DNA of 64,000 nucleotides, taken from assembly GCF_002381345.1 (NCBI RefSeq), contig NZ_CP020660.1:1054001-1118000 (forward strand). Direction: 5' to 3'. The DNA is from Candidatus Enterovibrio altilux (GTDB lineage: Bacteria; Pseudomonadota; Gammaproteobacteria; Enterobacterales; Vibrionaceae). Made by a program: the position numbers and the translations under genes. The notes under the pieces were generated by a model that saw nothing but the letters and a program-made list of their open reading frames with translations, made no database searches and was not told the origin of the DNA. Below, in pieces: positions 1-64,000 of the stretch. Each line of letters starts with the position of its first letter. Position 1 is the first letter of the stretch.

Positions 1-1
1 A

Positions 2-787
2 GGTTTTATTGGGATCCGTTACCCAATAACTATTATTGCCTCTGGTACTGAAATTTCAATACATTCAACCCTATGGGTTGGTCCTAAACTGCAGAATCAG
101 ATGGAAGAGACTGCACTAAATTTAAACCTAACGGTGGATTACGGTTGGCTATGGTTTATCGCTAGTCCACTGCATTGGCTACTTGCAACAATTCACGGAT
201 TAGTTAACAACTGGGGTATTGCAATTATCCTATTGACCTTCATTGTTCGTGGTGCTATGTACCCGCTTACAAAAGCGCAGTATACTTCTATGGCAAAAAT
301 GCGCATGCTGCAACCTAAGCTAACCGAAATGCGTGAGCGTATTGGTGATGATCGCCAGCGCATGAGCCAAGAAATGATGTCACTCTACAAGAAAGAGAAA
401 GTCAACCCATTGGGTGGTTGTTTTCCTCTTATTTTACAAATGCCTATTTTCATTGCGCTCTATTGGGCTCTTATGGAATCGGTAGAACTGCGGCATACAC
501 CGTTTATATTGTGGATTCAAGATTTATCGGCGCCGGATCCTTACTACGTGCTACCATTGATGATGGGTATTTCTATGTTTTTTATCCAAAAAATGAGCCC
601 AAGTACAGTAACAGATCCAATTCAGCAAAAGATTATGACTTTCATGCCAGTACTCTTTACTGTTTTCTTCCTGTGGTTCCCGGCAGGTCTCGTTTTGTAC
701 TGGTTTGTATCAAATATTGTAACACTTATCCAGCAAACACTTATCTATCGTACGCTGGAAAAAAAAGGCCTTCACAGCCAAAAATAG
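2..787 (+). CDS. yidC: YidC membrane protein insertase, C-terminal part (5' end outside window)
   Basis: Inner-membrane insertase of the YidC/Oxa1/Alb3 family; it inserts proteins with or without SecYEG and folds lipoproteins and respiratory subunits. The frame is open from base 2, so the gene enters from the left. The visible part starts in the periplasmic domain (motif [10 protein letters not shown]) and runs through the conserved core: [10 protein letters not shown], the cytoplasmic loop [40 protein letters not shown], and the last membrane segments ending [10 protein letters not shown]. The ATG at 101 is internal, not a start. The C-terminus matches the usual gammaproteobacterial end, so the 3' part looks intact. 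mnmE, the usual next gene, is not found; an IS begins 153 bp downstream. Identification is secure. Confidence 0.96.
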
Positions 788-800
788 GTGAAATAAATAA

Positions 801-826
801 TAAGGCGGCCAATAGTCGCCTTTATT
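801..826 (+). terminator. Rho-independent-like terminator after yidC
   Basis: A short hairpin (aaggcg / cgcctt, loop of 9 bases) starts 14 bases after the yidC stop and is followed by ttattc. The stem is short and the T-tract imperfect, so this is a plausible terminator rather than a strong one. Confidence 0.55.
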
Positions 827-940
827 CAATCACTTTAAAAAAGATATATTACATAGATTTAATTTGATGAATACATAATCAAAAAAATACCTAATTTATT
901 CCCGTGTCAAACAAAATAAAAGCTTTCTCACTTTTCAATA

Positions 941-1996
941 GTGTTGTTTCTTAAGTTAGGAAACTAAATCATTAATTTAAGCTCTGAATAGCTTAGTAGA
1001 TTGAAATGCTTAAATCTATGAAAAAACTTAAAGACAAAATAACTAACGGGAAGCAGTATCATTAAATTTTAATCAATCAGTGACTCACTGACACTTTGGA
1101 TGGGTGAGCAATCCATACAGTTATATCACCAAACCAAATAGAGTAATTGTGGGAAAGATTATTTAGTTAGTAAATTAACCATTATGGTTATTTTTATGGT
1201 TAAGCTTATATTTTTGATATCATTAAGAGGGATGTAAAAATTCATTAATTCTGTTTTTCAATTTTTAACTGTCATTGTTATGCCCTCATTATTCATGAAT
1301 TAGCAAACGAACCAAAGTGGTTAATGTTACGTTCAAAACTAAGAATACAGAAAGCATCCAGTACTTAGCCATTGATTCTATGGAGACTCAAAGTTTAGGG
1401 TGCAGGAGCATGGAAAGTAAAAAAGCATGGTATTGATGGGAAACAGCGAGTCTGGCATCAGTTACATTTAGAGTAGATATAAATACATATGAAATTTTTG
1501 CTGTTGAATTAAGTGCATCAAATGTGACTAATGGTGGAGTGCTACTTAGCTTACTCAAATAGGCCCGCCGAAAAATCAATGAAACATTAGCCGATAGTGC
1601 TTGCGACACCAGACAATATTATGAAACGGTTAATATTAAACGAGCAGTTTAAATCATCTTGTCAAAAAAGGAACAATTTTTTGGGAACGAGGTCATCAGC
1701 GTAATGTAGCGGTCAATTACCAGAAGCTACACGATTCCAATCAGCATTAAAAAACGAGGTATGGTCACGATAAATGTTTCCTAAATTTTTAGCAAAGATG
1801 ACAATGTTTCGAGTTAAAAAATTTTTGAGAGGAAGATTGTGCTTAAGAGATCACAATGCTCAGATTAACAAAATTTACGCAAGGATAAAAAGCGTTTAAA
1901 TAAGCTGGCAGGATTAGGTACGTCTAGAATCAAAACGAGCGTTTAATAGGAAATCATGCTGGGACGCGTTATCTGAATTTGAATCAGGAAATAATG
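941..1996 (+). mobile_element. Degenerate IS5-family (IS903-group) element, near full length, copy 1
   Basis: Reference entry for the dominant repeat of the window. The ends resemble the IS903 terminal repeat (ggctttgtt...), read here as tgttgtttcttaag on the left. Reassembled across copies, the transposase is a DDE enzyme: N-terminal NWKQYNQALI.RGSLTFW, first Asp in IDSTGLKVYGEGEW, WRKLHLAVD, second Asp in ADGAYDTRQ, catalytic Glu in SETAMFRVKKLLGG, end KALNKLTGLGMPK. In this copy the frame is broken many times (for example tagagtctac-like changes near 1470 and a lost codon run at 1880-1900), so no protein is made. No target duplication is recognisable. Length about 1.05 kb, which is the full size of the family. 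Confidence 0.85.
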
Positions 1997-2386
1997 ATAT
2001 TATTTTTACTATATTTGACAGTGGTTAAAAAAATGAGAGATACTGGTGCATTGTTAAAAAAGCTAAGGTGCATATTAAGAGTGATAGCTTAATCAATACT
2101 AGTGAATTTTTGGTTATTTTTAAAAAATACAGATAAATTAAATTTATGATACTAATAGTATATATGAACTGAGTAACGTCGTATTGTAAGTTATTTGTAG
2201 TGTGACGCTTTTACCTATGTTGTTTTTATTTGCTTATAAGCTAAAAATAGATTAGAAAGATGTGATTTTAGTTATGCTCCGTTAAAATAGGTTTTCTGGG
2301 ACGCGTAAGGATAAAAACCTTTGTTTGGGCTAATCTTGGCGGAGATTGCGTATTGCGCTAGAAGTTGGAAAACATAGGTGGCATTG
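1997..2386. other. Gene-free spacer upstream of zapB
   Basis: About 390 bases of AT-rich sequence with stops in all frames. It must hold the zapB promoter, but I cannot assign a convincing -35/-10 pair. No repeat or RNA gene recognised. Confidence 0.5.
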
Positions 2387-2629
2387 ATGTCATTGGAAAT
2401 TTTAGAGCAGCTTGAAGCCAAAGTTCAGATGGTAGTGGACACAGTATCTCTACTTCATGTGGAAATAGCAGAGCTTAAAGTAAAGAATGAAATACTGGGT
2501 CAAGAATCGGATACTGTCCGTAAAAGCTGCGATGTATTGGAACAAGAAAATGCGCATCTGCGTACTAATCAAAATGCTTGGCAACAACGGATTTGCAGTT
2601 TGCTGAGTAAAATTGAAGAAATAGAATAA
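2387..2629 (+). CDS. zapB: Cell division protein ZapB
   Basis: Small coiled-coil protein of the divisome that links the Z-ring (via ZapA) to MatP and the chromosome terminus. The 80-residue product (MSLEILEQLEAKVQ...) is almost entirely heptad-rich helix, with the family's spacing of Leu/Ile and Glu/Lys through LEQENAHLRTNQNAWQQR. It is close to the usual 79-81 residues. An in-frame GTG lies 9 bases upstream, but aggtgg at 2376-2381 is well spaced for the ATG at 2387, so that start is preferred. In Vibrionaceae zapB sits near rraA-menA-hslUV; rraA is missing here. Identification is firm. Confidence 0.9.
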   Translation: MSLEILEQLEAKVQMVVDTVSLLHVEIAELKVKNEILGQESDTVRKSCDVLEQENAHLRTNQNAWQQRICSLLSKIEEIE

Positions 2630-2964
2630 AATTAGAGTCTATTGGCTCTGTTTTTAATGTATATATACTTCTAATTATTGTAGATGTTTGATGTCTTAAT
2701 AATCCAAAATTATGCTATTATTTAACTTTATTCTCTGATTGAGGAAACAAAACTACAGAAACCTACTTTAAGAATGTATTGTATCGCTAATAAATATTGT
2801 ACTTTATAATCAAATTTTTTCATGAGATGTAGATGAAGCATAAGTAAAATCATAGTAACACGCATTTCATAAATCTTACTGTCATCTTATATCAAAAGAG
2901 TATAATGAGGTGAAGTGATTTCCGCAATGATGCAAGACATAATTAATTGCTCATTCTTTATGAT
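2630..2964. other. Spacer between zapB and menA, site of lost rraA
   Basis: About 335 bases between the ends of zapB and menA, which converge here. rraA normally lies in this interval in relatives, but I find no recognisable RraA-like reading frame on either strand. AT-rich, no repeats. Confidence 0.45.
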
Positions 2965-3870
2965 TTAGTGAAGTAAAACGCTTACAGCAAACAAGATATT
3001 GGTCAGCATTGCTATTTTGATAATGTGAGCGATCATGGGTGTCAAAGTCTCACTATTGGGTGCCATCCATACAATTACGCCATGCTTTATTGCCAATGGT
3101 AGTGCTAGTAAAAATAGCCAACTGGTGAATGATGCGTATTCTAACAGGGCAAAAATTGCGAAACAGCAAAATGATCCTGCAAGTAATACTTGATGATATG
3201 CGCGGCCCCAATGGGTACCCATACGCACAATTAACGTGTATTTTCCACACTCTCTATCGTTGTTAATGTCACGTAAGTTATTAATATTTAATACACTCAC
3301 TGCCAATAAACCGCAAGCTGTCGCAGGAAACAAGATTGCTGTGCTTAGCAAGCCCGTTTGGAGGTAATACGTACCGGCTACACCTAACCAACCAAAAAAA
3401 ATCAGAACCGATAAATCGCCAAAGCCGTGATAACCATAGGGTTTCTTTCCCACCGTATAGCAAATAGCTGCAATAATAGAGAGTATACCTAGTCCAATGA
3501 AGCTAAGAATCTCGGAGGTGCTATCAAATGCAGTAGATATCAAGGCCGCACCAAAAGCAATGATGAGAATAAGATTTAATGCTATTGCTTTTTTCATAGC
3601 TTTAAGTGTCACCAGACCTTGTTGAATTGTCCGTTTATGTCCCACTCTAGCATCATTATCAGTGCCTTTCACAGCATCGCCATAATCGTTGGCAAGGTTA
3701 GCAAGTATTTGCAACAATAATGCAGTTATTAGAGCGAGCAAGGTGATAGTGATAGAAAAACTTGATGTTTCAAAGGCCATGGTACTACCACATAAGATGC
3801 AAGTAATGGCTAGTGAAAGCGTTTTGGGTCGAGCGGCATCAAGCCAAGTAAAAATTGTGGTTGAAGACAT
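2965..3870 (-). CDS. menA: 1,4-dihydroxy-2-naphthoate octaprenyltransferase MenA
   Basis: Integral membrane UbiA-family prenyltransferase that attaches the polyprenyl tail to DHNA, giving demethylmenaquinone. 301 residues, against about 308 in E. coli. The first Asp-rich, Mg-prenyl-diphosphate motif is NLANDYGDAVKGTDND (residues about 60-75), and the second is around NNLRDINNDRECGKYTL (about 195-211). Eight or nine hydrophobic segments are evident. The start MSSTTIFTWLDAARPKTL matches the family N-terminus. It is transcribed in the same direction as hslVU, 146 bases downstream of hslU, the standard gammaproteobacterial order. Its retention is coherent with the fumarate reductase operon at 32.7 kb, since Frd uses menaquinol. 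Confidence 0.95.
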   Translation of the reverse strand: MSSTTIFTWLDAARPKTLSLAITCILCGSTMAFETSSFSITITLLALITALLLQILANLANDYGDAVKGTDNDARVGHKRTIQQGLVTLKAMKKAIALNLILIIAFGAALISTAFDSTSEILSFIGLGILSIIAAICYTVGKKPYGYHGFGDLSVLIFFGWLGVAGTYYLQTGLLSTAILFPATACGLLAVSVLNINNLRDINNDRECGKYTLIVRMGTHWGRAYHQVLLAGSFCCFAIFALLEYASFTSWLFLLALPLAIKHGVIVWMAPNSETLTPMIAHIIKIAMLTNILFAVSVLLH

Positions 3871-4016
3871 AGCTATTGCTGTACCTAAGGAATCTGGTGT
3901 TATTATAGGTATTTTTTGATCGAGGTAATGTTAAGGTCTAAATTAGGCGTAACAAAAAATATAAGTACAAAATAGATAATCTAGGCTGCCTGTTTTTTCA
4001 TAAATTAGTTAGTGAA

Positions 4017-5351
4017 TTAAAGAATGAATCGACTCAAATCTTCATCATCAACCAATTCTTCTAAACAACTGAGCACATACTTAGCGTCAATCTCTAAGGA
4101 CTCTCCACAGCGTTCACTTGCGTCAAATGATATTTCATCAACCAAGCGTTCCATCACAGTATGCAAACGACGCGCTCCGATATTTTCAGTTTTTTCGTTT
4201 ACACGCCATGCTACATTCGCTATTTGTTCAATGCCATCATCAGTGAACGATAAGTGTACACCTTCAGTACCCATTAATGCAGAGTATTGCTCAGTTAATG
4301 ATGCATTTGGCTCGGTTAAAATGCGCTTAAAGTCTGCCGCAGATAAGGCTTCTAATTCAACACGAATTGGCAGGCGACCTTGTAATTCAGGGATCAGATC
4401 CGAGGGACTAGCAACTTGGAAAGCGCCGGATGCGATGAACAGAATATGGTCAGTTCTTACCATACCATGTTTGGTCGACACTGTACTTCCTTCAACCAGA
4501 GGCAACAAATCTCGCTGCACACCTTCACGCGACACATCTGGGCCAGAGCTTTCACCACGCCTACAAATTTTATCGATTTCATCAATAAAAACAATACCAG
4601 TGTTTTCTACAACATTGATTGCGTGATCTTTTAACTCTTCTTGATTAATTAGTTTTGCTGCTTCTTCCTCTGTTGCTGCTTTGAGTGCATCTTTTAGTTT
4701 CATCTTACGCTTTTTGGCCGTGCCGCCACCGCCTAAGTTTTGGAACATGTTCTGCAGTTGGCTGGTCATTTCTTCCATACCAGGAGGCGCCATGATTTCA
4801 ATACTCATTTGCGGTGCAGAAAGAACGATCTCAATTTCTTTGTCGTCAAGCTGACATTCTCGAATTTTTTTGCGAAAATTTTGTCTGGTGCTTGAGTCCG
4901 TTTTTGGTTCTTCAGACTGCCCCCATGCATCACGCACGGGTGGCAGTAATACATCCAAAATTCGTTCTTCTGCTAATTTTTCGGCGTGAAATTTAACTTT
5001 TTCTATCGCTTGTTGGTGTGTCATTTTTACAGCTACATCAGTAAGATCACGAATAATAGTTTCTACTTCTTTACCAACATAACCCACTTCAGTGAACTTT
5101 GTTGCTTCAACTTTTATAAACGGTGCATTTGCTAATTTTGCTAAACGACGTGCAATTTCTGTTTTGCCCACACCAGTAGGACCTATCATTAGTATGTTCT
5201 TTGGGGTAACTTCTAAACGTAAATCTTCGTTTAGTTGCATGCGACGCCAACGGTTCCGTAGCGCAATAGCTACTGCGCGCTTTGCTTTGTGTTGACCAAT
5301 AATATGACGATTGAGTTCAGACACGATTTCGAGTGGGGTCATTTCAGACAT
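4017..5351 (-). CDS. hslU: HslU, ATPase subunit of the HslUV protease
   Basis: AAA+ unfoldase that feeds substrates into the HslV peptidase. 444 residues (443 in E. coli), full length. Walker A GPTGVGKT at about 57-64; Walker B within [11 protein letters not shown] near 255; the intermediate I-domain with [19 protein letters not shown]; sensor/arginine region [14 protein letters not shown]; and the C-terminal DLSRFIL tail that docks between HslV subunits. The tail is intact, so coupling to HslV should work. It lies 14 bases after hslV on the same strand, in one operon driven from the heat-shock-like promoter upstream of hslV. Confidence 0.97.
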
Positions 5352-5365
5352 GCTGGGATCCTGCT

Positions 5366-5890
5366 TTAGTAATCAAGTTCTTCTATGGTATGATGCTGGT
5401 TAGTGAATACACAAATATTGCTAGCAATGGTGAGTGCTCTTTCTGCTATCTCGCGAGCATTTAACTTGGTATTGTCGAGTAAGGCCATGGCTGCTGCTTG
5501 TGCGAAGTTACCACCCGAACCAATCGCGATCAGATCGTGTTCAGGTTGCACAACGTCACCATTACCTGTGATGATGAGTGATGCCGTTTTATCAGCAACG
5601 GCTAGCAATGCTTCAAGTCGGCGCAGTGCGCGATCTGAACGCCAATCTTTGGCTAGTTCAACCGCAGCTTTCGTTAAGTGACCTTGGTGCATTTCTAATT
5701 TGCGTTCGAAGCGTTCAAATAAATTGAAGGCATCGGCAGTGCTGCCGGCGAAACCTGCCAGTACTTGATTGTTATACAAACGACGGACCTTACGGGCATT
5801 GCCTTTCATTATGGTATTACCAAGTGACACTTGGCCATCACCGGTGATCACAACTTTACCGTTGCGGCGGACTGAAACAATAGTTGTCAC
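5366..5890 (-). CDS. hslV: HslV, peptidase subunit of the HslUV protease
   Basis: Proteasome-like N-terminal threonine peptidase. 174 residues (176 in E. coli). [20 protein letters not shown] supplies the nucleophile Thr after Met removal. Further marks are the conserved [29 protein letters not shown], and [19 protein letters not shown] segments. First gene of hslVU; the upstream region carries a sigma-32-type promoter. No sign of decay. Confidence 0.97.
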
Positions 5891-5940
5891 GGTAAGAGCC
5901 TCATTATTTTTGTTGGCAGTACCAATATTGGTGTTAACAA

Positions 5941-5971
5941 CAAAGTGGGGATGAGGGAAACTAAATTCAAG
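5941..5971 (-). promoter_or_regulatory. Sigma-32 (heat-shock) type promoter for hslVU
   Basis: On the minus strand, CTTGAA (5971-5966) is followed after 15 bases by CCCCACTTTG (5950-5941). The RpoH consensus is CTTGAA, 11-16 bases, CCCCATnT. The -10 end lies about 50 bases upstream of the hslV start. hslVU is a classic RpoH regulon member, so position and match agree. Confidence 0.75.
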
Positions 5972-6030
5972 GGGAAAAGCAGGACTTACACTCTACTTTA
6001 TAGTATTTTTTAACTAGGAATGATATTAAA

Positions 6031-6630
6031 TTAGTTCCAGTGCCAAATTGCACAAGGATCTATCCCTGCTCGTCTCAACATATTGCGATCTCGTTCAGCT
6101 TCGCGCTTGAGTGGGTAAGGTCCCAATACAACCCGATACCAAATTCCTTTTTCACCTTGACTGGTTTTTATGTGACTCTCTAAACCTTGGAATGCTATTA
6201 GCATTTTGCGTTCATTAGCTTGGTTTGTATTGCGGTAAGCACCACACTGTATGAGATAAGGATGACTTGAGACTATTTGTTCACTAGCCTCCACTTTGAC
6301 CTCTTTGTTTTTTAAGTTTTCCATGTATGTCCATTTTTCTTTTGGCTGTGGTGGTAAGGTATTTTGCACTTTCTCCGCAGATGATATGTTGCTCGGAGGC
6401 CTTTGAAATGGTTTCGGCTTTTTTGGCGTTGATTGCGCAGTAAACGTGATGAACTTTTTAGGAGGTACACTAGCGGAGAGATGATAAAGACCATAACTCA
6501 AGCCACTAACTAACAAAACAGCAGTAACTGCCCACTTTGATGAGTAGGTCACTTTAGGAGGTGACTTCTTTTTGTTTCTGCTTGGCTTTTGGGGTAGTTT
6601 GCTACGTTTGACATAATCTCTGATTACCAC
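6031..6630 (-). CDS. ftsN: Cell division protein FtsN (shortened)
   Basis: Late divisome protein: short cytoplasmic N-terminus, one membrane segment, periplasmic linker, C-terminal SPOR domain that binds denuded septal glycan. 199 residues, far shorter than E. coli FtsN (319). MVIRDYVKR matches the family N-terminus (M-x-x-RDYV-R) and fixes the GTG start at 6630. The membrane segment is about residues 34-52 (AVTAVLLVSGLSYGLY), then a Pro/Lys-rich linker, then the SPOR domain from about 122 (HPYLIQCGAYRNTNQAN ... WYRVVLGPYPLKREAERD). Linker shortening explains the size. cytR and priA, which usually lie between ftsN and rpmE, are gone. It lies upstream of hslV on the same strand, with the heat-shock promoter between them. 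Confidence 0.88.
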   Translation of the reverse strand: MVIRDYVKRSKLPQKPSRNKKKSPPKVTYSSKWAVTAVLLVSGLSYGLYHLSASVPPKKFITFTAQSTPKKPKPFQRPPSNISSAEKVQNTLPPQPKEKWTYMENLKNKEVKVEASEQIVSSHPYLIQCGAYRNTNQANERKMLIAFQGLESHIKTSQGEKGIWYRVVLGPYPLKREAERDRNMLRRAGIDPCAIWHWN

Positions 6631-7504
6631 TAATTTACGTATCTATTTTATTATTAATAGTTATATAGTACTAGCTTGCTAGGTAGCATACTAGTATGTA
6701 TAGATTGATTTTAGCGTGATAGTAGTGTCGCGCTTCTGTGGATGATTAGTTGTACATCTATAAAATATTAGCTGCTAGTGTGTCATTGCCTTGCAGAATT
6801 TTCAGCAGTATCGTTATGGCTTGATGACCTATGGCATAATGCAGTTTGAATCGGTTGTCAGTGCTAGTTCACAAGATGCTGTAAATTGAATGTCATTCAA
6901 TTTAAAAAAAGAAATATTAAACTGTACACAAAAATTTAATCGTTTTACTTACTGCATTAGTGTTACACCAGTAAACATCATATTAAAGTGATAGAGTATA
7001 GAAGTAGGTGATACAAACACTGACATCAGTAATGCTATTTCGTATAAGCCAGTAATAAAAATAAAATTTGCTAGAACCGTATAAATGTACTAAGTATAAG
7101 ACCACTATTATTCAGTGTCTATTGATAATTTTAAATACGAAATTTAATTAGTGTAGTATCCTGTGACTGGTTAATTGATTATTTACATTCGCATTAAAAC
7201 ACAAAGACCCACGGATAGGCAATGTCATTTTAGCTATGACTAGGATCATGAGATGTTCAAATTTTGAAACTAATTATTGCTATAGTACGTCAATGGAATA
7301 GAAGCATACACGAGGTGTGAAATAAATTATTTTTAATGATGGGGTAAAATTGTGGTATTGTACTCTACCAATGAATTGAATAAAAACGTTGCTATTCTCT
7401 GCTTGCTTGATTAAAATTTTATTTTTTACAATATTGATTAATGACGTGTGATACTCGGCTTAAGATCGGGAAAGTGACACGGTTTTTTACAATAGGTTAT
7501 TTTT
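6631..7504. other. Long empty spacer where cytR and priA would be expected
   Basis: About 870 bases with stops in all frames between ftsN and rpmE. In Vibrionaceae and Enterobacteria this interval carries cytR and priA. I cannot recognise any CytR (LacI-type HTH) or PriA (helicase) motif here, and no IS piece either, so the genes have been deleted or eroded beyond recognition. Confidence 0.5.
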
Positions 7505-7726
7505 ATGAAAGCTGGTATTCATCCAAAATACAATGCAGTAGCTGCAAAATGCTCTTGCGGTAATACATTTCAATTCAATTCTACGCTTAATAAAAACAAT
7601 ATTAATCTGGACGTGTGCGATAAATGCCACCCGTTTTACACTGGTAAGCAACGTATAGTTGACACTCGTGGTCGTGTTGAACGCTTTAATAAGCGTTTTG
7701 GCGCACTGTCTAGTAATAGTAAGTAA
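7505..7726 (+). CDS. rpmE: 50S ribosomal protein L31, zinc-binding form
   Basis: Ribosomal protein bL31, which bridges the subunits at the central protuberance. 73 residues. [12 protein letters not shown] is the family start, and CSC at 16-18 with CDKC at 37-40 gives the zinc-binding four-cysteine (C+) form, which identifies rpmE rather than the zinc-independent ykgM type. The C-terminus VERFNKRFG is conserved. The start ATG at 7505 has a poor ribosome site (aggttattttt). Single gene, divergent from ftsN. Confidence 0.96.
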
Positions 7727-7731
7727 ACTGA

Positions 7732-8357
7732 TTATAATATGATAAACGATGTCCTGACAAATAATGCTATTTTCATGTACATTATGCTAGGAGAGCGTAG
7801 ATTCATGATGGTAACGATCAAGTTAATCGCTCCCTTAATAGAGTTTATTCTCATAATGTGTATGGCAAAAATAAATAAAGCCATGCTATCAGGTGAGTAA
7901 GTAGTAGAAAACAGCACGTAGAAAGTCCACCCAAAGTTAGGACCACTACCTTCCATGAACAGAGATATTAACAATATGAAGAATGCAAACTGAAGGATCC
8001 AGAAGCTCCAGTTATTCATGCGAGACAATACCATATTCGGTGCTCTAATAATTAGTGGTAACATCCAGTTTGCTAGCCCAGTGAATACTGTAATTTCGCT
8101 TCGAAGACTATGATCAGACCATTAACCGTTATCATCTAATCAAAAAAATTAAGTTCCGCTAATTGCATACCTGGTTGAAAAACTTAGCACGAATGATTAG
8201 TCCTGTCACACCACCAGTCATGAACATGGTGAAACTAAATACCAAACACATAGTGCTAATATCTTTATGGTTGGTGATTAACAGCTAATGCATAATCCCT
8301 CGTGGTATATGATTGGGGTAGTCATAACCAACATGATAAGGCGTCGTATCTGTCATT
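7732..8357 (-). pseudogene. ctaD: Cytochrome c oxidase subunit I (aa3 type), truncated pseudogene
   Basis: Remnant of the haem-copper oxidase catalytic subunit. Reading leftward from ATG 8357, the frame gives TTPYHVGYDYP, then after a stop LLITNHKDISTM (family: TTNHKDIGTLY), VTGLIIRAKFF, another stop, and then from about 8064 a long open stretch with LPLIIRAPNMVLSRMNNWSF, GWTFYVLFSTTYSPDS, FIFAIHIMRINSIKGAINLIVTI. All of these align in order with CtaD. At least two in-frame stops are present, and everything after about residue 210, including the haem a3/CuB ligands, is missing. It follows the ctaC remnant on the same strand, as in intact cox operons. Nonfunctional. Confidence 0.88.
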
Positions 8358-8394
8358 GAAGTTTCTCCTTAAAGATCGTAACCATTGAGAATAG

Positions 8395-9503
8395 CGTTTA
8401 TTTGAGCAGCCTAAATGGTATCACCCGTATTATTACCCCGCGGATTCCTTTCATACGTGATGACTGCAGTCAATTTTTTCAGCTAAGTTGATACCCAAAG
8501 ACCTGTATTGTGGTTCTATTTTTACTGCTCATAATGATACTAAGATGATCAATAATACGGTTAGGATTAACTGCAATGTCTGATTTTGCTAACGTAGAAA
8601 ATATTCCAGGCAAACCGCGTCCATTTATTTGATGACAGGCTACACAGTAAGAGTTGCATACATTTTCATCTAGAGTCATTAGCTCATCCATATTCATCGG
8701 CAATAATTTTTGTTCTTCTTTTCTCGCCTCGGCTTGCATAGCTGTCGTTTCTGTCATTCATGCATTACATTCCTCAACGGGTTTGGTTATTACAACCATT
8801 GACATAAAGCCATAGTCTTTTCCACAAAGCTCTGCAACATTGACCACGGCAGATACTCGTTGATTAATTTTGGCCCATGCTTCATTAATTAAGCTTGGAT
8901 TTACGCCTTTTTTCATAGCTAAATCAGGCACCTACCAAGAACGAATAACGTCTTTCCATGTAATAAAAACGCACCTTTTTACCGATAGATAAAACTAAGG
9001 AACGGTCAATTTCAAAAAATAATTATTGCGTTTTTTGTGCACTATTTATCAGCGAAGCGAAGACGAAAGCGTTGAAAAGAATTCCACATTATAGTCAAAA
9101 GAACGGTAATGTTATTCCAACTGAGAGTAAGTGACCTAAAGTGTAATTTCAGATTTGGATGCGTCTTCCATTGCCAGTCACACACGTGTTGTAGGAATAG
9201 CCATGCCAATCAAAATTAAAAAGGAATGAGTGTCCATATAATTTTCACTAGTGTCCTTTTATGAAAATTTATTACAATTGCATTTTTGGGCTTCCGGTGA
9301 TGAATAATGGACTAAAATATTGCGCCAAATACCATTAAACCGGTAACTATGCAGATGTAGAGGATGGTCATATGTAGATCGTAGACCTTGGTACGTATGT
9401 CCGTTACACCTCGCGTTAGATGTAGAGACGATACTTTTTTGATGCAAAAAACAGCATAAAATGGAATAAGGATAATCGTGGATAGAAGTAGGCTAATCGT
9501 CAC
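8395..9503 (-). pseudogene. ctaC: Cytochrome c oxidase subunit II with cytochrome c domain, pseudogene
   Basis: Subunit II of an aa3/caa3-type oxidase. The GTG start at 9503 still has a good Shine-Dalgarno (aggaga, 6-base spacing). Fragments in order: GVTDIRTKVYDLHMTILYI and a membrane helix (9503-9312); IHHRKPKNAI; the CuA domain around AELCGKDYGFMSMVV (about 8830); then from 8757 a cytochrome c domain with the haem motif CVACH and GRGLPGIFSTLAKSDIAVNP; and finally, in another frame, VITYERNPRGNNTGD (about 8440). Several frameshifts and stops separate the pieces, and the CuA ligand HSWWVPD-type segment is damaged. First gene of the dead ctaC-ctaD pair. Confidence 0.87.
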
Positions 9504-9543
9504 CGGATCTCTCCTGAAAATTACTCCGTATTACCGTAAGTCA

Positions 9544-9696
9544 ATGGAAGCAATAAATAGAAAAAGAATAACTAAAAGTTCGTTTATAAATAAACTTAGG
9601 AAAAGAATGCAAAAGAATAAAAATAAACATTTTTATGAAACAAAACTTAATTCTAAGCATGAAACTAAGAGATGCATACGCTTGCTTCATTCGTAA
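9544..9696 (+). CDS. Small Lys/Arg-rich reading frame, unassigned
   Basis: A 50-codon frame (MEAINRKRITKSSFINKLRK...) lies divergent from the ctaC remnant. It is strongly basic with no membrane segment. Its start vaguely resembles small Lys-rich marine gammaproteobacterial proteins of the DUF2986 type (M-NRKKKI...), but I cannot confirm this. No clear ribosome site. It may be the decayed end of such a gene or chance. Confidence 0.2.
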   Translation: MEAINRKRITKSSFINKLRKRMQKNKNKHFYETKLNSKHETKRCIRLLHS

Positions 9697-9792
9697 CTTT
9701 TGTATTGGGTTTCAATTGAGCAGGAAAAGTATCCTATTTTTGGCATACCTCATAATCAAAGAGAAAGTCCATGAATGATGAAGTAATTTGAC

Positions 9793-10207
9793 TACGTTTC
9801 CTAATTTTAATTTAGCTAACAAATGCCAACATGGTTAATGATCAGGCAAGCACTTGCATTTTAAGTATACTTAGTTTTATCAGCTTATACAATGCTTTTA
9901 TCATGGCATAAGTTTTGCTAACCTGAGTCTTGTGATCCTTTAGATTCCATGTCCCTCCAAGTAGTTTTTTAATTCAAATCATTGCTGTCTCTGCTAGGAA
10001 ACGTTTACGGTAATCGGCTTTATTTCTTAAACCCAAAAACTACTTGGAGGGACATGGAGCCTAAGAGATTAGAATGCTTAAATTGACGAAGCCTACGCGA
10101 CGATAAAAGGATTAAGTAAGCTGACAGGGTTAGGTACGCTTAAAATAGAAGTTCTCGTCTAATAGTTAACCATGTTGGGACTTACTATCTGAAATCTACT
10201 AACAGAC
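9793..10207. mobile_element. MITE-like internal-deletion derivative of the IS903-group element
   Basis: About 415 bp with the 3' end of the IS at both borders. 9793-10014 is the 3' end in minus orientation. 10015-10030 is the 15-base left IS end (ggctttatttcttaaa-like). 10035-10207 is again the 3' end, in plus orientation. ccatgtccctccaagtag (9947-9964) is exactly complementary to bases in 10040-10057 and is the core of a perfect 23-bp match. All central transposase sequence is gone. It could fold into a very long hairpin as single strand. It sits 25 bases from the lexA remnant. Confidence 0.7.
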
Positions 10208-10231
10208 ATTTTTTGAAAACTTATTGGAATG

Positions 10232-10872
10232 TTAAAATGGTGGACTACATTCAGTTACTACGCGCCGAACCACATCCACAATGATACCTTCAATTGTAAC
10301 GTTCTGTTGAGTCAAATCTATAACGACCGGAGTAAACTGTTCGTTCTCCGAATGTAGCCATACTTGGAGATCTTTTCGTTCAAGACGTTTAATCATTATA
10401 TCATCTGCAAGCCGTGCGACAACAACTTGACCATTACATACATCTTGGGTTTTATGCACTGCAAGTAAATCGTCATCTATTATACCGATGTCTTTCATGC
10501 TTATTCCATTTAAACGTAGCAAAAAATCAGCATTGGGCTTGAACAAACTCGGGGGCAATTTTATAGTATATATTCTACATGTTCATGTGTTAATAGTAGT
10601 TCTCTAGTAATAGCATAATCAATCAACGGCAAGCCTTCTTTATTGTTTACTACGTCGTGGTTTACCAACAGATGAATACCACGAAAAGCGCCAGCTATGA
10701 GTTTTAATGCTCCTTTGCCCGCAAGCGCTTTCAAATGTTCTTCAGCCGCGTTTGTTGAACGGAACCCTAGCTCTTTGGCGATTCCAGCTCTAGTTGGTGG
10801 CATTCCACAGTCATTAATTTTTCCTTTAATTAAATCCAAAATTTGCTGCTATTTAGTGGTTAATGGCTTCAT
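10232..10872 (-). pseudogene. lexA: SOS repressor LexA, pseudogene
   Basis: LexA represses DNA-damage genes and self-cleaves when RecA filaments form. From ATG 10872 the frame reads MKPLTTK then TAG at codon 8, then continues [10 protein letters not shown]...[27 protein letters not shown] (winged-helix domain). A stop/frameshift near 10560 separates the C-terminal peptidase half ([15 protein letters not shown]...). The self-cleavage Ala-Gly is replaced (AAGEPLL-type becomes AITRELL), while the Ser of SMKDIGI and the Lys of IKRL survive. Two hits plus loss of the cleavage site make this nonfunctional as a repressor. The upstream SOS boxes remain. Confidence 0.92.
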
Positions 10873-10880
10873 ACTTAGGC

Positions 10881-10896
10881 CTGTTTTTTAATACAG
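10881..10896 (-). promoter_or_regulatory. LexA (SOS) box, proximal
   Basis: Minus strand CTGTATTAAAAAACAG, a 16-base match to CTG-N10-CAG with its first half perfect, 8 bases upstream of the lexA start codon. Tandem boxes at this spot are the standard autoregulatory arrangement of lexA. Confidence 0.75.
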
Positions 10897-10900
10897 TTTA

Positions 10901-10916
10901 CTGTAGGTATATCCAG
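10901..10916 (-). promoter_or_regulatory. LexA (SOS) box, distal
   Basis: Minus strand CTGGATATACCTACAG, CTG-N10-CAG, separated from the proximal box by 4 bases, close to the double-operator spacing in E. coli lexA. Confidence 0.75.
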
Positions 10917-11002
10917 TGTTTAACCGCTTGAAAAGATGTATTTAGCATCCATTTTTTCATGCGCATTTACGAGCGTAAATTGTGTTTTTTACATGCCATA
11001 TG

Positions 11003-11363
11003 GGCTTTGTTTCTTAAATTAGGGAACTAAATCATCAATTGACGCTCTAAACAGTTAGGTTCACTCAAATATTTAGACTTATGCACATGCTTCGTTGCAA
11101 AACAACTAACTGGAAATAATATAATCAAGCTAGAAGCAATTGTGATTCACTACCATTCTGGATTGATGAAAAAGTCATTTAGCTATGGAATCAAACTAAG
11201 CAGAATAATCATGTGAGACCTCATTTATTTGGCGACTTAGCCATTACGATGGCTTTCATGGTTAAATGCGTATTTTTAATGCCATTGAGAAGTCTGCAAG
11301 AATTCATTAGTTCTACTTTTAAACTTGCTTAACTGCCATTGCTATACTCTTACTTTATATGGC
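11003..11363 (+). mobile_element. IS903-group element, 5' third only
   Basis: Begins with a well-kept left end (ggctttgtttcttaaa) and follows the transposase N-terminal region through NQTKQ..., RPHLFGDLAITMAFMVKCVF and the SLQEFIS segment, then loses similarity near 11363. The remainder is deleted. Confidence 0.75.
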
Positions 11364-12032
11364 ACTTTTACAGCTATAAATCTTGTTCGGCTTTACCGGT
11401 TGGAACTTATTTCCAAAATGATATCAATTTTTGTAAAAATATAACCGATAAGTTAGCTTGTTACTTTACCTATTGATAATAGCTTATATCCCTATTATCT
11501 TTTGACCATAAGTTGCGGTGGAAAGGTTTGAGTAGTTAATTATATCACTTATTATAAAAATATGTTTGTCAGCTATTCCGTAGTAGTGATTCACGTTTAA
11601 CTGACCGTGAGAGTCGTTTATTTGAGCTCACAGTTTTTAAAGTGAAAGGGTAGGCTCTATTTGTTTGATCATTAGCAAAAAATAGACATCTCGCCTTTAT
11701 TTTTTATGCGCAATTCAGATGAATCAGCGTAAGTGAGTATATAACTTTAAAAGAGTACTGACCTAGACATCATAAGGTATTGTTGGGGTGATGTGAAATA
11801 GGGATTATAAAAATGGACAGTATGATTCGCTGAATCCTTTGAAAAAAACGGGTATAATTAGGATCCATATATTTAATTTTTGTGGAGTGACTATTATTAA
11901 TGTTCAGTGTCGCTTTTCGGCAAATAAGTACAGTTCAAAAGTTCGGAATAGGCATGGTGCGCATCAATATTACCGTGATAAGCAATGCTGACTAATCTTC
12001 TAGCTTGAATATTTTATAAATCTGATCATTTG
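11364..12032. other. Long non-coding stretch left of the IS1 remnant
   Basis: About 670 AT-rich bases. No open frame with recognisable motifs on either strand. In relatives plsB and ubiA lie near lexA, but I see no trace of them. The last part (about 11900-12030) may be the unrecognisable front of the IS1-type element that ends at 12206. Confidence 0.4.
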
Positions 12033-12206
12033 AGTATAAAAGAGCACATTGTTGGCAAGCTTTATACTCAATGTATTGATAGGGATAATGTGATTCTTCA
12101 CATTCGCTTGAAATGGCTCAATAGCGAAACAATCGGATACTCACACCTACCGGAAATGCATAATAAAATTTTTAGCACATTCATTAAACGTGCGTATCAC
12201 TTTTAA
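12033..12206 (+). mobile_element. IS1-family transposase, C-terminal 57 codons
   Basis: One open frame reads KEHIVGKLYTQCIDRDN, then ILHIRLKWLNSETIGYSH, LPEMHNKIFSTFIKRAYHF and stop. This aligns along its length with the IS1 transposase C-terminus (family: E-IVGK-FTQ-IER-NL-LR-RIKRL-RKTI-FS-S-EMHD-VIG-FI). The rest of the element is missing or unreadable. Two further decayed pieces of the same tail are at 13236 and 47188. Confidence 0.75.
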
Positions 12207-12269
12207 ACCACAATCAACTTATTGAATACATGCTAATTTATGGTAGATTTCATGAGGTAAATACTGGCG

Positions 12270-12914
12270 ATGGGAATAAGAGCACAGCAAAAAGAAAAAA
12301 CACGTCGTACCTTGATTGATACTGCATTTAGTCAACTTAGCGCCGATCGTAGTTTTTCCAGTTTAAGCCTCCGCGAAGTGTCTCGGGGCGCTGGCATTGC
12401 ACCGACGTCTTTTTATCGTCACTTTAAAGACATGGATGAGCTAGGTCTAACCATGGTAGATGAAGGTGGTTTGTTGCTGCGTCAATTGATGCGTCAAGCA
12501 CGTCAGCGTATTGCGACAGAAGGCAGTGTGGTCAGAACGTCAGTCGAAACTTTCATGGAATTTATTGAAAGTAATCCTAACGTTTTTAGACTGTTATTGC
12601 GTGAACGTTCTGGTACATCAGCGGCATTCCGTGTAGCTGTAGCGAGGGAAATTCAAAACTTTGTTGCCGAACTCACTGAGTATTTTGAAGTGAAGAACGG
12701 ACTGACCCATGAGGCAGCCTATAATCAAGCAGAAGCATGTGTCACATTAGTTTTTAGTTCTGGTGCAGAAGTTCTTGACTTGGAAACGCGTGCACGCTCT
12801 GAGCTTTCTGAACGATTGGTGACTCAATTATTAATGATTGCAAAAGGCGCGTATTGGTACTGTAAAGAGCGGGAGTGTAATGCCCTCAAGGATACGTTGT
12901 CTTCAGGTAGGTAA
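12270..12914 (+). CDS. fabR: FabR, TetR-family repressor of unsaturated fatty acid synthesis
   Basis: Represses fabA/fabB according to the ratio of unsaturated to saturated acyl thioesters. 214 residues. The HTH domain is at 1-60 ([15 protein letters not shown] ... [21 protein letters not shown]), essentially the FabR signature. The ligand domain has [34 protein letters not shown] and [20 protein letters not shown] 12270 matches the short form of the family start, although the spacing from the nearest purine-rich site is unremarkable. yijD, usually next, is not seen. One of the few transcriptional regulators left intact in the window. Confidence 0.95.
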
Positions 12915-13235
12915 TAATTATGGAAACAAAGCCTGTGTAACCACATTTCCTCTTGCTGTACAGGAAGTGGCGTGTATCTGCGAAGTAGATGAGCGATGAT
13001 CTTTCGTAGACAGTAAAAAAAGCGTGCTGATTCTAATATGCGTGGGAACTTCGACTGAAAAAGTTTATTGCTTACGTATTGGATTGTCGTGGCAAAAAAA
13101 TTTAATGTACTTTTCAATTATTTGTCCATGTGCAAAATTGTGTTGTGGTGTGTAGATGATTTTAATGATACAGTATACTTCGTAAGAATAAGCTTATTAG
13201 TGGAGAGTTTCATACGCAACACATTAAGTAAAAAA
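12915..13235. other. Spacer after fabR
   Basis: About 320 bases. It begins with atggaaacaaagcc 4 bases after the fabR stop, which stops after five more codons. This might be a dead yijD start or an IS end (aaacaaagcc is the IS right terminus). No further gene content recognised. Confidence 0.35.
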
Positions 13236-13344
13236 AGTTGATCTTCAACACTTGCTTGAAATGACCCCATAAAAAAACGAATGGATATTTACAGTCAATG
13301 GAAATACATAATAGATTCATTGACCATGCGTAGTATCTTTACAT
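13236..13344 (+). mobile_element. IS1-family transposase tail, decayed
   Basis: Translates as IFNTCLK, stop, PHKKTNGYLQSMEIHNRFIDHA, stop, colinear with the 12033 copy (LHIRLKWLNSETIGYSHLPEMHNKIFSTF). Short and interrupted. Confidence 0.6.
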
Positions 13345-13974
13345 GATTTTACTTCCTACATTAGAGCACTAAATTCCTAATCTACGTTCTAAACAGCCAG
13401 GTTTACTTAAATTTTCAGATTTATGAACAAGCTTTACCACAAAACCACTAATTGGAAGGGCTTTGTTTCTTAATTCAAGTTCAGATGCAAATCCTAACAT
13501 GATTCCCTATTAGACAATTGCTTTCGTTTTAGACATACCTAGTCTTGTCAGTTTATTTAACGCGTTTATCATTGCGTAGGTTTCCGTTAATTTGAGTTGT
13601 GTGATTCCTTAGGCTCAATGTCCCTCTAAATAGCTTTTTGACTAGAACCATGGTTGTCTCTGCTAGGGAATGTTTATCATAACTGGCTTTATTTTTTAAA
13701 GTATGGAAATCAATTTTCAATCAAGACTCTAAACAGCTAGGCTAACTTAAATTTTCAGGTGCATGAATAAGTTTCGCTATAAAATAACTAACTGGAAGGG
13801 CTTTGTTTCCAAATTCGAGTTTAGATCACAAATCTTAACATGATTAACGATTAGACGTTCGCTTTCGTTTGAGGCATACTTAACTCTGCCAATTTAGTTA
13901 ATGTTTTTATTATGCGTAAGTTGCGCTAATTTAGCTATTGTAACCCCCTGAAACTCAATATTCCTTTAAGCAGT
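13345..13974. repeat. Tandem array of IS end pieces, unit about 340 bp
   Basis: Order: 5' piece (+) 13345-13458; 3' piece (-) 13459-13684; 5' piece (+) 13685-13798; 3' piece (-) 13799-13974, shortened. Both 5' pieces break at the same place, after ctaactggaa or its variant, and are followed at once by gggctttgtttc. The step between repeat starts is 340 bases (13459 to 13799). The array runs directly into the near-complete copy at 13975. Confidence 0.75.
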
Positions 13975-14988
13975 TTGATTTTTTTAAATCAGGGAAATAA
14001 ATGATCAACCTATGCGCTAAACAGCCTGGTATACTGAAATATTTAAGTCTATGAGCAAGTTAAACGCTAAAATATCTAATCGAAAAAAGTATATAAAATT
14101 TTAATCAATCATGGCTCACTGACATCTTGGACTGATTAAGAAGCTATTCAGCTATGACATCCAATGAAGTCGCATAATTGTGGTAGACCTCACTGATTTA
14201 GCTACTTAGCCATTACGACGAATTTTCATGGTTAAATAAGTATTTTCAATGCTGTTGAAAGGTTTTCAAAGATTTATTAATGTTGTTTACAAACGCATTT
14301 AACTGTCGTTGTCATGTTCTCATTCTTCATGTATTAGCAAGTGAGTTCAAGTGGTTAACATCGTGTTTAAACCCAATACTAAAGGCATAATTTAACACCT
14401 AACTATTCATTATATGGGCTGAAAGTCTACGATGAAAACGAAAGGAGAGTAAACAGCATGACACTGCCGATAAACGTCAAATTTCGCAGTAAATACAAAT
14501 ACGCATGAAACTATTGTTGCTGAGTTAAGTTCATCAAATGTGCCTGATGGTGAATAGCTTGCTCAAGCAGGCTAGCCGAAGCATTAATGAGATATTAGGC
14601 AGTGGCGCTTGCGACGCATAAAAGTGTTACGAAATAGCTCCGTATTAAACGACCAATTGTACTTATTTCTACAAAGAAAGAACGTATTTTTTGAAAATGA
14701 AATGATACATAGAATCTAGCTATCAAACGTTATACCCTCTACATAAGCATTGAATAAAAGGTATTGCTGTCATAACCATTCTACATTTAAGACAGAAATA
14801 TTACGAATCAAAAATTGCTCGGAGGACATTGAGCTTAAGAGATTACGATGTTCAGATTGGTGAATTTTACGCCATGATAAAAGTGCTAAATAAGCTAACA
14901 GAGTTATGTATGCCTAAAACGTAAGCGATTGTCTAATATTATACTATGTTGGAACTTGCTTATCTGGTCGAGAATTAGGAAATATAAT
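13975..14988 (+). mobile_element. IS903-group element, near full length, third member of the array
   Basis: Left end gatttttttaaatcaggg. Transposase frame fragments with many stops: the DDE region near 14400-14600 is heavily altered, and the ATGTTCAGATTGGTGAATTT-like region at 14848 is still alignable. Right end ...gaattaggaaatata is eroded. Confidence 0.75.
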
Positions 14989-15082
14989 CTAGCATATTTA
15001 CATTTGCAGATTATAACCTTAATTATCAAAGGAATTGATAAATGCAGTAATATTTTCCGTCTCATTCCTTCTGGAGAATCGT

Positions 15083-15244
15083 ATGTTTACAAAAAAAAAA
15101 TTATTACAAACAAATTGTAATCGAGGAGCAACTACTGCGGCAAATCGAAGGAAAAGAATGCGTTCAAACAATTTAAAAAAAATATTATGTCGTCAGCGTA
15201 GGTTTGCAATCAGAGAGTTTGCAGATTTCGAGGGGTATTATTGA
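15083..15244 (+). CDS. Small basic protein, unrecognised
   Basis: 53 codons from ATG 15083, with ctggag 7 bases upstream, a usable ribosome site. MFTKKKLLQTNCNRG followed by NRRKRMRSNN and ILCRQRRFAIREFADFEGYY: about one third Lys/Arg, two Cys, no hydrophobic segment. It starts about 95 bases after a dead IS, and I know no family for it. It could be an RNA- or ribosome-associated micro-protein or a fragment. No function is claimed. Confidence 0.35.
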   Translation: MFTKKKLLQTNCNRGATTAANRRKRMRSNNLKKILCRQRRFAIREFADFEGYY

Positions 15245-15506
15245 GGCACTCACTATCACATTCTTTTTTTACCAAGATATCAAACTCATTTTTTAATGAC
15301 AACTTGACTAGCACATCATTGTGTGTTTTTTCATTTTTTCTCTTTGCACGACGATGGAGAAGACTTTAAGCTGGTTGCAACATTTTTTCACTACTTCCAT
15401 TGATAAATAACAAAGTGGTTAACACCGTCATGACTCAACAGATTCATATTACGGCCTACAGCCGCAGTTTGTGCATTAAGCGCATTGTAGACTTCTTCCC
15501 CAATAA
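15245..15506. other. Spacer containing an orphan minus-strand frame
   Basis: The only structure seen is an open minus-strand stretch at 15509-15391, listed separately. The rest has stops in all frames. Confidence 0.35.
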
Positions 15507-15509
15507 GTT
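15391..15509 (-). pseudogene. Orphan reading-frame remnant, unidentified
   Basis: Reads LIGEEVYNALNAQTAAVGRN, then MNLLSHDGVNHFVIYQWK and stop. Composition is protein-like (balanced, no low complexity) and GC is higher than the flanks, unlike random AT-rich spacer. Its upstream side is cut by the IS that starts at 15507, so it looks like the 3' end of a gene whose front was lost through the insertion. Family not recognised. Confidence 0.35.
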
Positions 15510-16210
15510 TTGTTTCCTAAATCAGAGAACTGCATTATCAATTTCCGCTGTAAACGGCTAGGCGCACTTAAATATTAAGTTCCATGAGCAATCCTTGCTA
15601 CAAAACAACTAACTGGAAGCAGTATAATCAAATTTTACTCAATCGTGGCTCACTAACATTTGAAGTTGATGAAGAAGCCATGCAGTTATGGAACAAAACT
15701 AAACGAGGTAATCAGGACAGTCTCGTTTATTGAACGATTTAACCATTACGATGGTTTTCATGGTTAAATACGCATTTTCCACACCATGGAGAAGTCTGGA
15801 AGGCTTCATTAATTGATTCTTTCTGCAAACTGGTTCAACTGGCATTGTGATGCCCTGACTATTTATACATTAGCAAGTGAGTCAAACTGATTAATATCGT
15901 GCTCAAAATGCTTATTTATTGATGCTACAGGGGCTCAAAGTCTACGGTGATGGCGAATGGTAAGTAAAAAGCATAGTTTTGAGGGGAAACAGCCAGTCTG
16001 GAGCAAGTTACATTTAGCGGTAGATATAAATATGGATGAAGTTATTGCTGTTGAGTTGAATTCATCAAAGGTGGTTAATGGTGCAGTACTATCTAAGTTA
16101 TTCAAATATATCCTCTATAAAATCAATGAGATATAAGATGAATGTATTTACGACACAAGACAGTATCACGAAGCCGTTCGCATTAAATGAGCGGTTTCAC
16201 ACATATTACT
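15507..16210 (+). mobile_element. IS903-group element, 5' two-thirds
   Basis: Left end gttttgtttcctaaatcaga, then the transposase to the position of the KRAV motif (taaatgagcggtttcac), where it is interrupted by the piece starting at 16211. The first catalytic region (gatgctacaggggctcaaag) is recognisable but frameshifted. Confidence 0.78.
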
Positions 16211-16538
16211 GGCTGTGTTTCCTAATTTGAGTTCAGATAGCAAGTCCTAACATGATTCGCTATTAGTCAAGCGGTTTTGTGCTAAGTATGCTTAACACTG
16301 TCAACTCATTTAATACTTTTATCATGACGTAGGTTTTACTGATCTGAGCCGTGTGATCTCTTAGGCAATGCCTCTTCCAGTAGTTTTTTAACTCGAACCC
16401 TTACTGTCCCTGTTAGGCAACATTTATGGTAGCCGGCTTTATGTCTTAAATTAGGGAACTGAATTGTAATTAATACTTTAAATAGCTAGGCTCACTTAAA
16501 TATGCAGGCCTAGAAGTAACTTTTGTGCTACAAAACAA
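16211..16538. repeat. Inverted 3' end joined to 5' end of the IS
   Basis: 16211-16434 is the IS 3' end in minus orientation, starting ggctgtgtttcctaa. At gtagcc/ggcttta (16434/16435) it passes into the IS left end in plus orientation, which breaks off near 16538. Same junction as at 13685, 22847, 39569 and elsewhere. Confidence 0.75.
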
Positions 16539-16616
16539 AGCTTCTACAAGTAGTAAGAGCTTGATTTTTATTTATGATAATGTCGGGAGATTAAATGTGG
16601 TCGCGAGTCAGCCTGA

Positions 16617-18454
16617 TTATTTAATAAGTTCATTCTGAATAAGATGTTGCAGGAAAGGAGATGCCTCAATAAAACCTGTTAGTCGTGCTTGCGGAAGGGG
16701 GTGAGCTGTTGCATCCCAAAAATTGAGCGTTGGTAGGCCAAGCACATTTAGTGACATTAATAATTTAATATTTTGTGGGTTATTGACTGTGACATCAGCT
16801 TGTAATAAAACGAAATTTTGTAATGCATTGGTCACTTTTACATCGTGCAAGGTGTCTTTTTTGAATTTTTTGCATGCTACACACCAATCAGCATAAAAAT
16901 CTAGCATGACTGGCTTTTGAGCGTGTTTTGCTACTGTTAACTCGCGGTTCAAATCATCAATACTTTGAACACGAATGAAGCTGCTGCTGAGTACTTCTGT
17001 TTTAGTTACCGTAAATAGCGTAGTATAAATATATACGATGCAAGTGCTTAATCCTAAGATAGTTATTATCGATAATATACTGGCCCATTTCCCTGGTCTG
17101 AGTGTTTGACTGATGTGATGAAGCCAACCTAATGCTGCAATTAACCAACTTGCCCATAGTCCAATGATGAATTTTTCTGGTAGTAAACGTTCGAGTAGAA
17201 ATAGTGGAACAACAAGCAAAATAAAACTGAAAAAAATTTTTATTATATTCATCCAATTACCGGCTTTTGGTAATAATCTATTGCCGAATATAGCGGTGAT
17301 AATCAGCGGAATACCCATGCCTAATGCGAGAGAATACAAGGTAACTGCTCCCGTTAATAAATCACCACTTTGTGCAACGTATAGCAAGATTCCTGAAAGA
17401 GGTGCCGTTATGCACGGAGAGCCGATGAGGCCGGAAATTGCTCCCATGTAAAATACGCCAACATTACTTCCACTCGTTTGTTTATTACTTATTTGGTTAA
17501 GTTTAGTTTGAATAAATGTGGGTAGTTGTAGGTCAAATGCACCAAACATCGACATCGCCAACAGCACAAACAAACTGCTCAAACCAATCAGTACATAAGG
17601 ATGTTGAAAAAGCGTTTGAAATTGCATTCCCACGGAAGCAACAACCAATCCAAGCAAAGTATAGGTGACCGCCATTCCTTGCACATAGAACATAGAAAGA
17701 CGGAATATATGACGATAAGTTTTTTTGCCACCACCTAGTATAAGACCGGTGAGAATAGGGAACATTGGTAAGACGCATGGTGTGAATGCCAGACCAATAC
17801 CTAAGCTAAAAAGCAGCAGGGGTTGCCACCAGTTGTCAGTAAGGCTGCTGATATTAGTTGGTTGGTTTGGTACCTCTGTATTATTTGTTGAGACTGTTTT
17901 GTTCGACACCGAAGAGGACATGATATTGTTGGCAGAGGTTGAAGATGTATAAATATTTTCGGAGTATCAGCTGCATCCGTGCTCGCGGTACTCAGTAGTA
18001 TAGTGACAGTTTTTGGTGAATAACAGAAACCTACCTCCGCGCAGTCTTGGTAGATAACTTTGAACGTAGAATTACGTGTTGCGGAAATAATCGGTACTGT
18101 TACAGTGAGCGGTTGTTTATATATTTGTACTTTACCAAAAAACTTGTCTTCATAAGGTTGCCCATGGCGTGTATTCAGAATATTAATCTTTGCACCGTTA
18201 CTTGGTATTACGTTTATCTTATTTTGATATAAGTAGTACCCAGGCATAATTTGCCAGTCTAAATAAACCCTATTTCCTTGTTGGATGAAACTAAACGGGA
18301 ATGCTTGATCAACAGGAATAAATGCTGGCATATGATTAGTGATAAGCGATGGTGAATTCAATAGTGTGAACTCAGCCTGCGCAGGAAGTATGCTGAGGAT
18401 AGTGAGTGCAAAAAAGGTGAAAAAATGGGAACCTATTATTGACATAATCTTCAT
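16617..18454 (-). pseudogene. dsbD: Thiol:disulfide interchange protein DsbD, split by one frameshift
   Basis: DsbD carries electrons from cytoplasmic thioredoxin to periplasmic DsbC/G and CcmG. N-terminal part (18454 down to about 17957): signal peptide MKIMSIIGSHFFTFFALTIL, then the alpha domain with reactive Cys pair in YQDCAEVGFCYSPK. Second part (about 17976 to 16617, other frame): eight-helix beta domain with [14 protein letters not shown] and [11 protein letters not shown], then the thioredoxin-like gamma domain with [12 protein letters not shown]. All catalytic cysteines are present. The frames join if one A is added to the A4 run at 17956-17959. This could be a real young pseudogene, a slippage-rescued gene, or an assembly error. 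Total length about 610 codons, in the family range. Confidence 0.85.
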
Positions 18455-18598
18455 CAGAACTAATAGTACTTAAAGTTAAATTAACTATATCATTCAGACT
18501 GGTAAAAACCGAATATGTTTTCAAATTGGGTATGCAATTGATCGAAAGATGTGTGCAATTAAGAATGTAATGAATTGGTAAGAGTGGAATAATAAATG

Positions 18599-19651
18599 AG
18601 CTGTGTTTCCTAGATCAGTAACTAAATTATCAAACTATGCTCTAAACAGTTAGATTCACTGAAATATTTAAGTCTATGGATGGGTCTAGCGACAAAAGAA
18701 CCCATTGAAAGCAGCATATTAAGTAATCGTGGCTTACTAATATTTTGGGTTGATGAAGAAGCCATTAATTTACGGGATCAAACTAAGCAGAGTAATCACG
18801 AGAGACCTCATTTATTTAGAGGCTGAGTCATTGCGACAGCCCTCATGGTTAAATGCGTATTTTCAATGTCATTGAGAGGTCTGCAAGAATTAATCAATTC
18901 TGTTTTTAAATTTATCCAATTGCCATTGTCATGTCCTCGCCATTTATGCATTAGTACGAAAGCCAAAACGGTTAACATTACGTTCATGACAAAGAATAAA
19001 GTAAGTATTCAGCACTTAGCCATTTATTCTACGGATCTAAAAATTTACGGTGAAGGAGAATGTAAAGTAAAAAAATATGGTATTAATGGGACACAATGGG
19101 TCCAACGCAAGTTAAATTTAGCAATAAATATAAATATAAATATAAATATGCATGCAATCATTGCTGCTGAGTTACGTGCGTCAAATTTGACTGACGGTGC
19201 AGTGCTCCCTAACTTGTTCAAATAGATTCACCAAAAAATCAATAAAATATTAGCTAATGGTGCTTATGATACCAGACAATATTCCGAAACGTTAGGATTA
19301 TACGAGCGGTTCCACTCATCCAATCAAGAAAAGAAACAACTTTTCGGGAGCGAAATGATCCGCTTAATTTAGCGGTCAATGACCAGAAGTTATAGGCTCA
19401 AATAAGCACTGTAAAATGAGGTATGATTATCAAAAATTTTTTCTAGTAAAGATGGCAATATTTCGAGTTAAAATATTTCTCGAAGGAACATTGGGCCGAA
19501 GAGAGCACAATGCTCAGAGTAACGAAATTTATATGTAACGTTAAAAGTGTTAAATAAGATGGAGGGTTAGGTAGGTCTAAAATGAAAGTGATTATCTAAT
19601 AGTGAATCATGTTGAGGTTTGCTATCTGAGTTCGAGTTAGGATACAAAGCT
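18599..19651 (+). mobile_element. IS903-group element, full length, one of the better kept copies
   Basis: Both ends visible (gctgtgtttcctagatca; ...gagttaggatacaaagc). The longest open piece, 18845-19225, gives VKCVFSMSLRGLQELINSVF, ISTKAKTVNITFMTKNK and IQHLAIYSTDLKIYGEGECK. The first catalytic Asp is lost here (IDST becomes IYST). A 6-bp microsatellite (ataaat x4) has expanded at about 19125-19149. Inactive. Confidence 0.83.
19125..19149. repeat. Tandem repeat, 6-bp unit (ataaat) about 4 copies
   Basis: Expansion inside the dead transposase, where other copies have a single gatataaatacg. Confidence 0.8.
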
Positions 19652-19988
19652 TATGAAGAGACCTAATAATTAGTTGTCAAACTATTAAAGATGTGTCAAT
19701 TAACCGATTTTTTATACTTATGAAATTCATGCTATCTCAGCTATTATAATAGTTATGCATAGATTTGTTACTATCAACACTATATCTTGTTGCTCTAAAC
19801 ATAAAATTTTACTTTATAACCGTAATTCATAGTTTTATGCACAGGAAAATGAAAAATGTATAAAAACTTTATTTATTTTATGCCATGGCTGCGTGCAAAG
19901 CTGAATATAATATTATTATAACAGTGATATATGGACATCATTTGAAGTATAAAAATGAAAATAATGATTAGTTAGAGTGAAATAACCC
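19652..19988. other. Spacer upstream of glpE
   Basis: About 340 AT-rich bases. It must contain the glpE promoter, but I see no convincing CRP or GlpR site. No gene content. Confidence 0.4.
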
Positions 19989-20333
19989 ATGGAACAATTT
20001 GCGCATATTTCTGTATCAGACGCATGGCAGTTACTGAACAAGAAAGATCAGTCGGCGATAATAGTTGATATTAGGGATTCACAGTCTTTTCGGTTAATGC
20101 ATCCACAAGGTGCGTTTCACCATATTACTGATTCTATTGTGCAACTGATGCAAAATATAGATTATGAGAAGTCTATCTTGGTTATTTGTTCTAAAGGTGT
20201 CAGCAGCCAGGGCATTGCACAGTACCTTCATAATCAAGGTGTTGAAACGGTTTATAGCGTAGATGGTGGTTTTGAAGCTTGGCATAGACAAGGACTTCCT
20301 GTGGAAGCAGGAACCACTAACATAGATGTATAG
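19989..20333 (+). CDS. glpE: Thiosulfate sulfurtransferase GlpE (single-domain rhodanese)
   Basis: Cytoplasmic single-domain rhodanese that moves sulfane sulfur from thiosulfate to cyanide, thioredoxin or other acceptors. 114 residues (108 in E. coli). VDIRDSQSF at 26-34, active-site loop CSKGVSS with Cys at about 67, and YSVDGGFEAW near the end. The active loop normally reads C-YHGNSS; here it is CSKGVSS, so substrate preference may differ. ATG 19989 (ccatgg context), 7 bases after gagtga. First gene of the glpEGR cluster, whose other two members are dead. Confidence 0.9.
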   Translation: MEQFAHISVSDAWQLLNKKDQSAIIVDIRDSQSFRLMHPQGAFHHITDSIVQLMQNIDYEKSILVICSKGVSSQGIAQYLHNQGVETVYSVDGGFEAWHRQGLPVEAGTTNIDV

Positions 20334-20386
20334 TTGTGTATTTGTCAGTTATTTAATTCATACGGTTCCAATATAAAAGAAATAAT

Positions 20387-21258
20387 ATGATCCGGTTGAT
20401 TATACTTTTTCATCCTCGCGCTGGACAGGCATTCATTGATTATATGTCATCCTATGATATTGAAATTTTAATGATGCCAGAGGGAGAAGATACGTTTGGA
20501 TTGCGGCTTCGTTATGCACAGCATCAAATTAAGGTTGAGGAGCAACTATAGACTTTTTACGAGATTCCACTGTGCCGAAGTGCCAATTTGCGTTTTGAGT
20601 TATGGCTGAAAGTCGTACTGCGCATTGATATTGCCCACGCCAAAGTTTCATTAAAATACTGCGAAATAGCTCCGGCTTTGTAACGATATTGGTAATGGTC
20701 GTGTGTGTCGCTATTTATCTGCTGCTGGTACTTGGGTTTAGTGATGATGTATTCTCGCTACTGCATTTTCCGGTCTCAAAAAATCAGCAATGGCAATTAT
20801 ATCGCTTATTTTTTCATGTCTTATTGTATTTTAATGTCATACATATTGTATTTAATCCACTGTGGTGATGGGTGCCTGGTGGTCGTATAGAACAACATAG
20901 TGGCAGCCCGAAATTACTCCAATTATTTTTGTTTACCTCCTTGTTTTTTGGAGTATGACAGTGTGTATTTGATGGCCCCGTATTTGGAGGTATGTCAGGT
21001 GTAATTTATGCTTTACTCTGCTATGTATGGATGATGGGTCAGTTTGCATCATTGAAAACATTATTCATTGAAGCTGGCTTCATTGGCTTCATTGGCTTCA
21101 TTGGCTTCATTGGCTTCATTGGCTTCATGTTGCTGTGGCTGGCGGTTGGTTTCTGTGAACCTTTCGGCATAGTGATTGCCAATATGGCGCATTTGCTTGG
21201 TTTGATATCAGGCTGTGTTATTAGTGTATTTGATGTCAAATTATTACGAGTATCTTGA
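20387..21258 (+). pseudogene. glpG: Rhomboid intramembrane protease GlpG, pseudogene
   Basis: From ATG 20387: MIRLIILFHPRAGQAFIDYM, then a stop after KVEEQL (20550). Later pieces read VCVAIYLLLVLGF, LYRLFFHVLLYFNVIHIVFN, a stop within the LLWWW region, VPGGRIEQHSGS, then VFGGMSGVIYALLCYVWMM with the catalytic-Ser motif G-x-S-G, and IANMAHLLGLISG with the catalytic His. Active-site residues persist, but at least three in-frame stops or shifts disrupt the gene. A 9-bp repeat has expanded in the fifth membrane helix (21076-21128). Order after glpE is as in E. coli. Confidence 0.88.
21076..21128. repeat. Tandem repeat, 9-bp unit (ggcttcatt) nearly 6 copies
   Basis: Encodes GFI repeated in frame within the dead glpG; five full units plus a partial sixth, without mismatches, so the expansion is recent. 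Confidence 0.95.
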
Positions 21259-21788
21259 CGTCAGTGATAACATGGCGTAAATGAAAACGTATATACCAAA
21301 TAATACAGATAAGTGAGATATAAGTTTATCTCTGACATTTGTTGGATTGACTTTCAGGTGTTAGGCATATAATTTTAAATGTTTTAATTTATGGGATATT
21401 ATTTGTTCAACGTATAGAATGCCTTGAAACAAATCCACCGATATCAGGAAATGCTCGATTAGTTCGTGACTAAGGCTTGCGTTAATACGGATGATTTGGT
21501 CGTACACTTTGATGTGAGCCCTCCAACTATTCGTCGTAATTTAAACAAGCTGGCGGAAGAGCATGAAACTTGCCGTCAGTATGGCGGTGCAACCATCTCT
21601 TTTGGTTCCGTTAATGTAGCGTATAACACACACAAAGTGATGCAACAAGAAGCCAAAAATAAATTGGCCTATGCGTTGCTTCACCATCAAAATCCTCGTA
21701 CCGTAACTAACAGCCTTAATGCAGCAAGCATTTTGATAGCGGGGAAAAATTTTTTATCATCATGACCGGGGATGAAATTCGTAATCGT

Positions 21789-21830
21789 GATGGAGGTACG
21801 ATGGAGGTACGATGGAGGTACGATGGAGGA
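21789..21830. repeat. Tandem repeat, 11-bp unit (gatggaggtac) 3.8 copies
   Basis: Perfect units inside the glpR remnant, at the place of the NRDGG motif. An 11-bp unit shifts the frame with each copy. Confidence 0.95.
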
Positions 21831-22006
21831 AGCTATTCCTAACTTTATCTCACAGTTTTGTCTTGATTTTGGTATATTGGGGATTAGTGGGAGTGATTTA
21901 AATGGGGAGTTACTCGACTTCGATTATCATGTAGTGCGTGTAATATAGGTTGTTATGCAAAACAGCTATTTTGTAATGTTTGCTATTGACCATATAAAAT
22001 ATAGTC

Positions 22007-22046
22007 ATAGTGCAATAGTGCAATAGTGCAATAGTGCAATAGTGCA
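22007..22046. repeat. Tandem repeat, 8-bp unit (atagtgca) 5 copies
   Basis: Perfect array at the 3' edge of the glpR remnant. About 265 bases of featureless sequence follow, up to the next IS. Confidence 0.95.
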
Positions 22047-22311
22047 CGTGGGTACCTGTAGGGCAAATAGACATATTATTTATTAAAACAAATTTTAAAT
22101 TTATTGATTCATATTTTCAACATGCTAATACATGAGTAAACATTATTTGATCACCCGCCATTATAAAAATGCTACTGTTGTTAAGTGGCACCACTAGACT
22201 GTAAGGGTTCAATCAAAGAGTGCAGCTTTACATAATACTTCTCGCATGAACCTTCACTGCGTATAAAAAATGTATTCAATGTCAAAGTCACAATCTGAAT
22301 ATTTTAACAAA

Positions 22312-23073
22312 ACCATCGCTACATGTAACTTGGGTCAGACTCAACGTTTACCGCCAATGCCACGCTTTTTTACTGTTTATCCGCCTTCACATAAATTTTG
22401 GTCTTTAAAAATCAATGACTAAGTGCGGATGATTTTTGTAGTCTGAGTTTTAAACGCTACGTTAACCGTTTGGACTGGTATGGCTAATACATGAATAATG
22501 AGGTATGATAATGTCAGTTGAGCAAGTTTAAAAATAGAATTGATGAATCCTTACAGAACCCTCAATGACATTAAAAATACGTATTTAACCATGAACACCG
22601 TTTTAATGGGTAAGTCGCTCAATAAACGAGGTCTACTATGATTCTCCTGCTTAGTTTGATTTCATAACCAAATATCTTCTTCATTAACCCAGAATATTAG
22701 TGAGCCATGGTTCATTAAAACTTAATTATACTGCTTCCAGTGAGTTATTTTGTCGCTAAGCTTGTTTATAAATATGAATGTTTAAGTGAGCTCAGCTGTT
22801 TAGAATATTGAGTAAAAATGTAATTCTCTAATTTAGGCAATAAAGCCGATTACCATAAATGTTACCTAGAAGAGACAGAGATGGTTAGAGTCAAAAAAAA
22901 CCTAGGAAGGACATTGCACCTGAGGGCTTACAGTGCTTAGATTAGTGAAATTTGCACCATAATAAAAACGTTAAATAAGCTAACAGGGTTAGGCATGCTT
23001 CAAATGAAAGCGCTCATCCAATGGTTCATTATGTTGAAATTCGCTATCTGAACTCGAATGAGAGAAAAAAGCC
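22312..23073 (-). mobile_element. IS903-group element, 5' half inverted, with inverted 3' tail
   Basis: 22312-22847 is the transposase N-terminal half in minus orientation, ending with the left terminus (aataaagcc). 22848-23073 is the IS 3' end in plus orientation, ending ctgaactcgaatgagag. The junction is the recurring ggcttta/gtaatc type. The left boundary has no terminus, so the C-terminal half was deleted. Confidence 0.75.
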
Positions 23074-23520
23074 TCTGCAAGATTCAACAGCACAGCTTAC
23101 AACGAGATCGTCAGTGTCCATCATGCTCCATCCCGTGCTTTTGAACGTCATTGATCACTAATAAACACCAGCCAATGAATCCATAAGCTAGTCTTAATTT
23201 CACCGACAGCTTTGGAAAGCAATGAATGAAAAATTAAGACAGAATGCTGACTTCAAAAATAAATGAAAATGCCAAGATATAAACGAGGCGTTTTTCGCTG
23301 TAATTTTTCATAAATTGTAGGATCATAAACGTTTCTAATTAATGATCATTTTCAGACGCTCAAACCTGTATTTTCACGTTAATTGAGTATAATGAAAAAA
23401 TCATTATTCCCTCAAGAGCAATAATTTCAATGCTATTATTGGAGTGATAGAGCTCTAAAGCTAATTAGCAATCTGATTTTGCACGTTTGCTTTTATTACT
23501 TTTACCTCCTCAAGGAGTAC
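23074..23520. other. Spacer upstream of the MFS transporter gene
   Basis: About 450 bases. ttcacgttaattgagtataatgaaa (about 23373-23397) contains a fair -10 (tataat) that could serve the transporter. No gene remnant identified. Confidence 0.4.
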
Positions 23521-24720
23521 ATGAATACGAATGCTATTTATCAACCCGCACAACAGTTGACATTTCTCTTAATCTTTGTACTTGGCGCAATTGCAGCGTT
23601 AACACCTCTTGCTATTGATATGTATCTCCCAGCAATGCCTGAAATTGCAAAGGACTTGATGGCAACACCTGGACAGGTGCAACGAACGCTTGTTGCTTAC
23701 ATCACAGGTTTTGCCTTCGGGCAGTTGATTCACGGTCCTATTTCTGATAGTTATGGTCGTCGACCGGTATTAATCGTTGGTGTATCTTTATTTTTTATTG
23801 GTGCGATTCTAAGTGCGCAGGCTAATGATATTGAGACATTGACTTACATCCGTGCGGCTCAAGGTTTCTGTGGTGCTGCAGCAGCTGTCGTGATTCAAGC
23901 TTTGGTGCGCGATATGTTTGACCGTGAAGAATTTGCGCGGACCATGTCATTTATTACCTTAGTAATGACAGTTTCACCATTGGTCGCGCCAATGATTGGT
24001 GGTTATCTTGCGGTATGGTTTGGCTGGCGTTCAATTTTTTGGGTACTGGCAGGATTTGCAGTGCTTATGTTTGTGCTAATTGTTGCCCTGATCCCTGAAA
24101 CGCTTTCAATGGAGCGTCGTGCACCACTGCGTATTAGCTCAATATTACGAAATTATGCAAAAATTATCTGCTCTCGCTCTGCGGTAGGTTATATTTGCGC
24201 GTCTGGATTTTCGTTTGCAGGTATGTTTTCGTTTCTAACTGCGGGGTCGTTTGTTTATATTGAGTATTACGGTGTAAGTACTGAAAACTTTGGTTATCTC
24301 TTTAGCTTGCACGTTGTTTGTTTGATTATTATGACCACCATCAATGGCAAGCTAGTTCGTAAAGTGGGTTGCGAAAACATGTTAAGAATTGGTTTAATGA
24401 TCCAGCTGTTTGCGGGTGTTACATTAATGATTGCTCAGTTTTTAAATCTTGGATTATGGGGCACTGTTATTCCAGGCATTCTATTCATTGGTACGATTTC
24501 CATTGTAGGCAGTAATGCCATGGCATGTGTTCTAAGTGCTTATCCAGCATTATCGGGTACAGCTGCATCGCTTGCTGGTACGATGAGATTTGGTATTGGT
24601 ACTATAGTTGGTGGCATAGTTACAGCTATCCCTGTGTATTCTGCATGGCCAATGACAGGCGCGATGACGGGGTGCGCGATTTTTTCCGCTCTATTTTATT
24701 GGGGTTTAGCGAATAAATAA
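23521..24720 (+). CDS. bcr: MFS drug exporter, Bcr/CflA family
   Basis: Twelve-helix drug:H+ antiporter of the DHA1 group. 399 residues from ATG 23521 (aaggag 3 bases upstream; a TTG 42 bases earlier is less likely). Motifs: helix 1 with AIDMYLPAMPEIAKDL; loop 2-3 motif A-like GPISDSYGRRPVLI; helix 5 motif C-like TLVMTVSPLVAPMIGGYL; and SGTAASLAGTMRFGIG in helix 11. All twelve segments are recognisable, with no stops. Substrate unknown; homologues export bicyclomycin, sulphonamides or cysteine. Isolated between IS copies. The family call is firm, the gene symbol less so. Confidence 0.85.
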   Translation: MNTNAIYQPAQQLTFLLIFVLGAIAALTPLAIDMYLPAMPEIAKDLMATPGQVQRTLVAYITGFAFGQLIHGPISDSYGRRPVLIVGVSLFFIGAILSAQANDIETLTYIRAAQGFCGAAAAVVIQALVRDMFDREEFARTMSFITLVMTVSPLVAPMIGGYLAVWFGWRSIFWVLAGFAVLMFVLIVALIPETLSMERRAPLRISSILRNYAKIICSRSAVGYICASGFSFAGMFSFLTAGSFVYIEYYGVSTENFGYLFSLHVVCLIIMTTINGKLVRKVGCENMLRIGLMIQLFAGVTLMIAQFLNLGLWGTVIPGILFIGTISIVGSNAMACVLSAYPALSGTAASLAGTMRFGIGTIVGGIVTAIPVYSAWPMTGAMTGCAIFSALFYWGLANK

Positions 24721-24811
24721 ACTCATGTGTTAAATAAGTCGATTATCATTAAAGCATACTATCATTGTTTAATGACCCATGTAAGAATGAGATGAAACTG
24801 AGTGTAATATT

Positions 24812-25848
24812 GGTTTTATTTTTTAAATCAGTGCACTCAATTATACATCTATGTTTTAAACGGTTAGGTTCACTTAAATGTTTAGGTTTATGAATAAGCT
24901 TCGTTACAAAATAACTAACTGAAAGCAGTATAATCAAATTTTAATTAATCCTGGCTTACTCATATTCTGGGTTAATGAAGAAGCTATCCAGCTACGTAAT
25001 CAAATTAAGCAGGGTAATCATGAAAGGCCTTGCTTAATTAACGATTGAGTTATTCATGGCTGAACGCGTATTTTCAATGACATTGAGAGATTAGGAAAAA
25101 TTCATTAATTTTGTTGCTAAATTTGTTCAATTGCTATTATGATGCCTTCATCATTAGTGAATAAGTTAGCGAGCCAAAACCGTTAACGTCACGTTCAAGA
25201 CGAAGAATAAAGGAAGCATCCAGTACTTACCATTAATTCTTCGGGGCTCAAAATTTACGGTGAAGAAGGATCCTGAGTAACAAAAAGATAGTACTGATGG
25301 AAAACGGTGTGTCTGGCGCAAGTTATATTTAACGGTAGGTATAAATATATATGAAATCATTGCTGCTGAGTTAAATGCATCAAATATAATTAACGGTGCA
25401 AGTGCTATCTGATTTGCTAAAATAGACTTGTCAAAGAATCAATGAAATATCAACCGATGGGGCTTACGATACCAGACAATGCTACGAAATCGTTCGGGTT
25501 AAACGAGCGGTTTCATTGATCCTGCTAAATAAAGGAGTAATTTTTGAGGAACGAGGTCATCCGTGTAATTTAGCGATTAATGACCAGCAGTTATACAGTT
25601 CAAATATGCATTGAAAAAATGAGGTATGTTACATAAAGGTTCCCTATCAGAGACGTCAATGGTTCGAGTCAAAAAACCTCTCTGAAGGATATCAAATTTA
25701 AGGGATCACAATACTCAGATTAGCGAAACTTAGCCATGATAAAAGTGTTAAATAATTTGACAAAGCTTAGAATGTCTAAAATGAAAGTAATGGTCTAATA
25801 ATTCATTCTGTAAGAACTTGCTATCTGAACTAGCATTAAAAAATCAAG
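24812..25848 (+). mobile_element. IS903-group element, full length
   Basis: Left end ggttttattttttaaatcag, right end ...ctgaactagcattaaaaaat. Most blocks are present but frameshifted; SSGLKIYGEEG shows the first catalytic region (Asp changed). Begins 91 bases after the transporter stop. Confidence 0.82.
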
Positions 25849-26299
25849 TCCCTAAGCTTTAAAAACATAATAAGTTACAATATTAGATAGCCATCATATT
25901 CATCAACTGGCATAATAATTAAATGGGCTGGATTGCTTAATAATATAGCATTATGTTATAAATTATGGAAGGTTATCTAGTTTGGAACCAAAAATAAAAA
26001 CTTAAAATTCAGTATTATAATACTCATATAGACAAGTACATGCCCATGAAATAATGGTTTTATGTTTTTGAAAGATGATGAATAATCTGAGGGAGTAAAA
26101 CCTAAAAGCGGTGACCAATAACCACACCTGTACAGTTGAAACCATGACTATTATCGTGTACTTTTGTGAGTTCACTCATCGCCGTAGTCATCAAATTATT
26201 GCCTATGTTAATGCGTAGTTTAAAGCAAAATACATGGTAGTTAGAATAAACAAGTGAATTTACTATAATGCGTTGAGTTATAAAAATTTGAAAGATATG
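25849..26299. other. Spacer before the IS630 remnant
   Basis: About 450 AT-rich bases. Its right part may be the eroded N-terminal half of the IS630-type transposase, but I cannot align it. Confidence 0.35.
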
Positions 26300-26906
26300 T
26301 TAAAATAATTTAAAGTTAACAAACATAAGAATTTTATTCGGTTTTATGATACATTCTAAGCCGTGTATACTAAGGATACATCTATTTATTGATGCGGTCC
26401 ATCCAATGTAAGCGACAAAAATAATGCATGGATGGATACGTAAGGAACAAAATAAAGTCTTCAGAATAAAAGGTAGACGTAGTTGACTTGATTTTATTGA
26501 TACCTGCAAAATTCTTGATATTGCGAACAATGTGTTTAGTGAATATGAGATAATGAATAGCATAAACATTGTCTATTTGTTTCAAGCTGAAAAAATTATT
26601 CATTAACCTCATATGACTCTCGATGGAACGGGATATCTTCTAAGTAACCTCGGTAAAGATGTGGTATTTATTCTCAATATTCAACTTCACTACTCTCCTT
26701 TTTACAGTCCAAATCTTAACTCGATAGAGCGGCTACGGGAGGTGGCACAGGAACAGCCAAGAAATAACGTTTACTTCAAAAATACATGCTATTTTAAAGC
26801 AGTTATTGAAAAATTTTTTACTGTGATTTATCCAAAGATTGTAGGCTCTTGGATATCTCTAGTAAATTACATGTTTCAAGTGCTCTATTCTGCATCTTCA
26901 AGTTAA
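26300..26906 (+). mobile_element. IS630-family transposase remnant
   Basis: One frame with stops reads FIDAVHPM, stop, ATKIMHGWIRKEQNKVFRI, stop, LDFIDTCKIL, then MTLDGTGYLLSN and HYSPFYSPNLNSIERLR, ending near GSWISLVNYMFQVL. These are the DDE blocks of IS630/Tc1-mariner transposases (xDAVHP, LDGAGYH, LPPYSPxLNPIE). The second catalytic Asp and the final Glu are visible. Three in-frame stops from FIDAVHP onward, no frameshift. The 5' half is gone. Confidence 0.8.
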
Positions 26907-26937
26907 TTGAATATAACAGGCTTTAAATTTGACGATT

Positions 26938-27390
26938 ATGAAAACATCTATCAGTTTATTTATTTCAGCGATTATCGCTGTATTAGGCGCATTACTACTT
27001 AACTTCTCGCAGCTAATAACTAGCACAGGACTAGCATTTGTATTGGGAGCAATTACTGTAGGTATTGTCCTTTCCCTTATGCCAATTAAATCTTCAGATA
27101 CAATCTCAAAGGCTTCATCACTTAATAGCAAAACTATTTACGTTGGTAATTTGCCTTACCGTGCAAATGAAAACGATATCAAAGAACTTTTTGCAAAATA
27201 CGGTGAGGTATTTACTGTTCGTCTCATGAAAGACAAAAGAACGGGGAAGCGCCGAGGTTTTGGTTTTGTTGTTATGGCAGAAGCCGATGTGTCAGTAGCT
27301 ATTGGACAACTCAACAATAAAGAGTATGGAGAAAGGACATTGAAAGTAAGAGAGGCGAATTATCCTAAAAAGGAGGAGCACGCTCAATAG
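26938..27390 (+). CDS. RNA-binding protein with N-terminal membrane segment and RRM domain
   Basis: 150 residues from ATG 26938 (a TTG 9 bases upstream is less likely). Residues 1-50 hold two hydrophobic helices (LFISAIIAVLGALLLNF and GLAFVLGAITVGIVLSLM). A Ser-rich linker leads to one RRM with RNP2 IYVGNL and RNP1 RRGFGFVV (about residues 66-140). This architecture is typical of small Vibrionaceae proteins annotated as RNA-binding; their biology is poorly known. Single-RRM proteins bind short U-rich RNA. The 3' end overlaps the 3' end of murI by 26 bases, tail to tail. Looks intact. Confidence 0.82.
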   Translation: MKTSISLFISAIIAVLGALLLNFSQLITSTGLAFVLGAITVGIVLSLMPIKSSDTISKASSLNSKTIYVGNLPYRANENDIKELFAKYGEVFTVRLMKDKRTGKRRGFGFVVMAEADVSVAIGQLNNKEYGERTLKVREANYPKKEEHAQ

Positions 27391-28153
27391 ACGAAAAACC
27401 CATGTGAGATAATTCTTGATTTAAGGCACTATCTTTGTTTACTAAAGCACTACTAAAGACTCTATGTTTATAGAGGAAGGCCCGCGGGCTTTCCTCTATT
27501 AATAGCTCTGCAACTCTGCAGGCAACTGCTTTGCCAGAGTCAATGATTGTGCAACTATCCCCTACAATTTCTTGTATTTCACTTTTAAGCAATGGAAAAT
27601 GTGTACAACCTAAGACAATATAATCCACCTGATTAATAAATGGTGCAAGAATATTTTGCAATTTACGTTTATCTACAGGTTTACCGCATAGCTTAGACTC
27701 ACTCATTAATACTAATTCTGTTGAACCGATCATATTAATATCACAGTCTCGCATAAATTTTTTTACAAGTTGGTAAGTGTAAGGACGTTGCACTGTTGCT
27801 GGTGTAGCTAAAAGACCAATTTTTTTCATTTGACTTAATGCTGCCGCAGGTTTTATGGCTGGCACGACACCAACAATAGGAATGGATAGTTTTTCACGCA
27901 GATATGGGAGCACAAGCGTACTGGCAGTGTTACAGGCGACAACCACCAGCGCCACATCATGCGTAGAACAGACAGCTAAAACCATACCGCAAACTCTAGA
28001 AATCAATACGTCGTATTCAAGTTCACCATAAGGAAAGGCAGCATTGTCGAATGCATAAATCACGTGCTGACCAGGTATTAACTGTATTATCTCTTTATAA
28101 ACAGAAAGCCCTCCTACACCAGAATCAAATATCAGCACACTTTTCACCTTCAT
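27365..28153 (-). CDS. murI: Glutamate racemase MurI
   Basis: Makes D-glutamate for peptidoglycan by cofactor-independent two-cysteine racemisation. 262 residues from ATG 28153; an in-frame TTG at 28195 would start inside IS sequence and is rejected. FDSGVGGLSVYKEI with the Asp/Ser pair at 10-11; first catalytic Cys in VVACNTAST; second in VLGCTHFPLL; also VPAIKPAAA. The end GFSSIERAPPF is near the usual C-terminus. The dead IS begins 17 bases upstream of the start codon, so the native promoter has been displaced. It converges with the RRM gene, with a 26-base overlap. Confidence 0.94.
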   Translation of the reverse strand: MKVKSVLIFDSGVGGLSVYKEIIQLIPGQHVIYAFDNAAFPYGELEYDVLISRVCGMVLAVCSTHDVALVVVACNTASTLVLPYLREKLSIPIVGVVPAIKPAAALSQMKKIGLLATPATVQRPYTYQLVKKFMRDCDINMIGSTELVLMSESKLCGKPVDKRKLQNILAPFINQVDYIVLGCTHFPLLKSEIQEIVGDSCTIIDSGKAVACRVAELLIEESPRAFLYKHRVFSSALVNKDSALNQELSHMGFSSIERAPPF

Positions 28154-28170
28154 TATCTCTCTAGTTATTA

Positions 28171-28931
28171 AGCTTTGTTTTTCATTCAAGTGCAAGCAAA
28201 CCTCAACATGATGAATGATTAGGTATTCGCTTGCACTCTAAGCATACCTATTCCTATGAACTTATGTAATGTTTGTGGCATTACAAAAATTTTTTCGATC
28301 TGGGCATTGTAATCCCTGAGGCTCAATGTTCTTCCTAATTGTTTCTTTACTCGTAATATTGCTGCTTTTGATAGGAAACGTTTATGGTAAGCATACTTTT
28401 TCTGTTTAATATACATTGGAGCTGTATAACTTCTAGCAGCGGATTGTTAGATTGCGTGGATGATTTCAAGCTTAAAAAAGCTGCGCCTTTTCCTTGGTGG
28501 GAGGAATGGAACCGCTCGTTTAATATGAATGACTTTATAATACAGTATTATACCGTAAGCACCACGCCAGTATCTCATTTATTTTACAATAATTATGTTT
28601 AAATAAGTGAAGCTACATTTTTTCATTAATCACGTTTGATGAACTAAACTGAGTAATAATTATTTCATGTGTATTAATATCTACTGTGCATTGTAATTTG
28701 CATTAGACTCAACGTTTCGCATCAGTGTCATGCTTTTTTATTTTCTGTTGATCTTCATCGCAGACGTCTAGCTCTATTATAATGGTTAAGCCACTAAATA
28801 AATGAGGTCTTCCACGATGACCTTGCTTAATTTTACATCATAGCTGAATAAGTTTCTTCATTAATCTAGAATGTCAGTGAGTCTCGATTGATTAAAGTTT
28901 GATTATACTACGCCCAGTTGATTATTTTATA
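28171..28931 (-). mobile_element. IS903-group element, minus, internally deleted
   Basis: Starts with the IS right end (agctttgttttt) 17 bases upstream of murI and runs through the 3' half to about 28770, skips about 270 bases, resumes at ataatggttaagccac, and is cut at the start of the next copy (28932) before its left end. Confidence 0.75.
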
Positions 28932-30190
28932 GGCTTTGTTTTTTAATTTGAGTTTAAAGAACAAACCTCTACATTATTCATTATTAAATAATCGATTACG
29001 TATTAGGCATACTTAATTCTATTAATTTATTTAACGCTTTTATCATGGCTTAGGTTTTGTTAACATGACCCATGTGATGCTTTATGCTTAGTGTCCCCCC
29101 CAATAAATTTTTAATTTTTGCTGTTTTTGCTAAAAATCATTAAATATTTAGTTTTATTTTTTAAATAAGAGCACTTGATTTTCAATCAACACTCCAAGCA
29201 GCTAAACTAACTGAAATATTCAGGTTTATGAAGAAGCTTTACTACAAAACAGTTAACTGGAAACAATATAATTAAACTTTAATCAATCGTGGCTTGCTAA
29301 CATTCTGATTCATGAAGAAGCTATTCGGCTATGGAATCAAGCTAAACAAAGTAATCATGGGGAAACCTCGTTTATTTAGTAGTTTAGCCATTACGACGAC
29401 CCTCATGGTTAAATGCTTATTTTCAATGTCATTGAAAGGTCAGTAAGGATTCATTAACTCTGTTTTCAAACTTGTTCACTGGTCGTTGTCATGCCCTCAC
29501 TACTCATGCGTTAGCAAGCAAGCCAAAACGGCATTATCGTTCAAAACGAAGAATAAAGGGACCATTCAGCACTTAACCATTGATTTTACTGGGCTCAACG
29601 CTTACGGTGAAGACGAATGGGAAGCAAACAAGCATGACACTGATGGAAAACAGTGAGTCTGGCGCAAGTTACATTTAGCGATAAAGATAAATACGCATGA
29701 AATTATCGTTGCTGAGTAAGTGCATCATATGTGATGACCGGTGAAGTGCTACTTCACTTGCTCAAACAGACCCGCCGCAGAATCAATGAAGTATTAACTA
29801 ATGGTGCTTACGGCACCAGATAATGTTACGAAATCGTTCGTATTAAACGAGCGGCTCCTCTCATTCTACCAAGAAAAGAGGCAATTTGTTGGGAACAATA
29901 TCATCCGTGTCATTTAGTGGTTAGTTACCAGCAGTTATACAGTTTAAATAAACATTATAAAACGAGATATAGCTACCATAAATGTGTTCTATTATAGACG
30001 CAAATACCTCGAGTTAAAATTTTTCAGAGGAACATTTAGCTTCAGGAATCACAATGCTTAGATTAGCGAAACCTCGCCATGATATAGGCGTTAAATAAGC
30101 TAACCAAGTTAAGTATGCTTAAAATACAAGCAATTCTTTAATAGTGAAGTATGTTTAAATTTGCCATCTCAACTTGAGTTAGGAAGTAAC
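28932..30190 (+). mobile_element. IS903-group element, plus, with inverted 3' tail (long-repeat form)
   Basis: 28932-29149 is the 3' end inverted; 29150-30190 is a full-length plus copy (left end agttttattttttaaataag). Outer borders are therefore both 3' ends. It has inserted into the copy at 28171-28931. Transposase frame broken, although blocks such as GAYGTR and PRRRINEVL are legible. Confidence 0.78.
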
Positions 30191-30362
30191 GTTAGTGTGG
30201 TCAACTAGAGAACCTGATAAAATAAACGAAATTCAATCGAGTATAATGGTGCTATTTTGAGCCATAACTAGTGCAATAAATGGGTTGCATATACCCATTA
30301 TAATAGTAATCTATTTTGTTTATCTAGATGTTTACTGTAAGTAGTATAAGTAAGGCTATAAA

Positions 30363-31037
30363 ATGAAAAATTTTCTCATTGCCCCTTCGATCCTATCGGC
30401 GGATTTTGCACGTTTAGGTGAAGACGTTGAAAGAGTATTGGCTGCAGGTGCCGATGTCATTCACTTTGATGTCATGGATAACCATTATGTACCTAATCTT
30501 ACGTTTGGCGCTCCTATTTGTAAAGCACTTCGTGATTACGGTATCATTGCGCCAATTGACGTGCATTTAATGGTGAAACCTGTAGATCGCATTATCCCGG
30601 ATTTTGCTAATGCGGGTGCCAGCATTATCACTTTCCACGTGGAAGCAAGCAATAATGTTGATTATACTCTGCAATTAATTAAAAAAAATGGTTGCAAAGC
30701 GGGTGTCGTATTTAACCTGGCCACACCGTTATATCACCTTGATTACATTATGGATAAAGTAAATATTATTCTGTTGATGTCTGTTAATCCTGGCTTCAGC
30801 GGTCAGTTATTTATGCCTGAAACTTTAAATAAATTACAAAAAGTACGTCGTCGTATTGACGAGTCTGGTCACGATATTCGCTTAGAGATTGATGGCGGAG
30901 TGAAAGTCAATAATATTCGTGAAATTGCAGAAAATGGTGCAGATATGTTCGTTGTAGGTTCTGCCATTTTCAGTCACTCAGATTATAAAGCGGTGGTTGA
31001 TGAAATGCGAACTGAATTGAGTAGAGTAAGACAATAA
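30363..31037 (+). CDS. rpe: Ribulose-phosphate 3-epimerase
   Basis: Interconverts D-ribulose 5-phosphate and D-xylulose 5-phosphate in the pentose phosphate pathway. 224 residues (E. coli 225), TIM barrel. [15 protein letters not shown]; metal/catalytic [37 protein letters not shown]; and [12 protein letters not shown] with the second catalytic Asp. Small departures from family consensus: ITFHVEAS (usually HPEA), FNLATP (usually NPATP), NPGFSGQ (usually NPGFGGQ), which may be relaxed positions. Normally in a dam-rpe-gph-trpS operon; here it stands alone with IS on both sides, and trpS lies 25 kb away. Confidence 0.95.
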
Positions 31038-31052
31038 TTGATGACTGTGAAA

Positions 31053-32187
31053 GGTTTTATTTTTTTAACTTTAGTTCAGATAGTAAATTTTTACATAATG
31101 CGCTATTAGACAATGATTGTTGCGTGAGGCATGCTTAGTACTATTAGCTTATTTAACGTTTTCATTATAGCATAGGTTTCGCTAGTTTGATCTGTGTGTT
31201 TCTTTAGGCTCAATGTTCCTTCAAGTAGTTTTTTAATTCTAAACTCTTGCTATCTTTGCTATGGAATGTCTATAGTAACTATGCCTTGTTTTCAATGCTG
31301 ATTGGAGTCGTTGGTTTAATACGACGGGTTTCGTAACATTGGCTGGAATCGTAAGCACCATTGTGTGATATTTTATTTACTCTTAGATGGCTTTATTTGA
31401 GCCAGTTAGATAGCACTTCATCGTCAGTTATATTTGATGTCCTTAACTCAGTAGCAATGATTGCAGACGTACTTATATTTACCGCTAAATTTAATTTGCG
31501 TCAGACCCGCAGCTTCTTATCAGTGCCATGTTTTTTACTTTCCATGTACTGTCACCGTAAGACTTTGAGTTCCGTAGAATCAATAGCTAAGTGTGGGATG
31601 GTTGCTTTATTCTTCGCTTTGAACATGACGTTAATAATTTTGATTCGCTTGCTCATGCATGAATAGTGAGGGCATGATAATGGCAGTTTAACAAGTTTGA
31701 AAACTTAATGAATTAATCCTTGCATACCTTTTAATGGTATCGAAAACATGCATTTAGCCATGAGAACCGTAGTAATGACTAAATCGCCCAATAAACGAAA
31801 TTTTTATGATTATTTTGTTTAGTTTTATTTTATAGCTGAATGACTTTTCCTCAATTCAGAATGTGAATGAGCCACGATGGATTAAAGCTTAATTATACTG
31901 CTTTTCGTTAACTGTTTAAAATGTTGATTGAAAGTTTAGCTCCCTTATTTAAAAAATAAAAAAATTTAAAATAAATATTTTTTAGCAAAGACAGCAATGA
32001 TTCGTGTTAAACATTACTGAAAAAAACATTGATCCTAAGGAATTACACAATTCAGATTAGTGAAACCTATGCCATGATAAAAGCGTTAAATAAATTAATA
32101 AAGCTAAGTATGCCTAAAACTAAAGCGATTATTTAAGGGTGAATCATGCGGAGATTTACTATTTGAATTCAAATTATGAAATAGAAC
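31053..32187 (-). mobile_element. IS903-group element, minus, with inverted 3' tail (long-repeat form)
   Basis: Right end ggttttatttttttaactt starts 15 bases after the rpe stop. The transposase is minus, with two deletions (about 80 bp near 31320 and one near 31905). The left end near 31955 passes into a plus-strand 3' tail to 32187. Both outer borders are 3' ends, mirror image of the copy at 28932. The open stretch 31361-31666 is on the non-coding strand of the transposase. Confidence 0.75.
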
Positions 32188-32681
32188 CATGGTGAAGGTG
32201 AATAGCAAATAAAAAAGCATGGCTTGATGGCGAAGTGCTGCTTAATGTATTCAAACAGACCTGCCGAAGAATCAATGCAATATTAGGCGGTGATGATTGC
32301 GACCTAAATAGTGTTAGGAAACCGTTTGTATTAAACGGACGGTTCCATTTATTTCACGAAGAAAAGGAATCATTTTTTCAAAACGAAAGAATACGGGTAA
32401 TTTCATTATCAGTTATTAGAAATTATAGGGCTTAAATAGACATTGAAAAATGAGGTATGATTACCGTAAACGTTCCCTATCAGAGACGGCAATGTTCCGA
32501 GTAAAAAATCGTTCAGAGGGACATTGATCCTAAAAAATTATAATGTGAGATTGGCGAAAGCTATGCCATGACAAAAGTGTTAAATAACTAAGCAAAGTTA
32601 GGCATGCCGAAAATGAAAGCATTCGTCTAATAGTAGATCATGTTGAAATTTGCTATTTGTACTTAAATTAGGAAAAAAATC
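32188..32681 (+). mobile_element. IS903-group element, 3' half
   Basis: Begins within the GEGEW block (ggtgaaggtgaatagcaaat), has an internal deletion of the KRRVWRKLHLAVD region, then reads on to a recognisable right end (...cttaaattaggaaaaaaa) 45 bases upstream of frdA. Confidence 0.75.
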
Positions 32682-32726
32682 GCGTTTTGCATTATTTTAT
32701 TTTTAATAATCTTCTGGAGGATAGCT

Positions 32727-34538
32727 GTGAAAACTATGACCACAGATATCGCTATAATTGGCGCCGGTGGTTCAGGCTTGCGTGCTGCCATTGCTGCTGC
32801 CGAAGCAGATCCAAATTTAAAAATTTCACTAATTTCTAAGGTTTACCCAATGCGTTCCCACACCGTGGCCGCAGAGGGTGGTTCTGCCGCTGTCATCAAA
32901 GATGCAGATAGCCTTGACAACCATTTTAATGATACCGTTGGTGGTGGTGATTGGCTTTGTGAACAGGATGTTGTTGAATATTTTGTTGAAAATGCCACTC
33001 GCGAAATGATCCAATTGGAACAGTGGGGTTGTCCATGGAGCCGCAAAGGAAACGGGAGTGTTAACATTCGTCGTTTTGGTGGTATGAAAGTAGAACGCAC
33101 GTGGTTTGCTGCAGATAAAACAGGCTTTCACATGTTGCACACTCTGTTCCAAACATCAATTAAATATACACAAATAAATCGGCTAGATGAATATTTCGTG
33201 GTCGATTTATTGGTTGTTGATAATAAAATACAAGGTCTGGTTACGATCCATATGGCTGAAGGTGATCTAATTTATATTAAAGCAAAAGCGATCATTTTAG
33301 CAACCGGCGGGGCAGGTCGTGTTTATAACTGTAACACTAACGGTGGTATTGTAACTGGCGATGGTATGGCGATGGCTTATCGTCATGGTGTCGCACTGCG
33401 TGATATGGAATTTGTGCAGTATCACCCAACAGGCTTACCTGGCACAGGTATTTTGATGACCGAAGGTTGTCGAGGTGAAGGTGGAATTATCGTGAATAAA
33501 CACGGTTACCGTTACCTGCAAGACTATGGCATGGGTCCTGAAACACCAGTAGGTCAGCCTAAAAATAAATACATGGAGCTGGGTCCGCGTGACAAAGTTT
33601 CACAAGCATTCTGGCATGAGCAGAAAAAAGGTAACACTATAAAACACTTGCGAGGTGATGTGGTAATGCTTGACCTTCGTCATCTTGGAGAAAAAAATCT
33701 TAATGAACGTCTTCCTTTCATCTGTGAATTAGCAAAAGCATACGTCAATGTTGATCCTGCTAAAGAACTAATTCCAATTCGTCCAACTGCACACTATACC
33801 ATGGGTGGTATTGAGACCAATGGGCAATGTGAAACTTCAATCAAAGGTTTGTTAGCTGTGGGTGAATGCTCATCTATTGGCCTTCATGGTGCAAACCGTT
33901 TAGGGTCTAACTCACTGGCCGAGCTTGTTGTATTTGGTCGTGTTGCAGGTGAAGGTGCTGTAAAATGGACACGTAGATTCGCAGGTTGGAATGACAATGA
34001 GATTGCACGTCAGGTGCAAGAGGTTGAAGCTCGTATTCATATACTAATGAATCAAGAAGGCGAAGAAAACTGGGCTAATATCCGTACAGAAATGGGTCAT
34101 TGTATGGAGGCAGGCTGTGGTATTTATCGCCGTGAAGATTGGATTCAAAAAACCATAAATAAACTGACTGAACTGAAAGCCCGCTATAAACGCATTAGTA
34201 TTAAAGATAAAGGTAAGGTGTTCAACACTGATCTTCTTTATGCCATTGAAGTGGGTTATGGCCTAGAAGTAGCAGAATCAATGGTACACTCTGCTTTGCA
34301 ACGTCGAGAGTCTCGTGGTGCTCATCAACGTTTAGACGAAGCTTATACGGAACGTGATGATGTGAATTTTCTTCAGCACTCACTTGCATTCTATAACCAA
34401 GATGCAGCACCAATTATTAAATATAGCGACGTGAAAATAACGAAATCTCAACCCAAAGTTCGTCTATATGGAGCTGCGGCAGAAGAAGCTGAAACTGCTG
34501 CAAAGCAGGCTGAGAAAGCTGATAAGGAACGGGTATAA
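32727..34538 (+). CDS. frdA: Fumarate reductase flavoprotein subunit FrdA
   Basis: Catalytic subunit of the quinol:fumarate reductase, which reduces fumarate with electrons from menaquinol in anaerobic respiration. 603 residues (602 in E. coli). FAD dinucleotide fold [12 protein letters not shown] at 10-21; covalent FAD attachment His45 in [10 protein letters not shown]; capping domain; active-site [41 protein letters not shown] 32727 is 7 bases after ctggagga, which supports it over the ATG at 32736. First gene of a tight operon: frdB overlaps its stop. The dead IS ends only 45 bases upstream, so the normal FNR/ArcA-type control region is absent. Confidence 0.97.
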
Positions 34539-35296
34539 TGTCAGCTAATTACATCAAAAAAATAAGCGTTCTTCGCTACGATCCATCGAAGGATGAAGAA
34601 CCACATCATCAAATTTTCGACGTGCCATTTGATGACACAATGTCTGTACTAGATGCGCTGGGTTACATTAAAGATAACCTCCACAAAGATTTGTCTTACC
34701 GCTGGTCTTGCCGAATGGCGATTTGTGGCTCTTGTGGTCTTATGATTAATAACATGCCTAAGCTGGCATGTAAAGTTTTTCTGCGTAATTGCCCAGATGG
34801 CGTCACCCTTGAACCACTGGCGAATTTTCCAATAGAGAAAGATTTGATCGTTGATATGACGTCATTTATAGAACGTCTTGAAGCGATCAAACCATACATC
34901 ATTGGTAACGATCGTAAACTGGCAGATGGTCCAAACAAGCAAACACCTAAACAAATGGCACGTTACAAACAGTTTGCCGACTGTATCAATTGCGGCCTTT
35001 GCTATGCTGCGTGCCCTCAGTTTGGTCTAAATTCTGAGTTTATTGGTCCTGCTGCCTTAACATTGGCGCATCGCTATAACCTTGACAGCCGTGATAACGG
35101 GACTAAAGAACGCATGAAATTGATTAATGGTAAAAATGGTGCATGGGGTTGTACCTTTGTGGGTTACTGTTCTACCGTGTGCCCTAAAAGCGTTGACCCA
35201 GCAGCTGCTGTTAATCAGGGTAAGGTAGCGTCGTCCCAAGACTTCGTGATTGCGATGCTACAATCTGCGAGTTTATTAAAGAAAGTGGAGGCATAA
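34538..35296 (+). CDS. frdB: Fumarate reductase iron-sulfur subunit FrdB
   Basis: Electron-transfer subunit between menaquinol at FrdCD and FAD in FrdA. 252 residues. N-terminal 2Fe-2S domain with [10 protein letters not shown] and a fourth Cys in KLACKV. C-terminal ferredoxin domain with [12 protein letters not shown] (4Fe-4S) and [17 protein letters not shown] (3Fe-4S plus shared ligands). The start ATG shares its A with the frdA stop (taatg), indicating translational coupling. Slightly longer than E. coli FrdB (244) at the C-terminus. Confidence 0.97.
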
Positions 35297-35298
35297 GA

Positions 35299-35682
35299 GT
35301 GTCTAACCGTAAACCTTACATTCGTGAGATGAGACGTACTTGGTGGAAAGACAATCCTTTCTACTGTATGTACATGATACGTGAAGCTACTGTCTTGCCT
35401 CTAATTTTTTTTACCGCATTCCTCACCTTTGGTGTAGGCAGCTTAGCAATGGGTGAAAGCGCATGGCAACGCTGGTTGAATTTTATGGCGAACCCAGTGG
35501 TGATTGCAATGGATATTGTGGCATTGCTTGGCAGCTTATACCATGCGCAGACTTTTTTCAGTATGATGCCGCAAGTAATGCCAATCCGTATCAAAGGTCA
35601 AAAATTTAACAACAAAATCATGGTGCTAGCTCAATGGGCAGTAGTTGTGATGATCTCAACTGTCATTCTTCTTGTGGTTTAA
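35299..35682 (+). CDS. frdC: Fumarate reductase membrane anchor FrdC
   Basis: Membrane anchor that with FrdD binds menaquinol. 127 residues (131 in E. coli), three membrane helices (about 28-50, 66-88, 104-126). Conserved [20 protein letters not shown], including the Glu that takes part in quinol deprotonation, and [15 protein letters not shown] with the anchor His. Starts GTG 35299, two bases after frdB, with ggaggcat upstream. Confidence 0.94.
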
Positions 35683-35707
35683 TACCATACATGTAAGGAG
35701 AGCAAAC

Positions 35708-36070
35708 ATGATTGACTTGAATCCAAAACGTTCTGACGAACCAGTATGGTGGAGTCTATTTGGCGCTGGTGGTACTTGGTTTGCAATGGTCACGCCTGTA
35801 ACCATTCTGGTTTTAGGCATTATGGCTCCACTGGGTATGCTAGATGTGGAAGCACTAAGCTACGAGCGTGCCATCGGTTTTGTAATGAGTTTCATTGGTG
35901 CGTTGTTCACTATTAGTACATTAGCTTTGCCTATGTGGCATGCGATGCACCGGCTGCACCATGGTATACACGACCTGAAATTTCACACTGGAACCACAGG
36001 TAAGATTGTGTGCTACGCGATTGCTTTTTTAGTAACAGCACTGGCAGTGATTTTTATCTGCATCATTTAA
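35708..36070 (+). CDS. frdD: Fumarate reductase membrane anchor FrdD
   Basis: Second anchor subunit. 120 residues (119 in E. coli). The start is ATG 35708, set by taaggag 6 bases upstream; the longer in-frame extension overlapping frdC is rejected. [23 protein letters not shown] is the family N-terminus. Three helices; [13 protein letters not shown] is the conserved cytoplasmic motif. Last gene of the operon; no clear terminator follows. Confidence 0.93.
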
Positions 36071-36422
36071 TGATAGTAAGCATAAAAAAATATTTTTTGG
36101 TACCTTTTTGATAAGATTAATTTAGTGATGTATCAACATCAACATCAACATCAACTAAAGCCTGGTTCATTTTTTTAGTATTTCAGGATTGAAAAATGAT
36201 CCACTCCTTTGCGCGGGTATAAAGTCAAATTTTTTATTTAGTAAACGGAGACTATTACCACTCAATTGCCATGTATACAAGTGATGAAGCACACACTCTA
36301 GCAGCGGTACAGTGACTGTGGCGTCATAGGCAAATGTAGTGGATTATTATTCATATGACAAGCTATGGATCAAAATAACGCGGCCACGTTCATAGCATAA
36401 CTTTTATATTAAAGAATATACT
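36071..36422. other. Spacer after frdD
   Basis: About 350 bases with a short tandem repeat (36132-36155, listed separately) and otherwise nothing recognised. epmA/efp, often near frd, are not seen. Confidence 0.4.
36132..36155. repeat. Tandem repeat, 6-bp unit (atcaac) 4 copies
   Basis: Perfect array 61 bases after the frdD stop. Confidence 0.95.
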
Positions 36423-37469
36423 TGTTTTGTTCCCTAGTTCGAGTTCAGATAGTAAATTCAACATTATTTATTATTGGACGCTCGTTTTTGTTTTAAACAT
36501 ACTTAGTCCTGTAAGCTTATTTAACGATTTTATCATTGCATAGAGTTCGCCAACCTGAGCATTGTGATCCCTTAGGCGCTCTGTCCCTCCGAATAGCTTT
36601 TTGATTTAAAATATTACCGTATCTGACAGGAACATTTATGGTAACCATACTTCTCTTTTTAATGTTGATTGGAACCGTAGGACTTCTGGTAACCAAACTC
36701 TAAATTATGTGTATGATCTTTTTTCTAACAAGTTGCATCTCTCCATGGTGGCATGATTGGAACCGTTTATTTAATACGAAAGGTTTCGTAATATTGTTTG
36801 GTGTGTAAACACTGTCGCCTCATGTCTCATTTATTTTTCAAAAAAATTTATTTAAATAAATTAGGTAAAACTTCATCTTAGTCACATTTAATGAACTTAA
36901 CTCAGCAGCAATGATTTCATGCGCATTGATGTTGATAACTAAATATAACTTGCGGTATACTATCTATTTTTCATCAGTGTCATGCTTTTTTCACTTATCA
37001 TTCTTCTTAACGGTAGACTTTGAGTACTGTGGAATCAATGGCTAAGTGCTGGATGGTTCCTTGATTTTTTATTGTGCACATGAGGTTAATCATCCTAGTT
37101 CGCTTGTTAATGTATGAATAGCAAGGATATGCTAATGGTAGTTGCATAAATTTAAAAATAAAATTAATGAATTCTTCGTTAACCTCTCCATGGCATTAAA
37201 AATACGCATTTAATTATAGGGCCATCGCACTGAATCAGTCGCTAAATAAACGAGGTCTCTCATGATGACTCTACTTAGTTTGATTCCACAACTGAATGTC
37301 TTCTGCATAAATCCAGAATATTAGTGAACAGTGATTGATTAAAATTTGATTATACTGCTTTCAGTTAGTTGTTTTGTAGCGAAATTTATCCGTAGATCTA
37401 GATATTTCAGTAAACCTAGCTATTTAGAGTGTAAATTGATAATTTAGTTTTTTGATGTAGTGAATAAAA
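36423..37469 (-). mobile_element. IS903-group element, minus, full length
   Basis: Right end ttgttttgttccctagttcg, left end ...tttgatgtagtgaataaaa. Transposase blocks alignable throughout, with many stops and indels. Confidence 0.8.
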
Positions 37470-37480
37470 CTCCTGTACGT

Positions 37481-37600
37481 GGCTTTATTTACTCATTTTA
37501 ATTCAGATGAGAAGTTCCAATATAGTTAACTATTAGCCGTTTCTTTATTTGATACATTCGTAGCCTACTAAGTTGGAATACATAACTTAAGTAAAACCAT
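37481..37600 (-). mobile_element. IS903-group element, 3'-end fragment
   Basis: ggctttatttactcatttta followed by sequence matching the last about 110 bases of the IS in minus orientation. It lies 11 bases from the previous copy and fades out toward marC. The remaining 200 bases to marC are featureless. Confidence 0.55.
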
Positions 37601-37798
37601 TACCTACATTTGGAGTCAGTGTCAATCTGTATAGTTTAGTGATGATGTGTCGTACCCATGACATCAATTATAAGTATTACTTCACGCATTGATTTGCAGC
37701 ATTGTTCAAGCACTCCATAGACCATTTATGTTGAATCTAATTCCTTATAATATTGATCTGAATGGCATTCAGTAGGGCTTTACTATGTTCTGAAACGT

Positions 37799-38422
37799 TT
37801 ACAAAGAGTAAAAATCTAATATGCCTTGAAGTAAATTACTGGTGGCAACAGCGGCAAGAATGAGTCCCATAATGCGGTTGATGATGGAGGCGCCAACGTG
37901 ACCAATAATTTTATGAATAAAATTAGCACCTAGTAGTAGCATAAGGGTAATAAGCAGTACTAAGAACATAATTCCGGCAGTTATCACTTGCTCTGTAACA
38001 GCAAAACGGTTGTTGTCTGTTAGCATAACGATAGCCATCATTGCGCCGGGAGAGGCTATTGATGGTACGGCTAGTGGGTATACAGCAGTGGCGGCAAGAT
38101 CTGCTTGAGATAATTTACCTAATTTTTCATTTTGATCTGGTTTACTTTCTCCAAAGATCATTGTGAGTGCGAATAAGAGTAAGACAAGCCCTCCTGCGGC
38201 TTGAAAGGCTGGAAGTGGGATCTGCATTGCTTCCAGCAAAAATTGACCAGCAACGAGAAAAAATAACAAGATGCACAATGAAATTAAGATTGCTTTAAAT
38301 GCGATGAAGCGACGTTCTTTCCTTGTCATATTGCTTGTTTGCGAAAGGTAAATTGGAACGGATCCTATGGGATCAATAACAGCCCAAAGTACAACGAATT
38401 GAGTGATGAGTAAATTTAGCAA
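37799..38422 (-). CDS. MarC/UPF0056 family integral membrane protein
   Basis: Six-helix inner-membrane protein of the MarC/NAAT family. 207 residues, standard length. LWAVIDPIGSVPIYLS in helix 1 is the family signature, repeated in the second half as YPLAVPSIASPGAMMAIVML. INRIMGLILAAVATSNLLQGI is the C-terminal helix. Function is not settled in the family; MarC itself is not an antibiotic efflux pump, and an archaeal homologue transports amino acids. Stands alone between IS copies, no stops, so apparently under selection. Confidence 0.88.
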   Translation of the reverse strand: MLNLLITQFVVLWAVIDPIGSVPIYLSQTSNMTRKERRFIAFKAILISLCILLFFLVAGQFLLEAMQIPLPAFQAAGGLVLLLFALTMIFGESKPDQNEKLGKLSQADLAATAVYPLAVPSIASPGAMMAIVMLTDNNRFAVTEQVITAGIMFLVLLITLMLLLGANFIHKIIGHVGASIINRIMGLILAAVATSNLLQGILDFYSL

Positions 38423-38594
38423 GGTGGCTTCCTGATAAATACTGAGACGTCGAAATTATGCTCACTATATTAAGTAAGCAGTAAGTTCGAATTATATCAG
38501 GAATTCAAATACTTTTATTGTAGAAGAGTAATAGCTTATGTACGAATTTTTAATTTTTTAATTTGTGGTAAAGTGTTATCGTATGTGCTTTTAT

Positions 38595-39795
38595 TGGCTT
38601 TATTTTACGTATACCTAGCCCTGCTAGCTTATTTAACGCTTCTATCATGGCGTAGGTTTTTCTAATTTGAGTATTGTAATCCCTCCAGATCAATGGTCCT
38701 CAGAGTAGTTTTGACGCGAAACATTGTCGCTTTTGATAGGATATGTTTATGGTAACCGTACCTCGTTTTTCAATGTAGATTGGAACGGCGGAATATCTAG
38801 TAACTGATCGCCAAATTACGCGAATAACCACGTTTTTAAAAAATTATTCTTTTTTGGAGGTATGAGTGGAACCGCTCGCTTAATACGAAGGGTTTCGTAA
38901 CATTGTCTGGTGTTTTAAGCACCATCAGCTGATATTTTATTAATTTTCCGGCGGGCTAAGCTAGGCAGTTCTTGACTGTTAGTCAGATGTGATCCGCTTA
39001 ATGCAGCAGCAATTATTTTATGCGTATTGATATCTATTGCTACATGTAACTTGCGCCAGACTCGCTGTTTTCCATCAATACCATGATTTGTGACTTCCCA
39101 TCTTCTTTCACCGTAGGCTTTGAGTCCCGTAGAATCAATGGCTAAGTTATGAGTGCTTCCTTTATTCTGCGTCTTGAGCGTGACGTTAATTGTTTTGGTT
39201 CGCTTGCTAATGCATGAATAGTGAGGGTATGACAAAGGTAGTTGAACAAATTTGAAAACAGGATTAATGAATCCGGGTAGATTTCTCAATGGCATTAAAA
39301 ATATGCATTTAACCATGAGGCTCGTCGTAATGGCTAAATCGCTAAATGAACGAGGTCTCCCATAGTTACCCTGTTTAGTTTAACTCCATAGCTGAATAGC
39401 TTCTTCATTCAGTCAGAATGTTAGTGAATCACGATTGATTAAAGCTTGATTATGCTACTTCCAGTTAGTAGTTTTGTAGTGAAATGATTCATAGATCTGA
39501 ATATTTAAGTGATCCTAACTGTTTAGAGTCTGGATTAAAATTGAGTTCTCTTATGTAAAAAATAAAGCCGGTTATCATAAACGTTCCATAGCAGAGGCAG
39601 CAATAGCGCAAGTAAAAAAATACTCGAAGGGACATTGAGTCTAATGAATCACACAACTCATATTAATGAAATTTATGCTATAATAAAAGTATTAAATAAG
39701 TCTGGTAAGACTAGGTATGCCTAATACGAAAGTGATTATCTAATAGCGCATCATGTTGAGATTTGCTATCTAAACTCGAATTAGGAAACAAAGCC
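38595..39795 (-). mobile_element. IS903-group element, minus, with inverted 3' tail; best-kept transposase fragment
   Basis: The right end at 38595 (ggctttattttacgtatacc) has lost about 60 inner bases. The transposase is minus, with an open 133-codon piece (39316-38915): VKCIFLMPLRNLPGFINPVF, KTINVTLKTQNKGSTHNLAI, DSTGLKAYGERRWEVTNHG, DINTHKIIAAALSGSHLT. The catalytic Asp of DSTG is present. The left end aataaagcc (to 39569) joins a plus 3' tail ending aattaggaaacaaagcc at 39795. Confidence 0.82.
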
Positions 39796-40295
39796 TCTTT
39801 GGCATGCTGTGCCTACTGATTAGCAATCACTACTATGTTGAGCATTTGGGAAAGATAGATTTATTGGTGTAATATCGTTTTCATTCTATGGGTATGATTA
39901 CATCTGATTAATTACCGTAAAAAATATGAACGGAATAGATTGCCAGATACTAATTAAAATGGTTGTCCTTATGTTGTCTTAGTGTGATGTATAATACGTT
40001 ACTAATAAATGCATAATTTTAGTCACATTGTTTCCAGTATTTGTGTTAGGTTATTTTTTTATTAGTCTTTAATGTAGGCAGCGTTAAATATGCATTGTTT
40101 TTTTTAGTTCTTTTTTATTTACAGGTAAGGTTAACTAACCTGAACTTAACACAATGAATGAACTAAATGTCTGACTATTTTAAAAAATTATTGATTGAAT
40201 AAAAACTTAAGCATTACTAATTTATATGCCGTTTGCATTGATTGGGGTGACTTCGTTCAGACTCTTTCCCCTGCAAGAAAAACAAATTTTTTTGT
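39796..40295. other. Spacer left of psd 3' region
   Basis: About 500 bases, very AT-rich, stops in all frames. No gene, RNA or IS identified. Confidence 0.4.
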
Positions 40296-40412
40296 TTAAT
40301 TAGAGTTTAGATAAAAGCCTTTCAAGTTTCATGATTAGTTAAATTATTTTTATTTGAACATACCTAGCCCTGTCAATTTACTTAGCACTGTTATCATTAC
40401 TTAAAATTTCTC
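40296..40412 (-). mobile_element. IS903-group element, 3'-end fragment
   Basis: Matches the 3' end of the element in minus orientation (tagagtttagataaaagc ... catacctagccctgtcaattt) without the outermost terminus. It stops abruptly. Confidence 0.55.
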
Positions 40413-40470
40413 AATGAAGGTATATAAAATTTTTAGTATGAAATAATCATTATCCATTAAGAACAAACTG

Positions 40471-40513
40471 CGTATCATACAATAAATTAATATATTCTTT
40501 ATTGTATGATACG
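40471..40513. repeat. Perfect 16-bp inverted repeat near the psd 3' end
   Basis: cgtatcatacaataaa (40471-40486) and its exact complement (40498-40513) flank an 11-base AT loop. It is 105 bases beyond the psd stop on psd's downstream side. No T-run adjoins, so it is not a canonical terminator; it could still protect the transcript 3' end. Confidence 0.8.
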
Positions 40514-40617
40514 ATAAGCATACCATTTGTAATGATGTACTTTTTTATTTTTAAATAAATTTTAGGTTTAAAAAAAGGATAATAATACTTTCTACATCAA
40601 AGACTCAATATTTGCTG

Positions 40618-41529
40618 TTATGCAGGCTGAGCTCCATTTGAATCTTTGTTTTGCATCGATACACTCTCCTTTGTTTGGTATGCATAAATCTCACCCATAT
40701 ATGCTGGCGCGTTAGGTATAATGCTGTCGTCGAATCGAATCGCACCTTGTGGGAACAAGTTAATTACGGTTGAACCAAGATTAAAACGACCCATTTCTTG
40801 ACCTTTTTTAAAAGAGACTGCTTGCGCGCCTTCTATTGGGTAGTCCCAACGACGAATGCTTTGGTCTGTTGGCGTCGTAATTGTGCCAGCCCATGTCGTT
40901 TCAATGCTACCAACAATTGTTGCTCCTATAAGAATTTGTGCTAGAGATCCAAATGCCGTATTAAAAATACAGACAACACGTTCATTACGCGCAAACAGGT
41001 TAGGTACGTTTTTTGTCGTCAATGGACTCACTGAGAACAAAGTGCCCGGTACGTAAATCATTTGGCGAAGTGTGCCATCACATGGCATATGAATGCGGTG
41101 ATAGTTACCTGGTGATAGATATAAGGTTGCGAATTCACCGTTAGTAAACTCTTTAGCTAATTGTGCATCGCCACCTAGTAACTCACACGCGTCAAACGAG
41201 TGGCCTTTGGCTTGAATTAAGTAACCATCCTCGATCGTGCCAGCTTGACTTATGCATGCATCAGCAGGGTGACTGATAACATTAGGATCAATATTTAAGG
41301 AACGCACACCATCCCTTAATTCGCGTATAAAAAAATCATTGAAAGTAGAATAACTAGCCGGATTAGAATTTTTTGCCTCACTTATGTTGACATTGTATTG
41401 CCGTATAAACCATCTGATCACTGCTGTGGTCAGAAGGCCGGCTTTAGCGGCAGCTAGTTTACCAACAATACGTGTAAGTAAACGTTTTGGTATGCAATAT
41501 TGCATTCCAATTTTTAGATCATTAGACAC
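40618..41529 (-). CDS. psd: Phosphatidylserine decarboxylase
   Basis: Makes phosphatidylethanolamine at the inner membrane. 303 residues (E. coli 322). The proenzyme self-cleaves in the LGST motif ([11 protein letters not shown], about 250-260), where the Ser becomes the pyruvoyl group. Further marks are [28 protein letters not shown] and [16 protein letters not shown] with the catalytic His. The C-terminal tail is shorter than in E. coli. Same strand as rsgA, 113 bases downstream, the usual gammaproteobacterial order psd-rsgA-orn. Confidence 0.95.
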
Positions 41530-41642
41530 GATAATTTCCCTACTTGTCGATAGCCCTCAATTCTTTGAAGACTAAAATAAAAAATAGCATCAACTTACAA
41601 AATTAACTGACTGCTAGCCAGATGTAGTTTAAAAGGGTTTTA

Positions 41643-42629
41643 TCAAATTTTTTTATTACGTAAAAATTGACGGTTTGCTTTTAATTTTAACATGCTGTCG
41701 ATAATTGTGTGGTAGCTGTCAAAACGTACCTTGCTGATCTTTCCATCTTCAACCGCTTCGCGGATCACACAGTCAGGATCATCACCATGCGTACAATCGC
41801 GGAACTTACAGCCACCAAGGTAGTTACGAAATTCGACAAAACCTTGAGCAATATGTTCTGACTCTAAATGCCATAAGTCAAATTTTCGCACGCCTGGACT
41901 ATCGATCAAGTTACCACCATCAGGGAGATGATACAACCTAGCTGTTGTTGTTGTATGCTGACCTAAACCTGAATTGTCAGATACTTTACATGTTGCTGCA
42001 TTTACTTCAGGCAGCAATGTATTTATAAGGCTTGATTTTCCTACGCCAGATTGGCCGACGAAAATACTCGTACTTTCGGAAAGGTAATGCATTAACTCAA
42101 CCATACCTTCGCCTGTTCTTTGGCTAACCATGATGACATCATAACCAATCTGTTTGTAAACATTAAGAGTATTTTTAACTATTTCAATATTTTCACCATA
42201 AAGAAAGTCTATCTTATTAATGACAATAAGGGGCTTCAATAATACCTGTTCGATAGCGATAAGGTAACGGTCTATAATGTTTGTAGATAATTCGGGTAAT
42301 ATTGCGGAAACCATCACTACTTGATCAATGTTAGCTGCGACTAATCTTGCACCGTCAAAGTAATCAGGCCGAATAAATGCGGAACGTCGTTCATGAACGA
42401 CTTCTACTACACCTGCGATACCTTGCAATGTTCCCACGCCTGGTCTCCAAATAACGGTATCTCCTGCCACTAAACTTTTGATTGTACGACGAAGGTTACA
42501 ACGGTGGATGTTGCCAGTCTGAAGATCTTCAACATCAGCATGCTGTCCAAATCGAGTTATAATAACCCCTTCTCGGGCAGACTCCAATAGAGATTTGTTC
42601 CATTGGACATCTTTTTGATGACGATTCAT
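41643..42629 (-). CDS. rsgA: Ribosome small-subunit GTPase RsgA, possibly N-terminally shortened
   Basis: Late 30S-assembly GTPase with circularly permuted G domain. From ATG 42629: 328 residues. OB fold in EGVIITRFGQHADVEDL...RCNLRRTIKSLVAGD; G4 VINKIDFL; G1 GQSGVGKSSLIN; G3 DSPGVRKF; zinc knuckle C-x4-C-x-H-x5-C in CKFRDCTHGDDPDC. The 16 codons just upstream (42677-42630) still read ATKGQLRQVRTNQKKS, a typical RsgA N-terminus, but are separated from a possible GTG (42691) by a run of nine A that leaves it out of frame. Translation may start at 42629 without a good ribosome site, or rely on slippage. Core domain intact. Confidence 0.93.
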   Translation of the reverse strand: MNRHQKDVQWNKSLLESAREGVIITRFGQHADVEDLQTGNIHRCNLRRTIKSLVAGDTVIWRPGVGTLQGIAGVVEVVHERRSAFIRPDYFDGARLVAANIDQVVMVSAILPELSTNIIDRYLIAIEQVLLKPLIVINKIDFLYGENIEIVKNTLNVYKQIGYDVIMVSQRTGEGMVELMHYLSESTSIFVGQSGVGKSSLINTLLPEVNAATCKVSDNSGLGQHTTTTARLYHLPDGGNLIDSPGVRKFDLWHLESEHIAQGFVEFRNYLGGCKFRDCTHGDDPDCVIREAVEDGKISKVRFDSYHTIIDSMLKLKANRQFLRNKKI

Positions 42630-42691
42630 ACTCTTTTTTTGGTTTGTCCGTACTTGGCGTAATTGGCCTTTTGTGGCTTTTTTTTTATCAC
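42630..42691 (-). other. Former N-terminal codons of rsgA with A9 tract
   Basis: Minus strand from GTG 42691: GTGAT, nine A, GCC. Reading back from the rsgA ATG, the frame ATKGQLRQVRTNQKKS is family-like and continues into KKK within the A-tract. Ten A instead of nine would give M-IKKKATKGQLRQ in frame, the usual start of Vibrionaceae RsgA. Confidence 0.7.
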
Positions 42692-42769
42692 AAAAATATC
42701 GCTAGTTTGGTTAGCTTTTATGTCAGAATAAGTATGATACATGGTTTAATTTTAAGATAGGTAAATTAA

Positions 42770-43315
42770 ATGTTTTTCAGTGATACAAATTTAATCTGGA
42801 TTGATCTTGAAATGACCGGACTGGACCCTCGGTTTCATAAAATTATTGAAATTGCTACTGTTGTTACAGATGCTGAACTTAATGTGCTAGCTGACGGTCC
42901 AGTCCTTGCAATTCATCAATCAGATCGTGCATTAGCAATAATGGACGAGTGGTGTACTAACACACACACACGAAATGGGTTATTGGAGCGGGTTAAAACC
43001 AGCACAGTATCAGAAGAGCAAGCGATCAAAGAGACCATTACTTTTCTTCAGCAATGGGTGCCCGTCGGTATGTCTCCAATTTGTGGTAATAGCGTGGGAA
43101 AAGACCGCCACTTTTTGGATAAATACATGCCAGATTTAGAACGTTTCTTTCATTATCGAACTGTCGATGTCAGTACGATTAAAGAATTAGTTCGTCGTTG
43201 GCAACCAGATCTGTTACATGGATTCAATAAACAAGGGACACACCTTGCTCTAAATGATATCCGAGAGTCAATCGAAGAATTAAAATATTATCGACAAATG
43301 ATCTTCAAAATATAA
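42770..43315 (+). CDS. orn: Oligoribonuclease
   Basis: DEDDh 3'-5' exonuclease that degrades RNA di- to pentanucleotides, including pGpG; often essential. 181 residues, standard. Exo [13 protein letters not shown] with the metal Asp and Glu; Exo [22 protein letters not shown]; Exo [19 protein letters not shown] with the His and Asp. Divergent from rsgA with a short shared upstream region, the conserved arrangement. The tRNA-Gly genes often found downstream in relatives are not present. Confidence 0.96.
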
Positions 43316-43973
43316 TCTAAAAGTAATCAATTTAAAAAAATTTAGTTTATAGGTTTGCATCCTTAATTTTTATTTGTATAATTCGGACCTCTTAATCGAG
43401 GTAAACGTCTTCAATCAAAGTGATATTAGATAAGCAAATAGAATATTATTTCAAATGTCTTACAGTTTATAGTTTTGTGAATTCTAATATTTCGCAATAT
43501 ATGCACCAGTTGAATGCGAAGTATAGCAGGCTATTGTGGATAATGCTGTGAAGCATTAATTTTAAGCTGGGAGCTAGCCGCATAACACTTGAATCATTTA
43601 TTATTTTTTGCAAGGTTATGATCATCAATTTTATTGTGCTTCTTAACAGAGTTATCCACATCAGCTTCCTTGTGGGTAAAGTCGTTGATTAATATCTTAA
43701 ATAGTACAATATTTTTTATATAGATGGTAAGGGCTTGCTAACTTAAAAATACACATTAGTAAATGTCTATTTTTAACGCACTGTTTTAATTGATGAAAAA
43801 TTAACTGTACTGACTCTTTCAGAAGACTCTTCCCAGCCAATTCACTATTAATGAATATAAATTGAAATTATTCACAGAGTGTGTTTAACTTTACTGATAC
43901 GCATTAGATGGTGTCTTATTGAAAATGTTTTCCACATTACAGAGCAGAAGTAAACTGGTGTCTTATTTTTGAA
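43316..43973. other. Long spacer after orn
   Basis: About 660 bases. No tRNA cloverleaf, no repeat, no protein motif recognised on either strand. A short hairpin (acctc/gaggt, near 43388-43403) follows orn by about 70 bases and could be a weak terminator. Confidence 0.45.
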
Positions 43974-44861
43974 GCTTGATTTTCTAAAATAGATAGTTAA
44001 CTATTAATCTATGCTTCAAATAGTTAGGCTCGTTTAAATATGGGGCTTATATGAATTCGTTTCACTATAAAACAACCAAGAGGAAGCAGTACAATTAAGA
44101 TTTAAATAATCGTGATTCGCTAATATTTTGGATTAATGAAGCAGTAATTCAGCTATGCAATCAAACTAAGCAGAGTCATTGGTTGGAAACCATCTTTACT
44201 TAATAACTTAGTCATTACGGCAGCTCTAATGTATAAAACGCGCATTGTTAATGCTATTGAGGAATCTGTAAAGATTTATTAATTTTATTTTTTTAACTTA
44301 CTTAGCTGCTGTTGTCACGCCCTCATTATATATATATTAGCAAGCGATTCCAAATGGTTAATACCACGCTCAAGACTAAGATTAAAGGAACTATTCAGCA
44401 CTTAACCATTGATTTTACGGGGCTTAAAGTTTACGGTGAAAACGAATGAAAAGCAAGAAAGCATGGCACTGAAGGTGAGATGATGCTTAACTTACCTAAA
44501 GAGATTTCGCTACAAAATCAATGAAATATCAGGCTAATGAGGAGTGCTTTTCATTCCACAAAATAACAATTTTTAAAAAATATCATCCGCGTAATTTAAA
44601 GCTATACGTCTTAAATCAGCATTGAAAAGCGAGGTATGGTAACCATAAATATTACCTATTAGGGCGAGAATGCTTCGAGTCAAAAAATTATTCGGAGGGA
44701 TATTTAACCTAAGGAATTATGGTGCCTTAATTGACGAAATTTACGCAATAATAAAAACATTAATAAGCTAACATGATTAAGTATGCTTAGAGCGTAAGCG
44801 ATTGTCTAGGAGCTAATCATGTTGGGCTTTATTATATGAACTAGAACTAGGAAACAAAGCT
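43974..44861 (+). mobile_element. IS903-group element, plus, internally deleted
   Basis: Left end eroded (gcttgattttctaaaatag), right end well kept (...ctagaactaggaaacaaagc). About 150 bases around the second catalytic Asp are missing near 44475-44490. Confidence 0.78.
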
Positions 44862-45576
44862 CTACTAATGATAGATCCGGCTCACTAAAACGCTATCAAA
44901 CAACATGTTTTGTCCTTGTTCAGTGCTTTTTTTCCTGTTATTTGATATATTTTCACCATCTACTTTGGTTTAGCAACTTCCAATGTTTGTTGATTGTTTG
45001 CTTTTTTAACTAGTATAGAATGATTATTTTGAGTTGAATATATATTTGTATTAGTTTCCGCTGTTTTTGCCAGGCTACTAGCATCAAAGACTTAAAAGTA
45101 AAGCATGTCCTGTAGAACACATGCCGGATAATCAAAGAGATGTTAATTCTAGCGTCGTATTATAGAGCAATTAAGAGATTAACTTAGTGAGGTGTTATTG
45201 TGGGGGTAAACTTTGGGTATTATTCCGATCCAACTCTGATTATAATGTTATCAGAGCTGAAGAATAATGTTTAAGTTTGTGACCCGTATTTTACCTCCAA
45301 TACATTGGTATTCACAATACAATACGATTGTATGAATGCACTGAAAAAATGTGTATTCTCATGTGCTTAACAAGGATGTCGACAGTTGTTGAGGCTGGTT
45401 AACTATGATGGTTAAATGCATTATGAATGTTGATGCATCTAAGCGTTAGCATTACAAAATTATCCAATTCCTATAAATTTTTTTTAGTCTTGAACCGTTC
45501 TGCTATTTATCAGCTAGTAATGCTTTTGACGTGTGCTTTGTGAAGAAAATGTAATTTTATCAAGGAAGAACAACGA
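44862..45576. other. Long spacer upstream of yihI
   Basis: About 715 bases without recognisable coding content. In Vibrionaceae a cytochrome c gene and engB lie near yihI, but I find no haem-binding CxxCH frame or GTPase motif here. Confidence 0.4.
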
Positions 45577-46020
45577 ATGACCCGTAAAAAAAGAATACGC
45601 AAAGTTGGTTCAGAAGGCACCATTCAACACTTCGAGTCTTTCCTGAGCAAAGATGATGTTGCATCGCTGGCACGTAAGCGTACGAATCGTTGTAAGGGAT
45701 TGAAAGCTGGTACACGTTATTCAGATAGTACCTGTGAACAGCAGTACCAAGCGAAGACTAAAGTAGATCAGCGTTTGGGCAGCAAAAAATTAATCCCATT
45801 AGTTGTTGAAGCACCGTTGTATCCTAAGTCTGCAACAGGTAAAAAAGTATGCAGCTTAAATGCGACTCAAAAATGAGAAATGTAAAAAAATAATGTACAA
45901 CTACATGCGTTATTGGATCGTCTGGGGAGAGGCGAGAAATTAGGTGCTGGTCTTCAATCTTATGTGGATGAAAAATTGGATTGAATTGAAGCGCTGATAA
46001 GTCAGCTTGGTTTATTTTAA
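45577..46020 (+). pseudogene. yihI: Der GTPase-activating protein YihI, interrupted by in-frame stops
   Basis: YihI stimulates the ribosome-assembly GTPase Der. The open part (99 codons) reads MTRKKRIRKVGSEG, ARKRTNRCKGLKAGTRYSD, DQRLGSKKLIPLVVEAP, matching the basic N-terminal half of the family. The frame then carries TGA at 45874 and TAA at 45883 but continues in the same frame with LHALLDRLGRGEKLGAGLQS, YVDEKLD, TGA (45982), IEALISQLGLF, stop. That is the family's acidic C-terminal half, needed for Der binding. No frameshift is required. A good ribosome site (aaggaag) precedes the ATG. Probably dead, or yields a 99-residue stub. Confidence 0.85.
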
Positions 46021-46023
46021 GAT

Positions 46024-47062
46024 GCTCTGTTTCCGCATTTGAATTTAGATAGTAAATGTTAACATGGTTAACGATTAAACAATCATTTTTGTGTTAGTCA
46101 GACCTAGCTCTATCAGCCTATTTAACGCTTTTATTCTGCGTAAGTTACGCTAATCTGAGCATTCTGATCCCTTAAGATTAATGTCTCTCTTAGTAGTTTT
46201 TTGATTCAAAATATTGTTGTCTCTGATAGGTAGCAGTTATGGTAACTATACTTCGTTTTTCAATGCTGATTGAAACCGTATAATTTTTGATAACTCATCG
46301 CTAAATTACGCGGGTAACGTCGTTCCCAAGAAGTTGTTTTTTGGGGTGTGTATGGAACTACCCGTTTCATACGAATGGTTTCGTAGCATTGTCTGGTGTC
46401 GTAAGCACTATTATCTGATATTTCATTGATGTTGCGGTGGGTCTGTTTGAGTAAGATAGGCAGCGCTTTTCCGTCAGTTGGATTTGATGTACTTAACTCA
46501 GTAACAATGATTTCATGCGTATTTATATCTACCGCTAAATGTCACTTGTGCCAGACTCTCCGTTTCCCATCAGTGCTATGCTACATTACTTTTCATTTGT
46601 CTTCACCATGGACTTCTAGCTAAAAAATCAATGGCTAAGTACTGCATACTTCCTTTATTTTCATTTTAAACGTGACGTTAATCGTTTTGGCTCGTTTGCT
46701 AATGCATGAATAGTGAGGGTACAATAACGGCAGTTGAACAAATTCGCAAACAGAATGTATGAATACTTGTAGACATTCTTAATGGCATTAAAAATACGTA
46801 TTTAGCAATGAGAGCCATCGTAATAGCTAAGTTGCGAAATAAATAAGGTTTTTCATGATTACCCTATGTTGTTTGATTCCATAACTGAATAGTTCTTTCA
46901 TTCATCCAAAATGTTAGTGAGCTATGATTGATTAAAGTTTAATTATATTGCTTCCAGTTAGTTGTTTTGTAGCGAAGTTTGTCTATAGATCTCAATATTT
47001 ACGTGCCTAGCAGTTTAGAACGTAAATTAATAATTTAGTTCTCTGATTTAGGAAACAAAGCC
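46024..47062 (-). mobile_element. IS903-group element, minus, full length with both termini
   Basis: Right end gctctgtttccgcatttg starts 3 bases after the yihI end; left end ...tgatttaggaaacaaagcc at 47062 is nearly perfect. Transposase interrupted many times. Confidence 0.84.
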
Positions 47063-47187
47063 GTATTATGGTACCATGTTAAAATATTTAACTTATTTTT
47101 TCCATCAATTATTTATATTTAACCTTGCTTTTTTGTGCACAAAAAATTTTAATGTGTACAATATCCTTTCCGAAAATAAATACATTT

Positions 47188-47340
47188 TTCGTAAATTTCA
47201 TATGCAAACATGAAGAAAAAATTTAACCATGAATATTCACTTGAAAGGGCTCGACAAAAAAATGCTCGGCTACTAAAAAGCACCGGAAATACGCAATAAA
47301 ATTATTGGTATATGCATTAAATAGGTGTATTATATTCGAA
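47188..47340 (+). mobile_element. IS1-family transposase tail, decayed
   Basis: Reads RKFHMQT, stop, RKNLTMNIHLKGLDKKMLGY, stop, KAPEIRNKIIGICIK, stop: colinear with the IS1 C-terminus (Q-IERKNL-LR-H-KRL-KK...EIH-K-IG). Third such piece in the window. Confidence 0.65.
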
Positions 47341-47367
47341 GTATAAGTATAAGTATAAGTATAAGTA
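47341..47367. repeat. Tandem repeat, 6-bp unit (gtataa) 4.5 copies
   Basis: Perfect array exactly between the IS1 tail and the next IS903-group remnant. Confidence 0.95.
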
Positions 47368-48165
47368 AGGATTAATTAATCGTGGTTAATAATATTTTGG
47401 CTTAATGAAAAAGCTATTCAATTGTGGCATTAAGTTAAGTAGAGTAGTTGTGAGTGATCTCGTTTATTTAATGACTAAACCATTACGATAATTTTCATGA
47501 TTAAATTAGTATTTTCAATACTATTGAAAAGTATGAAGGATTCATTAATCCTGTGTTTAAGCTTATCTAACTGTCGTTGCTATGTTCACATTATTCGTGC
47601 ATGAGCAAGCGCGTTAAAATAGTTAATGTTACGTTAAAGGTGAATATTAAAGGAATCATCTAGCACTTATTTTATAAGGCTTAAAATTTACGGTAAAAGT
47701 GAACGTCAAGTAAAAAAAGCATAGCACTGAGAGTAAATGTTGAATTTAATATAAGTTACATTTGGTAGTAGATATAAATACGTATAAAATGATTGTAGTC
47801 GAGTTAAATGTATCTAATGTAACTGGTAATTTAAGTCTATTTAATTTGTTTAATAGACTTACCGAATAAGCAATGAAATTATCAGGCATAATGTACAATA
47901 TACTACGAAGTCGTTTGTGTTAAGCACGAGGCTCCTTCATTTCCCCAAGCAAGTTCTCAGTTTTTTGAAAACGAAGATATTAGCGCAGTTTAAAGGTCAG
48001 TTACCATTAGTTATACGGTTTAAATAAGCATAATAAAATAAAATATAATTATTATAAATATTTTTATTAATCATGGTAATAATTTGAGTAAAAATATTAC
48101 TTGGAGGAACATGGAAGTCACGTAACAATAACATTATTAAATAAGCTGATATGGTATTTTACATA
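47368..48165 (+). mobile_element. IS903-group element, plus, both termini missing
   Basis: Internal part only: from aggattaattaatcgtggtt (start of the RGSL block) to aacattattaaataagctga (end of the ALNKL block). Heavily mutated. Its right edge lies about 40 bases upstream of purE. Confidence 0.72.
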
Positions 48166-48206
48166 CTTATTTTTCCACGCAATACATGGCGGCTACAGGA
48201 GTAGTT

Positions 48207-48692
48207 ATGAAAGTTGGCATCATTATGGGCTCAAAGTCCGATTGGCCCACCATGAAAAATGCAGCAGATATGCTAAATTATTTTGACATAGCCTATGAAA
48301 TCAAAGTGGTTTCTGCACACAGAACCCCACAATTGCTCGTAGAGTATGCTAATGATGCAGCGTTACGTGGGATTAAAGTTATTATTGCTGGTGCTGGTGG
48401 CGCAGCACACCTTCCGGGTATGACTGCTGCTTTCACTAGCCTTCCAGTTCTTGGAGTACCATTGCAATCTAGAGCACTAAAAGGTATGGATTCATTGCTT
48501 TCCATCGTACAAATGCCAAAAGGCATTGCAGTTGGTACCCTAGCGATCGGTGATGCCGGCGCAGCAAACGCAGGCTTGCTGGCCGCACAAATTCTTGCGA
48601 TAGGCGATGACGTACTTTTTGCTCAAATCGATGCTTTTCGTCAAAAACAAACGGACATTGTTTTGGCAAATTCAGACCCATCTGTAGAGTAA
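48207..48692 (+). CDS. purE: N5-carboxyaminoimidazole ribonucleotide mutase PurE
   Basis: Converts N5-CAIR to CAIR in purine synthesis. 161 residues. [19 protein letters not shown] with the substrate-binding [24 protein letters not shown]; and [25 protein letters not shown], the class I PurE signature. The ATG at 48207 has caggag 5 bases upstream and matches the family N-terminus, so the in-frame ATG at 48186 is rejected. Two bases ahead of purK. An IS remnant borders the promoter side. Confidence 0.96.
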
Positions 48693-48694
48693 TC

Positions 48695-49831
48695 ATGCAA
48701 GTATTAATTCTGGGTGCAGGACAGTTAGCGCGCATGATGGCACTTGCGGGTGCCCCACTAAATATAAAAATCATAGCCTACGATGTACAGACAGAGAGCC
48801 TAGTGCATCCGGTGACACGTGAAGTATTTAGTCACGATTTAGAATACGGCATTGCAAATGTTGATGTAATTACCGCCGAGTTGGAGCATATTGCGCCAGA
48901 CATACTCAATATCTGTCAGGCGAGTGGTAAATTTTATCCAGGGGAAGAGGCCATTTTAGCGGGTGGTAATAGGTGTAAAGAAAAAGTACTACTCGACAAA
49001 TTAGGCGTAAACAACGCGCGATATCAGATTATTGCAAATAGGGATGACTTTGATGTTGCCGTCGCCAACATGAGCTTACCGATGGTTTTGAAAAGCGCCT
49101 TTGGTGGATATGACGGTAAAGGCCAATGGCGTTTAAAAACTCCTGCGTACGCCGACATTATTTGGCAAGACATTGTAAAATTTTTGGCAGCTTCTCACAA
49201 AACTGAGCGCCAATACATTATTGCTGAAGAGTTTGTTAAGTTTCATCGCGAAGTTTCTTTGATTGGTGCACGTAGTCAAAATGGAAGCATTGCAATTTAT
49301 CCACTCACCGAAAACATTCATGTTGATGGTGTTTTAAACGTGTCAGTGTCTGCTAGCGAAGATACCGCTCTTCAAGCACAGGCTGAAGCAATGTTTGAAG
49401 TAATTGCAGTTGCACTTAACTATATTGGTGTTCTTGCAATTGAATTTTTCGACGTGAGTGGTACCTTGATGGTTAATGAGATCGCTCCGCGCGTTCACAA
49501 TTCAGGACATTGGACACAACAAGGTGCTGAAATTTGTCAATTTGAAAATCATTTACGTGCCGTATGTAGCCTGCCTCTAGGTAGTACAAAACGCATTCGT
49601 CCAACAGCTATGATCAATATTATTGGTGAAGCTACAGTGCCTATAAGTGTCATGTCGATTGCCCATGTACACTGGTATGATAAAGAACCGCGCTTAGGCA
49701 GAAAAATAGGACATATAAATCTTTGTGCTTTCAATGACAAGCAGTTAGGAGAATCTTTGAAAGTGTTAGCCCTTCATTTAACAAAAGATGAATTTCCAGC
49801 TTTGATGGTCGCGGCAGAAAATCTCTCTTAA
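48695..49831 (+). CDS. purK: N5-carboxyaminoimidazole ribonucleotide synthetase PurK
   Basis: ATP-grasp enzyme making N5-CAIR from AIR, bicarbonate and ATP; works with PurE. 378 residues (355 in E. coli; the Vibrionaceae form is longer). VLILGAGQLARMM at the N-terminus; MVLKSAFGGYDGKGQW (ATP-grasp lid); YIIAEEFVKFHREVSLI; ALNYIGVLAIEFF; VNEIAPRVHNSGHWTQ with the metal-binding Glu/Asn. Two-base gap after purE, so cotranscribed. Confidence 0.96.
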   Translation: MQVLILGAGQLARMMALAGAPLNIKIIAYDVQTESLVHPVTREVFSHDLEYGIANVDVITAELEHIAPDILNICQASGKFYPGEEAILAGGNRCKEKVLLDKLGVNNARYQIIANRDDFDVAVANMSLPMVLKSAFGGYDGKGQWRLKTPAYADIIWQDIVKFLAASHKTERQYIIAEEFVKFHREVSLIGARSQNGSIAIYPLTENIHVDGVLNVSVSASEDTALQAQAEAMFEVIAVALNYIGVLAIEFFDVSGTLMVNEIAPRVHNSGHWTQQGAEICQFENHLRAVCSLPLGSTKRIRPTAMINIIGEATVPISVMSIAHVHWYDKEPRLGRKIGHINLCAFNDKQLGESLKVLALHLTKDEFPALMVAAENLS

Positions 49832-49898
49832 TTCAATCTCTGAACTGCGCATAATTAATAAATTAAATGATAAATTTTGATTTAAGTATTTAAAAAAG

Positions 49899-50588
49899 CA
49901 TTACCGTTTCTTACAAGAAACGTTTATGGTAACTATACTGTGTTTTCAAGTGCTGATTTGAGCTGTATAATTTTTGGCAACTGAGCGCGAAATTATGCGA
50001 ACGATTTCGCTTCCAGTAAATTGCTTTTTTTATCGGTGGGATGAGTGGAATCAATTGTTTAACACGACAGGTTTAGTAACATTATCTGGTGTAGTAAACT
50101 TCAACGTCTGATATTACATTGGTTCTTCGGTGTGTCTGTTTGAATAAGTGAGGTGGCACTTACCGTCAGTGATATTTGATGCACTGAACTTAGCTGCAAT
50201 GATTTTATGCTTATTTATATTTATCACTAAATGTAACTTGCGTCAAACTTGCCGTTTTCCATCAGTATGATGCTTTTTTACTTACAGTTTGCCGCTATTA
50301 TAGACTTTGAGCCACGTAGGATAGATGACCAAACGTAGGATGGTTCCTTGAGTCTTCATCTTGAACGCGAGATAAACCGTTTTGGCTCGCTTACTCATGT
50401 ATAAATAGTGAGAGCATGATAACGGTAGTTGAACAAATTAAAAAACAGAATTAAGGAATCCTTGTGTACTTCTCAATAGCATTGAAAATACTCGTGTAGC
50501 CATTCAGTAAGTCATTGTAATGGTTAACTTGCTAAGTAAACTAGGTCTTCTGTGATTATGCTATTTAGTTTAATTCCAGAGTTGAATA
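49899..50588 (-). mobile_element. IS903-group element, minus, cut at both sides
   Basis: Lacks the outer 3' end (begins accgtttcttacaagaaacg) and its 5' end was replaced by the next copy at 50589, in which ctttgtttcata follows directly on ccagagttgaata. Confidence 0.75.
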
Positions 50589-51556
50589 GCTTTGTTTCAT
50601 AATTTAAAGTCATATAACCAATTTCAACATGATTGACGATTAAACAATCGCTTTTATTTTAGACATATCTAGCTTGATCAGCTTATGTAACGCTTTTATC
50701 AGGGTGTAAGTTTGGCTAATTTGAGTATTATGTCTTTTAAGCTTAATGTCCCTCCAAGTAGTTTTTGACTCGAAACATTGCTGTCTCTGCTAGGGAGCGT
50801 TTATAGTAATCATATTTCATTTTTAATATTGATTTAAATCGTATCGCTTTTGGCAACTGACCGTTAAATTACGCGTGACATTGTCTGGTGCCGTACGCAT
50901 CATCGGTTTATATTTCATTGATTTTTGGCGTGTCTGCTTGAGTAAGCTTGGTAGCGTGTTTCTGTCAGTCATATTTGATGCACTTAACTCAGCAGCAATG
51001 ATTTTTATGTGTATTTATATCTATTACTAAATGTAACTTGCGCCAGGCTCGACGTTTTCTATCAATGCTATGTTTTTTTCACTTTCGTGTTCCATCACTG
51101 TAAACTTTGAGCCCCGCAGAATGAATGACTAAGTGCTGTGTGCTTCCTTTATTCTTTGTCTTGAACGTGATATTAACCGCTTTGGTTCGTTTGCTAAGAC
51201 ATGAACAGTGAGGGCATGATAATGGCAGTGGAGTGAGTTTAAAAACAGAAGTAATGAATTTTTGTAAATCTCTCAATGGCATTGAAAAACGTATTTAATT
51301 ATAAGGACCGTCGTAATGGCTAAGTCGCTAAATAAATGAGGTCTCCCATGACTACCCTGCTTAGCTTGATTTCATAGCTGAATAACTTCTTCATTAATTC
51401 AGAATATTAGTGAACCACGATCGGTTAAAATTTGATTAGACTGTATCTCGTTTGTTGTTTTGTAGCAAAGCATGTTGATAGGCCGGAATATTTAAGTGAT
51501 TCTAGTTGTTTGAGATGTGATTGAAAATTTAGTTCTATGATTGAGGAAACAAAGTC
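50589..51556 (-). mobile_element. IS903-group element, minus, near full length
   Basis: Right end gctttgtttcataattta; left end ...gattgaggaaacaaagt. An internal deletion of about 80 bases lies near 50878. The open piece 51282-51079 reads MPLRDLQKFITSVFKL, KAVNITFKTKNKGSTQHLVI, HSAGLKVYSDG; the first catalytic Asp is lost (DST to HSA). It inserted into the copy at 49899. Confidence 0.8.
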
Positions 51557-51733
51557 ACCATTAACGTAGTATTGTACAATACTTAACCTTAGTTGTTTGC
51601 TATATCTGGATCAAAATCTCCAGCAATTGGCTGTTCAACTATTGGGAGTCATTTCAATTAAAAATCTTGTTCGACTAAGATTTATGTGTCTTGTGACCTA
51701 ATGTTAACTGGGCAGAGTGTTTTTCTACGATAC

Positions 51734-51753
51734 AATGTTCGTGAATACGCATT
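51734..51753 (+). promoter_or_regulatory. Possible GlpR operator upstream of glpD
   Basis: aatgttcgtgaatacgcatt agrees at about 15 of 20 positions with the GlpR operator WATGTTCGWTAWCGAACATW, the left half being exact. It lies 101 bases upstream of the glpD ATG. With glpR dead, it would be a relic. Confidence 0.4.
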
Positions 51754-51854
51754 TTATATCCTAAGGAGTATTGTATTTAATGTGTTTTTTTGAATTGAGC
51801 ATATTAATGCGTTGTGTATAAAAAGGCAGTGCCTGATAAAAAAGTGAGAAATAG

Positions 51855-53363
51855 ATGACAGGCAAAAATTTGGATATTATTGTTGTTGGTGGTGGCATCA
51901 ATGGTGCAGGTATCGCAGTAGATGCGGCAGGTAGAGGGTTAAGTGTTGGCCTATATGAAGCTGTAGATTTCGCTTCGGCAACATCATCGGCAAGTTCTAA
52001 GCTTATCCATGGTGGATTGCGCTATCTCGAACATTATGAGTTTCGGTTGGTGATTGAAGCATTGGCCGAACGTGAGATATTGTTAAAAAAAGCGCCATTT
52101 CTTGCATGGCCAATGCGCTTTCGCTTACCTCATCTCCCACATCTTCGTCCAGCATGGATGATTCGTATCGGTTTGTTTCTTTATGATAACCTTGGGAAGC
52201 GCATCACATTACCTGCAAGCAAAAGTATATCATTTGGTCAAAATTCTGTACTAAAACCGACGATAACTAAAGGCTTCGAATATTCAGATTGCTGGGTTGA
52301 CGATGCGCGACTAGTAATTTTGAATGTAATGGACGCGCAGGAGCGTGGCGCAGAAGTTCGTAACCGTTGTGTGGTTGAGCATGTTGAACGTAAAAATGGG
52401 CATTGGCATGTTGATATCTTCGACAGTATTCGTACAACGAGATTCAGTCGTACTAGCAAAGTACTGGTGAATGCTGCAGGGCCTTGGGTGAAACAGTTTT
52501 TTGATAAAAGTAGCTCGTTGACTTCACCTCGTAGTATTCGTTTGATCAAAGGAAGCCACATTATTGTGCCATGTGTGCATCACGAACCTCAGTCTTATAT
52601 TCTGCAAAATGAAGATGGTCGTATTATTTTTGTGCTCCCTTATCTCGATCGTTTTTCCATCATTGGTACGACAGACATGGAATACTATGGTGATCCACGT
52701 GCAGTAGAGATCGACGATAGTGAAACTATATATTTGTTGGATGTGTACAATCAAAATTTTAAAAAACAGATATCGACGGAGGATGTGGTATGGGCTTACA
52801 GTGGTGTGAGGCCTTTGTGTGATGATGAATCTAATTCACCTCAAACAATAACCCGAGATTATACTTTAGAGCTTGATGATAATGACGGTATTGCACCTAT
52901 ACTTTCTGTTTTTGGTGGCAAACTCACAACCTATCGTAAGCTTGCTGATGCTGCGTTGAAAAAGATGCAGCCATTTTTTCCTAATATGGGTGGAACTTGG
53001 ACGGCTGAGCAGGTTTTGCCAGGAGGCGAAAAAATTTCGTCATTTGCTGATGTGGAAGATATGTTGGCGAAAACCTTCCCATGGATGGACAGTTTTATGA
53101 TCCACCGCCTTGCGACGACATATGGGAGCCGAGTGTGGGTATGGATATCAGACGCGACATCGCAAAGCGATCTTGGATACGATTTTGGGGCAAGTTTATC
53201 GCAACGCGAGATTGATTACTTGATGGCAGCAGAGTATGTTGTCGAAGCTGAAGATTTGCTGTGGCGTCGAACCAAGCTTGGTCTTTACCTTAATCATGAA
53301 AGACAGAAACGTGTAAGCGAATATATTGCAAAAATGGCAGTGTCAGATGGCTTTATTTTTTAA
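51855..53363 (+). CDS. glpD: Aerobic glycerol-3-phosphate dehydrogenase GlpD, last residues supplied by an IS
   Basis: Peripheral membrane flavoenzyme that oxidises sn-glycerol 3-phosphate to DHAP and reduces ubiquinone/menaquinone. 502 residues (501 in E. coli). FAD fold VVGGGINGAGIAVDAAGRGL at 10-29; SSKLIHGGLRYLEHYEFRLV; RLIKGSHIIVP; YSGVRPLCDDES; VFGGKLTTYRKLAD; C-terminal DLLWRRTKLGLYLN. The final GFIF and stop lie inside the terminal repeat of the adjoining IS (53349-53367), so the native C-terminal residues were replaced. Probably still active, as the lost tail is poorly conserved. DHAP produced here feeds tpiA nearby. Confidence 0.95.
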   Translation: MTGKNLDIIVVGGGINGAGIAVDAAGRGLSVGLYEAVDFASATSSASSKLIHGGLRYLEHYEFRLVIEALAEREILLKKAPFLAWPMRFRLPHLPHLRPAWMIRIGLFLYDNLGKRITLPASKSISFGQNSVLKPTITKGFEYSDCWVDDARLVILNVMDAQERGAEVRNRCVVEHVERKNGHWHVDIFDSIRTTRFSRTSKVLVNAAGPWVKQFFDKSSSLTSPRSIRLIKGSHIIVPCVHHEPQSYILQNEDGRIIFVLPYLDRFSIIGTTDMEYYGDPRAVEIDDSETIYLLDVYNQNFKKQISTEDVVWAYSGVRPLCDDESNSPQTITRDYTLELDDNDGIAPILSVFGGKLTTYRKLADAALKKMQPFFPNMGGTWTAEQVLPGGEKISSFADVEDMLAKTFPWMDSFMIHRLATTYGSRVWVWISDATSQSDLGYDFGASLSQREIDYLMAAEYVVEAEDLLWRRTKLGLYLNHERQKRVSEYIAKMAVSDGFIF

Positions 53364-54180
53364 ATCATGGTAGTCATGGGAGACTCACATTTATTTAGCT
53401 ATTAAATTATTACAATGGTTTTCATGATTATACGAGTATTTTCAATGTCATTGAAATGTTTGTAAGGATGTATTAATTCTATTTGTCAACTGGCTTAACT
53501 ATCATTGTTATGCTCTCACTAGTTATGCATTAGTAAACGAGCTAAAACAGTTAACGTTATGTGCAAGACGAAGAATAAAAAACGCACCCAGCACTTGGCC
53601 ATTGATGCTATGGGACTCAAAGTTTATGGTGAAGGCGAATGAAAAGTAAAAAAATATTGCACAAACGGTAAAAACGTCGAGCCTAGCGTAAGTTACATTT
53701 GGTAATGAATATAAATACGCCTTAAATTATTGCTGCTAAGTTAAGTGCATCAAATGTAACTGATGGTAAAAGACTGCCTAATTTGCTCAAATAGACCCGT
53801 TGAAAAATCAATGAAATATTAGGCGATGATGCATATGATACTAGACAATAATACCACGAAGCCGTTCGTATTCAACAAACTGATTCCATTCGTCATACTG
53901 AGAAAAAAAGCAACTTTTTTAGGACGAAGTTATCTGCGTAATTTAGCGGTCCGTTACCATAAGTTATATAGCTCAAATCAGCATTGTAAAACGAGGTATG
54001 GTGACCATAAATGTTCTCTATTAAAAACAGCAATCATTCAAATTTAAAAATTTTTCAAGGGGGGCATTGAGTCTAAGGGATCACAACGCTTACTGAGGTA
54101 TGCCTATAAATAAAAGCGATTTTTTAATAGTGAATTATGTTGAGATTTGTTATCTGAACTCAAATTAAAAAACAAAGCCT
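53349..54180 (+). mobile_element. IS903-group element, plus, both termini present, 5' deletion
   Basis: Left end ggctttattttttaaatca overlaps the end of glpD. A deletion joins this directly to the catgggagac region (about 300 bases lost). Right end ...caaattaaaaaacaaagcc at 54180. Blocks HLAIDAMGLKVYGEGE (catalytic Asp present) and later ones are legible but out of frame with each other. Confidence 0.83.
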
Positions 54181-54261
54181 CAGAATGACTAAGTCATTTG
54201 TATTATTAAATTAATAAAGTTTGCCATGATGACACTGCGTTCAATGGATTTAATACATATC

Positions 54262-54291
54262 CAAAAAGGAGGTGCTAGCACTTCCTTTTTG
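54262..54291 (-). terminator. Intrinsic terminator of tpiA
   Basis: A 30-base near-perfect palindrome (caaaaaggag / cttcctttttg, centre gctagc), 28 bases past the tpiA stop. On the minus strand it ends in ctttttgg, giving the U-run. The palindrome may also act on plus-strand transcripts from the IS side. Confidence 0.85.
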
Positions 54292-54319
54292 ATGTGCTGT
54301 TTTCAAAGATTTATTTAAA

Positions 54320-55096
54320 TCAGTATGAATTTTTTGTATCAGCTGCTGCTTTTATAATGCTCACGAAGCTTTCAGCGTTCAGTGCTGCTCCGCCAATCAA
54401 TGCACCGTCGATATCTGGTTGTGCGAAGTATGCTGCTGCGTTTTCTAGCTTAACAGATCCCCCATATTGGATAATGACATTTTGCGCCACATCTTCACTC
54501 TTCTCTGCAATATATGCGCGTATTGCTGCGTGGATACGTTGTGCCTCTTTAGCTGTTGCTGCTTTACCTGTGCCGATAGCCCAGATTGGTTCGTATGCTA
54601 TAATAGCACCATGTAGTACTCTTACGTCTTGAATGTTAATAATCGCATCTAATTGACGTGCGCATACAGCTAGTGTCTCGTTAGCTGCGTTTTGTGCGTC
54701 AGATTCGCCGATACATAGAACAGGAATCAGACCGTTTTTTTTTAAAAGAATAAATTTTTTTGCAATGAACTCGTCAGATTCTTTATGGTATTCGCGACGC
54801 TCTGAGTGACCGATAATAATGTGGGTTACACCGAAGTCTTTTAGCATCTCTAAAGAAATGTCACCAGTGAATGCTCCACTTAGGTGAATGTCAACGTTTT
54901 GTGCACCCAGAGTGACTTTGCTTTCAGCTTTGCCTAGAAGTTGCTCTGCTAGATCTAAGTACATGACAGGAGGTGCGATTGCAACATCAACACCTTCAAC
55001 ACCATTTAATCCAGTTGCAAGGTTTTTAATAAGCTTTGCTACCATTGTTTTGTTACCGTTAAGTTTCCAATTACCCATTACTAGTGGACGTCGCAT
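54320..55096 (-). CDS. tpiA: Triosephosphate isomerase
   Basis: Interconverts DHAP and glyceraldehyde 3-phosphate. 258 residues from ATG 55096 ([16 protein letters not shown]); ggag lies 8 bases upstream. The ATG 21 bases earlier is rejected because the protein N-terminus matches the family exactly. Catalytic Lys in WKLNG, His in [12 protein letters not shown], Glu in [15 protein letters not shown]; phosphate loop [16 protein letters not shown]. Close to Vibrio-type TpiA in the loop-6 region. Single gene with its own terminator. Confidence 0.96.
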
Positions 55097-55399
55097 AGGA
55101 ATGTCTCCATAATTCAATTATTACGATCAACGGTGGGAAATGATAGCAGAAAATTAGCTAGCATCACCCGCTCAAAATCAACTGAGATTATTTGTACGTA
55201 TTGCATGTGTAGTTATGAACCTTTGAATGATAGATCTTCGGCTGGTCACTCTGCAAGTGTACCATTGAGCAGCGCAACTTATGCTGAATTAACTTAAAGA
55301 TGCAGGCTGAAACATCTTAATGTTATAAGTTTTTCTAGACGTTTAGAAACTTATTGTCTTTCATAAGTATCCTATCGAATTTAGATTTGGGCTATAAAG
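55097..55399. other. Spacer upstream of tpiA
   Basis: About 300 bases containing the tpiA promoter region (minus strand). No clear boxes. Nothing else recognised. Confidence 0.4.
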
Positions 55400-56342
55400 A
55401 GCTTTTATTTTCTAAATAAGAGAACTAAATTTTTACTCAAAACTCTATACATCTAGGATAACTTAAATATTTGATTATGGAATCAAACTAAGCAGGTAAA
55501 AATAAAAGGCTTCGTTTATTGAGTGATTTAGTCATTACGACGCCCCGCATAGTGGAATGCGTATTTTCAATGCCATTGAGGCGTTTGCAAGGATTCATTA
55601 ATTCTGTTTTTAAATTTACTTAATCATCGTTGTTATGCTCTCACTATGCATGCATTAGCAAGCGCGAGAAAAGGTTAACGTCACGTTCAAGACTATGACT
55701 AAAGAAACCATCCAGCACTTAGCTATTGAGACTACAGGACTCAAAGTTTACGATGAATGCGTATGATAAGTAAAAAAGCATAGCACTGATGAAAAATGGT
55801 GAGTTTGGCGCAAGTTACATTGAGAGTAGATATAAATACATATGAAATCATTGCTGTTGAGTTGAGTGTATCAAGTTTGATTAGCGGTGAAGTGCAACCT
55901 AACTTGCTCCAACAGCCCTTCAGTAAAATCAATGAAATATTAACTAATGGTGCTTACGACACCAGATAATGTTACGAAACTATTCGTATTCAACGAATGA
56001 TTTCACTCAACTCACTAAGAAAAGAAGCAATGTTTGGGAACCGAGGTTATTCGCGCAATTGAACGGTCAGCTACTAGAAATGATACGGTTTAAATCGGCA
56101 TGTTAAAACGAGGTATAGTTACCATAAACGTCCCCTATCAAAAACGGCAATGTTTCGAGTCAACAAATTCCTTTGAGGAACATTGAACTTAAGAAATTAT
56201 AATGCTCAGATTAGCGAATCGTACGCCATAATGAAAGCATTACATAAGCTGACCGGGCTAGATATGCCTAATACGAAAGCGATTGTTTAATCGTTAATCA
56301 TGTTGAAATGTGTTATTTGAACTTGAATTAAGAAACAGAGCC
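55400..56342 (+). mobile_element. IS903-group element, plus, 5' deletion
   Basis: Left end agcttttattttctaaataag. About 100 bases missing between aatatttgattatgg and the NQTKQ block. Right end ...gaattaagaaacagagcc. The transposase is frameshifted; the first Asp is replaced (IDST to IETT). Confidence 0.8.
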
Positions 56343-56552
56343 GTATGTTTGCTATAGGCCCGATTTGTGAGTATAATTATGGTGACTTATTCATAATGAA
56401 GTTTTAGACGTAGTAGCAAATCACTGTGATCAGTTTTTAAAGGTTTTCCGTATCGAAACAATAGCGTCAATTAAGCCTTTTACGTTGGTTAAATATGCAT
56501 AGCCGGCGTGTAGTCATGCTAGCTGTCTCTCTATTAATGGAAATAGCAAAAT

Positions 56553-57602
56553 ATGAGTAATTCAGTGACTAAACCTATTGTACTCAGCGGGGTTCAACCG
56601 TCAGGTGCACTCAGTATTGGTAACTACATCGGTGCTTTGCGTCAGTGGGAACAAATGCAAGATGACTATGATTGCCAATATTGTATTGTTGATTTGCACG
56701 CCATTACTGTTCGCCAGGAGGCAGAGAGGCTGCGCAAAGATACACTTGACTCGCTAGCACTTTGCCTGGCTGTTGGTATAACGCCAGAAAAAAGTAATTT
56801 ATTTATCCAGTCTCACGTACCAGAGCATGCGCAACTTGGTTGGGTATTGAGTTGTTATACCCAAATGGGTGAACTTAATCGTATGACTCAGTTTAAAGAT
56901 AAATCATCTCGGCATGCCGAAAATATTAATGTGGGCTTATTCGGCTACCCTGTATTGATGGCTGCAGATATCCTGATATATCAGGCGAATAAAGTACCAG
57001 TTGGTTATGACCAGAAACAACATATTGAGCTTGCGCGTGATATTGCGAACCGTTTTAATAGTATTTATGGTGATATATTTATCGTGCCAGAACCGTATAT
57101 TCCATCAGTAGGCGCGCGTGTGATGAGCCTTCAAAACCCGGCTAAAAAAATGTCGAAGTCTGACGACAATCGTAATAATGTGATTGGTTTGCTTGAAGAT
57201 CCTAAGTCTATTGCTAAGAAAATTAAGCGTGCCATAACGGATTCTGAAAAACCACCACGGATACTGTTTGATATCGATAATAAACTTGGTGTTGCAAATT
57301 TAATGAGTTTGCTGTCCGTAGCCACGGGTAAAACGTTTGCAGAGATTGAAGCTGATTATATTGATAAAATGTATGCGCACTTGAAAACAGATACTGCCGA
57401 TGCGGTTATTGCGATGCTTGAACCTGTACAACAACGTTACGCTGCGTTCCGTCAAGATCGTGCGTATTTGGATCAGGTAATGAAAACGGGTGCAGAAAAA
57501 GCTTCTATAAGGGCTGTCATGACATTGACAAAAGTGTATGACGTAGTAGGTTTTGTTACTCACCCACAGGTGAAACGTATTTTTGAGTCATGTACTCCAT
57601 GA
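56553..57602 (+). CDS. trpS: Tryptophanyl-tRNA synthetase
   Basis: Class Ic synthetase charging tRNA-Trp. 349 residues (334 in E. coli). HIGH-type motif [52 protein letters not shown] in [15 protein letters not shown]. Start ATG 56553 gives the standard N-terminal [15 protein letters not shown]. It normally ends the dam-rpe-gph-trpS operon; here it is alone with IS on both sides, so the operon has been broken by rearrangement. Confidence 0.97.
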
Positions 57603-57653
57603 ACTGAGTTTAGTGTAATGTACCCACTAAAAATGCGATGTGTATTCGTAAAT

Positions 57654-58673
57654 GGCTTTGTTTTTTTAATCTAAGTTGCGTGCTATCTTAGGCTCAATAT
57701 CCCTCCCAGTAGTTTGTTGACTCGAACCACTTCTGTCTTTATTAGGGACCGCTTGTAGTAACCGGTTTTATTTTTTAAATAAGTAAACTAAATTATCAAT
57801 CAACACTTTAAAAAATTAATTTTACTTAAATATTCAAGTCTATGAAGAATCTTTGTTACAAAATAACTAACTGAACTTAATACAATCAAGCTTTACTCAA
57901 GCGTGGCTCACTAATATCCTGGATTGATGAAGAAGTCATTTTGCTATGGAGTTAGACTAAACTGGGTAATCATAAGGGACTTCGTTTTATTTAGTTACTT
58001 AGCCATTACGGCGGCTCTCATGGTAAATGCTTATTTTCAATGCCATTGAGGTCTGCAAAATTAATTAATTTTGTTTTTACATTTGCTCAACTGCCGTTGT
58101 TATGTCCTCATTATTCATGCATTAGTAAGCGAACCAAAATAGTTAACGTCACGTTCAAGACGAAGAATAAGGGAAGCATCCAGCACTTAGCCATTGATGC
58201 TATGGGGCTCAAAGTCTGTAGTGAAGGAGAATGAAAAGTACAAAAGCATGGTATTGATGGAAAACGGCGAGTCTGGCGTAAGCTATGTTTAGCGGCAGAG
58301 ATAAGTGCGCATGAAATCATTGCTGCTGGGTTAAGTGTATCAAATGTGACTGACGGTAAAGTGTTACCTAACTGCCTCAAACAGACCCACAAAAAAATGA
58401 ATGAAATATCAGTTTAGGGTGCTCACAACACTAGACAATATTACGAAACCGTTCGCCTTAAACGAACGGTTCCACTCATCCCATCAAAAAAGGCGTACTT
58501 GTTGGGAACGCGGTTATCTGCGTAATTTAGCGGTCAGTTACCAGAAGTTATACGGTTCAAATTAGCATTGAAAAACGGGGTATGGCTGCCATAAATTTTT
58601 CTTATCAGAGACGGAAATGTTTTGAGTTAAAAATTTTTTGAAAGAGATATGGAGCTTAAGAGATAACAAAGCC
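57654..58673 (+). mobile_element. IS903-group element, plus, with shortened inverted 3' tail, 3' end truncated
   Basis: 57654-57763 is an inverted 3' end with an internal deletion, and gtaacc/ggtttta (57763/57764) is the recurring junction. The plus transposase follows, with blocks VNVTFKTKNKGSIQHLAI, DAMGLKVCSEGE. It stops after aagagataacaaagcc, where an aacaaagcc terminus abuts about 190 bases too early. Confidence 0.78.
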
Positions 58674-58960
58674 CAGCTAGAAGGGAAATAACAGAGAAGC
58701 ATAATCGGATATCATAGCGATTCAATGTAATTATATATTTTATGGTGGTAACATTCCAATTTTAAACATAATGAGCTTATGGGTGAGTCGTAAGTGAATG
58801 AGAGTACATACGTGAGAATAAGTGGTTTTTACCATAAGTAACTTCAGTAAAACAAAAGAGATGGTAGACTTTCCACAAAACTTCAGTTTTAACGAGTCGC
58901 ACAAAATAAATTTAGCACTGTTGATGTAGAAGAACTAATAAAATATACATCGACAACAGT

Positions 58961-59407
58961 ATGTTAAAAGTACGTCACGCAGTAAAAGCAGCTGGTTGGT
59001 TGGTTATTGCTGATAACTCAGACTTGGAAATGGATGACTTAAAGGACGTACCAGACATATATAGTCACGTTATGCAAGGGAAGACAGGAACATCCGCGTA
59101 AGTATGGGAAGTCGACTAGCGAATGTGACTGATGCACCGATAAAAGTCTTAGCGCGTTTTTTCATTGCGTGTTGGTGTGCATGTATTACGCTGATGCCTT
59201 TATTCTATTAGTTGCCATGAAATATTTAAAAACATCATTGCACGTGAAACACTCGGTTTTCATGACTTCGATTATTACTTTGTGGTTTGGTTTGAAGGAC
59301 AAGGATGTGTATGAACAAACATTAAGCTTGAAACAAAAACACTACTTTTTCACCGTGACCAAGCATTGCATGTCCTATTCGCTGCAATTGATAAAATAAT
59401 GAAGTAA
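58961..59407 (+). pseudogene. rdgB: XTP/dITP pyrophosphatase RdgB, pseudogene
   Basis: House-cleaning enzyme hydrolysing deaminated purine triphosphates. Readable: LKVRHAVKAAGWLVIADNSD, LEMDDLKDVPDIYS (family: [30 protein letters not shown]), stop at 59099; then in other frames FKNIIARETLGFHDF and finally HRDQALHVLFAAIDKIMK, stop (family: SHRGQAL-LL...). The substrate-binding SHR is present as FHR, and the GFGYDP motif is broken (GFHDFDY). About 40 residues of the N-terminus (SGN-GK motif) are missing. It ends 7 bases before hemW, the conserved rdgB-hemW order. Confidence 0.85.
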
Positions 59408-59414
59408 TTTTTTT

Positions 59415-60581
59415 ATGTCTGACTGCAATATAGATACAACAATTCCACTGAGCTTGTATGTTCACATTCCATGGTGTGTGCATAAATGTCCCTATTGTGA
59501 TTTTAATTCGCACGTTTTAAAAGGCGACATACCGGAGCATAACTACATTAATGCACTGCTTGATGATTTGCACGTTGACCTTGCGTACTTTAATGGCGCT
59601 AGCGAACGCGAGTTACACTCAATTTTTATTGGTGGTGGTACGCCAAGCTTGATGTCTCCAGAAGAAATTTCACGGTTATTAATTGGCATTAACGCACAGG
59701 TCTCGCTTAAAGACGACATTGAAATCACTATGGAGGCTAACCCTGGTACCATTGAGGCAGATAAATTTATTGCGTATCGAAGTATTGGCATAAACCAAAT
59801 TTCCATTGGCATACAAAGTTTTGATGACCAACAGCTCAAACTTCTTGCCCGTATCCATGACTCTGAAGAAGCAAAGCGTGCTGTTAAACTGGCTCATGAA
59901 GCTGGATTAAACAGCTTTAATCTCGATTTGATGCATGGCTTGCCAGCTCAATCTATCGATAGTGCGCTAGATGATCTAAAACAAGCGATTGCACTCGACC
60001 CGCCTCACCTTTCGTGGTACCAGCTTACTATAGAGCCAAATACATTATATTATTCTAAACGGCCAACATTACCTAATGATGATGACTTGTGGAATATTTT
60101 CGAACAAGGGTATGCGCTGCTTACCGATGCGGGGTATGTGCAATACGAAACATCTGGATACAGTAAACCTGGTTATCAATGCCAACATAATTTGAATTAC
60201 TGGCGTTTTGGAGACTACATTGGCATTGGTTGTGGTGCTCATGGCAAAATCACAGACAGTTCGGGTACTGTACATCGAACAGTAAAAGTGAAGTATCCAC
60301 GCGGGTATCTCAACCATGAAAAAGAATACCGCAGTGAGTTGCATATAGTAGAGACAAATGAACTACCATTAGAATTTTTTATGAACAGATTTCGATTAGT
60401 CGAGGCATGTCCCAAAAAAGACTTCAATGCTCGCACTGGCTTAGCACTGAATGTCATTCAAACAGCCGTCGATAATGCCCTGAAACAGGATCTTCTTAGT
60501 GAAACAGAGACCCACTGGCAAGTCACACAAAAAGGCCGTTTATTTTTGAATGACTTACTCATAGTGTTCATTAACGAATAA
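59415..60581 (+). CDS. hemW: HemW, radical-SAM haem chaperone-like protein
   Basis: Radical SAM protein of the HemN-like group that binds haem and is proposed to deliver it to respiratory proteins; it is not a coproporphyrinogen oxidase. 388 residues (378 in E. coli). The 4Fe-4S motif C-x3-C-x2-C is CVHKCPYC at 21-28 (HemN itself has a further Cys, absent here). IFIGGGTPSLMS and ITMEANPGT follow, then NQISIGIQSFDD, FNLDLMHGLP and YWRFGDYIGIGCGAHGK. Downstream of dead rdgB, and probably cotranscribed with it. Confidence 0.94.
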   Translation: MSDCNIDTTIPLSLYVHIPWCVHKCPYCDFNSHVLKGDIPEHNYINALLDDLHVDLAYFNGASERELHSIFIGGGTPSLMSPEEISRLLIGINAQVSLKDDIEITMEANPGTIEADKFIAYRSIGINQISIGIQSFDDQQLKLLARIHDSEEAKRAVKLAHEAGLNSFNLDLMHGLPAQSIDSALDDLKQAIALDPPHLSWYQLTIEPNTLYYSKRPTLPNDDDLWNIFEQGYALLTDAGYVQYETSGYSKPGYQCQHNLNYWRFGDYIGIGCGAHGKITDSSGTVHRTVKVKYPRGYLNHEKEYRSELHIVETNELPLEFFMNRFRLVEACPKKDFNARTGLALNVIQTAVDNALKQDLLSETETHWQVTQKGRLFLNDLLIVFINE

Positions 60582-60611
60582 AAGTAGCGTACTTCGCTGC
60601 CTTTATACACA

Positions 60612-61882
60612 GGCTTTGTTTCCTAATTCGAGTGCAGATAACATATCTTAACATGATTCACTATGGGACAATCGCTTTCGTGTTATACCTGTTTAGTCCT
60701 GTCAGCTTATTTAACGTTTTTATTATGGCAGGTTTCGCTAATTTGAGCCGCATGATTCTTTAGGCTTGATGTTCTTTTTAGTAGTTTCTTGACTCAAACC
60801 ATTGCTGTCTCTGCTAGGGAACGTTTATAGTAACCCATTTTATTTGCTAAATTAGGAAATTAAATTGTCAAGCAACATTTGAAACAGCTAGGTTAACTTA
60901 ATTATTCATGTCTATGCATAAATTTCGTTACAGAATAACTAACTGGAAGCAGTATAATCAAGCTTTACTTAATAGTGGCTCACTCATATTCTGGATTAAT
61001 GAATAAGTCATTTTGCTATGGGATGACACTAAACTGGGTAATCATGAGGGACTTTGTTTATTTAGTGATTTAGCCATTACGGCTGCCCTCATGATAAATG
61101 CATATTTTCAATGCCATTGAGGTCTACAAGAGTTAATTAAATTTGTTTTTTATATTTGTTCAACTGCCATTGTGATGTCTTCATTATTCATGCATTAGTA
61201 AGCGAGCCAAAATAGTTAACGTCACGTTCAAGACGAAAAATAAGGGAAGCATCCAGCACTTAGTCATTGATGCTACAGGGCTCAAAATTTATAGCAAAGA
61301 AGAATAGAAGGTAAAAAAGTATAGCACTGATGGGAAATGGTGAGTTTGGTGCAAGTGACATATAGAAATAGATATAAATGCGTATACAATCATTGCTTTC
61401 GAATTAAGTGCATCAATGTCACTGATGTTGAAGTGCTACCTAATTTGCTCAAACAGACCCGTCAAAAAATCAATAAAATATCAGTTTGTAGTGCTTGCGA
61501 ATCAGACAATATTATGAAATCGTTCGTATTAAATGAACGGTTCCACTCATTCCACCAAGAAAAGAAATAATTTTTTTGAAACAAGATCATCCGCGTAATT
61601 TAGCGGTCAGTTACCATAAGTTATAAGGTTCAAATAAAGAATGCAAAACAATGCATATTTACCATAAGTGCTCCCTATCAGAGACGGCAATGTTTCGAAT
61701 CAAAAAATTATAGGGAGGACATTGAGCCTAAGGAATCATAATGTTAAAATTAGTAAACTTATACCATAATAAAAGCGTTAATTAAGTTGACAGGACTAGC
61801 CGTGCCTAAGATGAAAGCGATTGTCTCATAGTAAATCATGCTTGGGGTTTGCTATATGAATTCAAATTAGAAAACTAAGCCC
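60612..61882 (+). mobile_element. IS903-group element, plus, with inverted 3' tail (long-repeat form)
   Basis: 60612-60834 is the inverted 3' end (ggctttgtttcctaattcga), one of the cleanest. The junction gtaaccc/attttat is slightly altered. A full plus copy runs to the right end ...caaattagaaaactaagcc at 61882. Both outer borders are 3' ends. Confidence 0.8.
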
Positions 61883-61972
61883 ATTATAGACCTTAATATT
61901 TGAGTGATCCTAGCTGTTCAGAGCGTAGATTAATAAGTTAATTCTCTGATTTAGAAAATAAAATTTGGTATT
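61883..61972 (-). mobile_element. IS903-group element, 5'-end fragment
   Basis: The first 90 bases of the element, inverted, abutting the preceding copy without spacer (attatagaccttaatatttg ... gatttagaaaataaaa). Confidence 0.65.
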
Positions 61973-62132
61973 CTACGATAGATTCATAAAAGTAATCGAT
62001 TGAATTTTTAATTCAGATTAGAATATCTTTTATTTTAATGTAAAGTTTCACTGTGTCTGGGTCTTTGAAAAATACTCATTATCTGGTTATTTTACTAAAG
62101 ATTTTAGCCTCACAGTTAAAGAGATGAGAACA

Positions 62133-63725
62133 ATGGAAAATGCTCGTTCAATTCGTCGTGCACTGATTAGTGTATCTGATAAAACCGGCATTGTTGAATT
62201 TGCCAAAGCCCTTGTGGAACAAGGTGTTGATCTTTTATCTACGGGTGGAACAGCTCGTTTTTTAACAGAACAAGGATTACCAGTTACAGAAATTTCAGAC
62301 TACACTGGTTTTCCGGAGATAATGGATGGGCGTGTCAAAACATTACATCCAAAAGTGCATGGTGGTATCCTAGGTCGTCGTGATACAGATGATGCAGTGA
62401 TGATTGCACATGATATTTCTCCTATCGACATGGTTATCGTTAATTTGTACCCCTTTGCAAAAACGATTGCACAAGCAGGTTGTACGTTAGAAGATGCTGT
62501 GGATACAATTGACATTGGAGGCCCAGCAATGGTTCGTTCTGCAGCGAAAAATCACCAAAATGTCTCCATTGTGGTTAATGTGTCAGATTATGGTCGTGTT
62601 CTAACAGAAATGGCCAGTAGCCAAGGTTCTTTGACCCTAAAAACTCGACTTGATCTTGCTACTTCTGCGTTCGAACACACCGCTGCTTATGACGGTATGA
62701 TTGCGAACTACTTTGAGTCCATGATTCGACTCTATGATGATAACAAGAAAGCTGATGAAAAATCAAAATTTCCTCGTACGTTTAGCCAACAATTTATCAA
62801 AAAACAAGATATACGTTACGGGGAAAATAGTCACCAAGCAGCAGCATTTTATACCGAAGTCACCCCAAAAGAAGCATCTATTTCAACTACGATACAGCTT
62901 CAGGGTAAAGTACTATCTTACAATAATATAGTTGATACGGGTGCAGCGCTTGAATGTATAAAAGAGTTTATTGAGCCAGCGTGTGTTATTGTAAAACATG
63001 CAAACCCTTGTGGTGTTGCGCTTGGTAATAACCTTTTCGATGCTTATAATCGTGCGTACGCCACTGACCCAACGTCAGCATTTGGCGGTATCATAGCATT
63101 CAACCGTGAACTAGAGGTAAAAACTGCACAAGCCATTATTGATCGCCAATTCGTAGAAGTCATTATCGCACCTTCAGTGTCTATTGTGGCATCAAAAATA
63201 GTTGGCAAGAAGAAAAATATTCGTTTATTGATATGCGGTGAATGGTCGACGCAAACCACTGGGTTTGATGTGAAATCCATAAATGGCGGGCTGCTAGTTC
63301 AAGATCGTGACCAAGGGATGGTGTCGATGGATGATCTTAGTGTTGTCTCTCGGCGTCAACCTACAGATGTAGAGCTGCGTGATGCGCTATTTTGTTGGAA
63401 AGTAGCAAAATATGTAAAGTCAAATGCTATTGTTTATGCAAAAAATAATATGACCATTGGAGTGGGTGCAGGCCAAATGAGCCGCATTTATTCTGCAAAA
63501 ATTGCTAGCATGAAAGCGGCAGACGAGAACTTGGAAATTGCAGGTAGCGTAATGGCATCTGATGCCTTCTTGCCATTTCGTGATGTCCTTGATGCGGCGG
63601 ATGACGCTGGTATTACGTGTGTTATTCAACCCGGGGGCTCAATGCGTGATGACGAAGTAATAGCTGCGGCAGACGAGCATGGTATGGCAATGATTTTCAC
63701 TGGTATGCGTCACTTTAGGCATTGA
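62133..63725 (+). CDS. purH: Bifunctional AICAR transformylase / IMP cyclohydrolase PurH
   Basis: Last two steps of IMP synthesis. 530 residues from ATG 62133 ([19 protein letters not shown]); gagatgag lies upstream, and an ATG 9 bases earlier is less like the family. N-terminal cyclohydrolase domain with [31 protein letters not shown] and VVNLYPF. C-terminal transformylase with [74 protein letters not shown] and the end [12 protein letters not shown]. The sequence is of the Vibrionaceae type throughout. purD follows, the standard purHD order. Confidence 0.97.
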
Positions 63726-63852
63726 TATAAAATTTGCGATGCATTAACGTTAAGATGCAAGTAAGTACTTTTACCTAATGCCTCGTGGATCTATGCTGAA
63801 TCACTCTTTAAGGAGTAAGCTGTTGCTTTAAATGGATGAGGTCAATATCTAG

Positions 63853-64000
<148 letters not shown>

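What the first reader, a model, noticed from the sequence alone, without database searches (positions are those of the whole stretch)
9793..61882. A chimeric IS with long terminal inverted repeats that appears to have transposed as a unit
About nine places show one structure: a roughly 220-bp inverted copy of the IS 3' end joined to the IS 5' end at the junction gtaacc/ggcttta. They lie at about 10015, 13685, 16435, 22848, 29150, 31960, 39570, 57764 and 60835. Where the rest of the element is present, both outer borders are the 3' end (28932-30190, 31053-32187, 38595-39795, 60612-61882). A shared internal junction at dispersed sites is hard to explain by independent nested insertions; one chimera that spread is simpler. 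The result is an IS903-type element with about 220-bp inverted repeats instead of about 18 bp. I know of no description of this form.
Basis: partly seen in the sequence, partly recalled or inferred. Interest (0 to 1): 0.72.

Follow-up and report, generated by a model that had tools for sequence, protein, structure and literature searches.

The report
Jumping gene with two right ends
In the shrunken genome of a bacterium that lights up deep-sea anglerfish, a common jumping gene fused with an upside-down piece of a second copy of itself, and the fused unit then spread to well over a hundred places before it decayed.

Summary
The window lies in "Candidatus Enterovibrio luxaltus" CC26. Pieces of one IS903-like IS5-family element (profile 1051 bp) cover about 28% of an 864-kb sample. 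In that sample 93 of 226 IS 5' ends carry an inverted 3' end in front. In half the genome 132 copies share one junction, "family I". Of 233 junctions between an IS terminus and a broken IS fragment, 130 fall in this class, 7 in a second, at most 4 in any other.

Family I is one lineage: both sides of the junction carry substitutions rare in conventional copies, and it is younger, 14.8% against 18.0% median divergence. Excess 9-bp duplications flank the whole unit (6 of 65), never the inner border (0 of 65). One unit sits inside another IS whose sequence resumes with a 9-position overlap.

I infer nested insertion, then use of the two outermost right ends. My paper searches found no description; ISfinder was not searched.

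The parts
9792..10034 (+). Family I junction: prefix (inverted 3' end, 9792-10015) plus a stub of the IS 5' end
   Evidence: Prefix hit model 813-1049 and junction string at 10010-10022; too little IS left to be classified as a 5' end
13459..13798 (+). Chimera, prefix 13459-13684 and IS model 1-114, broken by the next element
16211..16538 (+). Chimera, prefix 16211-16434 and IS model 1-103
22315..23073 (-). Chimera, prefix 22848-23073 and IS model 1 to about 534
28932..30191 (+). Chimera with both outer 3' ends: prefix 28932-29149, IS 29150-30191 (model to 1049)
   Evidence: inner end of prefix decayed
31054..32188 (-). Chimera with both outer 3' ends and an internal deletion (model 719-794 missing)
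   Evidence: border 9-mers match 6 of 9 with slip 1
38599..39795 (-). Chimera, prefix 39570-39795, IS 38599-39569; 3' truncated at model 986
57661..58678 (+). Chimera, prefix truncated at its outer side (model 824-928), IS model 1-920
60612..61885 (+). Chimera with both outer 3' ends: prefix 60612-60835, IS 60836-61885
   Evidence: border 9-mers match 7 of 9 with slip 1; used as query
24812..25854 (+). Example of a conventional copy without prefix, for comparison
   Evidence: IS 5' end without prefix, model 1-1043 of the first profile

Best explanation
Family I is a derived insertion sequence of about 1.27 kb that descends from the genome's own 1.05-kb IS903-like element. Most likely (inferred) one IS copy inserted, in opposite orientation, into another copy next to model position 826, and the transposase then paired the host copy's right end with the inserted copy's right end. 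That carries off 226 bp of the host copy's 3' end plus the whole inserted IS, with no deletion needed. The product has right ends at both outer borders, 226-bp inverted arms and the old left end buried inside. Shown: it is one lineage, it lies at more than 130 sites in the half of the genome examined, its outer borders carry the 9-bp duplication signal, and it is younger than the conventional copies. Inferred: the founding nested insertion, the pairing of two right ends, and exchange of bodies between chimeric and conventional copies during the spread. The copies have since decayed without sign of selection on codons.
For: One junction: 132 prefixed copies of 145 at model 822-832; 130 of 233 terminus-to-fragment junctions in one class, next classes 7 and 4. 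One lineage: derived bases at sites 32/39/42 in 122 of 132 family I copies (3 conventional, 7 unclear) against 11 of 157 unprefixed copies; private substitutions in the prefix; an intact V. gigantis relative has the conventional state at 14 of 16 such sites. Unit transposition: 9-bp matches of 7 or more in 6 of 65 units against 0.37 in shuffles, 0 of 400 shuffles reaching it; inner border 0 of 65; unit inside another IS, host model 2-602 then 594-1048. Host remainder beside the right end in only 1 of 62. Younger: median 0.148 (91 copies) against 0.180 (85), p 2.6e-13. Junction absent from 60 other genomes of the family.
Against: Most units show no duplication: 59 of 65 have fewer than 7 of 9 matches, and the first test with 34 units and no slip gave only z 1.0 at 9 bp. 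In the clean nested case the two decayed 9-mers themselves agree at only 5 of 9; the 9-position overlap is read from alignment to the profile. The body and 3' end do not separate the forms, so family I is not one clonal haplotype along its length. At site 32 the V. gigantis relative has the family I base; ISSod12 has the conventional base at 9 of 16 sites, the family I base at 2 and neither at 5. No founding nested locus was found.
Confidence: 0.9

Rival explanations
1. Independent nested insertions of conventional IS copies into a hot spot near position 826 of inverted copies.
For: Nested insertions do occur, and a second junction class lies only about 20 bp away.
Against: Insertions at a hot spot would leave the host remainder beside the right end: 1 of 62, and that one breaks at 788. 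Among about 84 abutments of element ends with broken IS fragments (hand sum of the printed bins, chimera inner ends not included), none lies at 820-839 and 1 at 840-849. Private substitutions on both sides of the junction.
Confidence: 0.03
2. The arm was copied onto existing conventional copies by gene conversion, not by transposition of the unit.
For: Bodies are mixed between forms and linkage to the junction fades with distance.
Against: The arm's outer side has no homology to convert into, yet ends at model 1040 or beyond in 115 of 132 copies; 9-bp duplications lie outside the arm; a unit with arm sits inside another IS.
Confidence: 0.05
3. Segmental duplication of a few loci, or misassembly, multiplied one nested IS.
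For: 8 of the pairs among 107 non-IS flanks are similar; the published assembly has 14x coverage.
Against: One of the 8 pairs is the same DNA between two neighbouring units; the other 7 are short or about 73-77% matches, one of them 24 bp. Family I lies on contigs C1, C2 and C3. Copies differ too much to be collapsed reads.
Confidence: 0.02

Closest known systems
IS903 group of the IS5 family
   Same: Transposase family, length of the conventional form, terminal sequence pattern and 9-bp duplication.
   Different: Family I has two right ends outermost, 226-bp arms instead of short terminal repeats, and a buried left end.
Vibrio gigantis plasmid IS (NZ_AP025494.1) and ISSod12 of Shewanella oneidensis
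   Same: Align to the whole profile; the V. gigantis element is 1051 bp and 80% identical to the profile consensus.
   Different: Both have the conventional architecture, no inverted 3' end in front (no such hit; a weak hit at another place in L132).
Composite transposons with inverted IS copies (Tn903 type, recalled)
   Same: Mobilisation by the outermost ends of two IS copies in opposite orientation.
   Different: Here one copy is reduced to 226 bp and directly abuts the other; no passenger gene.
IS2 constructs with two right ends (PMC3299598, passages seen)
   Same: Two right ends in one element act as donors.
   Different: Laboratory constructs of another IS family, not a natural high-copy element.
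IS inversions by recombination between terminal repeats in Wolbachia (PMC3004938, abstract seen)
   Same: Structural IS variants in a symbiont.
   Different: In-place inversions, not a new mobile unit.

Membership tests
IS903 group of the IS5 family | IS5-type DDE transposase | tested here: met
   Window fragment 38915-39316 passes Pfam DDE_Tnp_1_5 (73.9 against cut-off 28.1) but, being partial, scores 120.1 against the NCBIfam IS5_2 cut-off of 140; the intact V. gigantis relative scores 380.5.
IS903 group of the IS5 family | Length near 1050 bp | tested here: met
   Profile 1051 positions; group members of 1050-1054 bp in PMC3281130 (passages). Family I units are longer, median 1258 bp.
IS903 group of the IS5 family | 9-bp target duplication | tested here: met
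   Only 9 bp in excess at zero slip: 6 of 65 units and 4 of 69 conventional copies with at least 7 of 9, shuffled means 0.37 and 0.28. Most copies show none.
IS903 group of the IS5 family | Short terminal repeats (15-27 bp in the passages seen) with one left and one right end | tested here: not met
   Family I has a right end at both outer borders and 226-bp arms. Conventional copies do meet it.
Composite transposon | Two IS copies flanking passenger DNA | tested here: not met
   The arm directly abuts the IS 5' end in 132 family I copies; no passenger.
MITE or foldback-type non-autonomous element | No transposase gene | tested here: not met
   Complete units hold the full IS body. Whether the founder made active transposase cannot be told from decayed copies.

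The most novel reading that the evidence does not exclude
Fusion into a two-right-ended IS is a recurrent and advantageous route: it happened at least twice here (junctions near 826 and 845), and family I spread so widely because a pair of right ends is the better substrate. Only 11 of 135 copies with the chimera's 5' haplotype lack a detected arm, and two of those show traces of one, as if the buried left end was seldom used.
Probability: 0.3. Interest if true: 0.68.

Novelty: new variant of a known kind. Interest (0 to 1): 0.55.

Why it matters
It is a natural, high-copy case of an insertion sequence rebuilding its own ends from a second copy. It records how nested insertion plus a choice of alternative ends can make a new mobile unit without any passenger gene, and how that unit came to hold a large share of an IS outbreak (93 of 226 5' ends in the sample, second class included) in a genome undergoing reduction. 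It makes directly testable whether paired right ends outperform the normal pair. It also suggests exchange between IS copies strong enough to part the history of the ends from that of the body.

Tried and rejected
Promoter made at the junction: best sigma-70-like score 8 of 12 for the last 70 prefix bases plus 100 IS bases, shuffled mean 8.64; no support. Founder locus: the only candidate breaks at host position 788; not the founder. Duplication test: the first run (34 units, no slip) gave z 1.0 at 9 bp, slip 1 gave z 3.1, 65 units gave z 3.0 with no slip; with slip 1, 8 bp is in excess too (10 of 65 against 2.05). Second class: no private body substitution in positions 1-250, only common transition variants in the prefix, no duplication among 5 units, and its 16-base pattern gave 31 hits against 27 for the control. 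Arm-to-arm conversion: within-copy identity 0.697, between-copy 0.698; none seen. Small recurrent classes (3-4 copies): mixed nested insertions and fragments, not pursued. Transposase relatives in genome contigs: 46 pattern matches, none confirmed. Window: no Rfam family at gathering score, no tRNA. The first classification (86 of 220 5' ends with prefix) was replaced by the cleaned profile (93 of 226).

Papers: nine searches of the held library listed nothing whose title or abstract start describes this form; six papers were opened (abstract, passages or named sections only). ISfinder, subscription papers and supplements were not searched.
Full report
WHERE IT IS. The window is C1:1054001-1118000 of a genome of 2,143,356 bases in 4 contigs, the longest 1,604,691. 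Size, contig number and N50 equal those given for "Candidatus Enterovibrio luxaltus" CC26, symbiont of the anglerfish C. couesii (PMC6020299 Table 2, section 7 read). That paper (section 10 read) counts 672 IS5-family transposase genes, none of its transposase genes complete, and describes one expansion followed by decay. The passages and sections I saw do not mention a chimeric form, nor do the passages seen of PMC6773444.

THE PARENT ELEMENT. An iterated profile search over an 864-kb sample (340 kb of C2, 80 kb of C3, nineteen 20-kb stretches of C1 set at spaced positions, and the window) found 538 pieces with 239,697 aligned bases, about 28% of the sample, overlaps not removed. A cleaned profile has 1051 positions and runs from GGCTTTATTTCC to GGAAACAAAGCC. 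A Vibrio gigantis plasmid carries an element that aligns end to end with it: 1051 bp, 80% identity to the profile consensus, with an annotated 306-aa IS5 transposase. In loci of other genomes of the genus, 9 of 20 held a match starting at profile position 1-5, and none of the 9 showed a second, inverted match in front.

THE CHIMERA. In the sample 93 of 226 IS 5' ends have an inverted 3' end immediately in front. A further 213 kb of stretches chosen because they hold junction or unit matches (so not used for frequencies) bring the total to 145 prefixed copies. Of these, 132 have the junction at model 822-832 (family I), 82 of them in the sample; 7 have it at 843-848; 6 lie elsewhere. Scaled by the sampled fraction of 40%, family I would number about 200 in the genome (inference). 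In a census of 233 places where an IS terminus meets a broken IS fragment, 130 are in the one class 824-827, 7 in the class 844-847, and no other class exceeds 4. A 25-base junction pattern with up to 3 mismatches gives 68 hits here, 0 for the reversed control, and 0 in 60 other genomes of the family, 11 of the same genus among them.

ONE LINEAGE. If each junction were an independent nested insertion, the inner IS should be an ordinary conventional copy. It is not. At sites 32, 39 and 42 the derived combination (at least 2 of 3) is in 124 of 145 prefixed copies (14 conventional, 7 unclear) and in 11 of 157 unprefixed ones (133 conventional, 13 unclear); within family I it is 122 of 132, with 3 conventional and 7 unclear. 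The prefix has private substitutions of its own (847, 862, 911, 912, 855, 913 and others). The V. gigantis relative has the conventional state at 14 of 16 such sites; at 32 it has the family I base and at 882 neither. ISSod12, more distant, has the conventional base at 9, the family I base at 2 (18, 58) and neither at 5. So the conventional form is most likely ancestral. The host remainder expected beside the right end of a nested insertion is found in 1 of 62, and there it breaks at 788 rather than 834.

IT MOVED AS A UNIT. For 65 prefixed units (second class left out) and 69 conventional copies with both ends in hand, the borders were tested for direct repeats. At zero slip, out of seven lengths tried (4, 5, 7-11), only 9 bp is clearly in excess: 6 of 65 units with at least 7 of 9 matches (shuffled mean 0.37; 0 of 400 shuffles reach it; mean matches 3.11 against 2.63) and 4 of 69 conventional copies (0.28; 0 of 400; mean 2.87 against 2.65). 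The inner border gives 0 of 65. A first run with 34 units gave only z 1.0. Most copies of both forms thus show no duplication; scrambling by recombination between copies and adjacent deletion are known causes (PMC11708052, passages seen), which I did not test here. The best case (C2, start 224104) matches 8 of 9. In the window the 60612 unit matches 7 of 9 and the 31054 unit 6 of 9, each with a 1-base slip. The clearest single case is at genome C1:817499-818589: another IS reads model 2-602, then a whole family I unit (internally deleted, 1091 bp), then the host resumes at 594. That is a 9-position overlap by alignment to the profile, though the two decayed 9-mers agree at only 5 of 9. Of 83 chimeric units scanned, two others were flagged: one with host 7-402 and 399-499 and decayed borders, one with a 54-position gap. 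Of 69 conventional copies one was flagged, with the same 9-position overlap. Flanks are mostly unrelated: 107 non-IS flanks give 8 similar pairs, one of them the same DNA between two neighbouring units.

AGE AND DECAY. Median divergence from the group's own majority sequence is 0.148 for family I (91 copies, lowest 0.091) and 0.180 for conventional copies (85), Mann-Whitney p 2.6e-13. Divergence is nearly flat over codon positions, and C-to-T and G-to-A dominate. So family I spread later, and copies decayed without visible selection. Arms within a copy are no more alike (0.697, 58 copies) than arms of different copies (0.698).

NOT ONE CLONAL HAPLOTYPE. On FastTree trees of 121 copies the first 130 positions separate the forms (14 label changes; shuffled mean 38.2, minimum 30), but positions 251-820 and 821-1051 do not (36 and 37 against 38.0 and 36.4). 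Association of base with architecture falls from phi 0.73-0.80 at sites 32-42 to 0.33 or less from site 105 on. Linkage between transversion sites is 0.92 at 7 bp and at most 0.31 beyond 700 bp, with some stronger pairs in between (0.51 at 329 bp, 0.42 at 385 bp). The simplest reading is exchange between copies during the outbreak; weak tree signal and saturation at C-to-T sites could contribute.

MECHANISM. Shown: single origin of the junction, right ends at both outer borders, the 9-bp signal around the unit, younger age. Inferred: (1) an IS inserted into an inverted copy beside position 826; (2) the transposase paired the two outermost right ends, which needs no deletion; (3) afterwards the outer pair was used far more than the buried left end, since only 11 of 135 copies with the chimera's 5' haplotype lack a detected arm, two of them with traces of one. 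Elements with two right ends are functional in IS2 (PMC3299598, passages seen). No promoter-like gain was found at the junction.

SECOND CLASS. Seven copies join at 844-847 with the conventional 5' haplotype, 6 of them in the sample. Five with both ends show no duplication signal, and no private substitution stands out. It may be a second, smaller chimera, or coincident nested insertions.

JUDGEMENT. As a kind it is a new variant of a known kind: an IS903-group derivative with two right ends and 226-bp arms. Limits: half of the genome examined, no ISfinder, no strain comparison, no experiment.

Noticed in passing
model positions about 57-141, for example genome sample C2 31444, C2 123644, C3 45494, C1_880001 11752: An internal deletion over the likely start of the transposase gene recurs in 13 copies, 5 with prefix and 8 without; a deleted, transposase-defective variant may have spread too.
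   Followed up: partly
13347-13978: Two successive prefixes (outer ends at 13459 and 13799) both abut an IS fragment broken at model 114: two insertions at one point, or a tandem duplication.
   Followed up: no
51556 and 55401 (window), and 9 other copies in the sample: Copies with the family I 5' haplotype but no detected arm (11 in all); candidates for use of the buried left end or for loss of the arm.
   Followed up: partly
C2 46325; C1_1440001 18027; T_1478258 1494; T_773400 742: Four IS 3' ends meet an inverted IS fragment broken at model 400; one of them is a chimera lodged in another IS, the rest are unclear.
   Followed up: partly
all IS copies in the 864-kb sample: Very few copies of either form keep a recognisable 9-bp duplication, which suggests extensive rearrangement between IS copies or adjacent deletions.
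   Followed up: no
both ends of units and conventional copies, 12-14 bp outside the border: Outside the 9-bp duplication there is a mild excess of T at positions -14 to -12 read towards the element (0.56 at -14 for family I, 0.49 for conventional), a hint of a palindromic target preference.
   Followed up: no
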